DNA of 64,000 nucleotides, taken from the NCBI GenBank assembly GCA_026874595.1, contig CM049317.1, forward strand, positions 62,099,118-62,163,117. Reading direction: 5' to 3'. Within the stretch, counting starts at the first letter, position 1; each line of letters starts with the position of its first letter. The stretch comes from Sipunculus nudus (Eukaryota; Annelida; Sipuncula; Golfingiida; Sipunculidae). This document shows, one piece after another, positions 1-64,000 of this stretch. The notes beneath the pieces are model-generated. The model made no database searches, was not told the origin of the DNA, and saw only the letters and a list, made by a program, of their open reading frames with translations. Both the position numbers and the translations under genes were made by a program.

Positions 1-292
1 TAAATCAATAAATGACTTTTTTAAAAATTGCAGAATTATACATTTGCGGTTTTGATTGAACGATATTGCCCTTACTTTTGATATTAATGTTCACTAACCG
101 GGACTGCTGTGTAGCCAGGGGACCCGTCTGTTTTCCTATGGGTCATATCAGTGTGTATTTTTAGGAAAATGCTGCACTTCTTTTGAGATTTTGCCGTAAG
201 CAAAGAATTAGCAAAGCATCAGCAAGGTGTAAGCAAAGGGATTATGCCTTCATAATTGCTCTTTGGCACCATTTTCTGAAGAAATCATGTAT

Positions 293-309
293 TTTCGGAC
301 TTTGCGGGG
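293..309 (+). other. CENP-B-box-like 17-mer (8 of 9 fixed bases)
   Basis: The mammalian CENP-B box is NTTCGNNNNANNCGGGN. Here TTTCGGACTTTGCGGGG has TTCG and CGGG at the right spacing, and only the central A is replaced by T. The same 17-mer starts at 669, 1796, 2171, 4883, 6011, 7140, 7891, 9020 and 10147, and in many later monomers. Other monomers read TTTGGACTTTGCGGG, a CG-to-TG loss, or the one-base-shorter TTCGGCTTTGCGGG. Binding is not shown, and by my rough estimate a site this close would arise by chance in about one monomer design in twelve. Confidence 0.5.
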
Positions 310-508
310 GTCTAATAATGTCAGAAATGGTAAAACATTGTAGGTAAATTGTGTTAAAATTGGAAAATGGGTCAAAGAAATCAATAAATGACTTTTTTAA
401 AAATTGCAGAATTATACATTACCGGTTTTGATTGAACAATATTGCCCTTACTTTTGATATTAATGTTCACTTTCCGGGACTGCTGTGTAGCCAGGGGACC
501 CGTCTGTC

Positions 509-518
509 ACCATATGGT
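509..518. other. Palindrome centred on CATATG (NdeI site), just after the core
   Basis: ACCATATGGT is a perfect 10-bp palindrome. Many other monomers have CCCATATGGG (for example 2387-2396), also perfect. Broken forms are TCCTATGGG, CCATTTGG, CATATGCTT and CCATATTGG. Where intact it provides one NdeI site per monomer. Confidence 0.8.
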
Positions 519-571
519 TCTTATCAGTGTGTATTTTTAGGAAAATGCTGCATTTCTGTTGTGATTTTGCC

Positions 572-615
572 GTAAGCAAAGAATTAGCAAAGCATCAGCA
601 AAGTGTAAGCAAAGG
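572..615 (+). repeat. 11-bp subrepeat, four units, inside the monomer
   Basis: Units are GTAAGCAAAGA (572), ATTAGCAAAGC (583), ATCAGCAAAGT (594) and GTAAGCAAAGG (605), which share AGCAAAG at exact 11-bp spacing. The same block occurs in essentially every monomer, for example 196-239. In monomers such as those starting at 3481 and 14929 the third unit has decayed to an A run (GCATAAAAAAAAGTG). Confidence 0.9.
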
Positions 616-806
616 GATTATGCCTTCATAGTTGCTTTTTTTCACCATTTTCTGAAGAAATCATGTATTTTCGGACTTTGCGGGGGTCTAATAATGTCAG
701 AAATGGTAAAACACTGTAGGTAACTTGTGTTAAAATTGGAAAATGGGTCCAAGAAATCAATAAATGACTTTTTTAAAAATTGCAGAATTATACATTATCG
801 GTTTTG

Positions 807-816
807 ATCGAACGAT
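807..816. other. Inverted repeat ATCG-AA-CGAT with alternative allele ATTG-AA-CAAT
   Basis: Four-base arms around AA. The alternative allele ATTGAACAAT (for example near 1936) is also self-complementary, while ATTGAACGAT (for example near 56) is the intermediate. The ACCGG upstream variant usually travels with the CAAT allele. Confidence 0.7.
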
Positions 817-3004
817 ATTGCCCTTACTTTTGATATTAATGTTCACTATCCGGGACTGCTGTGTAGTCAGGTGACCCGTCTGTCACCATTTGGTTCTTAT
901 CAGTGTGTATTTTTAGGAAAATGCTGCATTTCTGTTGTGATTTTGCCGTAAGCAAAGAATAAGCAAAGCATCAGCAAAGTGTAAGCAAAGGGATTATGCC
1001 TTCATAATTGCTTTTCGGCACCATTTTCTGAAAAAATAATGTATTTTTGGGCTTTGGGGGGGGTCTAATAATGTCAGAAATGGTAAAACTCTGTAGGTAA
1101 ATTGTGTTAAAATTGGAAAATGGGTCCAAGAAATCAATAAATGACTTTTTAAAAATAGCAGAATTATACATTATCGGTTTTGATCGAACGATATTGCCCT
1201 CACTTTTGATATTAATGTTAACTATGCGGGACTGCTGTGTAGCCAGGGGACCCGTCTGTCACCATATGCTTCTTATCAGTGTGTATTTTTAGGAAAATGC
1301 TGCATTTCTGTTGTGATTTTGCTGTAAGCAAAGAATAAGCAAAGCATCAGCAAAGTGTAAGCAAAGGGATTATGCCTTCATAATTGCTTTTCGGCACCAT
1401 TTTCTGAAAAAATAATGTATTTTTGGGCTTTGCGGGGGTCTAATAATGTCAGAAATGGTAAAACACTGTAGGTAAATTCTGTTAAAATTAGAAAATGGGT
1501 CCCAGGAATCAATAAATGACTTTTTTAAAGTAGCAGAATTATACATTTATGGTTTTCATTGAACGATATTGCTCTTACTTTTGATATTAATGTTCACTAA
1601 ACAGGACTGCTGTGTAGCCAGGGGACCCGTCTGTCACCATATGGTTCTTATCAGTGTGTATTTTTAGGAAAATGCTGCATTTCTGTTGTGACTTTGCCGT
1701 AAGCAAAGAATTAGCAAAGCATCAGCAAAGTGTAAGCAAAGGGATTATGCCTTCATAGTTGCTTTTTTTCACCATTTTCTGAAGAAATCATGTATTTTCG
1801 GACTTTGCGGGGGTTTAATAATGTCAGAAATGGTAAAACATTGTAGGTAAATTGTGTTAAAATTGGAAAATGGGTCAAAGAAATCAATAAATGACTTTTT
1901 TAAAAATTGCAGAATTATACATTACCGGTTTTGATTGAACAATATTGCCCTTACTTTTGATATTAATGTTCACTAACCGGGACTGCTGTGTAGCCAGGGG
2001 ACCCGTCTGTCCCCATATGGGTCATATCAGTGTGTTTTTTAGGAAAATGCTGCATTTCTGTTGTGATTTTGCCGTAAGCAGAGAATTAGCAAAGCATCAG
2101 CAAGGTGTAAGCAAAGGGATTATTCCTTCATAATTGCTCTTTGGCACCATTTTCTGAAGAAATCATGTATTTTCGGACTTTGCGGGGGTCTAATAATGTC
2201 AGAAATGGTAAAACATTGTAGGTAAATTGTGTTAAAATTGGAAAATGGGTCAAAGAAATCAATAAATGACTTTTTTAAAAATTGCAGAATTATACATTAC
2301 CGGTTTTGATTGAACAATATTGCCCTTACTTTTGATATTAATGTTCACTAACCGGGACTGCTGTGTAGCCAGGGGACCCGTCTGTCCCCATATGGGTCAT
2401 ATCAGTGTGTTTTTTAGGAAAATGCTGCATTTCTTTTGAGATTTTGCCGTAAGCAAAGAATTAGCAAAGCATCAGCAAGGTGTAAGCAAAGGGATTATGC
2501 CTTCATAATTGCTCTTTGGCACCATTTTCTGAAGAAATAATGTATTTTTGGACTTTGCGGGGGTCTAATAATGTCAGAAATGGTAAAACACTGTAGGTAA
2601 ATTGTGTTAAAATTGGAAAATGGGTCCAAGAAATCAATAAATGACTTTTTTAAAAATTGCAGAATTATACATTTTCGGTTTTGATCGATCGATATTGCCC
2701 TTACTTTTGATATTAATGTTCACTAACCGGGACTGCTGTGTAGCCAGGGGACCCGTCTGTCTCCATATGGGTCATTTCAGTGTGTATTTTTAGGAAAATG
2801 CTGCATTTCTGTTGTGATTTTGCCGTAAGCAAAGAATAAGCAAAGCATTAGCAAAGTGTAAGCAAAGGGATTATGCTTTCATGATTGCTTTTTGGCACAA
2901 TTTTCTGAAGAAATAATGTATTGTTGGACTTTGCTATGGTCTAATAATGTCAGAAATGGTAAAACACTGTAGGTAAATTGTGTTAAAATTGGAAAATGGG
3001 TCCC

Positions 3005-3070
3005 AGGAAACAATAAATGACTTTTTTATAGTAGCAGAATTATATATTTGTGGTTTGATTGCACGATATT
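3005..3070 (+). repeat. Diverged monomer type with GTGGTTTGATTGCACG (first of nine)
   Basis: This monomer type has a linked set of variants: GGAAACAATAAATG, TTTTTTATAGTAGCAG, TTATATATTTGTGG and GATTGCACGATATT, and its left neighbour has GGCACAATTTTC and TTTGCTATGGTCTAAT. It recurs in the monomers whose cores are at 3104, 14552, 21513, 32219, 39180, 45663, 52148 (left half only), 54400 and 60885, and its interval is shorter (373-374 bp). Confidence 0.85.
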
Positions 3071-3786
3071 GCCCTTACTTTTGATATTAATGTTCACTAA
3101 CCGGGACTGCTGTGTAGCCAGGGGACCCGTCTGTCCCCATATGGGTCATATCAGTGTGTATTTTTAGGAAAATGCTGCATTTCTATTGTGATTTTGCCGT
3201 AAGCAAAGAATAAGCAAAGCATCAGCAAAGTGTAAGCAAAGGGATTATGCCTTCATAATTGCTTTTTGGCACCATTTTCTGAAGAAATAATGTATTTTTT
3301 TGGCATTGCGGGGGTCTAATAATGTCAGAAATGGTGAAACACTGTAGGTAAATTGTGTTTAAATTGGAAAATGGGTCAAAGAAATCTATAAATGACTTTT
3401 TTAAAAATAGCAGAATTATACATTTCCGGTTTTGATCGAACGATATTCCACTTACTTTTGATATTAATGTTCACTTACCGGGACTGCTGTGTAGCCAGGG
3501 GACCCGTCTGTTTCCATATTGGTCATATCAGTGCTTATTTTTAGTAAAATGTTTAATTTCTGTTGTGATTTTACTATAAGCAAAGAATAAGCAAAGCATA
3601 AAAAAAAGTGTAAGCAAAGGGATTATGCCTGCATAGTTGCTTTTTGGCACCATTTTCTGAAGAAATAATGTATTTTTGGACTTTGCGGGCGTCTAATAAT
3701 GTCAGAAATGGTAAAACATTGTAGGTAAATTGAGTTAAAATTGGAAAATGGGTCCAATAAATCAATAAATGACTTTTTTAAAAATT

Positions 3787-3880
3787 GCAGAATTTGCAGA
3801 AATGGTAAAACACTGTAGATAAATTGTGTTAAAATTGGAAAATGGGTCCAATAAATCAATAAATGACTTTTTTAAAAATT
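3787..3880. repeat. 94-bp partial monomer duplication (composite monomer 1)
   Basis: GCAGAATT occurs at 3787 and again at 3881. The extra 94 bp repeats the segment from CAGAAATGGTAAAAC to TTTAAAAATTGCAG, with a private CTGTAGATAAATT. The interval grows to 471 bp. All twelve composite monomers share this structure, so one ancestral event is likely. This monomer also carries the 14-bp core deletion. Confidence 0.92.
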
Positions 3881-3940
3881 GCAGAATTATACATTTGCGG
3901 TTTTGATTGAACGATATTGCCCTTACTTTTGATATTAATG

Positions 3941-3960
3941 TTCACTAACCGCCAGGGGAC
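3941..3960. other. 14-bp deletion of the conserved core
   Basis: TTCACTAACC runs straight into GCCAGGGGAC, so GGGACTGCTGTGTA is missing. The related monomer at 15400 is intact. It is the only one of 168 monomers lacking this part of the core. Confidence 0.93.
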
Positions 3961-4816
3961 CCGTCTGTTTTCCTATGGGTCATATCAGTGTGTATTTTTA
4001 GGAAAATGCTGCATTTCTGTTGTGATTTTGCCGTAAGCAAAAAATAAGCAAAGCATCAACAAAGTGTAAGCAAAGTGATTATGCCTTCATAATTGCTTTT
4101 TTTTCACCATTCTCTGAAGAAATAATGTATTTTTGGACTTTGCGGGGGGGCTTATAATGTCAGAAATGGTAAAACATTGTAGGTAAATTGTGTTAAAATT
4201 GGAAAATGGGTCAAAGAAATCAATAAATGACTTTTTTTAAAAATTGCAGAATTATACATTACCGGTTTTGATTGAACAATATTGCCCTTACTTTTGATAT
4301 TAATGTTCACTAACCGGGACTGCTGTGTAGCGAGGGGACCCGTCTGTCCCCATATGGGTCATATCAGTGTGTTTTTTAGGAAAATGCTGCATTTCTTTTG
4401 AGATTTTGCCGTAAGCAAAGAATTAGCAAAGCATCAGCAAGGTGTAAGCAAAGGGATTATGCCTTCATAATTGCTCTTTGGCACCATTTTCTGAAGAAAT
4501 AATGTATTTTTGGACTTTGCGGGGGTCTAATAATGTCAGAAATGGTAAAACACCGTAGGAAAATTGTGTTAAAATTGGAAAATGGGTCCAAGAAATCAAT
4601 AAATGACTTTTTTAAAAATTGCAGAATTATACATTTTCGGTTTTGATCGAACGATATTGCCCTTACTTTTGATATTAATGTTCACTTTCCGGGACTGCTG
4701 TGTAGCCAGGGGACCCGTCTGTCACCATATGGTTCTTATCAGTGTGTATTTTTAGGAAAATGCTGCATTTCTGTTGTGATTTTGCCGTAAGCAAAGAATT
4801 AGCAAAGCATCAGCAA

Positions 4817-5944
4817 AGTGTAAGCAAAGGGATTATGCCTTCATAGTTGTTTTTTTCACCATTTTCTGAAGAAATCATGTATTTTCGGACTTTGCGGGGG
4901 TCTAATAATGTCAGAAATGGTAAAACACTGTAGGTAAATTGTGTTAAAATTGGAAAATGGGTCCAAGAAATCAATAAATGACTTTTTTAAAAATTGCAGA
5001 ATTATACATTATCGGTTTTGATCGAACGATATTGCCCTTACTTTTGATATTAATGTTCTTTTTCCGGGACTGTTGTGCAGCCAGGGGACCCATCTGTCAC
5101 CATATGGTTCTTATCAGTGTGTATTTTTAGAAAAATGCTGCATTTCTGTTGTGATTTTGCCGTAAGCAAAGAATTAGCAAAGCATCAGCAAGGTGTAAGC
5201 AAAGGTATTATGCCTTCATAATTGCTTTTTGGCACCATTTTCTGAAGAAATAATGTATTTTTGGACTTTGTGGGGGTCTTATAATGTCAGAAATGGTAAA
5301 ACATTGTAAGTTAATCGTGTTAAAATGGAAGATGGGTCCAAGAAATCAATAAATGACTTTTTTTAAAAATAGAAGAATTATACATTTGCGGTTTTGAGTG
5401 AACGATATTGGCCTTACTTTTGATATTAATGTTCACTATGCGGGACTGCTGTGTAGCCAGGGGACCCGTCTGTCACCATTTGGGTCATATCAGTGTGTAT
5501 TTTTAGGAAAATGCTGCATTTCTGTTGTGAATTTGCCGTAAGCAAAGAATAAGCAAAGCATCAGCAAAGTGTAAGCAAAGGGATTATGCCTTCATAATTG
5601 CTTTTTGGCACCATTTTCTGAAGAAATAATGTATTTTTTTGGCATTGCGGGGGTGTAATAATGTCAGAAATGGTGAAACACTGTAGGTAAATTGTGTTTA
5701 AATTGGAAAATGGGTCAAAGAAATCTATAAATGACTTTTTTAAAAATAGCAGAATTATACATTTCCGGTTTTGATTGAACGATATTGCCCTTACTTTTAA
5801 TATTAATGTTCACTAACCGGGACTGCTGTGTAGCCAGGGGACCCGTCTGTTTTCCTATGGGTCATATCAGTGTGTATTTTTAGGAAAATGCTGCATTTCT
5901 TTTGAGATTTTGCCGTAAGCAAAGAATTAGCAAAGCATCAGCAA
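4817..5944. repeat. 1,128-bp tandem duplication A, copy 1 (3 monomers)
   Basis: Monomers 5067, 5443 and 5820 recur at +1128. Copy 1 has private changes: GTTCTTTTTCCGGG at 5056, GTTTTGAGTGAAC near 5391, and TTTTAATATT near 5795. The rare GGACTGTTGTGCAG core is shared by 5067 and 6195, and also by 16531 and 34198. Confidence 0.82.
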
Positions 5945-7072
5945 AGTGTAAGCAAAGGGATTATGCCTTCATAGTTGTTTTTTTCACCATTTTCTGAAGA
6001 AATCATGTATTTTCGGACTTTGCGGGGGTCTAATAATGTCAGAAATGGTAAAACACTGTAGGTAAATTGTGTTAAAATTGGAAAATGGGTCCAAGAAATC
6101 AATAAATGACTTTTTTAAAAATTGCAGAATTATACATTATCGGTTTTGATCGAACGATATTGCCCTTACTTTTGATATTAATGTTCACTTTCCGGGACTG
6201 TTGTGCAGCCAGGGGACCCATCTGTCACCATATGGTTCTTATCAGTGTGTATTTTTAGAAAAATGCTGCATTTCTGTTGTGATTTTGCCGTAAGCAAAGA
6301 ATTAGCAAAGCATCAGCAAGGTGTAAGCAAAGGTATTATGCCTTCATAATTGCTTTTTGGCACCATTTTCTGAAGAAATAATGTATTTTTGGACTTTGTG
6401 GGGGTCTTATAATGTCAGAAATGGTAAAACATTGTAAGTTAATCGTGTTAAAATGGAAGATGGGTCCAAGAAATCAATAAATGACTTTTTTTAAAAATAG
6501 AAGAATTATACATTTGCGGTTTTGATTGAACGATATTGGCCTTACTTTTGATATTAATGTTCACTATGCGGGACTGCTGTGTAGCCAGGGGACCCGTCTG
6601 TCACCATTTGGGTCATATCAGTGTGTATTTTTAGGAAAATGCTGCATTTCTGTTGTGAATTTGCCGTAAGCAAAGAATAAGCAAAGCATCAGCAAAGTGT
6701 AAGCAAAGGGATTATGCCTTCATAATTGCTTTTTGGCACCATTTTCTGAAGAAATAATGTATTTTTTTGGCATTGCGGGGGTGTAATAATGTCAGAAATG
6801 GTGAAACACTGTAGGTAAATTGTGTTTAAATTGGAAAATGGGTCAAAGAAATCTATAAATGACTTTTTTAAAAATAGCAGAATTATACATTTCCGGTTTT
6901 GATTGAACGATATTGCCCTTACTTTTGATATTAATGTTCACTAACCGGGACTGCTGTGTAGCCAGGGGACCCGTCTGTTTTCCTATGGGTCATATCAGTG
7001 TGTATTTTTAGGAAAATGCTGCATTTCTTTTGAGATTTTGCCGGAAGCAAAGAATTAGCAAAGCATCAGCAA
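5945..7072. repeat. 1,128-bp tandem duplication A, copy 2 (3 monomers)
   Basis: Monomers 6195, 6571 and 6948. The junction is in the monomer at 5820, whose left half is the TTTTCCTATGGG and TTTCTTTTGAG type and whose right half has CATAGTTGTTTTTTTC, the type found near 4851. Copy 2 has a private GCCGGAAGC near 7039. Confidence 0.8.
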
Positions 7073-7391
7073 GGTGTAAGCAAAGGGATTATGCCTTCAT
7101 AATTGCTCTTTGGCACCATTTTCTGAAGAAATCATGTATTTTCGGACTTTGCGGGGGTCTAATAATGTCAGAAATGGTAAAACATTGTAGGTAAATTGTG
7201 TTAAAATTGGAAAATGGGTCAAAGAAATCAATAAATGACTTTTTTAAAAATTGCAGAATTATACATTACCGGTTTTGATTGAACAATATTGCCCTTACTT
7301 TTGATATTAATGTTCACTAACCGGGACTGCTGTGTAGCCAGGGGACCCGTCTGTCCCCATATGGGTCATATCAGTGTGTTTTTTAGGAAAA

Positions 7392-8519
7392 TGCTGCATT
7401 TCTTTTGAGATTTTGCCGTAAGCAAAGAATTAGCAAAGCATCAGCAAGGTGTAAGCAAAGGGATTATGCCTTCATAATTGCTCTTTGGCACCATTTTCTG
7501 AAGAAATAATGTATTTTTGGACTTTGCGGGGGTCTAATAATGTCAGAAATGGTAAAACACTGTAGGTAAATTGTGTTAAAATTGGAAAATGGGTCCAAGA
7601 AATCAATAAATGACTTTTTTAAAAATTGCAGAATTATACATTTTCGGTTTTGATCGAACGATATTGCCCTTACTTTTGATATTAATGTTCACTTTCCGGG
7701 ACTGCTGTGTAGCCAGGGGACCCGTCTGTCACCATATGGTTCTTATCAGTGTGTATTTTTAGGAAAATGCTGCATTTCTGTTGTGATTTTGCCGTAAGCA
7801 AAGAATTAGCAAAGCATCAGCAAAGTGTAAGCAAAGGGATTATGCCTTCATAGTTGCTTTTTTTCACCATTTTCTGAAGAAATCATGTATTTTCGGACTT
7901 TGCGGGGGTCTAATAATGTCAGAAATGGTAAAACACTGTAGGTAAATTGTGTTAAAATTGGAAAATGGGTCCAAGAAATCAATAAATGACTTTTTTAAAA
8001 ATTGCAGAATTATACATTATCGGTTTTGATCGAACGATATTGCCCTTACTTTTGATATTAATGTTCACTATCCGGGACTGCTGTGTAGTCAGGTGACCCG
8101 TCTGTCACCATTTGGTTCTTATCAGTGTGTATTTTTAGGAAAATGCTGCATTTCTGTTGTGATTTTGCCGTAAGCAAAGAATAAGCAAAGCATCAGCAAA
8201 GTGTAAGCAAAGGGATTATGCCTTCATAATTGCTTTTCGGCACCATTTTCTGAAAAAAATAATGTATTTTTGGGCTTTGGGGGGGGTCTAATAATGTCAG
8301 AAATGGTAAAACACTGTAGGTAAATTGTGTTAAAATTGGAAAATGGGTCCAAGAAATCAATAAATGACTTTTTAAAAATAGCAGAATTATACATTATCGG
8401 TTTTTATCGAACGATATTGCCCTCACTTTTGATATTAATGTTAACTATGCGGGACTGCTGTGTAGCCAGGGGACCCGTCTGTCACCATATGCTTCTTATC
8501 AGTGTGTATTTTTAGGAAA
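7392..8519. repeat. 1,128-bp tandem duplication B, copy 1 (3 monomers)
   Basis: Monomers 7699, 8075 and 8452 recur at +1128 or +1129. The rare variant GTAGTCAGGTGACCCG occurs at 8086 and 9215. It is also present at 864, in the older block near 470-2150. Confidence 0.82.
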
Positions 8520-9647
8520 ATGCTGCATTTCTTTTGAGATTTTGCCGTAAGCAAAGAATTAGCAAAGCATCAGCAAGGTGTAAGCAAAGGGATTATGCCT
8601 TCATAATTGCTCTTTGGCACCATTTTCTGAAGAAATAATGTATTTTTGGACTTTGCGGGGGTCTAATAATGTCAGAAATGGTAAAACACTGTAGGTAAAT
8701 TGTGTTAAAATTGGAAAATGGGTCCAAGAAATCAATAAATGACTTTTTTAAAAATTGCAGAATTATACATTTTCGGTTTTGATCGAACGATATTGCCCTT
8801 ACTTTTGATATTAATGTTCACTTTCCGGGACTGCTGTGTAGCCAGGGGACCCGTCTGTCACCATATGGTTCTTATCAGTGTGTATTTTTAGGAAAATGCT
8901 GCATTTCTGTTGTGATTTTGCCGTAAGCAAAGAATTAGCAAAGCATCAGCAAAGTGTAAGCAAAGGGATTATGCCTTCATAGTTGCTTTTTTTCACCATT
9001 TTCTGAAGAAATCATGTATTTTCGGACTTTGCGGGGGTCTAATAATGTCAGAAATGGTAAAACACTGTAGGTAAATTGTGTTAAAATTGGAAAATGGGTC
9101 CAAGAAATCAATAAATGACTTTTTTAAAAATTGCAGAATTATACATTATCGGTTTTGATCGAACGATATTGCCCTTACTTTTGATATTAATGTTCACTAT
9201 CCGGGACTGCTGTGTAGTCAGGTGACCCGTCTGTCACCATTTGGTTCTTATCAGTGTGCATTTTTAGGAAAATGCTGCATTTCTGTTGTGATTTTGCCGT
9301 AAGCAAAGAATAAGCAAAGCATCAGCAAAGTGTAAGCAAAGGGATTATGCCTTCATAATTGCTTTTCGGCACCATTTTCTGAAAAAAATAATGTATTTTT
9401 GGGCTTTGGGGGGGTCTAATAATGTCAGAAATGGTAAAACACTGTAGGTAAATTGTGTTAAAATTGGAAAATGGGTCCAAGAAATCAATAAATGACTTTT
9501 TAAAAATAGCAGAATTATACATTATCGGTTTTGATCGAACGATATTGCCCTCACTTTTGATATTAATGTTAACTATGCGGGACTGCTGTGTAGCCAGGGG
9601 ACCCGTCTGTCACCATATGCTTCTTATCAGTGTGTATTTTTAGGAAA
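8520..9647. repeat. 1,128-bp tandem duplication B, copy 2 (3 monomers)
   Basis: Monomers 8828, 9204 and 9580. The junction is visible at about 8507-8533, where a CATATGCTTC left half is joined to a TTTCTTTTGAG right half. Private differences include TTTTTATCGAAC at about 8401 in copy 1 and GTGTGCATTTTT near 9256 in copy 2. Confidence 0.82.
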
Positions 9648-9870
9648 ATGCTGCATTTCTGTTGTGATTTTGCCGTAAGCAAAGAATAAGCAAAGCATCA
9701 GCAAAGTGTAAGCAAAGGGATTATGCCTTCATAATTGCTTTTCGGCACCATTTTCTGAAAAAATAATGTATTTTTGGGCTTTGCGGGGGTCTAATAATGT
9801 CAGAAATGGTAAAACACTGTAGGTAAATTCTGTTAAAATTAGAAAATGGGTCCCAGGAATCAATAAATGA

Positions 9871-11370
9871 CTTTTTTAAAGTAGCAGAATTATACATTTA
9901 TGGTTTTCATTGAACGATATTGCTCTTACTTTTGATATTAATGTTCACTAAACAGGACTGCTGTGTAGCCAGGGGACCCGTCTGTCACCATATGGTTCTT
10001 ATCAGTGTGTATTTTTAGGAAAATGCTGCATTTCTGTTGTGATTTTGCCGTAAGCAAAGAATTAGCAAAGCATCAGCAAAGTGTAAGCAAAGGGATTATG
10101 CCTTCATAGTTGCTTTTTTTCACCATTTTCTGAAGAAATCATGTATTTTCGGACTTTGCGGGGGTTTAATAATGTCAGAAATGGTAAAACATTGTAGGTA
10201 AATTGTGTTAAAATTGGAAAATGGGTCAAAGAAATCAATAAATGACTTTTTTAAAAATTGCAGAATTATACATTACCGGTTTTGATTGAACAATATTGCC
10301 CTTACTTTTGATATTAATGTTCACTAACCGGGACTGCTGTGTAGCCAGGGGACCCGTCTGTCCCCATATGGGTCATATCAGTGTGTTTTTTAGGAAAATG
10401 CTGCATTTCTGTTGTGATTTTGCCGTAAGCAGAGAATTAGCAAAGCATCAGCAAGGTGTAAGCAAAGGGATTATGCCTTCATAATTGCTCTTTGGCACCA
10501 TTTTCTGAAGAAATAATGTATTTTTGGACTTTGCGGGGGTCTAATAATGTCTGAAATGGTGAAACACTGTAGGTAAATTGTGTTAAAATTGGAAAATGGG
10601 TCAAAGAAATCAATAAATGACTTTTTTAAAAATAGCAGGATTATATATTATCGGTTTTGATCGAACGATATTGCCCTTACTTTTGATATTAATGTTCACT
10701 ATCCGGGACTGCTGTGTAGCCAGGGGACCCGTCTGTCACCATTTGGTTCTTATCAGTGTGTATTTTTAGGAAAATGCTGCATTTCTGTTGTGATTTTGCC
10801 GTAAGCAAAGAATTAGCAAAGCATCAGCAAAGTGTAAGCAAAGGGATTATGCTTTCATAGTTGATTTTTTTCACCATTTTCTGAAGAAATCATGTATTTT
10901 TGGACTTTGCGGGGGTCTAATAATGTCAGAAATGGTAAAACACTGTAGGTAAATTGTGTTAAAATTGGAAAAGGGGTCCAAGAAATCAATAAATGACTTT
11001 TTAAAAATAGCAGAATTATACATTATCGGTTTTGATCGAACGATATTGCCCTCACTTTTGATATTAATGTTCACTATGCGGGACAGCTGTGTAGCCAGGG
11101 GACCCGTCTGTCACCATATGCTTCTTATCAGTGTGTATTTTTAGGAAAATGCTGCATTTCTGTTGTGATTTTGCCGTAAGCAAAGAATAAGCAAAGCATC
11201 AGCAAAGTGTAAGCAAAGGGATTATGCCTTCATAATTGCTTTTCGGCACCATTTTCTGAAAAAATAATGTATTTTTGGGCTTTGCGGGGGTCTAATAATG
11301 TCAGAAATGGTAAAACACTGTAGGTAAATTCTGTTAAAATTAGAAAATGGGTCCCAGGAATCAATAAATG
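9871..11370. repeat. 1,500-bp tandem duplication, copy 1 (4 monomers)
   Basis: Monomers 9955, 10331, 10706 and 11081 recur at +1500. Edges are fuzzy because the monomers at 9580 and 11081 are nearly identical over their right parts. Small differences separate the copies: TATGGTTTTC against TATGTTTTC near 9900 and 11400, AGCAGGATTA against AGCAGAATTA at 10636 and 12136, and CTGTGTAG against CTCTGTAG at 10711 and 12211. Confidence 0.8.
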
Positions 11371-12870
11371 ACTTTTTTAAAGTAGCAGAATTATACATTT
11401 ATGTTTTCATTGAACGATATTGCTCTTACTTTTGATATTAATGTTCACTAAACAGGACTGCTGTGTAGCCAGGGGACCCGTCTGTCACCATATGGTTCTT
11501 ATCAGTGTGTATTTTTAGGAAAATGCTGCATTTCTGTTGTGATTTTGCCGTAAGCAAAGAATTAGCAAAGCATCAGCAAAGTGTAAGCAAAGGGATTATG
11601 CCTTCATAGTTGCTTTTTTTCACCATTTTCTGAAGAAATCATGTATTTTCGGACTTTGCGGGGGTTTAATAATGTCAGAAATGGTAAAACATTGTAGGTA
11701 AATTGTGTTAAAATTGGAAAATGGGTCAAAGAAATCAATAAATGACTTTTTTAAAAATTGCAGAATTATACATTACCGGTTTTGATTGAACAATATTGCC
11801 CTTACTTTTGATATTAATGTTCACTAACCGGGACTGCTGTGTAGCCAGGGGACCCGTCTGTCCCCATATGGGTCATATCAGTGTGTTTTTTAGGAAAATG
11901 CTGCATTTCTGTTGTGATTTTGCCGTAAGCAGAGAATTAGCAAAGCATCAGCAAGGTGTAAGCAAAGGGATTATGCCTTCATAATTGCTCTTTGGCACCA
12001 TTTTCTGAAGAAATAATGTATTTTTGGACTTTGCGGGGGTCTAATAATGTCTGAAATGGTGAAACACTGTAGGTAAATTGTGTTAAAATTGGAAAATGGG
12101 TCAAAGAAATCAATAAATGACTTTTTTAAAAATAGCAGAATTATATATTATCGGTTTTGATCGAACGATATTGCCCTTACTTTTGATATTAATGTTCACT
12201 ATCCGGGACTGCTCTGTAGCCAGGGGACCCGTCTGTCACCATTTGGTTCTTATCAGTGTGTATTTTTAGGAAAATGCTGCATTTCTGTTGTGATTTTGCC
12301 GTAAGCAAAGAATTAGCAAAGCATCAGCAAAGTGTAAGCAAAGGGATTATGCTTTCATAGTTGATTTTTTTCACCATTTTCTGAAGAAATCATGTATTTT
12401 TGGACTTTGCGGGGGTCTAATAATGTCAGAAATGGTAAAACACTGTAGGTAAATTGTGTTAAAATTGGAAAAGGGGTCCAAGAAATCAATAAATGACTTT
12501 TTAAAAATAGCAGAATTATACATTATCGGTTTTGATCGAACGATATTGCCCTCACTTTTGATATTAATGTTCACTATGCGGGACAGCTGTGTAGCCAGGG
12601 GACCCGTCTGTCACCATATGCTTCTTATCAGTGTGTATTTTTAGGAAAATGCTGCATTTCTGTTGTGATTTTGCCGTAAGCAAAGAATAAGCAAAGCATC
12701 AGCAAAGTGTAAGCAAAGGGATTATGCCTTCATAATTGCTTTTCGGCACCATTTTCTGAAAAAATAATGTATTTTTGGGCTTTGCGGGGGTTTAATAATG
12801 TCAGAAATGGTAAAACACTGTAGGTAAATTCTGTTAAAATTAGAAAATGGGTCCCAGGAATCAATAAATG
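11371..12870. repeat. 1,500-bp tandem duplication, copy 2 (4 monomers)
   Basis: Monomers 11455, 11831, 12206 and 12581. Both 11081 and 12581 carry the rare GGACAGCTG core variant. The copy ends near 12870, where TTTTTAAAAATTGCAG replaces TTTTTTAAAGTAGCAG. The +17,667 counterpart of the pair is about 27622-30537. Confidence 0.8.
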
Positions 12871-13637
12871 ACTTTTTAAAAATTGCAGAATTATACATTA
12901 TCGGTTTTGATCGAACGATATTGCCCTTACTTTTGATATTAATGTTCACTATCCGGGACTGCTGTGTAGTCAGTGACCCGTCTGTCACCATTTGGTTCTT
13001 ATCAGTGTGTATTTTTAGGAAAATGCTGCATTTCTGTTGTGATTTTGCCGTAAGCAAAGAATAAGCAAAGCATCAGCAAAGTGTAAGCAAAGGGATTATG
13101 CCTTCATAATTGCTTTTCGGCACCATTTTCTGAAAAAAATAATGTATTTTTGGGCTTTGGGGGGGGTCTAATAATGTCAGAAATGGTAAAACACTGTAGG
13201 TAAATTGTGTTAAAATTGGAAAATGGGTCCAAGAAATCAATAAATGACTTTTTTAAAAATTGCAGAATTATACATTATCGGTTTTGATCGAACGATATTG
13301 CCCTTACTTTTGATATTAATGTTCACTTTCCGGGACTGCTGTGTAGCCAGGGGACCCGTCTGTCACCATATGGTTCTTATCAGTGTGTATTTTTAGGAAA
13401 ATGCTGCATTTCTGTTGTGATTTTGCCGTAAGCAAAGAATTAGCAAAGCATCAGCAAAGTGTAAGCAAAGGGATTATGCCTTCATAGTTGCTTTTTTTCA
13501 CCATTTTCTGAAGAAATCATGTATTTTCGGACTTTGCGGGGGTCTAATAATGTCAGAAATGGTAAAACATTGTAGGTAAATTGTGTTAAAATTGGAAAAT
13601 GGGTCAAAGAAATCAATAAATGACTTTTTTAAAAATT

Positions 13638-13731
13638 GCAGAATTTTCAGAAATGGTAAAACACTGTAGATAAATTGTGTTAAAATTGGAAAATGGGTCC
13701 AATAAATCAATAAATGACTTTTTTAAAAATT
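13638..13731. repeat. 94-bp partial monomer duplication (composite monomer 2)
   Basis: Same duplication, but the join reads GAATTTTCAGAAATGG instead of GAATTTGCAGAAATGG. The length is the same, so this looks like one later G-to-T change rather than a separate event. Confidence 0.9.
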
Positions 13732-15234
13732 GCAGAATTATACATTTGCGGTTTTGATTGAACGATATTGCCCTTACTTTTGATATTAATGTTCACTAAC
13801 CGGGACTGCTGTGTAGCCAGGGGACCCGTCTGTCCCCATATGGGTCATATCAGTGTGTTTTTTAGGAAAATGCTGCATTTCTTTTGAGATTTTGCCGTAA
13901 GCAAAGAATTAGCAAAGCATCAGCAAGGTGTAAGCAAAGGGATTATGCCTTCATAATTGCTCTTTGGCACCATTTTCTGAAGAAATAATGTATTTTTGGA
14001 CTTTGCGGGGGTCTAATAATGTCAGAAATGGTAAAACACTGTAGGTAAATTGTGTTAAAATTGGAAAATGGGTCCAAGAAATCAATAAATGACTTTTTTA
14101 AAAATTGCAGAATTATACATTTTCGGTTTTGATCGATCGATATTGCCCTTACTTTTGATATTAATGTTCACTAACCGGGACTGCTGTGTAGCCAGGGGAC
14201 CCGCCTGTCTCCATATGGGTCATATCAGTGTGTATTTTTAGGAAAATGCTGCATTTCTGTTGTGATTTTGCCGTAAGCAAAGAATAAGCAAAGCATTAGC
14301 AAAGTGTAAGCAAAGGGATTATGCTTTCATGATTGCTTTTTGGCACAATTTTCTGAAGAAATAATGTATTGTTGGACTTTGCTATGGTCTAATAATGTCA
14401 GAAATGGTAAAACACTGTAGGTAAATTGTGTTAAAATTGGAAAATGGGTCCCAGGAAACAATAAATGACTTTTTTATAGTAGCAGAATTATATATTTGTG
14501 GTTTGATTGCACGATATTGCCCTTACTTTTGATATTAATGTTCACTAACCGGGACTGCTGTGTAGCCAGGGGACCCGTCTGTCCCCATATGGGTCATATC
14601 AGTGTGTATTTTTAGGAAAATGCTGCATTTCTATTGTGATTTTGCCGTAAGCAAAGAATAAGCAAAGCATCAGCAAAGTGTAAGCAAAGGGATTATGCCT
14701 TCATAATTGCTTTTTGGCACCATTTTCTGAAGAAATAATGTATTTTTTTGGCATTGCGGGGGTCTAATAATGTCAGAAATGGTGAAACACTGTAGGTAAA
14801 TTGTGTTTAAATTGGAAAATGGGTCAAAGAAATCTACAAATGACTTTTTTAAAAATAGCAGAATTATACATTTCCGGTTTTGATCGAACGATATTCCACT
14901 TACTTTTGATATTAATGTTCACTTACCGGGACTGCTGTGTAGCCAGGGGACCCGTCTGTTTCCATATTGGTCATATCAGTGCTTATTTTTAGTAAAATGT
15001 TTAATTTCTGTTGTGATTTTACTATAAGCAAAGAATAAGCAAAGCATAAAAAAAAGTGTAAGCAAAGGGATTATGCCTGCATAGTTGCTTTTTGGCACCA
15101 TTTTCTGAAGAAATAATGTATTTTTGGACTTTGCGGGCGTCTAATAATGTCAGAAATGGTAAAACATTGTAGGTAAATTGAGTTAAAATTGGAAAATGGG
15201 TCCAATAAATCAATAAATGACTTTTTTAAAAATT

Positions 15235-15328
15235 GCAGAATTTGCAGAAATGGTAAAACACTGTAGATAAATTGTGTTAAAATTGGAAAATGGGTCCAAT
15301 AAATCAATAAATGACTTTTTTAAAAATT
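15235..15328. repeat. 94-bp partial monomer duplication (composite monomer 3)
   Basis: Interval 14929-15400 (471 bp), typical join. It belongs to the 377-471-380 bp three-monomer module described under findings. Confidence 0.92.
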
Positions 15329-17340
15329 GCAGAATTATACATTTGCGGTTTTGATTGAACGATATTGCCCTTACTTTTGATATTAATGTTCACTAACCGG
15401 GACTGCTGTGTAGCCAGGGGACCCGTCTGTTTTCCTATGGGTCATATCAGTGTGTATTTTTAGGAAAATGCTGCATTTCTGTTGTGATTTTGCCGTAAGC
15501 AAAAAATAAGCAAAGCATCAACAAAGTGTAAGCAAAGTGATTATGCCTTCATAATTGCTTTTTTTTCACCATTCTCTGAAGAAATAATGTATTTTTGGAC
15601 TTTGCGGGGGGGGCTTATAATGTCAGAAATGGTAAAACATTGTAGGTAAATTGTGTTAAAATTGGAAAATGGGTCAAAGAAATCAATAAATGACTTTTTT
15701 TAAAAATTGCAGAATTATACATTACCGGTTTTGATTGAACAATATTGCCCTTACTTTTGATATTAATGTTCACTAACCGGGACTGCTGTGTAGCGAGGGG
15801 ACCCGTCTGTCCCCATATGGGTCATATCAGTGTGTTTTTTAGGAAAATGCTGCATTTCTTTTGAGATTTTGCCGTAAGCAAAGAATTAGCAAAGCATCAG
15901 CAAGGTGTAAGCAAAGGGATTATGCCTTCATAATTGCTCTTTGGCACCATTTTCTGAAGAAATAATGTATTTTTGGACTTTGCGGGGGTCTAATAATGTC
16001 AGAAATGGTAAAACACCGTAGGAAAATTGTGTTAAAATTGGAAAATGGGTCCAAGAAATCGATAAATGACTTTTTTAAAAATTGCAGAATTATACATTTT
16101 CGGTTTTGATCGAACGATATTGCCCTTACTTTTGATATTAATGTTCACTTTCCGGGACTGCTGTGTAGCCAGGGGACCCGTCTGTCACCATATGGTTCTT
16201 ATCAGTGTGTATTTTTAGGAAAATGCTGCATTTCTGTTGTGATTTTGCCGTAAGCAAAGAATTAGCAAAGCATCAGCAAAGTGTAAGCAAAGGGATTATG
16301 CCTTCATAGTTGCTTTTTTTCACCATTTTCTGAAGAAATCATGTATTTTCGGACTTTGCGGGGGTCTAATAATGTCAGAAATGGTAAAACACTGTAGGTA
16401 AATTGTGTTAAAATTGGAAAATGGGTCCAAGAAATCAATAAATGACTTTTTTAAAAATTGCAGAATTATACATTATCGGTTTTGATCGAACGATATTGCC
16501 CTTACTTTTGATATTAATGTTCACTTTCCGGGACTGTTGTGCAGCCAGGGGACCCATCTGTCACCATATGGTTCTTATCAGTGTGTATTTTTAGAAAAAT
16601 GCTGCATTTCTGTTGTGATTTTGCCGTAAGCAAAGAATTAGCAAAGCATCAGCAAGGTGTAAGCAAAGGTATTATGCCTTCATAATTGCTTTTTGGCACC
16701 ATTTTCTGAAGAAATAATGTATTTTTGGACTTTGTGGGGGTCTTATAATGTCAGAAATGGTAAAACATTGTAAGTTAATCGTGTTAAAATGGAAGATGGG
16801 TCCAAGAAATCAATAAATGACTTTTTTTAAAAATAGAAGAATTATACATTTGCGGTTTTGATTGAACGATATTGGCCTTACTTTTGATATTAATGTTCAC
16901 TATGCGGGACTGCTGTGTAGCCAGGGGACCCGTCTGTCACCATTTGGGTCATATCAGTGTGTATTTTTAGGAAAATGCTGCATTTCTGTTGTGAATTTGC
17001 CGTAAGCAAAGAATAAGCAAAGCATCAGCAAAGTGTAAGCAAAGGGATTATGCCTTCATAATTGCTTTTTGGCACCATTTTCTGAAGAAATAATGTATTT
17101 TTTTGGCATTGCGGGGGTGTAATAATGTCAGAAATGGTGAAACACTGTAGGTAAATTGTGTTTTAATTGGAAAATGGGTCAAAGAAATCTATAAATGACT
17201 TTTTTAAAAATAGCAGAATTATACATTTCCGGTTTTGATCGAACGATATTCCACTTACTTTTGATATTAATGTTCACTAACCGGGACTGCTGTGTAGCCA
17301 GGGGACCCGTCTGTTTCCATATGGGTCATATCAGTGCTTA

Positions 17341-20300
17341 TTTTTAGTAAAATGTTTAATTTCTGTTGTGATTTTACTATAAGCAAAGAATAAGCAAAGC
17401 ATAAAAAAAAGTGTAAGCAAAGGGATTATGCCTGCATAGTTGCTTTTTGGCACCATTTTCTGAAGAAATAATGTATTTTTGGACTTTGCGGGGGTCTAAT
17501 AATGTCAGAAATGGTAAAACATTGTAGGTAAATTGAGTTAAAATTGGAAAATGGGTCCAATAAATCAATAAATGACTTTTTTAAAAATTGCAGAATTTGC
17601 AGAAATGGTAAAACACTGTAGATAAATTGTGTTAAAATTGGAAAATGGGTCCAATAAATCAATAAATGACTTTTTTAAAAATTGCAGAATTATACATTTG
17701 CGGTTTTGATTGAACGATATTGCCCTTACTTTTGATATTAATGTTCACTAACCGGGACTGCTGTGTAGCCAGGGGACCCGTCTGTTTTCCTATGGGTCAT
17801 ATCAGTGTGTATTTTTAGGAAAATGCTGCATTTCTGTTGTGATTTTGCCGTAAGCAAAAAATAAGCAAAGCATCAACAAAGTGTAAGCAAAGTGATTATG
17901 CCTTCATAATTGCTTTTTTTTCACCATTCTCTGAAGAAATAATGTATTTTTGGACTTTGCGGGGGGGCTTATAATGTCAGAAATGGTAAAACATTGTAGG
18001 TAAATTGTGTTAAAATTGGAAAATGGGTCAAAGAAATCAATAAATGACTTTTTTTGAAAATTGCAGAATTATACATTACCGGTTTTGATTGAACAATATT
18101 GCCCTTACTTTTGATATTAATGTTCACTTACCGGGACTGCTGTGTAGCCAGGGGACCCGTCTGTATCCATATGGGTCATATCAGTTTGTATTTTTAGGAA
18201 AATGCTGCATTTCTGTTGTGATTTTGCCGTAAGCAAAGAATTAGCAAAGCATCAGCAAGGTGTAAGCAAAGGGATTATGCCTTCATAATTGCTTTTTGGC
18301 ACCATTTTCTGAAGAAATAATGTATTTTTGGACTTTGCGCGGGTCTTATAATGTCAGAAATGGTAAAACATTGTAAGTAAATTGTGTTAAAATTGGAAAA
18401 TGGGTCCAAGAAATCAATAAATGACTTTTTTAAAAATAGAAGAATTATACATTATCGGTTTTGATCGAACGATATTGCCCTTACTTTTGATATTAATGTT
18501 CACTAACCGGGACTGCTGTGTAGCCAGGGGACCCGTCTGTCCCCATATGGGTCATATTAGTGTGTATTTTTAGGAAAATGCTGCATTTCTGTTGTGATTT
18601 TGCCGTAAGCAAAGAATAAGCAAAGCATCAGCAAAGTGTAAGCAAAGGGATTATGCCTTCATAGTTGCTTTTTTTCACCATTTTCTGAAGAAATAATGTA
18701 TTTTTGGACTTTGCGATGGTCTAATAATGTCAGAAATGGTAAAACACTGTAGGTAAATTGTGTTAAAATTGGAAAATGGGTCCAATAAATCAATAAATGA
18801 CTTTTTTAAAAATTGCAGAATTATACATTACCGGTTTTGATTGAACAATATTGCCCTTACTTTTGATATTAATGTTCACTAACCGGGACTGCTGTGTAGC
18901 CAGGGGACCCGTCTGTCCCCATATGGGTCATATCAGTGTGTTTTTTAGGAAAATGCTGCATTTCTTTTGAGATTTTGACGTAAGCAAAGAATTAGCAAAG
19001 CATCAGCAAGGTGTAAGCAAAGGGATTATGCCTTCATAATTGCTCTTTGGCACCATTTTCTGAAAAAAATAATGTATTTCTGGGCTTTGCGGGGGTCTAA
19101 TAATGTCAGAAATGGTAAAACACTGTAGGTAAATTCTGTTAAAATTAGAAAATGGGTCCCAGGAATCAATAAATGACTTTTTTAAAAATTGCAGAATTAT
19201 ACATTACCGGTTTTGATTGAACAATATTGCCCTTACTTTTGATATTAATGTTCACCAACCGGGACTGCTGTGTAGCCAGGGGACCCGTCTGTCCCTATAT
19301 GGGTCATATCAGTGTGTTTTTATAGGAAAATGCTGCATTCCTGTTGTGATTTTGCCGTAAGCAAAGAATTAGCAAAGCATCAGCAAGGTGTAAGCAAAGG
19401 GATTATGCCTTCATAATTGCTCTTTGGCACCATTTTCTGAAGAAATCATGTATTTTTGGACTTTGCGGGGGTCTAATAATGTCAGAAATGGTAAAACATT
19501 GTAGGTAAATTGTGTTAAAATTGGAAAATGGGTCCAATAAATCAATAAATGACTTTTTTAAAAATAGCAGAATTATACATTATCGGTTTTGATCGAACGA
19601 TATTGCCCTTACTTTTGATATTAATGTTCACTATGCGGGACTGCTGTGTAGCCAGGGGACCCGTCTGTAACCATTTGGTTCTTATCAGTGTGTATTTTTA
19701 GGAAAATGCTGCATTTCTGTTGTGATTTTGCCGTATGCAAAGAATTAGCAAAGCATCAGCAAAGTGTAAGCAAAGGGATTATGCTTTCATAGTTGCTTTT
19801 TTCACCATTTTCTGAAGAAATCATGTATTTTTGGACTTTGCGGGGGTCTAATAATGTCAGAAATAGTAAAACACTGTAGGTAAATTGTGTTAAAATTGGA
19901 AAATGGGTCCAATAAATCAATAAATGACTTTTTAAAAATAGCAGAATTATACATTATCGGTTTTGATCGAACGATATTGCCCTCATTTTTTATATTAATG
20001 TTCACTATGCGGGACTGCTGTGTAGCCAGGGGACCCGTCTGTCACCATATGCTTCTTATCAGTGTGTATTTTTAGGAAAATGCTGCATTTCTGTTGTGAT
20101 TTTGCCGTAAGCAAAGAATAAGCAAAGCATCAGCAAAGTGTAAGCAAAGGGATTATGCCTTCATAATTGCTTTTCGGCACCATTTTCTGAAAAAATAATG
20201 TATTTTTCGGCTTTGCGGGGGTCTAATAATGTCAGAAATGGTAAAACACTGTAGGTAAATTCTGTTAAAATTGGAAAATGGGTCCCAGGAATCAATAAAT

Positions 20301-21944
20301 GACTTTTTTAAAAATTGCAGAATTATACATTATCGGTTTTGATCGAACGATATTGCCCTTACTTTTGATATTAATGTTCACTTTCCGGGACTGCTGTGTA
20401 GCCAGGGGACCCGTCTGTCACCATATGGGTCATATCAGTGTGTATTTTTAGGAAAATGCTGCATTTCTGTTGTGATTTTGCCGTAAGCAAAGAATAAGCA
20501 AAGCATCAGCAAAGTGTAAGCAAAGGGATTATGCCTTCATAGTTGCTTTTTTTCACCATTTTCTGAAGAAATTATGTATTTTCGGACTTTGCGGGGGTCT
20601 AATAATGTCAGAAATGGTAAAACATTGTAGGTAAATTGTGTTAAAATTGGAAAATGGGTCAAAGAAATCAATAAATGACTTTTTTAAAAATTGCAGAATT
20701 ATACATTACCGGTTTTGATTGAACAATATTGCCCTTACTTTTGATATTAATGTTCACTAACCGGGACTGCTGTGTAGCCAGGGGACCCGTCTGTCCCCAT
20801 ATGGGTCATATCAGTGTGTTTTTTAGGAAAATGCTGCATTTCTGTTGTGATTTTGCCGTAAGCAGAGAATTAGCAAAGCATCAGCAAGGTGTAAGCAAAG
20901 GGATTATGCCTTCATAATTGCTCTTTGGCACCATTTTCTGAAGAAATAATGTATTTTTGGACTTTGCAGGGGTCTAGTAATGTCTGAAATGGTGAAACAC
21001 TGTAGGTAAATTGTGTTAAAATTGGAAAATGGGTCAAAGAAATCAATAAATGACTTTTTTAAAAATAGCAGAATTATACATTTCCGGTTTTGATCGAACG
21101 ATATTGCCCTTACTTTTGATATTAATGTTCACTAACCGGGACTGCTGTGTAGCCAGGGGACCCGTCTGTCTCCATATGGGTCATATCAGTGTGTATTTTT
21201 AGGAAAATGCTGCATTTCTGTTGTGATTTTGCCGTAAGCAAAGGATAAGCAAAGCATTAGCAAAGTGTAAGCAAAGGGATTATGCTTTCATGATTGCTTT
21301 TTGGCACAATTTTCTGAAGAAATAATGTATTGTTGGACTTTGCTATGGTCTAATAATGTCAGAAATGGTAAAACACTGTAGGTAAATTGTGTTAAAATTG
21401 GAAAATGGGTCCCAGGAAACAATAAATGACTTTTTTATAGTAGCAGAATTATATATTTGTGGTTTGATTGCACGATATTGCCCTTACTTTTGATATTAAT
21501 GTTCACTAACCGGGACTGCTGTGTAGCCAGGGGACCCGTCTGTCCCCATATGGGTCATATCAGTGTGTATTTTTAGGAAAATGCTGCATTTCTGTTGTGA
21601 TTTTGCCGTAAGCAAAGAATAAGCAAAGCATCAGCAAAGTGTAAGCAAAGGGATTATGCCTTCATAGTTGCTTTTTTTCACCATTTTCTGAAGAAATAAT
21701 GTATTTTTGGACTTTGCGATGGTCTAATAATGTCAGAAATGGTAAAACATTGTAGGTAAATTGTGTTAAAATTGGAAAATGGGTCAAAGAAATCAATAAA
21801 TGACTTTTTTAAAAATTGCAGAATTATACATTACCGGTTTTGATTGAACAATATTGCCCTTACTTTTGATATTAATGTTCACTAACCGGGACTGCTGTGT
21901 AGCCAGGGGACCCGTCTGTCCCCATATGGGTCATATCAGTGTGT
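17341..21944. repeat. 4,604-bp tandem duplication, copy 1 (12 monomers)
   Basis: Anchors 17755 to 20388 recur at +4604 (22359 to 24992). The unit begins inside a monomer, at TAGTAAAATGTTTAAT. A private C at 19256 (T at 23860 and 26114) shows that the copies have begun to diverge. The private C is retained in the 17.7-kb copy at 36923. Confidence 0.85.
17590..17683. repeat. 94-bp partial monomer duplication (composite monomer 4)
   Basis: Interval 17284-17755 (471 bp), typical join. It lies inside copy 1 of the 4,604-bp duplication. Confidence 0.92.
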
Positions 21945-24900
21945 TTTTTAGTAAAATGTTTAATTTCTGTTGTGATTTTACTATAAGCAAAGAATAAGCA
22001 AAGCATAAAAAAAAGTGTAAGCAAAGGGATTATGCCTGCATAGTTGCTTTTTGGCACCATTTTCTGAAGAAATAATGTATTTTTGGACTTTGCGGGGGTC
22101 TAATAATGTCAGAAATGGTAAAACATTGTAGGTAAATTGAGTTAAAATTGGAAAATGGGTCCAATAAATCAATAAATGACTTTTTTAAAAATTGCAGAAT
22201 TTGCAGAAATGGTAAAACACTGTAGATAAATTGTGTTAAAATTGGAAAATGGGTCCAATAAATCAATAAATGACTTTTTTAAAAATTGCAGAATTATACA
22301 TTTGCGGTTTTGATTGAACGATATTGCCCTTACTTTTGATATTAATGTTCACTAACCGGGACTGCTGTGTAGCCAGGGGACCCGTCTGTTTTCCTATGGG
22401 TCATATCAGTGTGTATTTTTAGGAAAATGCTGCATTTCTGTTGTGATTTTGCCGTAAGCAAAAAATAAGCAAAGCATCAACAAAGTGTAAGCAAAGTGAT
22501 TATGCCTTCATAATTGCTTTTTTTTCACCATTCTCTGAAGAAATAATGTATTTTTGGACTTTGCGGGGGGGCTTATAATGTCAGAAATGGTAAAACATTG
22601 TAGGTAAATTGTGTTAAAATTGGAAAATGGGTCAAAGAAATCAATAAATGACTTTTTTTGAAAATTGCAGAATTATACATTACCGGTTTTGATTGAACAA
22701 TATTGCCCTTACTTTTGATATTAATGTTCACTTACCGGGACTGCTGTGTAGCCAGGGGACCCGTCTGTATCCATATGGGTCATATCAGTTTGTATTTTTA
22801 GGAAAATGCTGCATTTCTGTTGTGATTTTGCCGTAAGCAAAGAATTAGCAAAGCATCAGCAAGGTGTAAGCAAAGGGATTATGCCTTCATAATTGCTTTT
22901 TGGCACCATTTTCTGAAGAAATAATGTATTTTTGGACTTTGCGCGGGTCTTATAATGTCAGAAATGGTAAAACATTGTAAGTAAATTGTGTTAAAATTGG
23001 AAAATGGGTCCAAGAAATCAATAAATGACTTTTTTAAAAATAGAAGAATTATACATTATCGGTTTTGATCGAACGATATTGCCCTTACTTTTGATATTAA
23101 TGTTCACTAACCGGGACTGCTGTGTAGCCAGGGGACCCGTCTGTCCCCATATGGGTCATATTAGTGTGTATTTTTAGGAAAATGCTGCATTTCTGTTGTG
23201 ATTTTGCCGTAAGCAAAGAATAAGCAAAGCATCAGCAAAGTGTAAGCAAAGGGATTATGCCTTCATAGTTGCTTTTTTTCACCATTTTCTGAAGAAATAA
23301 TGTATTTTTGGACTTTGCGATGGTCTAATAATGTCAGAAATGGTAAAACACTGTAGGTAAATTGTGTTAAAATTGGAAAATGGGTCCAATAAATCAATAA
23401 ATGACTTTTTTAAAAATTGCAGAATTATACATTACCGGTTTTGATTGAACAATATTGCCCTTACTTTTGATATTAATGTTCACTAACCGGGACTGCTGTG
23501 TAGCCAGGGGACCCGTCTGTCCCCATATGGGTCATATCAGTGTGTTTTTTAGGAAAATGCTGCATTTCTTTTGAGATTTTGACGTAAGCAAAGAATTAGC
23601 AAAGCATCAGCAAGGTGTAAGCAAAGGGATTATGCCTTCATAATTGCTCTTTGGCACCATTTTCTGAAAAAAATAATGTATTTCTGGGCTTTGCGGGGGT
23701 CTAATAATGTCAGAAATGGTAAAACACTGTAGGTAAATTCTGTTAAAATTAGAAAATGGGTCCCAGGAATCAATAAATGACTTTTTTAAAAATTGCAGAA
23801 TTATACATTACCGGTTTTGATTGAACAATATTGCCCTTACTTTTGATATTAATGTTCACTAACCGGGACTGCTGTGTAGCCAGGGGACCCGTCTGTCCCT
23901 ATATGGGTCATATCAGTGTGTTTTTATAGGAAAATGCTGCATTCCTGTTGTGATTTTGCCGTAAGCAAAGAATTAGCAAAGCATCAGCAAGGTGTAAGCA
24001 AAGGGATTATGCCTTCATAATTGCTCTTTGGCACCATTTTCTGAAGAAATCATGTATTTTTGGACTTTGCGGGGGTCTAATAATGTCAGAAATGGTAAAA
24101 CATTGTAGGTAAATTGTGTTAAAATTGGAAAATGGGTCCAATAAATCAATAAATGACTTTTTTAAAAATAGCAGAATTATACATTATCGGTTTTGATCGA
24201 ACGATATTGCCCTTACTTTTGATATTAATGTTCACTATGCGGGACTGCTGTGTAGCCAGGGGACCCGTCTGTAACCATTTGGTTCTTATCAGTGTGTATT
24301 TTTAGGAAAATGCTGCATTTCTGTTGTGATTTTGCCGTATGCAAAGAATTAGCAAAGCATCAGCAAAGTGTAAGCAAAGGGATTATGCTTTCATAGTTGC
24401 TTTTTTCACCATTTTCTGAAGAAATCATGTATTTTTGGACTTTGCGGGGGTCTAATAATGTCAGAAATAGTAAAACACTGTAGGTAAATTGTGTTAAAAT
24501 TGGAAAATGGGTCCAATAAATCAATAAATGACTTTTTAAAAATAGCAGAATTATACATTATCGGTTTTGATCGAACGATATTGCCCTCATTTTTTATATT
24601 AATGTTCACTATGCGGGACTGCTGTGTAGCCAGGGGACCCGTCTGTCACCATATGCTTCTTATCAGTGTGTATTTTTAGGAAAATGCTGCATTTCTGTTG
24701 TGATTTTGCCGTAAGCAAAGAATAAGCAAAGCATCAGCAAAGTGTAAGCAAAGGGATTATGCCTTCATAATTGCTTTTCGGCACCATTTTCTGAAAAAAT
24801 AATGTATTTTTCGGCTTTGCGGGGGTCTAATAATGTCAGAAATGGTAAAACACTGTAGGTAAATTCTGTTAAAATTGGAAAATGGGTCCCAGGAATCAAT

Positions 24901-25293
24901 AAATGACTTTTTTAAAAATTGCAGAATTATACATTATCGGTTTTGATCGAACGATATTGCCCTTACTTTTGATATTAATGTTCACTTTCCGGGACTGCTG
25001 TGTAGCCAGGGGACCCGTCTGTCACCATATGGGTCATATCAGTGTGTATTTTTAGGAAAATGCTGCATTTCTGTTGTGATTTTGCCGTAAGCAAAGAATA
25101 AGCAAAGCATCAGCAAAGTGTAAGCAAAGGGATTATGCCTTCATAGTTGCTTTTTTTCACCATTTTCTGAAGAAATTATGTATTTTCGGACTTTGCGGGG
25201 GTCTAATAATGTCAGAAATGGTAAAACATTGTAGGTAAATTGTGTTAAAATTGGAAAATGGGTCAAAGAAATCAATAAATGACTTTTTTAAAA
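21945..25293. repeat. 4,604-bp tandem duplication, copy 2 (right end replaced)
   Basis: It starts at a chimeric monomer where a GTGTGTTTTTTAG left half joins TAGTAAAATGTTTAAT. It follows copy 1 to about 25293, where TAGCAGAATTATACATTTCC replaces the TTGCAGAATTATACATTACC seen at 20687. That switch equals skipping one monomer relative to copy 1, and the 2,254-bp duplication then follows. Confidence 0.8.
22194..22287. repeat. 94-bp partial monomer duplication (composite monomer 5)
   Basis: Interval 21889-22359 (470 bp), 4,604 bp from composite 4. The left part of the host monomer is the chimeric junction of that duplication. Confidence 0.92.
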
Positions 25294-25313
25294 ATAGCAG
25301 AATTATACATTTC
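23060..25313. repeat. 2,254-bp tandem duplication, copy 1 (6 monomers)
   Basis: Six anchors (23114, 23490, 23866, 24242, 24616, 24992) recur at +2254. All six monomers match in sequence, including the GTATGCAAAG and CATTTTTTATATT variants. Confidence 0.88.
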
Positions 25314-27567
25314 CGGTTTTGATCGAACGATATTGCCCTTACTTTTGATATTAATGTTCACTAACCGGGACTGCTGTGTAGCCAGGGGACCCGTCTGTCC
25401 CCATATGGGTCATATTAGTGTGTATTTTTAGGAAAATGCTGCATTTCTGTTGTGATTTTGCCGTAAGCAAAGAATAAGCAAAGCATCAGCAAAGTGTAAG
25501 CAAAGGGATTATGCCTTCATAGTTGCTTTTTTTCACCATTTTCTGAAGAAATAATGTATTTTTGGACTTTGCGATGGTCTAATAATGTCAGAAATGGTAA
25601 AACACTGTAGGTAAATTGTGTTAAAATTGGAAAATGGGTCCAATAAATCAATAAATGACTTTTTTAAAAATTGCAGAATTATACATTACCGGTTTTGATT
25701 GAACAATATTGCCCTTACTTTTGATATTAATGTTCACTAACCGGGACTGCTGTGTAGCCAGGGGACCCGTCTGTCCCCATATGGGTCATATCAGTGTGTT
25801 TTTTAGGAAAATGCTGCATTTCTTTTGAGATTTTGACGTAAGCAAAGAATTAGCAAAGCATCAGCAAGGTGTAAGCAAAGGGATTATGCCTTCATAATTG
25901 CTCTTTGGCACCATTTTCTGAAAAAAATAATGTATTTCTGGGCTTTGCGGGGGTCTAATAATGTCAGAAATGGTAAAACACTGTAGGTAAATTCTGTTAA
26001 AATTAGAAAATGGGTCCCAGGAATCAATAAATGACTTTTTTAAAAATTGCAGAATTATACATTACCGGTTTTGATTGAACAATATTGCCCTTACTTTTGA
26101 TATTAATGTTCACTAACCGGGACTGCTGTGTAGCCAGGGGACCCGTCTGTCCCTATATGGGTCATATCAGTGTGTTTTTATAGGAAAATGCTGCATTCCT
26201 GTTGTGATTTTGCCGTAAGCAAAGAATTAGCAAAGCATCAGCAAGGTGTAAGCAAAGGGATTATGCCTTCATAATTGCTCTTTGGCACCATTTTCTGAAG
26301 AAATCATGTATTTTTGGACTTTGCGGGGGTCTAATAATGTCAGAAATGGTAAAACATTGTAGGTAAATTGTGTTAAAATTGGAAAATGGGTCCAATAAAT
26401 CAATAAATGACTTTTTTAAAAATAGCAGAATTATACATTATCGGTTTTGATCGAACGATATTGCCCTTACTTTTGATATTAATGTTCACTATGCGGGACT
26501 GCTGTGTAGCCAGGGGACCCGTCTGTAACCATTTGGTTCTTATCAGTGTGTATTTTTAGGAAAATGCTGCATTTCTGTTGTGATTTTGCCGTATGCAAAG
26601 AATTAGCAAAGCATCAGCAAAGTGTAAGCAAAGGGATTATGCTTTCATAGTTGCTTTTTTCACCATTTTCTGAAGAAATCATGTATTTTTGGACTTTGCG
26701 GGGGTCTAATAATGTCAGAAATAGTAAAACACTGTAGGTAAATTGTGTTAAAATTGGAAAATGGGTCCAATAAATCAATAAATGACTTTTTAAAAATAGC
26801 AGAATTATACATTATCGGTTTTGATCGAACGATATTGCCCTCATTTTTTATATTAATGTTCACTATGCGGGACTGCTGTGTAGCCAGGGGACCCGTCTGT
26901 CACCATATGCTTCTTATCAGTGTGTATTTTTAGGAAAATGCTGCATTTCTGTTGTGATTTTGCCGTAAGCAAAGAATAAGCAAAGCATCAGCAAAGTGTA
27001 AGCAAAGGGATTATGCCTTCATAATTGCTTTTCGGCACCATTTTCTGAAAAAATAATGTATTTTTCGGCTTTGCGGGGGTCTAATAATGTCAGAAATGGT
27101 AAAACACTGTAGGTAAATTCTGTTAAAATTGGAAAATGGGTCCCAGGAATCAATAAATGACTTTTTTAAAAATTGCAGAATTATACATTATCGGTTTTGA
27201 TCGAACGATATTGCCCTTACTTTTGATATTAATGTTCACTTTCCGGGACTGCTGTGTAGCCAGGGGACCCGTCTGTCACCATATGGGTCATATCAGTGTG
27301 TATTTTTAGGAAAATGCTGCATTTCTGTTGTGATTTTGCCGTAAGCAAAGAATAAGCAAAGCATCAGCAAAGTGTAAGCAAAGGGATTATGCCTTCATAG
27401 TTGCTTTTTTTCACCATTTTCTGAAGAAATTATGTATTTTCGGACTTTGCGGGGGTCTAATAATGTCAGAAATGGTAAAACATTGTAGGTAAATTGTGTT
27501 AAAATTGGAAAATGGGTCAAAGAAATCAATAAATGACTTTTTTAAAAATAGCAGAATTATACATTTC
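25314..27567. repeat. 2,254-bp tandem duplication, copy 2 (6 monomers)
   Basis: Anchors are 25368, 25744, 26120, 26496, 26870 and 27246. The junction monomer at 25368 joins a TTTCCGG left part to the GGGTCATATTAG right part that also follows 23114. Both this copy and copy 1 are followed by the same TTTCCGG and GATCGAACGAT sequence. Confidence 0.88.
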
Positions 27568-27651
27568 CGGTTTTGATCGAACGATATTGCCCTTACTTTT
27601 GATATTAATGTTCACTAACCGGGACTGCTGTGTAGCCAGGGGACCCGTCTG
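27568..27651. other. Junction of the 17,667-bp duplication (chimeric monomer)
   Basis: The left part of this monomer (TTTCCGG, GATCGAACGAT, CTAACCGGG) is the type also found before 25368 and 45289. The right part (CACCATATGGTTC onward) is the type that follows 9955. The switch cannot be placed more finely than the shared stretch that contains the GC-rich core, because both parents are identical there. Confidence 0.8.
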
Positions 27652-30600
27652 TCACCATATGGTTCTTATCAGTGTGTATTTTTAGGAAAATGCTGCATTT
27701 CTGTTGTGATTTTGCCGTAAGCAAAGAATTAGCAAAGCATCAGCAAAGTGTAAGCAAAGGGATTATGCCTTCATAGTTGCTTTTTTTCACCATTTTCTGA
27801 AGAAATCATGTATTTTCGGACTTTGCGGGGGTTTAATAATGTCAGAAATGGTAAAACATTGTAGGTAAATTGTGTTAAAATTGGAAAATGGGTCAAAGAA
27901 ATCAATAAATGACTTTTTTAAAAATTGCAGAATTATACATTACCGGTTTTGATTGAACAATATTGCCCTTACTTTTGATATTAATGTTCACTAACCGGGA
28001 CTGCTGTGTAGCCAGGGGACCCGTCTGTCCCCATATGGGTCATATCAGTGTGTTTTTTAGGAAAATGCTGCATTTCTGTTGTGATTTTGCCGTAAGCAGA
28101 GAATTAGCAAAGCATCAGCAAGGTGTAAGCAAAGGGATTATGCCTTCATAATTGCTCTTTGGCACCATTTTCTGAAGAAATAATGTATTTTTGGACTTTG
28201 CGGGGGTCTAATAATGTCTGAAATGGTGAAACACTGTAGGTAAATTGTGTTAAAATTGGAAAATGGGTCAAAGAAATCAATAAATGACTTTTTTAAAAAT
28301 AGCAGGATTATATATTATCGGTTTTGATCGAACGATATTGCCCTTACTTTTGATATTAATGTTCACTATCCGGGACTGCTGTGTAGCCAGGGGACCCGTC
28401 TGTCACCATTTGGTTCTTATCAGTGTGTATTTTTAGGAAAATGCTGCATTTCTGTTGTGATTTTGCCGTAAGCAAAGAATTAGCAAAGCATCAGCAAAGT
28501 GTAAGCAAAGGGATTATGCTTTCATAGTTGATTTTTTTCACCATTTTCTGAAGAAATCATGTATTTTTGGACTTTGCGGGGGTCTAATAATGTCAGAAAT
28601 GGTAAAACACTGTAGGTAAATTGTGTTAAAATTGGAAAAGGGGTCCAAGAAATCAATAAATGACTTTTTAAAAATAGCAGAATTATACATTATCGGTTTT
28701 GATCGAACGATATTGCCCTCACTTTTGATATTAATGTTCACTATGCGGGACAGCTGTGTAGCCAGGGGACCCGTCTGTCACCATATGCTTCTTATCAGTG
28801 TGTATTTTTAGGAAAATGCTGCATTTCTGTTGTGATTTTGCCGTAAGCAAAGAATAAGCAAAGCATCAGCAAAGTGTAAGCAAAGGGATTATGCCTTCAT
28901 AATTGCTTTTCGGCACCATTTTCTGAAAAAATAATGTATTTTTGGGCTTTGCGGGGGTCTAATAATGTCAGAAATGGTAAAACACTGTAGGTAAATTCTG
29001 TTAAAATTAGAAAATGGGTCCCAGGAATCAATAAATGACTTTTTTAAAGTAGCAGAATTATACATTTATGTTTTCATTGAACGATATTGCTCTTACTTTT
29101 GATATTAATGTTCACTAAACAGGACTGCTGTGTAGCCAGGGGACCCGTCTGTCACCATATGGTTCTTATCAGTGTGTATTTTTAGGAAAATGCTGCATTT
29201 CTGTTGTGATTTTGCCGTAAGCAAAGAATTAGCAAAGCATCAGCAAAGTGTAAGCAAAGGGATTATGCCTTCATAGTTGCTTTTTTTCACCATTTTCTGA
29301 AGAAATCATGTATTTTCGGACTTTGCGGGGGTTTAATAATGTCAGAAATGGTAAAACATTGTAGGTAAATTGTGTTAAAATTGGAAAATGGGTCAAAGAA
29401 ATCAATAAATGACTTTTTTAAAAATTGCAGAATTATACATTACCGGTTTTGATTGAACAATATTGCCCTTACTTTTGATATTAATGTTCACTAACCGGGA
29501 CTGCTGTGTAGCCAGGGGACCCGTCTGTCCCCATATGGGTCATATCAGTGTGTTTTTTAGGAAAATGCTGCATTTCTGTTGTGATTTTGCCGTAAGCAGA
29601 GAATTAGCAAAGCATCAGCAAGGTGTAAGCAAAGGGATTATGCCTTCATAATTGCTCTTTGGCACCATTTTCTGAAGAAATAATGTATTTTTGGACTTTG
29701 CGGGGGTCTAATAATGTCTGAAATGGTGAAACACTGTAGGTAAATTGTGTTAAAATTGGAAAATGGGTCAAAGAAATCAATAAATGACTTTTTTAAAAAT
29801 AGCAGAATTATATATTATCGGTTTTGATCGAACGATATTGCCCTTACTTTTGATATTAATGTTCACTATCCGGGACTGCTGTGTAGCCAGGGGACCCGTC
29901 TGTCACCATTTGGTTCTTATCAGTGTGTATTTTTAGGAAAATGCTGCATTTCTGTTGTGATTTTGCCGTAAGCAAAGAATTAGCAAAGCATCAGCAAAGT
30001 GTAAGCAAAGGGATTATGCTTTCATAGTTGATTTTTTTCACCATTTTCTGAAGAAATCATGTATTTTTGGACTTTGCGGGGGTCTAATAATGTCAGAAAT
30101 GGTAAAACACTGTAGGTAAATTGTGTTAAAATTGGAAAAGGGGTCCAAGAAATCAATAAATGACTTTTTAAAAATAGCAGAATTATACATTATCGGTTTT
30201 GATCGAACGATATTGCCCTCACTTTTGATATTAATGTTCACTATGCGGGACAGCTGTGTAGCCAGGGGACCCGTCTGTCACCATATGCTTCTTATCAGTG
30301 TGTATTTTTAGGAAAATGCTGCATTTCTGTTGTGATTTTGCCGTAAGCAAAGAATAAGCAAAGCATCAGCAAAGTGTAAGCAAAGGGATTATGCCTTCAT
30401 AATTGCTTTTCGGCACCATTTTCTGAAAAAATAATGTATTTTTGGGCTTTGCGGGGGTTTAATAATGTCAGAAATGGTAAAACACTGTAGGTAAATTCTG
30501 TTAAAATTAGAAAATGGGTCCCAGGAATCAATAAATGACTTTTTAAAAATTGCAGAATTATACATTATCGGTTTTGATCGAACGATATTGCCCTTACTTT

Positions 30601-31304
30601 TGATATTAATGTTCACTATCCGGGACTGCTGTGTAGTCAGTGACCCGTCTGTCACCATTTGGTTCTTATCAGTGTGTATTTTTAGGAAAATGCTGCATTT
30701 CTGTTGTGATTTTGCCGTAAGCAAAGAATAAGCAAAGCATCAGCAAAGTGTAAGCAAAGGGATTATGCCTTCATAATTGCTTTTCGGCACCATTTTCTGA
30801 AAAAAATAATGTATTTTTGGGCTTTGGGGGGGGTCTAATAATGTCAGAAATGGTAAAACACTGTAGGTAAATTGTGTTAAAATTGGAAAATGGGTCCAAG
30901 AAATCAATAAATGACTTTTTTAAAAATTGCAGAATTATACATTATCGGTTTTGATCGAACGATATTGCCCTTACTTTTGATATTAATGTTCACTTTCCGG
31001 GACTGCTGTGTAGCCAGGGGACCCGTCTGTCACCATATGGTTCTTATCAGTGTGTATTTTTAGGAAAATGCTGCATTTCTGTTGTGATTTTGCCGTAAGC
31101 AAAGAATTAGCAAAGCATCAGCAAAGTGTAAGCAAAGGGATTATGCCTTCATAGTTGCTTTTTTTCACCATTTTCTGAAGAAATCATGTATTTTCGGACT
31201 TTGCGGGGGTCTAATAATGTCAGAAATGGTAAAACATTGTAGGTAAATTGTGTTAAAATTGGAAAATGGGTCAAAGAAATCAATAAATGACTTTTTTAAA
31301 AATT

Positions 31305-31398
31305 GCAGAATTTTCAGAAATGGTAAAACACTGTAGATAAATTGTGTTAAAATTGGAAAATGGGTCCAATAAATCAATAAATGACTTTTTTAAAAATT
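31305..31398. repeat. 94-bp partial monomer duplication (composite monomer 6)
   Basis: Copy of composite 2 at +17,667, with the same GAATTTTCAG join. Confidence 0.9.
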
Positions 31399-32901
31399 GC
31401 AGAATTATACATTTGCGGTTTTGATTGAACGATATTGCCCTTACTTTTGATATTAATGTTCACTAACCGGGACTGCTGTGTAGCCAGGGGACCCGTCTGT
31501 CCCCATATGGGTCATATCAGTGTGTTTTTTAGGAAAATGCTGCATTTCTTTTGAGATTTTGCCGTAAGCAAAGAATTAGCAAAGCATCAGCAAGGTGTAA
31601 GCAAAGGGATTATGCCTTCATAATTGCTCTTTGGCACCATTTTCTGAAGAAATAATGTATTTTTGGACTTTGCGGGGGTCTAATAATGTCAGAAATGGTA
31701 AAACACTGTAGGTAAATTGTGTTAAAATTGGAAAATGGGTCCAAGAAATCAATAAATGACTTTTTTAAAAATTGCAGAATTATACATTTTCGGTTTTGAT
31801 CGATCGATATTGCCCTTACTTTTGATATTAATGTTCACTAACCGGGACTGCTGTGTAGCCAGGGGACCCGCCTGTCTCCATATGGGTCATATCAGTGTGT
31901 ATTTTTAGGAAAATGCTGCATTTCTGTTGTGATTTTGCCGTAAGCAAAGAATAAGCAAAGCATTAGCAAAGTGTAAGCAAAGGGATTATGCTTTCATGAT
32001 TGCTTTTTGGCACAATTTTCTGAAGAAATAATGTATTGTTGGACTTTGCTATGGTCTAATAATGTCAGAAATGGTAAAACACTGTAGGTAAATTGTGTTA
32101 AAATTGGAAAATGGGTCCCAGGAAACAATAAATGACTTTTTTATAGTAGCAGAATTATATATTTGTGGTTTGATTGCACGATATTGCCCTTACTTTTGAT
32201 ATTAATGTTCACTAACCGGGACTGCTGTGTAGCCAGGGGACCCGTCTGTCCCCATATGGGTCATATCAGTGTGTATTTTTAGGAAAATGCTGCATTTCTA
32301 TTGTGATTTTGCCGTAAGCAAAGAATAAGCAAAGCATCAGCAAAGTGTAAGCAAAGGGATTATGCCTTCATAATTGCTTTTTGGCACCATTTTCTGAAGA
32401 AATAATGTATTTTTTTGGCATTGCGGGGGTCTAATAATGTCAGAAATGGTGAAACACTGTAGGTAAATTGTGTTTAAATTGGAAAATGGGTCAAAGAAAT
32501 CTACAAATGACTTTTTTAAAAATAGCAGAATTATACATTTCCGGTTTTGATCGAACGATATTCCACTTACTTTTGATATTAATGTTCACTTACCGGGACT
32601 GCTGTGTAGCCAGGGGACCCGTCTGTTTCCATATTGGTCATATCAGTGCTTATTTTTAGTAAAATGTTTAATTTCTGTTGTGATTTTACTATAAGCAAAG
32701 AATAAGCAAAGCATAAAAAAAAGTGTAAGCAAAGGGATTATGCCTGCATAGTTGCTTTTTGGCACCATTTTCTGAAGAAATAATGTATTTTTGGACTTTG
32801 CGGGCGTCTAATAATGTCAGAAATGGTAAAACATTGTAGGTAAATTGAGTTAAAATTGGAAAATGGGTCCAATAAATCAATAAATGACTTTTTTAAAAAT
32901 T

Positions 32902-32995
32902 GCAGAATTTGCAGAAATGGTAAAACACTGTAGATAAATTGTGTTAAAATTGGAAAATGGGTCCAATAAATCAATAAATGACTTTTTTAAAAATT
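32902..32995. repeat. 94-bp partial monomer duplication (composite monomer 7)
   Basis: Copy of composite 3 at +17,667. Confidence 0.92.
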
Positions 32996-35256
32996 GCAGA
33001 ATTATACATTTGCGGTTTTGATTGAACGATATTGCCCTTACTTTTGATATTAATGTTCACTAACCGGGACTGCTGTGTAGCCAGGGGACCCGTCTGTTTT
33101 CCTATGGGTCATATCAGTGTGTATTTTTAGGAAAATGCTGCATTTCTGTTGTGATTTTGCCGTAAGCAAAAAATAAGCAAAGCATCAACAAAGTGTAAGC
33201 AAAGTGATTATGCCTTCATAATTGCTTTTTTTTCACCATTCTCTGAAGAAATAATGTATTTTTGGACTTTGCGGGGGGGGCTTATAATGTCAGAAATGGT
33301 AAAACATTGTAGGTAAATTGTGTTAAAATTGGAAAATGGGTCAAAGAAATCAATAAATGACTTTTTTTAAAAATTGCAGAATTATACATTACCGGTTTTG
33401 ATTGAACAATATTGCCCTTACTTTTGATATTAATGTTCACTAACCGGGACTGCTGTGTAGCGAGGGGACCCGTCTGTCCCCATATGGGTCATATCAGTGT
33501 GTTTTTTAGGAAAATGCTGCATTTCTTTTGAGATTTTGCCGTAAGCAAAGAATTAGCAAAGCATCAGCAAGGTGTAAGCAAAGGGATTATGCCTTCATAA
33601 TTGCTCTTTGGCACCATTTTCTGAAGAAATAATGTATTTTTGGACTTTGCGGGGGTCTAATAATGTCAGAAATGGTAAAACACCGTAGGAAAATTGTGTT
33701 AAAATTGGAAAATGGGTCCAAGAAATCGATAAATGACTTTTTTAAAAATTGCAGAATTATACATTTTCGGTTTTGATCGAACGATATTGCCCTTACTTTT
33801 GATATTAATGTTCACTTTCCGGGACTGCTGTGTAGCCAGGGGACCCGTCTGTCACCATATGGTTCTTATCAGTGTGTATTTTTAGGAAAATGCTGCATTT
33901 CTGTTGTGATTTTGCCGTAAGCAAAGAATTAGCAAAGCATCAGCAAAGTGTAAGCAAAGGGATTATGCCTTCATAGTTGCTTTTTTTCACCATTTTCTGA
34001 AGAAATCATGTATTTTCGGACTTTGCGGGGGTCTAATAATGTCAGAAATGGTAAAACACTGTAGGTAAATTGTGTTAAAATTGGAAAATGGGTCCAAGAA
34101 ATCAATAAATGACTTTTTTAAAAATTGCAGAATTATACATTATCGGTTTTGATCGAACGATATTGCCCTTACTTTTGATATTAATGTTCACTTTCCGGGA
34201 CTGTTGTGCAGCCAGGGGACCCATCTGTCACCATATGGTTCTTATCAGTGTGTATTTTTAGAAAAATGCTGCATTTCTGTTGTGATTTTGCCGTAAGCAA
34301 AGAATTAGCAAAGCATCAGCAAGGTGTAAGCAAAGGTATTATGCCTTCATAATTGCTTTTTGGCACCATTTTCTGAAGAAATAATGTATTTTTGGACTTT
34401 GTGGGGGTCTTATAATGTCAGAAATGGTAAAACATTGTAAGTTAATCGTGTTAAAATGGAAGATGGGTCCAAGAAATCAATAAATGACTTTTTTTAAAAA
34501 TAGAAGAATTATACATTTGCGGTTTTGATTGAACGATATTGGCCTTACTTTTGATATTAATGTTCACTATGCGGGACTGCTGTGTAGCCAGGGGACCCGT
34601 CTGTCACCATTTGGGTCATATCAGTGTGTATTTTTAGGAAAATGCTGCATTTCTGTTGTGAATTTGCCGTAAGCAAAGAATAAGCAAAGCATCAGCAAAG
34701 TGTAAGCAAAGGGATTATGCCTTCATAATTGCTTTTTGGCACCATTTTCTGAAGAAATAATGTATTTTTTTGGCATTGCGGGGGTGTAATAATGTCAGAA
34801 ATGGTGAAACACTGTAGGTAAATTGTGTTTTAATTGGAAAATGGGTCAAAGAAATCTATAAATGACTTTTTTAAAAATAGCAGAATTATACATTTCCGGT
34901 TTTGATCGAACGATATTCCACTTACTTTTGATATTAATGTTCACTAACCGGGACTGCTGTGTAGCCAGGGGACCCGTCTGTTTCCATATGGGTCATATCA
35001 GTGCTTATTTTTAGTAAAATGTTTAATTTCTGTTGTGATTTTACTATAAGCAAAGAATAAGCAAAGCATAAAAAAAAGTGTAAGCAAAGGGATTATGCCT
35101 GCATAGTTGCTTTTTGGCACCATTTTCTGAAGAAATAATGTATTTTTGGACTTTGCGGGGGTCTAATAATGTCAGAAATGGTAAAACATTGTAGGTAAAT
35201 TGAGTTAAAATTGGAAAATGGGTCCAATAAATCAATAAATGACTTTTTTAAAAATT

Positions 35257-35350
35257 GCAGAATTTGCAGAAATGGTAAAACACTGTAGATAAATTGTGTT
35301 AAAATTGGAAAATGGGTCCAATAAATCAATAAATGACTTTTTTAAAAATT
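35257..35350. repeat. 94-bp partial monomer duplication (composite monomer 8)
   Basis: Copy of composite 4 at +17,667. Confidence 0.92.
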
Positions 35351-38300
35351 GCAGAATTATACATTTGCGGTTTTGATTGAACGATATTGCCCTTACTTTT
35401 GATATTAATGTTCACTAACCGGGACTGCTGTGTAGCCAGGGGACCCGTCTGTTTTCCTATGGGTCATATCAGTGTGTATTTTTAGGAAAATGCTGCATTT
35501 CTGTTGTGATTTTGCCGTAAGCAAAAAATAAGCAAAGCATCAACAAAGTGTAAGCAAAGTGATTATGCCTTCATAATTGCTTTTTTTTCACCATTCTCTG
35601 AAGAAATAATGTATTTTTGGACTTTGCGGGGGGGCTTATAATGTCAGAAATGGTAAAACATTGTAGGTAAATTGTGTTAAAATTGGAAAATGGGTCAAAG
35701 AAATCAATAAATGACTTTTTTTGAAAATTGCAGAATTATACATTACCGGTTTTGATTGAACAATATTGCCCTTACTTTTGATATTAATGTTCACTTACCG
35801 GGACTGCTGTGTAGCCAGGGGACCCGTCTGTATCCATATGGGTCATATCAGTTTGTATTTTTAGGAAAATGCTGCATTTCTGTTGTGATTTTGCCGTAAG
35901 CAAAGAATTAGCAAAGCATCAGCAAGGTGTAAGCAAAGGGATTATGCCTTCATAATTGCTTTTTGGCACCATTTTCTGAAGAAATAATGTATTTTTGGAC
36001 TTTGCGCGGGTCTTATAATGTCAGAAATGGTAAAACATTGTAAGTAAATTGTGTTAAAATTGGAAAATGGGTCCAAGAAATCAATAAATGACTTTTTTAA
36101 AAATAGAAGAATTATACATTATCGGTTTTGATCGAACGATATTGCCCTTACTTTTGATATTAATGTTCACTAACCGGGACTGCTGTGTAGCCAGGGGACC
36201 CGTCTGTCCCCATATGGGTCATATTAGTGTGTATTTTTAGGAAAATGCTGCATTTCTGTTGTGATTTTGCCGTAAGCAAAGAATAAGCAAAGCATCAGCA
36301 AAGTGTAAGCAAAGGGATTATGCCTTCATAGTTGCTTTTTTTCACCATTTTCTGAAGAAATAATGTATTTTTGGACTTTGCGATGGTCTAATAATGTCAG
36401 AAATGGTAAAACACTGTAGGTAAATTGTGTTAAAATTGGAAAATGGGTCCAATAAATCAATAAATGACTTTTTTAAAAATTGCAGAATTATACATTACCG
36501 GTTTTGATTGAACAATATTGCCCTTACTTTTGATATTAATGTTCACTAACCGGGACTGCTGTGTAGCCAGGGGACCCGTCTGTCCCCATATGGGTCATAT
36601 CAGTGTGTTTTTTAGGAAAATGCTGCATTTCTTTTGAGATTTTGACGTAAGCAAAGAATTAGCAAAGCATCAGCAAGGTGTAAGCAAAGGGATTATGCCT
36701 TCATAATTGCTCTTTGGCACCATTTTCTGAAAAAAATAATGTATTTCTGGGCTTTGCGGGGGTCTAATAATGTCAGAAATGGTAAAACACTGTAGGTAAA
36801 TTCTGTTAAAATTAGAAAATGGGTCCCAGGAATCAATAAATGACTTTTTTAAAAATTGCAGAATTATACATTACCGGTTTTGATTGAACAATATTGCCCT
36901 TACTTTTGATATTAATGTTCACCAACCGGGACTGCTGTGTAGCCAGGGGACCCGTCTGTCCCTATATGGGTCATATCAGTGTGTTTTTATAGGAAAATGC
37001 TGCATTCCTGTTGTGATTTTGCCGTAAGCAAAGAATTAGCAAAGCATCAGCAAGGTGTAAGCAAAGGGATTATGCCTTCATAATTGCTCTTTGGCACCAT
37101 TTTCTGAAGAAATCATGTATTTTTGGACTTTGCGGGGGTCTAATAATGTCAGAAATGGTAAAACATTGTAGGTAAATTGTGTTAAAATTGGAAAATGGGT
37201 CCAATAAATCAATAAATGACTTTTTTAAAAATAGCAGAATTATACATTATCGGTTTTGATCGAACGATATTGCCCTTACTTTTGATATTAATGTTCACTA
37301 TGCGGGACTGCTGTGTAGCCAGGGGACCCGTCTGTAACCATTTGGTTCTTATCAGTGTGTATTTTTAGGAAAATGCTGCATTTCTGTTGTGATTTTGCCG
37401 TATGCAAAGAATTAGCAAAGCATCAGCAAAGTGTAAGCAAAGGGATTATGCTTTCATAGTTGCTTTTTTCACCATTTTCTGAAGAAATCATGTATTTTTG
37501 GACTTTGCGGGGGTCTAATAATGTCAGAAATAGTAAAACACTGTAGGTAAATTGTGTTAAAATTGGAAAATGGGTCCAATAAATCAATAAATGACTTTTT
37601 AAAAATAGCAGAATTATACATTATCGGTTTTGATCGAACGATATTGCCCTCATTTTTTATATTAATGTTCACTATGCGGGACTGCTGTGTAGCCAGGGGA
37701 CCCGTCTGTCACCATATGCTTCTTATCAGTGTGTATTTTTAGGAAAATGCTGCATTTCTGTTGTGATTTTGCCGTAAGCAAAGAATAAGCAAAGCATCAG
37801 CAAAGTGTAAGCAAAGGGATTATGCCTTCATAATTGCTTTTCGGCACCATTTTCTGAAAAAATAATGTATTTTTCGGCTTTGCGGGGGTCTAATAATGTC
37901 AGAAATGGTAAAACACTGTAGGTAAATTCTGTTAAAATTGGAAAATGGGTCCCAGGAATCAATAAATGACTTTTTTAAAAATTGCAGAATTATACATTAT
38001 CGGTTTTGATCGAACGATATTGCCCTTACTTTTGATATTAATGTTCACTTTCCGGGACTGCTGTGTAGCCAGGGGACCCGTCTGTCACCATATGGGTCAT
38101 ATCAGTGTGTATTTTTAGGAAAATGCTGCATTTCTGTTGTGATTTTGCCGTAAGCAAAGAATAAGCAAAGCATCAGCAAAGTGTAAGCAAAGGGATTATG
38201 CCTTCATAGTTGCTTTTTTTCACCATTTTCTGAAGAAATTATGTATTTTCGGACTTTGCGGGGGTCTAATAATGTCAGAAATGGTAAAACATTGTAGGTA

Positions 38301-39611
38301 AATTGTGTTAAAATTGGAAAATGGGTCAAAGAAATCAATAAATGACTTTTTTAAAAATTGCAGAATTATACATTACCGGTTTTGATTGAACAATATTGCC
38401 CTTACTTTTGATATTAATGTTCACTAACCGGGACTGCTGTGTAGCCAGGGGACCCGTCTGTCCCCATATGGGTCATATCAGTGTGTTTTTTAGGAAAATG
38501 CTGCATTTCTGTTGTGATTTTGCCGTAAGCAGAGAATTAGCAAAGCATCAGCAAGGTGTAAGCAAAGGGATTATGCCTTCATAATTGCTCTTTGGCACCA
38601 TTTTCTGAAGAAATAATGTATTTTTGGACTTTGCAGGGGTCTAGTAATGTCTGAAATGGTGAAACACTGTAGGTAAATTGTGTTAAAATTGGAAAATGGG
38701 TCAAAGAAATCAATAAATGACTTTTTTAAAAATAGCAGAATTATACATTTCCGGTTTTGATCGAACGATATTGCCCTTACTTTTGATATTAATGTTCACT
38801 AACCGGGACTGCTGTGTAGCCAGGGGACCCGTCTGTCTCCATATGGGTCATATCAGTGTGTATTTTTAGGAAAATGCTGCATTTCTGTTGTGATTTTGCC
38901 GTAAGCAAAGGATAAGCAAAGCATTAGCAAAGTGTAAGCAAAGGGATTATGCTTTCATGATTGCTTTTTGGCACAATTTTCTGAAGAAATAATGTATTGT
39001 TGGACTTTGCTATGGTCTAATAATGTCAGAAATGGTAAAACACTGTAGGTAAATTGTGTTAAAATTGGAAAATGGGTCCCAGGAAACAATAAATGACTTT
39101 TTTATAGTAGCAGAATTATATATTTGTGGTTTGATTGCACGATATTGCCCTTACTTTTGATATTAATGTTCACTAACCGGGACTGCTGTGTAGCCAGGGG
39201 ACCCGTCTGTCCCCATATGGGTCATATCAGTGTGTATTTTTAGGAAAATGCTGCATTTCTGTTGTGATTTTGCCGTAAGCAAAGAATAAGCAAAGCATCA
39301 GCAAAGTGTAAGCAAAGGGATTATGCCTTCATAGTTGCTTTTTTTCACCATTTTCTGAAGAAATAATGTATTTTTGGACTTTGCGATGGTCTAATAATGT
39401 CAGAAATGGTAAAACATTGTAGGTAAATTGTGTTAAAATTGGAAAATGGGTCAAAGAAATCAATAAATGACTTTTTTAAAAATTGCAGAATTATACATTA
39501 CCGGTTTTGATTGAACAATATTGCCCTTACTTTTGATATTAATGTTCACTAACCGGGACTGCTGTGTAGCCAGGGGACCCGTCTGTCCCCATATGGGTCA
39601 TATCAGTGTGT

Positions 39612-42600
39612 TTTTTAGTAAAATGTTTAATTTCTGTTGTGATTTTACTATAAGCAAAGAATAAGCAAAGCATAAAAAAAAGTGTAAGCAAAGGGATTAT
39701 GCCTGCATAGTTGCTTTTTGGCACCATTTTCTGAAGAAATAATGTATTTTTGGACTTTGCGGGGGTCTAATAATGTCAGAAATGGTAAAACATTGTAGGT
39801 AAATTGAGTTAAAATTGGAAAATGGGTCCAATAAATCAATAAATGACTTTTTTAAAAATTGCAGAATTTGCAGAAATGGTAAAACACTGTAGATAAATTG
39901 TGTTAAAATTGGAAAATGGGTCCAATAAATCAATAAATGACTTTTTTAAAAATTGCAGAATTATACATTTGCGGTTTTGATTGAACGATATTGCCCTTAC
40001 TTTTGATATTAATGTTCACTAACCGGGACTGCTGTGTAGCCAGGGGACCCGTCTGTTTTCCTATGGGTCATATCAGTGTGTATTTTTAGGAAAATGCTGC
40101 ATTTCTGTTGTGATTTTGCCGTAAGCAAAAAATAAGCAAAGCATCAACAAAGTGTAAGCAAAGTGATTATGCCTTCATAATTGCTTTTTTTTCACCATTC
40201 TCTGAAGAAATAATGTATTTTTGGACTTTGCGGGGGGGCTTATAATGTCAGAAATGGTAAAACATTGTAGGTAAATTGTGTTAAAATTGGAAAATGGGTC
40301 AAAGAAATCAATAAATGACTTTTTTTGAAAATTGCAGAATTATACATTACCGGTTTTGATTGAACAATATTGCCCTTACTTTTGATATTAATGTTCACTT
40401 ACCGGGACTGCTGTGTAGCCAGGGGACCCGTCTGTATCCATATGGGTCATATCAGTTTGTATTTTTAGGAAAATGCTGCATTTCTGTTGTGATTTTGCCG
40501 TAAGCAAAGAATTAGCAAAGCATCAGCAAGGTGTAAGCAAAGGGATTATGCCTTCATAATTGCTTTTTGGCACCATTTTCTGAAGAAATAATGTATTTTT
40601 GGACTTTGCGCGGGTCTTATAATGTCAGAAATGGTAAAACATTGTAAGTAAATTGTGTTAAAATTGGAAAATGGGTCCAAGAAATCAATAAATGACTTTT
40701 TTAAAAATAGAAGAATTATACATTATCGGTTTTGATCGAACGATATTGCCCTTACTTTTGATATTAATGTTCACTAACCGGGACTGCTGTGTAGCCAGGG
40801 GACCCGTCTGTCCCCATATGGGTCATATTAGTGTGTATTTTTAGGAAAATGCTGCATTTCTGTTGTGATTTTGCCGTAAGCAAAGAATAAGCAAAGCATC
40901 AGCAAAGTGTAAGCAAAGGGATTATGCCTTCATAGTTGCTTTTTTTCACCATTTTCTGAAGAAATAATGTATTTTTGGACTTTGCGATGGTCTAATAATG
41001 TCAGAAATGGTAAAACACTGTAGGTAAATTGTGTTAAAATTGGAAAATGGGTCCAATAAATCAATAAATGACTTTTTTAAAAATTGCAGAATTATACATT
41101 ACCGGTTTTGATTGAACAATATTGCCCTTACTTTTGATATTAATGTTCACTAACCGGGACTGCTGTGTAGCCAGGGGACCCGTCTGTCCCCATATGGGTC
41201 ATATCAGTGTGTTTTTTAGGAAAATGCTGCATTTCTTTTGAGATTTTGACGTAAGCAAAGAATTAGCAAAGCATCAGCAAGGTGTAAGCAAAGGGATTAT
41301 GCCTTCATAATTGCTCTTTGGCACCATTTTCTGAAAAAAATAATGTATTTCTGGGCTTTGCGGGGGTCTAATAATGTCAGAAATGGTAAAACACTGTAGG
41401 TAAATTCTGTTAAAATTAGAAAATGGGTCCCAGGAATCAATAAATGACTTTTTTAAAAATTGCAGAATTATACATTACCGGTTTTGATTGAACAATATTG
41501 CCCTTACTTTTGATATTAATGTTCACTAACCGGGACTGCTGTGTAGCCAGGGGACCCGTCTGTCCCTATATGGGTCATATCAGTGTGTTTTTATAGGAAA
41601 ATGCTGCATTCCTGTTGTGATTTTGCCGTAAGCAAAGAATTAGCAAAGCATCAGCAAGGTGTAAGCAAAGGGATTATGCCTTCATAATTGCTCTTTGGCA
41701 CCATTTTCTGAAGAAATCATGTATTTTTGGACTTTGCGGGGGTCTAATAATGTCAGAAATGGTAAAACATTGTAGGTAAATTGTGTTAAAATTGGAAAAT
41801 GGGTCCAATAAATCAATAAATGACTTTTTTAAAAATAGCAGAATTATACATTATCGGTTTTGATCGAACGATATTGCCCTTACTTTTGATATTAATGTTC
41901 ACTATGCGGGACTGCTGTGTAGCCAGGGGACCCGTCTGTAACCATTTGGTTCTTATCAGTGTGTATTTTTAGGAAAATGCTGCATTTCTGTTGTGATTTT
42001 GCCGTATGCAAAGAATTAGCAAAGCATCAGCAAAGTGTAAGCAAAGGGATTATGCTTTCATAGTTGCTTTTTTCACCATTTTCTGAAGAAATCATGTATT
42101 TTTGGACTTTGCGGGGGTCTAATAATGTCAGAAATAGTAAAACACTGTAGGTAAATTGTGTTAAAATTGGAAAATGGGTCCAATAAATCAATAAATGACT
42201 TTTTAAAAATAGCAGAATTATACATTATCGGTTTTGATCGAACGATATTGCCCTCATTTTTTATATTAATGTTCACTATGCGGGACTGCTGTGTAGCCAG
42301 GGGACCCGTCTGTCACCATATGCTTCTTATCAGTGTGTATTTTTAGGAAAATGCTGCATTTCTGTTGTGATTTTGCCGTAAGCAAAGAATAAGCAAAGCA
42401 TCAGCAAAGTGTAAGCAAAGGGATTATGCCTTCATAATTGCTTTTCGGCACCATTTTCTGAAAAAATAATGTATTTTTCGGCTTTGCGGGGGTCTAATAA
42501 TGTCAGAAATGGTAAAACACTGTAGGTAAATTCTGTTAAAATTGGAAAATGGGTCCCAGGAATCAATAAATGACTTTTTTAAAAATTGCAGAATTATACA

Positions 42601-42960
42601 TTATCGGTTTTGATCGAACGATATTGCCCTTACTTTTGATATTAATGTTCACTTTCCGGGACTGCTGTGTAGCCAGGGGACCCGTCTGTCACCATATGGG
42701 TCATATCAGTGTGTATTTTTAGGAAAATGCTGCATTTCTGTTGTGATTTTGCCGTAAGCAAAGAATAAGCAAAGCATCAGCAAAGTGTAAGCAAAGGGAT
42801 TATGCCTTCATAGTTGCTTTTTTTCACCATTTTCTGAAGAAATTATGTATTTTCGGACTTTGCGGGGGTCTAATAATGTCAGAAATGGTAAAACATTGTA
42901 GGTAAATTGTGTTAAAATTGGAAAATGGGTCAAAGAAATCAATAAATGACTTTTTTAAAA
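39612..42960. repeat. 4,604-bp unit copy 2, as carried in the second 17.7-kb copy
   Basis: This is the +17,667 counterpart of the block at 21945-25293, with the same chimeric start (GTGTGTTTTTTAGTAAAATG near 39608) and the same departure near 42960. Its partner copy 1 lies at about 35008-39611. Confidence 0.82.
39861..39954. repeat. 94-bp partial monomer duplication (composite monomer 9)
   Basis: Copy of composite 5 at +17,667. Confidence 0.92.
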
Positions 42961-45234
42961 ATAGCAGAATTATACATTTCCGGTTTTGATCGAACGATAT
43001 TGCCCTTACTTTTGATATTAATGTTCACTAACCGGGACTGCTGTGTAGCCAGGGGACCCGTCTGTCCCCATATGGGTCATATTAGTGTGTATTTTTAGGA
43101 AAATGCTGCATTTCTGTTGTGATTTTGCCGTAAGCAAAGAATAAGCAAAGCATCAGCAAAGTGTAAGCAAAGGGATTATGCCTTCATAGTTGCTTTTTTT
43201 CACCATTTTCTGAAGAAATAATGTATTTTTGGACTTTGCGATGGTCTAATAATGTCAGAAATGGTAAAACACTGTAGGTAAATTGTGTTAAAATTGGAAA
43301 ATGGGTCCAATAAATCAATAAATGACTTTTTTAAAAATTGCAGAATTATACATTACCGGTTTTGATTGAACAATATTGCCCTTACTTTTGATATTAATGT
43401 TCACTAACCGGGACTGCTGTGTAGCCAGGGGACCCGTCTGTCCCCATATGGGTCATATCAGTGTGTTTTTTAGGAAAATGCTGCATTTCTTTTGAGATTT
43501 TGACGTAAGCAAAGAATTAGCAAAGCATCAGCAAGGTGTAAGCAAAGGGATTATGCCTTCATAATTGCTCTTTGGCACCATTTTCTGAAAAAAATAATGT
43601 ATTTCTGGGCTTTGCGGGGGTCTAATAATGTCAGAAATGGTAAAACACTGTAGGTAAATTCTGTTAAAATTAGAAAATGGGTCCCAGGAATCAATAAATG
43701 ACTTTTTTAAAAATTGCAGAATTATACATTACCGGTTTTGATTGAACAATATTGCCCTTACTTTTGATATTAATGTTCACTAACCGGGACTGCTGTGTAG
43801 CCAGGGGACCCGTCTGTCCCTATATGGGTCATATCAGTGTGTTTTTATAGGAAAATGCTGCATTCCTGTTGTGATTTTGCCGTAAGCAAAGAATTAGCAA
43901 AGCATCAGCAAGGTGTAAGCAAAGGGATTATGCCTTCATAATTGCTCTTTGGCACCATTTTCTGAAGAAATCATGTATTTTTGGACTTTGCGGGGGTCTA
44001 ATAATGTCAGAAATGGTAAAACATTGTAGGTAAATTGTGTTAAAATTGGAAAATGGGTCCAATAAATCAATAAATGACTTTTTTAAAAATAGCAGAATTA
44101 TACATTATCGGTTTTGATCGAACGATATTGCCCTTACTTTTGATATTAATGTTCACTATGCGGGACTGCTGTGTAGCCAGGGGACCCGTCTGTAACCATT
44201 TGGTTCTTATCAGTGTGTATTTTTAGGAAAATGCTGCATTTCTGTTGTGATTTTGCCGTATGCAAAGAATTAGCAAAGCATCAGCAAAGTGTAAGCAAAG
44301 GGATTATGCTTTCATAGTTGCTTTTTTCACCATTTTCTGAAGAAATCATGTATTTTTGGACTTTGCGGGGGTCTAATAATGTCAGAAATAGTAAAACACT
44401 GTAGGTAAATTGTGTTAAAATTGGAAAATGGGTCCAATAAATCAATAAATGACTTTTTAAAAATAGCAGAATTATACATTATCGGTTTTGATCGAACGAT
44501 ATTGCCCTCATTTTTTATATTAATGTTCACTATGCGGGACTGCTGTGTAGCCAGGGGACCCGTCTGTCACCATATGCTTCTTATCAGTGTGTATTTTTAG
44601 GAAAATGCTGCATTTCTGTTGTGATTTTGCCGTAAGCAAAGAATAAGCAAAGCATCAGCAAAGTGTAAGCAAAGGGATTATGCCTTCATAATTGCTTTTC
44701 GGCACCATTTTCTGAAAAAATAATGTATTTTTCGGCTTTGCGGGGGTCTAATAATGTCAGAAATGGTAAAACACTGTAGGTAAATTCTGTTAAAATTGGA
44801 AAATGGGTCCCAGGAATCAATAAATGACTTTTTTAAAAATTGCAGAATTATACATTATCGGTTTTGATCGAACGATATTGCCCTTACTTTTGATATTAAT
44901 GTTCACTTTCCGGGACTGCTGTGTAGCCAGGGGACCCGTCTGTCACCATATGGGTCATATCAGTGTGTATTTTTAGGAAAATGCTGCATTTCTGTTGTGA
45001 TTTTGCCGTAAGCAAAGAATAAGCAAAGCATCAGCAAAATGTAAGCAAAGGGATTATGCCTTCATAGTTGCTTTTTTTCACCATTTTCTGAAGAAATTAT
45101 GTATTTTCGGACTTTGCGGGGGTCTAATAATGTCAGAAATGGTAAAACATTGTAGGTAAATTGTGTTAAAATTGGAAAATGGGTCAAAGAAATCAATAAA
45201 TGACTTTTTTAAAAATAGCAGAATTATACATTTC
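40727..45234. repeat. 2,254-bp duplication pair, as carried in the second 17.7-kb copy
   Basis: The two copies are 40727-42980 and 42981-45234, each 17,667 bp from its counterpart. The only change I saw is A at 45039. Confidence 0.87.
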
Positions 45235-46413
45235 CGGTTTTGATCGAACGATATTGCCCTTACTTTTGATATTAATGTTCACTAACCGGGACTGCTGTGT
45301 AGCCAGGGGACCCGTCTGTCTCCATATGGGTCATATCAGTGTGTATTTTTAGGAAAATGCTGCATTTCTGTTGTGATTTTGCCGTAAGCAAAGGATAAGC
45401 AAAGCATTAGCAAAGTGTAAGCAAAGGGATTATGCTTTCATGATTGCTTTTCGGCACAATTTTCTGAAGAAATAATGTATTGTTGGACTTTGCTATGGTC
45501 TAATAATGTCAGAAATGGTAAAACACTGTAGGTAAATTGTGTTAAAATTGGAAAATGGGTCCCAGGAAACAATAAATGACTTTTTTATAGTAGCAGAATT
45601 ATATATTTGTGGTTTGATTGCACGATATTGCCCTTACTTTTGATATTAATGTTCACTAACCGGGACTGCTGTGTAGCCAGGGGACCCGTCTGTCCCCATA
45701 TGGGTCATATCAGTGTGTATTTTTAGGAAAATGCTGCATTTCTGTTGTGATTTTGCCGTAAGCAAAGAATAAGCAAAGCATCAGCAAAGTGTAAGCAAAG
45801 GGATTATGCCTTCATAGTTGCTTTTTTTCACCATTTTCTGAAGAAATAATGTATTTTTGGACTTTGCGATGGTCTAATAATGTCAGAAATGGTAAAACAT
45901 TGTAGGTAAATTGTGTTTAAATTGGAAAATGGGTCAAAGAAATCAATAAATGACTTTTTTAAAAATTGCAGAATTATACATTACCGGTTTTGATTGAACA
46001 ATATTGCCCTTACTTTTGATATTAATGTTCACTAACCGGGACTGCTGTGTAGCCAGGGGACCCGTCTGTCCCCATATGGGTCATATCAGTGTGTTTTTTA
46101 GGAAAATGCTGCATTTCTGTTGTGATTTTGCCGTAAGCAGAGAATTATCAAAGCATCAGCAAGGTGTAAGCAAAGGGATTATGCCTTCATAATTGCTCTT
46201 TGGCACCATTTTCTGAAGAAATAATGTATTTTTGGACTTTGCAGGGGTCTAGTAATGTCTGAAATGGTGAAACACTGTAGGTAAATTGTGTTAAAATTGG
46301 AAAATGGGTCAAAGAAATCAATAAATGACTTTTTTAAAAATAGCAGAATTATACATTTCCGGTTTTGATCGAACGATATTGCCCTTACTTTTGATATTAA
46401 TGTTCACTAACCG

Positions 46414-46789
46414 GGACTGCTGTGTAGCCAGGGGACCCGTCTGTCTCCATATGGGTCATATCAGTGTGTATTTTTAGGAAAATGCTGCATTTCTGTTGTG
46501 ATTTTGCCGTAAGCAAAGGATAAGCAAAGCATCAGCAAGGTGTAAGCAAAGGGATTATGCCTTCATAATTGCTCTTTGGCACCATTTTCTGAAGAAATAA
46601 TGTATTTTTGGACTTTGCGGGGGTCTAATAATGTCAGAAATGGTAAAACACTGTAGGTAAATTGTGTTAAAATTGGAAAATGGGTCCAAGAAATCAATAA
46701 ATGACTTTTTTAAAAATTGCAGAATTATACATTATCGGTTTTGATCGAACGATATTGCCCTTACTTTTGATATTAATGTTCACTTTCCG
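46414..46789. repeat. Older chimeric monomer
   Basis: The left half (TCTCCATATGGG, GCAAAGGATAAGC) is the type at 21139 and 45289. From the third 11-bp unit onward (CATCAGCAAGGTG, ATTGCTCTTTGG) it is another type. Copies are at 55151 and 61637, so the exchange predates the 8.7-kb duplication. Confidence 0.72.
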
Positions 46790-47472
46790 GGACTGCTGTG
46801 TAGCCAGGGGACCCGTCTGTCCCCATATGGGTCATATCAGTGTGTATTTTTAGGAAAATGCTGCATTTCTGTTGTGATTTTGCCGTAAGCAAAGAATAAG
46901 CAAAGCATCAGCAAAGTGTAAGCAAAGGGATTATGCCTTCATAATTGCTTTTTGGCACCATTTTCTGAAGAAATAATGTATTTTTTTGGCATTGCGGGGG
47001 TCTAATAATGTCAGAAATGGTGAAACACTGTAGGTAAATTGTGTTTAAATTGGAAAATGGGTCAAAGAAATCTATAAATGACTTTTTTTAAAATAGCAGA
47101 ATTATACATTTCCGGTTTTGATCGAACGATATTCCACTTACTTTTGATATTAATGTTCACTAACCGGGACTGCTGTGTAGCCAGGGGACCCGTCTGTTTC
47201 CATATGGGTCATATCAGTGCTTATTTTTAGTAAAATGTTTAATTTCTGTTGTGATTTTACTATAAGCAAAGAATAAGCAAAGCATAAAAAAAAGTGTAAG
47301 CAAAGGGATTATGCCTGCATAGTTGCTTTTTGGCACCATTTTCTGAAGAAATAATGTATTTTTGGACTTTGCGGGGGTCTAATAATGTCAGAAATGGTAA
47401 AACATTGTAGGTAAATTGAGTTAAAATTGGAAAATGGGTCCAATAAATCAATAAATGACTTTTTTAAAAATT

Positions 47473-47566
47473 GCAGAATTTGCAGAAATGGTAAAACACT
47501 GTAGATAAATTGTGTTAAAATTGGAAAATGGGTCCAATAAATCAATAAATGACTTTTTTAAAAATT
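47473..47566. repeat. 94-bp partial monomer duplication (composite monomer 10)
   Basis: Interval 47167-47638 (471 bp), in copy 1 of the 8,737-bp duplication. Confidence 0.92.
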
Positions 47567-50500
47567 GCAGAATTATACATTTGCGGTTTTGATTGAACGA
47601 TATTGCCCTTACTTTTGATATTAATGTTCACTAACCGGGACTGCTGTGTAGCCAGGGGACCCGTCTGTTTTCCTATGGGTCATATCAGTGTGTATTTTTA
47701 GGAAAATGCTGCATTTCTGTTGTGATTTTGCCGTAAGCAAAAAATAAGCAAAGCATCAACAAAGTGTAAGCAAAGTGATTATGCCTTCATAATTGCTTTT
47801 TTTTCACCATTCTCTGAAGAAATAATGTATTTTTGGACTTTGCGGGGGGGCTTATAATGTCAGAAATGGTAAAACATTGTAGGTAAATTGTGTTAAAATT
47901 GGAAAATGGGTCAAAGAAATCAATAAATGACTTTTTTTGAAAATTGCAGAATTATACATTACCGGTTTTGATTGAACAATATTGCCCTTACTTTTGATAT
48001 TAATGTTCACTTACCGGGACTGCTGTGTAGCCAGGGGACCCGTCTGTATCCATATGGGTCATATCAGTTTGTATTTTTAGGAAAATGCTGCATTTCTGTT
48101 GTGATTTTGCCGTAAGCAAAGAATTAGCAAAGCATCAGCAAGGTGTAAGCAAAGGGATTATGCCTTCATAATTGCTTTTTGGCACCATTTTCTGAAGAAA
48201 TAATGTATTTTTGGACTTTGCGCGGGTCTTATAATGTCAGAAATGGTAAAACATTGTAAGTAAATTGTGTTAAAATTGGAAAATGGGTCCAAGAAATCAA
48301 TAAATGACTTTTTTTTAAAAATAGAAGAATTATACATTATCGGTTTTGATCGAACGATATTGCCCTTACTTTTGATATTAATGTTCACTAACCGGGACTG
48401 CTGTGTAGCCAGGGGACCCGTCTGTCCCCATATGGGTCATATTAGTGTGTATTTTTAGGAAAATGCTGCATTTCTGTTGTGATTTTGCCGTAAGCAAAGA
48501 ATAAGCAAAGCATCAGCAAAGTGTAAGCAAAGGGATTATGCCTTCATAGTTGCTTTTTTTCACCATTTTCTGTAGAAATAATGTATTTTTGGACTTTGCG
48601 ATGGTCTAATAATGTCAGAAATGGTAAAACACTGTAGGTAAATTGTGTTAAAATTGGAAAATGGGTCCAATAAATCAATAAATGACTTTTTTAAAAATTG
48701 CAGAATTATACATTACCGGTTTTGATTGAACAATATTGCCCTTACTTTTGATATTAATGTTCACTAACCGGGACTGCTGTGTAGCCAGGGGACCCGTCTG
48801 TCCCCATATGGGTCATATCAGTGTGTTTTTTAGGAAAATGCTGCATTTCTTTTGAGATTTTGCCGTAAGCAAAGAATTAGCAAAGCATCAGCAAGGTGTA
48901 AGCAAAGGGATTATGCCTTCATAATTGCTCTTTGGCACCATTTTCTGAAGAAATCATGTATTTTCGGACTTTGCGGGGGTCTAATAATGTCAGAAATGGT
49001 AAAACATTGTAGGTAAATTGTGTTAAAATTGGAAAATGGGTCAAAGAAATCAATAAATGACTTTTTTAAAAATTGCAGAATTATACATTACCGGTTTTGA
49101 TTGAACAATATTGCCCTTACTTTTGATATTAATGTTCACTAACCGGGACTGCTGTGTAGCCAGGGGACCCGTCTGTCCCCATATGGGTCATATCAGTGTG
49201 TTTTTATAGGAAAATGCTGCATTCCTGTTGTGATTTTGCCGTAAGCAAAGAATTAGCAAAGCATCAGCAAGGTGTAAGCAAAGGGATTATGCCTTCATAA
49301 TTGCTCTTTGGCACCATTTTCTGAAGAAATAATGTATTTTTGGGCTTTGCGGGGGTCTAATAATGTCAGAAATGGTAAAACACTGTAGGTAAATTCTGTT
49401 AAAATTAGAAAATTGGTCCCAGGAATCAATAAATGACTTTTTTTAAAAATAGAAGAATTATACATTTGCGGTTTTGATTGAACGATATTGGCCTTACTTT
49501 TGATATTAATGTTCACTATCCGGGACTGCTGTGTAGCCAGGGGACCCGTCTGTCACCATATTGGTCATATCAGTGTGTATTTATAGGAAAATGCTGCATT
49601 TCTGTTGTGATTTTGCCGTAAGCAAAGAATTAGCAAAGCATCAGCAAGGTGTAAGCAAAGGGATTATGCCTTCATAATTGCTCTTTGGCACCATTTTCTG
49701 AAGAAATCATGTATTTTTGGACTTAGCGGGGGTCTTATAATGTCAGAAATGGTAAAACACTGTAGGTAATTGTGTTAAAATTGGAAAATGGGTCCAAGAA
49801 ATCAATAAATAACTTTTTTAAAAATTGCAGAATTATACATTATCGGTTTTGATCGAACGATATTGCCCTTACTTTTGATATTAATGTTCACTTTCCGGGA
49901 CTGCTGTGTAGCCAGGGGACCCGTCTGTCACCATATGGTTCTTATCAGTGTGTATTTTTAGGAAAATGCTGCATTTCTGTTGTGATTTTGCCGTAAGCAA
50001 AGAATTAGCAAAGCATCAGCAAAGTGTAAGCAAAGGGATTATGCCTTCATAGTTGCTTTTTTTCACCATTTTCTGAAGAAATCATGTATTTTCGGACTTT
50101 GCGGGGGTCTAATAATGTCAGAAATGGTAAAACATTGTAGGTAAATTGTGTTAAAATTGGAAAATGGGTCCAATAAATCAATAAATGACTTTTTAAAAAT
50201 AGCAGAATTATACATTATCGGTTTTGATCGAACGATATTGCCCTCATTTTTGATATTAATGTTCACTATGCGGGACTGCTGTGTAGCCAGGGGACCCGTC
50301 TGTCACCATATGCTTCTTATCAGTGTGTATTTTTAGGAAAATGCTGCATTTCTGTTGTGATTTTGCCGTAAGCAAAGAATAAGCAAAGCATCAGCAAAGT
50401 GTAAGCAAAGGGATTATGCCTTCATAATTGCTTTTCGGCACCATTTTCTGAAAAAATAATGTATTTTTCGGCTTTGCGGGGGTCTAATAATGTCAGAAAT

Positions 50501-52106
50501 GGTAAAACACTGTAGGTAAATTCTGTTAAAATTAGAAAATGGGTCCCAGGAATCAATAAATGACTTTTTTATAGTAGCAGAATTATACATTTATGGTTTT
50601 CATTGAACGATATTGCTCTTACTTTTGATATTAATGTTCACTAACCGGGACTGCTGTGTAGCCAGGGGACCCATCTGTCACCATATGGTTCTTATCAGTG
50701 TGTATTTATAGGAAAATGCTGCATTTCTGTTGTGATTTTGCCGTAAGCAAAGAATTAGCAAAGCATCAGCAAGGTGTAAGCAAAGGGATTATGCCTTCAT
50801 AATTGCTCTTTGGCACCATTTTCTGAAGAAATAATGTATTTTTGGACTTTGCGGGGGTCTAATAATGTCAGAAATGGTAAAACACTGTAGGTAAATTGTG
50901 TTAAAATTGGAAAATGGGTCCAAGAAATCAATAAATGACTTTTTTAAAAATTGCAGAATTATACATTATCGGTTTTGATCGAACGATATTGCCCTTACTT
51001 TTGATATTAATGTTCACTAACCGGGACTGCTGTGTAGCCAGGGGACCCGTCTGTCTCCATATGGGTCATATCAGTGTGTATTTTTAGGAAAATGCTGCAT
51101 TTCTGTTGTGATTTTGCCGTAAGCAAAGAATAAGCAAAGCATCAGCAAAGTGTAAGCAAAGGGATTATGCCTTCATAGTTGCTTTTTTTCACCATTTTCT
51201 GAAGAAATTATGTATTTTCGGACTTTGCGGGGGTCTAATAATGTCAGAAATGGTAAAACATTGTAGGTAAATTGTGTTAAAATTGGAAAATGGGTCAAAG
51301 AAATCAATAAATGACTTTTTTAAAAATTGCAGAATTATACATTACCGGTTTTGATTGAACAATATTGCCCTTACTTTTGATATTAATGTTCACTAACCGG
51401 GACTGTTGTGTAGCCAGGGGACCCGTCTCTCCCCATATGGGTCATATCAGTGTGTTTTTTAGGAAAATGCTGCATTTCTGTTGTGATTTTGCCGTAAGCA
51501 GAGAATTAGCAAAGCATCAGCAAGGTGTAAGCAAAGGGATTATGCCTTCATAATTGCTCTTTGGCACCATTTTCTGAAGAAATAATGTATTTTTGGACTT
51601 TGCAGGGGTCTAGTAATGTCTGAAAAGGTGAAACACTGTAGGTAAATTGTGTTAAAATTGGAAAATGGGTCAAAGAAATCAATAAATGACTTTTTTAAAA
51701 ATAGCAGAATTATACATTTCCGGTTTTGATCGAACGATATTGCCCTTACTTTTGATATTAATGTTCACTAACCGGGACTGCTGTGTAGCCAGGGGACCCG
51801 TCTGTCTCCATATGGGTCATATCAGTGTGTATTTTTAGGAAAATGCTGCATTTCTGTTGTGATTTTGCCGTAAGCAAAGGATAAGCAAAGCATTAGCAAA
51901 GTGTAAGCAAGGGATTATGCTTTCATGATTGCTTTTTGGCACAATTTTCTGAAGAAATAATGTATTGTTGGACTTTGCTATGGTCTAATAATGTCAGAAA
52001 TGGTAAAACACTGTAGGTAAATTGTGTTAAAATTGGAAAATGGGTCCCAGGAAACAATAAATGACTTTTTTATAGTAGCAGAATTATATATTTGTGGTTT
52101 GATTGC

Positions 52107-52200
52107 ACGATATTGCCCTTACTTTTGATATTAATGTTCACTAACCGGGACTGCTGTGTAGCCAGGGGACCCGTCTGTCCCCATATGGGTCATATCAGTG
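52107..52200. other. Junction of the 8,737-bp duplication (chimeric monomer)
   Basis: The left part is the variant monomer with GTGGTTTGATTGCACG. The right part is the GTGTGTTTTTTAGG and GAGATTTTGACG type that begins copy 1 near 43411. The switch lies in the identical stretch between them, which includes the GC-rich core. Confidence 0.8.
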
Positions 52201-55200
52201 TGTTTTTTAGGAAAATGCTGCATTTCTTTTGAGATTTTGACGTAAGCAAAGAATTAGCAAAGCATCAGCAAGGTGTAAGCAAAGGGATTATGCCTTCATA
52301 ATTGCTCTTTGGCACCATTTTCTGAAAAAAATAATGTATTTCTGGGCTTTGCGGGGGTCTAATAATGTCAGAAATGGTAAAACACTGTAGGTAAATTCTG
52401 TTAAAATTAGAAAATGGGTCCCAGGAATCAATAAATGACTTTTTTAAAAATTGCAGAATTATACATTACCGGTTTTGATTGAACAATATTGCCCTTACTT
52501 TTGATATTAATGTTCACTAACCGGGACTGCTGTGTAGCCAGGGGACCCGTCTGTCCCTATATGGGTCATATCAGTGTGTTTTTATAGGAAAATGCTGCAT
52601 TCCTGTTGTGATTTTGCCGTAAGCAAAGAATTAGCAAAGCATCAGCAAGGTGTAAGCAAAGGGATTATGCCTTCATAATTGCTCTTTGGCACCATTTTCT
52701 GAAGAAATCATGTATTTTTGGACTTTGCGGGGGTCTAATAATGTCAGAAATGGTAAAACATTGTAGGTAAATTGTGTTAAAATTGGAAAATGGGTCCAAT
52801 AAATCAATAAATGACTTTTTTAAAAATAGCAGAATTATACATTATCGGTTTTGATCGAACGATATTGCCCTTACTTTTGATATTAATGTTCACTATGCGG
52901 GACTGCTGTGTAGCCAGGGGACCCGTCTGTAACCATTTGGTTCTTATCAGTGTGTATTTTTAGGAAAATGCTGCATTTCTGTTGTGATTTTGCCGTATGC
53001 AAAGAATTAGCAAAGCATCAGCAAAGTGTAAGCAAAGGGATTATGCTTTCATAGTTGCTTTTTTCACCATTTTCTGAAGAAATCATGTATTTTTGGACTT
53101 TGCGGGGGTCTAATAATGTCAGAAATAGTAAAACACTGTAGGTAAATTGTGTTAAAATTGGAAAATGGGTCCAATAAATCAATAAATGACTTTTTAAAAA
53201 TAGCAGAATTATACATTATCGGTTTTGATCGAACGATATTGCCCTCATTTTTTATATTAATGTTCACTATGCGGGACTGCTGTGTAGCCAGGGGACCCGT
53301 CTGTCACCATATGCTTCTTATCAGTGTGTATTTTTAGGAAAATGCTGCATTTCTGTTGTGATTTTGCCGTAAGCAAAGAATAAGCAAAGCATCAGCAAAG
53401 TGTAAGCAAAGGGATTATGCCTTCATAATTGCTTTTCGGCACCATTTTCTGAAAAAATAATGTATTTTTCGGCTTTGCGGGGGTCTAATAATGTCAGAAA
53501 TGGTAAAACACTGTAGGTAAATTCTGTTAAAATTGGAAAATGGGTCCCAGGAATCAATAAATGACTTTTTTAAAAATTGCAGAATTATACATTATCGGTT
53601 TTGATCGAACGATATTGCCCTTACTTTTGATATTAATGTTCACTTTCCGGGACTGCTGTGTAGCCAGGGGACCCGTCTGTCACCATATGGGTCATATCAG
53701 TGTGTATTTTTAGGAAAATGCTGCATTTCTGTTGTGATTTTGCCGTAAGCAAAGAATAAGCAAAGCATCAGCAAAATGTAAGCAAAGGGATTATGCCTTC
53801 ATAGTTGCTTTTTTTCACCATTTTCTGAAGAAATTATGTATTTTCGGACTTTGCGGGGGTCTAATAATGTCAGAAATGGTAAAACATTGTAGGTAAATTG
53901 TGTTAAAATTGGAAAATGGGTCAAAGAAATCAATAAATGACTTTTTTAAAAATAGCAGAATTATACATTTCCGGTTTTGATCGAACGATATTGCCCTTAC
54001 TTTTGATATTAATGTTCACTAACCGGGACTGCTGTGTAGCCAGGGGACCCGTCTGTCTCCATATGGGTCATATCAGTGTGTATTTTTAGGAAAATGCTGC
54101 ATTTCTGTTGTGATTTTGCCGTAAGCAAAGGATAAGCAAAGCATTAGCAAAGTGTAAGCAAAGGGATTATGCTTTCATGATTGCTTTTCGGCACAATTTT
54201 CTGAAGAAATAATGTATTGTTGGACTTTGCTATGGTCTAATAATGTCAGAAATGGTAAAACACTGTAGGTAAATTGTGTTAAAATTGGAAAATGGGTCCC
54301 AGGAAACAATAAATGACTTTTTTATAGTAGCAGAATTATATATTTGTGGTTTGATTGCACGATATTGCCCTTACTTTTGATATTAATGTTCACTAACCGG
54401 GACTGCTGTGTAGCCAGGGGACCCGTCTGTCCCCATATGGGTCATATCAGTGTGTATTTTTAGGAAAATGCTGCATTTCTGTTGTGATTTTGCCGTAAGC
54501 AAAGAATAAGCAAAGCATCAGCAAAGTGTAAGCAAAGGGATTATGCCTTCATAGTTGCTTTTTTTCACCATTTTCTGAAGAAATAATGTATTTTTGGACT
54601 TTGCGATGGTCTAATAATGTCAGAAATGGTAAAACATTGTAGGTAAATTGTGTTTAAATTGGAAAATGGGTCAAAGAAATCAATAAATGACTTTTTTAAA
54701 AATTGCAGAATTATACATTACCGGTTTTGATTGAACAATATTGCCCTTACTTTTGATATTAATGTTCACTAACCGGGACTGCTGTGTAGCCAGGGGACCC
54801 GTCTGTCCCCATATGGGTCATATCAGTGTGTTTTTTAGGAAAATGCTGCATTTCTGTTGTGATTTTGCCGTAAGCAGAGAATTATCAAAGCATCAGCAAG
54901 GTGTAAGCAAAGGGATTATGCCTTCATAATTGCTCTTTGGCACCATTTTCTGAAGAAATAATGTATTTTTGGACTTTGCAGGGGTCTAGTAATGTCTGAA
55001 ATGGTGAAACACTGTAGGTAAATTGTGTTAAAATTGGAAAATGGGTCAAAGAAATCAATAAATGACTTTTTTAAAAATAGCAGAATTATACATTTCCGGT
55101 TTTGATCGAACGATATTGCCCTTACTTTTGATATTAATGTTCACTAACCGGGACTGCTGTGTAGCCAGGGGACCCGTCTGTCTCCATATGGGTCATATCA

Positions 55201-58200
55201 GTGTGTATTTTTAGGAAAATGCTGCATTTCTGTTGTGATTTTGCCGTAAGCAAAGGATAAGCAAAGCATCAGCAAGGTGTAAGCAAAGGGATTATGCCTT
55301 CATAATTGCTCTTTGGCACCATTTTCTGAAGAAATAATGTATTTTTGGACTTTGCGGGGGTCTAATAATGTCAGAAATGGTAAAACACTGTAGGTAAATT
55401 GTGTTAAAATTGGAAAATGGGTCCAAGAAATCAATAAATGACTTTTTTAAAAATTGCAGAATTATACATTATCGGTTTTGATCGAACGATATTGCCCTTA
55501 CTTTTGATATTAATGTTCACTTTCCGGGACTGCTGTGTAGCCAGGGGACCCGTCTGTCCCCATATGGGTCATATCAGTGTGTATTTTTAGGAAAATGCTG
55601 CATTTCTGTTGTGATTTTGCCGTAAGCAAAGAATAAGCAAAGCATCAGCAAAGTGTAAGCAAAGGGATTATGCCTTCATAATTGCTTTTTGGCACCATTT
55701 TCTGAAGAAATAATGTATTTTTTTGGCATTGCGGGGGTCTAATAATGTCAGAAATGGTGAAACACTGTAGGTAAATTGTGTTTAAATTGGAAAATGGGTC
55801 AAAGAAATCTATAAATGACTTTTTTTAAAATAGCAGAATTATACATTTCCGGTTTTGATCGAACGATATTCCACTTACTTTTGATATTAATGTTCACTAA
55901 CCGGGACTGCTGTGTAGCCAGGGGACCCGTCTGTTTCCATATGGGTCATATCAGTGCTTATTTTTAGTAAAATGTTTAATTTCTGTTGTGATTTTACTAT
56001 AAGCAAAGAATAAGCAAAGCATAAAAAAAAGTGTAAGCAAAGGGATTATGCCTGCATAGTTGCTTTTTGGCACCATTTTCTGAAGAAATAATGTATTTTT
56101 GGACTTTGCGGGGGTCTAATAATGTCAGAAATGGTAAAACATTGTAGGTAAATTGAGTTAAAATTGGAAAATGGGTCCAATAAATCAATAAATGACTTTT
56201 TTAAAAATTGCAGAATTTGCAGAAATGGTAAAACACTGTAGATAAATTGTGTTAAAATTGGAAAATGGGTCCAATAAATCAATAAATGACTTTTTTAAAA
56301 ATTGCAGAATTATACATTTGCGGTTTTGATTGAACGATATTGCCCTTACTTTTGATATTAATGTTCACTAACCGGGACTGCTGTGTAGCCAGGGGACCCG
56401 TCTGTTTTCCTATGGGTCATATCAGTGTGTATTTTTAGGAAAATGCTGCATTTCTGTTGTGATTTTGCCGTAAGCAAAAAATAAGCAAAGCATCAACAAA
56501 GTGTAAGCAAAGTGATTATGCCTTCATAATTGCTTTTTTTTCACCATTCTCTGAAGAAATAATGTATTTTTGGACTTTGCGGGGGGGCTTATAATGTCAG
56601 AAATGGTAAAACATTGTAGGTAAATTGTGTTAAAATTGGAAAATGGGTCAAAGAAATCAATAAATGACTTTTTTTGAAAATTGCAGAATTATACATTACC
56701 GGTTTTGATTGAACAATATTGCCCTTACTTTTGATATTAATGTTCACTTACCGGGACTGCTGTGTAGCCAGGGGACCCGTCTGTATCCATATGGGTCATA
56801 TCAGTTTGTATTTTTAGGAAAATGCTGCATTTCTGTTGTGATTTTGCCGTAAGCAAAGAATTAGCAAAGCATCAGCAAGGTGTAAGCAAAGGGATTATGC
56901 CTTCATAATTGCTTTTTGGCACCATTTTCTGAAGAAATAATGTATTTTTGGACTTTGCGCGGGTCTTATAATGTCAGAAATGGTAAAACATTGTAAGTAA
57001 ATTGTGTTAAAATTGGAAAATGGGTCCAAGAAATCAATAAATGACTTTTTTTTAAAAATAGAAGAATTATACATTATCGGTTTTGATCGAACGATATTGC
57101 CCTTACTTTTGATATTAATGTTCACTAACCGGGACTGCTGTGTAGCCAGGGGACCCGTCTGTCCCCATATGGGTCATATTAGTGTGTATTTTTAGGAAAA
57201 TGCTGCATTTCTGTTGTGATTTTGCCGTAAGCAAAGAATAAGCAAAGCATCAGCAAAGTGTAAGCAAAGGGATTATGCCTTCATAGTTGCTTTTTTTCAC
57301 CATTTTCTGTAGAAATAATGTATTTTTGGACTTTGCGATGGTCTAATAATGTCAGAAATGGTAAAACACTGTAGGTAAATTGTGTTAAAATTGGAAAATG
57401 GGTCCAATAAATCAATAAATGACTTTTTTAAAAATTGCAGAATTATACATTACCGGTTTTGATTGAACAATATTGCCCTTACTTTTGATATTAATGTTCA
57501 CTAACCGGGACTGCTGTGTAGCCAGGGGACCCGTCTGTCCCCATATGGGTCATATCAGTGTGTTTTTTAGGAAAATGCTGCATTTCTTTTGAGATTTTGC
57601 CGTAAGCAAAGAATTAGCAAAGCATCAGCAAGGTGTAAGCAAAGGGATTATGCCTTCATAATTGCTCTTTGGCACCATTTTCTGAAGAAATCATGTATTT
57701 TCGGACTTTGCGGGGGTCTAATAATGTCAGAAATGGTAAAACATTGTAGGTAAATTGTGTTAAAATTGGAAAATGGGTCAAAGAAATCAATAAATGACTT
57801 TTTTAAAAATTGCAGAATTATACATTACCGGTTTTGATTGAACAATATTGCCCTTACTTTTGATATTAATGTTCACTAACCGGGACTGCTGTGTAGCCAG
57901 GGGACCCGTCTGTCCCCATATGGGTCATATCAGTGTGTTTTTATAGGAAAATGCTGCATTCCTGTTGTGATTTTGCCGTAAGCAAAGAATTAGCAAAGCA
58001 TCAGCAAGGTGTAAGCAAAGGGATTATGCCTTCATAATTGCTCTTTGGCACCATTTTCTGAAGAAATAATGTATTTTTGGGCTTTGCGGGGGTCTAATAA
58101 TGTCAGAAATGGTAAAACACTGTAGGTAAATTCTGTTAAAATTAGAAAATTGGTCCCAGGAATCAATAAATGACTTTTTTTAAAAATAGAAGAATTATAC

Positions 58201-60847
58201 ATTTGCGGTTTTGATTGAACGATATTGGCCTTACTTTTGATATTAATGTTCACTATCCGGGACTGCTGTGTAGCCAGGGGACCCGTCTGTCACCATATTG
58301 GTCATATCAGTGTGTATTTATAGGAAAATGCTGCATTTCTGTTGTGATTTTGCCGTAAGCAAAGAATTAGCAAAGCATCAGCAAGGTGTAAGCAAAGGGA
58401 TTATGCCTTCATAATTGCTCTTTGGCACCATTTTCTGAAGAAATCATGTATTTTTGGACTTAGCGGGGGTCTTATAATGTCAGAAATGGTAAAACACTGT
58501 AGGTAATTGTGTTAAAATTGGAAAATGGGTCCAAGAAATCAATAAATAACTTTTTTAAAAATTGCAGAATTATACATTATCGGTTTTGATCGAACGATAT
58601 TGCCCTTACTTTTGATATTAATGTTCACTTTCCGGGACTGCTGTGTAGCCAGGGGACCCGTCTGTCACCATATGGTTCTTATCAGTGTGTATTTTTAGGA
58701 AAATGCTGCATTTCTGTTGTGATTTTGCCGTAAGCAAAGAATTAGCAAAGCATCAGCAAAGTGTAAGCAAAGGGATTATGCCTTCATAGTTGCTTTTTTT
58801 CACCATTTTCTGAAGAAATCATGTATTTTCGGACTTTGCGGGGGTCTAATAATGTCAGAAATGGTAAAACATTGTAGGTAAATTGTGTTAAAATTGGAAA
58901 ATGGGTCCAATAAATCAATAAATGACTTTTTAAAAATAGCAGAATTATACATTATCGGTTTTGATCGAACGATATTGCCCTCATTTTTGATATTAATGTT
59001 CACTATGCGGGACTGCTGTGTAGCCAGGGGACCCGTCTGTCACCATATGCTTCTTATCAGTGTGTATTTTTAGGAAAATGCTGCATTTCTGTTGTGATTT
59101 TGCCGTAAGCAAAGAATAAGCAAAGCATCAGCAAAGTGTAAGCAAAGGGATTATGCCTTCATAATTGCTTTTCGGCACCATTTTCTGAAAAAATAATGTA
59201 TTTTTCGGCTTTGCGGGGGTCTAATAATGTCAGAAATGGTAAAACACTGTAGGTAAATTCTGTTAAAATTAGAAAATGGGTCCCAGGAATCAATAAATGA
59301 CTTTTTTATAGTAGCAGAATTATACATTTATGGTTTTCATTGAACGATATTGCTCTTACTTTTGATATTAATGTTCACTAACCGGGACTGCTGTGTAGCC
59401 AGGGGACCCATCTGTCACCATATGGTTCTTATCAGTGTGTATTTATAGGAAAATGCTGCATTTCTGTTGTGATTTTGCCGTAAGCAAAGAATTAGCAAAG
59501 CATCAGCAAGGTGTAAGCAAAGGGATTATGCCTTCATAATTGCTCTTTGGCACCATTTTCTGAAGAAATAATGTATTTTTGGACTTTGCGGGGGTCTAAT
59601 AATGTCAGAAATGGTAAAACACTGTAGGTAAATTGTGTTAAAATTGGAAAATGGGTCCAAGAAATCAATAAATGACTTTTTTAAAAATTGCAGAATTATA
59701 CATTATCGGTTTTGATCGAACGATATTGCCCTTACTTTTGATATTAATGTTCACTAACCGGGACTGCTGTGTAGCCAGGGGACCCGTCTGTCTCCATATG
59801 GGTCATATCAGTGTGTATTTTTAGGAAAATGCTGCATTTCTGTTGTGATTTTGCCGTAAGCAAAGAATAAGCAAAGCATCAGCAAAGTGTAAGCAAAGGG
59901 ATTATGCCTTCATAGTTGCTTTTTTTCACCATTTTCTGAAGAAATTATGTATTTTCGGACTTTGCGGGGGTCTAATAATGTCAGAAATGGTAAAACATTG
60001 TAGGTAAATTGTGTTAAAATTGGAAAATGGGTCAAAGAAATCAATAAATGACTTTTTTAAAAATTGCAGAATTATACATTACCGGTTTTGATTGAACAAT
60101 ATTGCCCTTACTTTTGATATTAATGTTCACTAACCGGGACTGTTGTGTAGCCAGGGGACCCGTCTCTCCCCATATGGGTCATATCAGTGTGTTTTTTAGG
60201 AAAATGCTGCATTTCTGTTGTGATTTTGCCGTAAGCAGAGAATTAGCAAAGCATCAGCAAGGTGTAAGCAAAGGGATTATGCCTTCATAATTGCTCTTTG
60301 GCACCATTTTCTGAAGAAATAATGTATTTTTGGACTTTGCAGGGGTCTAGTAATGTCTGAAAAGGTGAAACACTGTAGGTAAATTGTGTTAAAATTGGAA
60401 AATGGGTCAAAGAAATCAATAAATGACTTTTTTAAAAATAGCAGAATTATACATTTCCGGTTTTGATCGAACGATATTGCCCTTACTTTTGATATTAATG
60501 TTCACTAACCGGGACTGCTGTGTAGCCAGGGGACCCGTCTGTCTCCATATGGGTCATATCAGTGTGTATTTTTAGGAAAATGCTGCATTTCTGTTGTGAT
60601 TTTGCCGTAAGCAAAGGATAAGCAAAGCATTAGCAAAGTGTAAGCAAGGGATTATGCTTTCATGATTGCTTTTTGGCACAATTTTCTGAAGAAATAATGT
60701 ATTGTTGGACTTTGCTATGGTCTAATAATGTCAGAAATGGTAAAACACTGTAGGTAAATTGTGTTAAAATTGGAAAATGGGTCCCAGGAAACAATAAATG
60801 ACTTTTTTATAGTAGCAGAATTATATATTTGTGGTTTGATTGCACGA
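52111..60847. repeat. 8,737-bp tandem duplication, copy 2 (23 monomers)
   Basis: Anchors are 52148, 52524, 52900, 53274, 53650, 54026, 54400, 54776, 55151, 55527, 55904, 56375, 56754, 57132, 57508, 57883, 58260, 58635, 59010, 59385, 59761, 60137 and 60512. I saw no base difference from copy 1. It carries the A allele at 53776 that also marks 45039. The copies stop matching near 60937, where GTGTGTATTTTTAGG appears in place of GTGTGTTTTTTAGG. Confidence 0.92.
56210..56303. repeat. 94-bp partial monomer duplication (composite monomer 11)
   Basis: Copy of composite 10 at +8,737. Confidence 0.92.
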
Positions 60848-63800
60848 TATTGCCCTTACTTTTGATATTAATGTTCACTAACCGGGACTGCTGTGTAGCC
60901 AGGGGACCCGTCTGTCCCCATATGGGTCATATCAGTGTGTATTTTTAGGAAAATGCTGCATTTCTGTTGTGATTTTGCCGTAAGCAAAGAATAAGCAAAG
61001 CATCAGCAAAGTGTAAGCAAAGGGATTATGCCTTCATAGTTGCTTTTTTTCACCATTTTCTGAAGAAATAATGTATTTTTGGACTTTGCGATGGTCTAAT
61101 AATGTCAGAAATGGTAAAACATTGTAGGTAAATTGTGTTAAAATTGGAAAATGGGTCAAAGAAATCAATAAATGACTTTTTTAAAAATTGCAGAATTATA
61201 CATTACCGGTTTTGATTGAACAATATTGCCCTTACTTTTGATATTAATGTTCACTAACCGGGACTGCTGTGTAGCCAGGGGACCCGTCTGTCCCCATATG
61301 GGTCATATCAGTGTGTTTTTTTAGGAAAATGCTGCATTTCTGTTGTGATTTTGCCGTAAGCAGAGAATTAGCAAAGCATCAGCAAGGTGTAAGCAAAGGG
61401 ATTATGCCTTCATAATTGCTCTTTGGCACCATTTTCTGAAGAAATAATGTATTTTTGGACTTTGCAGGGGTCTAGTAATGTCTGAAATGGTGAAACACTG
61501 TAGGTAAATTGTGTTAAAATTGGAAAATGGGTCAAAGAAATCAATAAATGACTTTTTTAAAAATAGCAGAATTATACATTTCCGGTTTTGATCGAACGAT
61601 ATTGCCCTTACTTTTGATATTAATGTTCACTAACCGGGACTGCTGTGTAGCCAGGGGACCCGTCTGTCTCCATATGGGTCATATCAGTGTGTATTTTTAG
61701 GAAAATGCTGCATTTCTGTTGTGATTTTGCCGTAAGCAAAGGATAAGCAAAGCATCAGCAAGGTGTAAGCAAAGGGATTATGCCTTCATAATTGCTCTTT
61801 GGCACCATTTTCTGAAGAAATAATGTATTTTTGGACTTTGCGGGGGTCTAATAATGTCAGAAATGGTAAAACACTGTAGGTAAATTGTGTTAAAATTGGA
61901 AAATGGGTCCAAGAAATCAATAAATGACTTTTTTAAAAATTGCAGAATTATACATTATCGGTTTTGATCGAACGATATTGCCCTTACTTTTGATATTAAT
62001 GTTCACTTTCCGGGACTGCTGTGTAGCCAGGGGACCCGTCTGTCCCCATATGGGTCATATCAGTGTGTATTTTTAGGAAAATGCTGCATTTCTGTTGTGA
62101 TTTTGCCGTAAGCAAAGAATAAGCAAAGCATCAGCAAAGTGTAAGCAAAGGGATTATGCCTTCATAATTGCTTTTTGGCACCATTTTCTGAAGAAATAAT
62201 GTATTTTTTTGGCATTGCGGGGGTCTAATAATGTCAGAAATGGTGAAACACTGTAGGTAAATTGTGTTTAAATTGGAAAATGGGTCAAAGAAATCTATAA
62301 ATGACTTTTTTAAAAATAGCAGAATTATACATTTCCGGTTTTGATCGAACGATATTCCACTTACTTTTGATATTAATGTTCACTAACCGGGACTGCTGTG
62401 TAGCCAGGGGACCCGTCTGTTTCCATATGGGTCATATCAGTGCTTATTTTTAGTAATATGTTTAATTTCTGTTGTGATTTTACTATAAGCAAAGAATAAG
62501 CAAAGCATAAAAAAAAGTGTAAGCAAAGGGATTATGCCTGCATAGTTGCTTTTTGGCACCATTTTCTGAAGAAATAATGTATTTTTGGACTTTGCGGGGG
62601 TCTAATAATGTCAGAAATGGTAAAACATTGTAGGTAAATTGAGTTAAAATTGGAAAATGGGTCCAATAAATCAATAAATGACTTTTTTAAAAATTGCAGA
62701 ATTTGCAGAAATGGTAAAACACTGTAGATAAATTGTGTTAAAATTGGAAAATGGGTCCAATAAATCAATAAGTGACTTTTTTAAAAATTTCAGAATTATA
62801 CATTTGCGGTTTTGATTGAATGATATTGCCCTTACTTTTGATATTAATGTTCACTAACCGGGACTGCTGTGTAGCCAGGGGACCCGTCTGTTTTCCTATG
62901 GGTCATATCAGTGTGTATTTTTAGGAAAATGCTGCATTTCTGTTGTGATTTTGCCGTAAGCAAAAAATAAGCAAAGCATCAACAAAGTGTAAGCAAAGTG
63001 ATTATGCCTTCATAATTGCTTTTTTTTTCACCATTCTCTGAAGAAATAATGTATTTTTGGACTTTGCGGGGGGGCTGATAATGTCAGAAATGGTAAAACA
63101 TTGTAGGTAAATTGTGTTAAAATTGGAAAATGGGTCAAAGAAATCAATAAATGACTTTTTTTGAAAATTGCAGAATTATACATTACCGGTTTTGATCGAA
63201 CGATATTGCCCTTACTTTTGATATTAATGTTCACTATCCGGGACTGCTGTGTAGCCAGGGGACCCGTCTGTATCCATATGGGTCATATCAGTGTGTATTT
63301 TTAGGAAAATGCTGCATTTCTGTTGTGATTTTGCCGTAAGCAAAGATTTAGCAAAGCATCAGCAAAGTGTAAGCAAAGGGATTATGCTTTCATAGTTGAT
63401 TTTTTTCACCATTTTCTGAAGAAATCATGTATTTTTGGACTTTGCGGGGGTCTAATAATGTCAGAAACGGTAAAACACTGTAGGTAAATTGTGTTAAAAT
63501 TGGAAAATGGGTCCAAGAAATCAATAAATGACTTTTTAAAAATAGCAGAATTATACATTATCGGTTTTGATCGAACGATATTGCCCTCACTTTTGATATT
63601 AATGTTCACTATGCGGGACTGCTGTGTAGCCAGGGGACCCGTCTGTCCCCATATGGGTCATATCAGTGTGTTTTTTTAGGAAAATGCTGCATTTCTGTTG
63701 TGATTTTGCCGTAAGCAAAGAATTAGCAAAGCATCAGCAAGGTGTAAGCAAAGGGATTATGCCTTCATAATTGCTCTTTGGCACCATTTTCTGAAGAAAT

Positions 63801-64000
63801 CATGTATTTTCGGACTTTGCGGGGGTCTAATAATGTCAGAAATGGTAAAACATTGTAGGTAAATTGTGTTAAAATTGGAAAATGGGTCAAAGAAATCAAT
63901 AAATGACTTTTTTAAAAATTGCAGAATTATACATTACCGGTTTTGATTGAACAATATTGCCCTTACTTTTGATATTAATGTTCACTAACCGGGACTGCTG
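60848..64000. repeat. Right end: diverged copy of the 45.6-47.9 kb order, then other monomers
   Basis: Anchors are 60885, 61261, 61637, 62013, 62390, 62861, 63241, 63616 and 63992. The first seven follow the order of 45663 to 48017 at an offset of about 15,222-15,224, with several extra substitutions (for example TAGTAATATG near 62453, AAGTGACT near 62770 and AATTTCAGAATT near 62787), so this copy is older than the 8.7-kb event. From about 63190 the sequence departs to GATCGAACGAT and ACTATCCGGG types. Confidence 0.85.
62696..62789. repeat. 94-bp partial monomer duplication (composite monomer 12)
   Basis: Interval 62390-62861 (471 bp). It carries private changes (AAGTGACT near 62770 and TTCAGAATT in place of TGCAGAATT at 62790), in line with an older copy. 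Confidence 0.9.

Follow-up and report, generated by a model that had tools for sequence, protein, structure and literature searches.

How satellite arrays lengthen is still debated, with unequal exchange set against break-induced replication, and the locus described here raises the question in a concrete form. Two adjacent 17,667-bp blocks of a satellite array in Sipunculus nudus are far more alike than the other monomers of the array (2 mismatches in 17,667 bp, against a mean divergence of 6.2%), and they could reflect either a recent event or a fault of assembly. The window, by which we mean the whole 64,000-bp stretch that was analysed, corresponds to C12:62,099,118-62,163,117 in an assembly of 1.43 Gb and 153 contigs. 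We consider it highly probable that this stretch was truly duplicated in tandem, and very recently, within a megabase-scale array of 376-bp satellite, by homologous copying or exchange out of register. The copy number of the duplication was taken from this one assembly, from which we also infer its presence on the chromosome itself. The features of the window are listed in Table 1.

Table 1. Features of the satellite array and of its duplications, in window positions
Feature	Start	End	Strand	Remarks
Satellite array, ~376-bp head-to-tail monomers, substrate of the duplications	1	64000	+	Whole window
94-bp partial unit ("composite" marker)	15151	15244	+	One of 12 in the window; defined by unit anchors
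17,667-bp tandem duplication, copy 1	9955	27621	+	Ungapped match at +17,667, 2 mismatches
17,667-bp tandem duplication, copy 2	27622	45288	+	Same ungapped alignment
Junction interval, 32 bp of exact homology	27622	27653	+	Monomer positions ~156-187; same 32 bp at 9955-9986 and 45289-45320
Chimeric junction monomer	27467	27842	+	Identical to the end of copy 2 as far as 27653 and, from 27622 on, to the start of copy 1
Apparently derived C, private to copy 1	12214	12214	+	29881 is G; C in 1 of 166 aligned full-length monomers
Apparently derived A in copy 2	45039	45039	+	27372 is G; A also at 53776 (+8,737 image); 2 of 166 aligned full-length monomers
Second exact tandem duplication, 8,737 bp, copy 1	43373	52109	+	8,831 bp exact at +8,737; overlaps right end of the 17,667-bp duplication
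Second exact tandem duplication, 8,737 bp, copy 2	52110	60846	+	Exact match continues to 60940
Older nested 2,254-bp tandem duplication, two exact copies	23060	27567	+	Match continues to 27653; recurs in copy 2 of the 17,667-bp block from 40727 on, 1 mismatch
Older nested pair, offset 4,604, incomplete	17341	25295	+	17341-20691 against 21945-25295, 1 mismatch; also in second big copy

The duplicated block and its monomers

Monomers were located by an anchor search in which up to three substitutions were tolerated. The window contains 179 anchors and hence 178 anchor-to-anchor units, which represent 78 distinct sequences and include 12 partial units of 94 bp. Four of these partial units are in copy 1 (13554, 15151, 17506, and 22110), and four more are their +17,667 images in copy 2. 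The monomer consensus carries CAGAA at positions 1-5 and again at 86-90, and the sequence shows that the join of the 94-bp unit lies near these two sites; microhomology at this motif perhaps gave rise to the partial unit. Pairwise divergence among the 166 full-length monomers of the window averages 6.2% (maximum 12.3%), and about 1,100 differences would therefore be expected between unrelated stretches of 17,667 bp. The window gave no match in Rfam at gathering thresholds, 751 bp of the array gave none among plasmid records, and no paper on this repeat was found in the portion of the literature on 376 bp satellite or tandem monomers that was available to us.

An earlier note on this DNA had described a nearly identical 17,667-bp tandem duplication at 9955-45288, and alignment of copy 1 to copy 2 at an offset of +17,667 confirmed it, with two mismatches and no gaps. 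The note had counted a single base difference, 27372 G against 45039 A; a second, 12214 C against 29881 G, had been overlooked. Its tally of 46 monomer anchors and four composite monomers per copy proved accurate, as 50 anchors fall between 9955 and 27621, four heading 94-bp partial units and 46 heading others. The duplication thus comprises 46 full-length monomers and four 94-bp units. The match runs from 9955 to 27653 (17,699 bp) and thus takes in one unit together with the 32 bp of homology at the junction. When units were compared at a fixed lag, the longest unbroken run of identical ones was 42, compared to runs of 3 or fewer in 200 shuffles of the unit order. Two substitutions across the two copies correspond to 5.7e-5 per site per lineage, although gene conversion could have removed differences, which would make the 17,667-bp event appear younger than its true age.

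At lags 1-59, full-length monomers of the window diverge on average by 5.2% to 6.7%, with the exception of lag 46 (4.0%), and within the window no unit was found that is repeated many times at a fixed period and with high identity, as a higher-order repeat would be. The earlier statement that the duplicated unit is not built from a regular higher-order repeat stands as far as a fixed period is concerned, but it passes over the older nested duplications, at offsets of 4,604 and 2,254 bp, which are found within both copies. The left edge of the array may be an exception to the absence of a fixed-period higher-order repeat. Five composite markers are spaced there at 5.72-5.73 kb (61.897-61.920 Mb), and this spacing suggests that satellite and non-satellite insert were amplified as a single unit. 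Near the same edge, approximately 3.3 kb of non-satellite DNA lies inside the array (L024:2572-5901, at about 61.915 Mb on C12), in which no stop-to-stop frame of at least 100 amino acids was found.

The junction and the order of events

Because the match is 32 bp longer than the unit, the break between copy 1 and copy 2 is placed in the junction interval of Table 1. On either side of this break, each monomer in the flank of one copy aligns with its counterpart in the other, making the junction homologous and in register. Within the 324 kb compared (a 244-kb stretch around the window, one 10-kb array-edge piece, 40 kb of C11, and 30 kb of C12), windows of 60 and 80 bases centred on the break occur 21 times each, the 100-base window twice, and the 150-base window once, as does the full sequence of the junction monomer. 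Since the break sits in a conserved stretch, it is only the pairing of left and right flanks that makes the junction unique. A genome search with the junction monomer, in which 40 of 1,644 first-look candidates were scored, returned one match of 100%, with the next best at 98%.

These observations bear on the possibility that the second copy is an assembly artefact, the assembler having passed through a single 17.7-kb stretch two times or placed two haplotypes in series. The two differences in 17.7 kb may be consensus errors or allelic, and 17.7 kb is close to the common length of accurate long reads, so that the copy number of a near-exact unit of this size is hard to fix. An artefact requires a chimeric junction monomer, however, and one is present, its full sequence having been found once among the genome candidates scored. 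Each copy moreover carries one apparently derived base, and the A of 45039 recurs at 53776 in another duplication, a recurrence for which random consensus error would not account. Complete duplicate units also span many sizes, from 752 bp to 17.7 kb, and the short ones are far under common long-read lengths. We therefore regard an artefact as unlikely and the duplication as probably real.

The relative age of the duplications can be read from the private bases. In the alignment column of 12214, the 166 full-length monomers show 1 C, 164 G, and 1 gap, and the 41-base context of 45039 with A occurs twice in 244 kb; from this pattern, both differences look derived, one in each copy. The 8,737-bp duplication (43373-60846), with a junction homology of 94 bp, is younger than the 17,667-bp duplication, because both of its copies carry the A of 45039. 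The simplest order begins with the 4,604- and 2,254-bp events, followed by the 17,667-bp duplication, then the change of G to A at 45039, and finally the 8,737-bp duplication. Gene conversion could upset this order, but is not required. The earlier note had interpreted the block as one very recent unequal exchange or replication-based duplication. A very recent, out-of-register event is what our results support best, but it is one of a series, and the younger 8,737-bp event overlaps its right end. The note had also proposed 27372/45039 as a phasing marker; this is usable, but the A allele is present at 53776 as well, and 12214, with C in copy 1 only, is the better marker.

Block duplications across the surrounding array

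The array on C12 starts at or before 61.897 Mb, where the first composite marker lies, and ends between 63.10 and 63.20 Mb. An array on C11 starts at or before 31.182 Mb, ends between 31.8 and 32.0 Mb, and is mostly in the opposite orientation where sampled; the extents of both arrays are based on samples of 250-300 bp. An exact 32-mer is found in the genome 1,724 times forward and 225 times in reverse, and an exact 21-mer 1,891 and 1,074 times, respectively. Among the matches listed, which appear to follow contig order, neither had a place on C1-C10, with the qualification that an exact search misses diverged variants. The repeat was considered as a possible satellite of all centromeres, for which the listed matches offered arrays on C11 and C12 and no place on C1-C10. 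The 94-bp junction has 114 forward matches, of which those listed are all on C12, and a single reverse match on C9. The latter (C9:32501986) is a lone satellite fragment of approximately 107 bp that shares its 94-bp junction with the C12 composite monomers, and samples taken about 20 kb to either side of it are not satellite. On C12, from 62.4496 to 62.6329 Mb, the 94-bp composite markers are often paired or tripled at a spacing of 468-470 bp, a local change of array type. Most of the C11 monomers listed are on the minus strand, and the seven plus-strand places at 31.383-31.595 Mb probably represent local inversions in the array.

Contigs with bacterial-looking cytochrome oxidase or cytochrome b genes, many of them alike, were also seen in the assembly (C60-C62, C64, C66-C69, C72, C74, C75, C89, and C90). 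The best relative of the COX1 of C61 among the genome contigs searched is 58% identical and belongs to an Oligoflexia MAG. On C89, two copies of each gene are separated by approximately 2.04 Mb, an arrangement suggestive of a circular genome written out twice.

The window and nine 10-kb pieces joined to it on each side form 244 contiguous kb without N. A tandem unit was taken as complete when the match was at least as long as the offset, less than 1% different, and at least 300 bp long. Sixteen rows of complete units were found, with sizes of 17,667, 12,585, 8,737, 7,885, 4,231, 4,129, 3,008, 2,254 (twice), 1,128 (three times), 1,127 (three times), and 752 bp. Some rows are copies of one event, and the two 2,254-bp rows represent one per copy of the big block. 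Five complete rows were found in the 40 kb of C11 and two in 30 kb from deeper in the C12 array. Incomplete near-identical pairs include those at offsets of 21,708 (21,002 bp, 3 mismatches), 17,288 (10,256 bp, 3 mismatches), and 10,702 (9,169 bp, no mismatches), and the 17,667-bp block is thus neither the sole nor the longest near-identical pair found in the 244 kb. When complete units of more than 99.5% identity were collapsed in order of decreasing size, 174,860 of 244,000 bp remained after 16 steps. We considered whether unit sizes form a doubling series (2,254, 4,604, 8,737, and 17,667), but the units of 12,585, 7,885, 4,231, 4,129, and 3,008 bp do not bear this out.

Pairs of 8 kb or longer at 99.8% identity or more cover 63% of the bases in the 244 kb, and pairs of 2 kb or longer cover 87%. 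The corresponding shares are 44% and 94% in the 40 kb of C11 and 0% and 64% in the 30 kb of deeper C12 array, although they are not strictly comparable across samples since short stretches hold few large pairs. Within its 30 kb, the deeper C12 sample did not support the presence of blocks reaching 8 kb.

Block ends were compared for the 105 blocks that reach both 1.5 kb in length and 99.8% identity, with a register tolerance of 6 bases. At 40 bp past the break, 31 of 32 right ends and 28 of 29 left ends were in register (59 of 61 distinct ends), counts that are not of independent ends because duplications copy older junctions. The two exceptions are at 62,092,367 (offset 22,150, shift 14) and 62,016,784 (offset 6,855, shift 33). 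That the ends are in register supports homology-directed duplication and disfavours end joining. Replication slippage or end joining with microhomology, for which the CAGAA motifs near the join of the 94-bp unit could be cited, would usually leave non-homologous junctions out of register, and the junction of the 17,667-bp block itself lies in register within 32 bp of exact homology; we find this origin scarcely credible. Along the monomer, break positions are not significantly different from those expected if crossovers fell at random in register and each was then traced to the following mismatch (p = 0.22 right, 0.11 left). The junction intervals of the 17,667-, 8,737-, and 2,254-bp duplications overlap at monomer positions 156-187. 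A breakpoint hotspot at these positions was considered but found no support, as the 32 right and 29 left ends, small numbers in themselves, showed no departure from the homology null, with the same p values.

For the 17,667-bp block, the in-register homologous junction points to homology-directed exchange or break-induced replication more than to end joining or slippage, and we infer a homology-directed route. A broken or stalled replication fork, or a sister-chromatid exchange, may have re-engaged the array out of step, displaced by 17,667 bp (46 full-length monomers plus four units of 94 bp) while the register within the monomer was kept, and the displaced stretch would then have been copied or exchanged. 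The in-register junction fits crossover and break-induced replication alike. Within this route, we rate break-induced replication at least as likely as unequal exchange between sister chromatids. Unequal crossing over between sisters or homologues, as the form that homology-directed duplication took here, is possible but on balance doubtful. It would account for the in-register junction, the homology at the break, the presence of just 2 differences in 17.7 kb, and breaks spread along the monomer as the homology null predicts, but the same evidence fits break-induced replication from an out-of-register invasion equally well. In addition, knockdown of RAD52 or PIF1 in human cells is described in parts of a review as having blocked array changes over 20 cell generations (PMC12321929).

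The second copy could also have been made by excision and re-integration of a circle or by long-tract gene conversion, both of which are named among the proposed satellite mechanisms in the same review (PMC12321929). Conversion overwrites existing sequence, however, and by our reasoning would not by itself give a clean adjacent duplication with one chimeric monomer, whereas a circle re-inserted beside its source could do so at the cost of one extra step. We consider either origin very unlikely.

Comparison with known satellite systems

In higher-order repeat arrays such as human alpha satellite, blocks of diverged monomers are copied as a unit at high identity, and the same is seen here. The window differs from such arrays in having no fixed-period unit repeated many-fold, and its blocks are of many sizes, nested, and overlapping. 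It is plausible, if still rather tentative, that turnover and growth of this satellite proceed mainly by single in-register block duplications of several to about 20 kb with no fixed size, rather than through exchange at the scale of monomers or through a fixed higher-order unit, and that the array keeps an ordered record of these events. Simulations cited in the review count against this reading, since, by its account of them, higher-order structures on the megabase scale can form from nothing more than small indels and sub-monomer conversion tracts (PMC12321929). The single case is a fresh example of a known process. If reads confirm the duplications, individual events of 2-20 kb can be distinguished and ordered, with junctions mapped to within a few tens of bases, and such an array would provide direct data on the size, register, and order of events.

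The review favours out-of-register break-induced replication as the likely main route of satellite change, citing work in human cells (PMC12321929, PMC11034957). As outlined in these sources, the model predicts that annealing out of register will duplicate one set of repeats or several, as is found here. Its support comes from copy-number change in human cells (PMC12321929, PMC11034957), whereas in the present case the product alone is seen.

The closest parallel is provided by a preprint on human centromeres, the relevant sections of which report germline insertions of approximately 1.2-7.5 kb together with one 56-kb tandem duplication (PMC12746033). The 17,667-bp block falls between these sizes. 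It resembles the duplication in the chromosome 9 centromere in being a new tandem block of tens of kilobases, there within an alpha-satellite array (PMC12746033). As described in the preprint, the chromosome 9 duplication was seen between generations, lies in a higher-order repeat (HOR) array, and is broken by a 7-HOR insertion (PMC12746033); the present block, unlike it, is deduced from one assembly and lies in a satellite without a fixed higher-order repeat.
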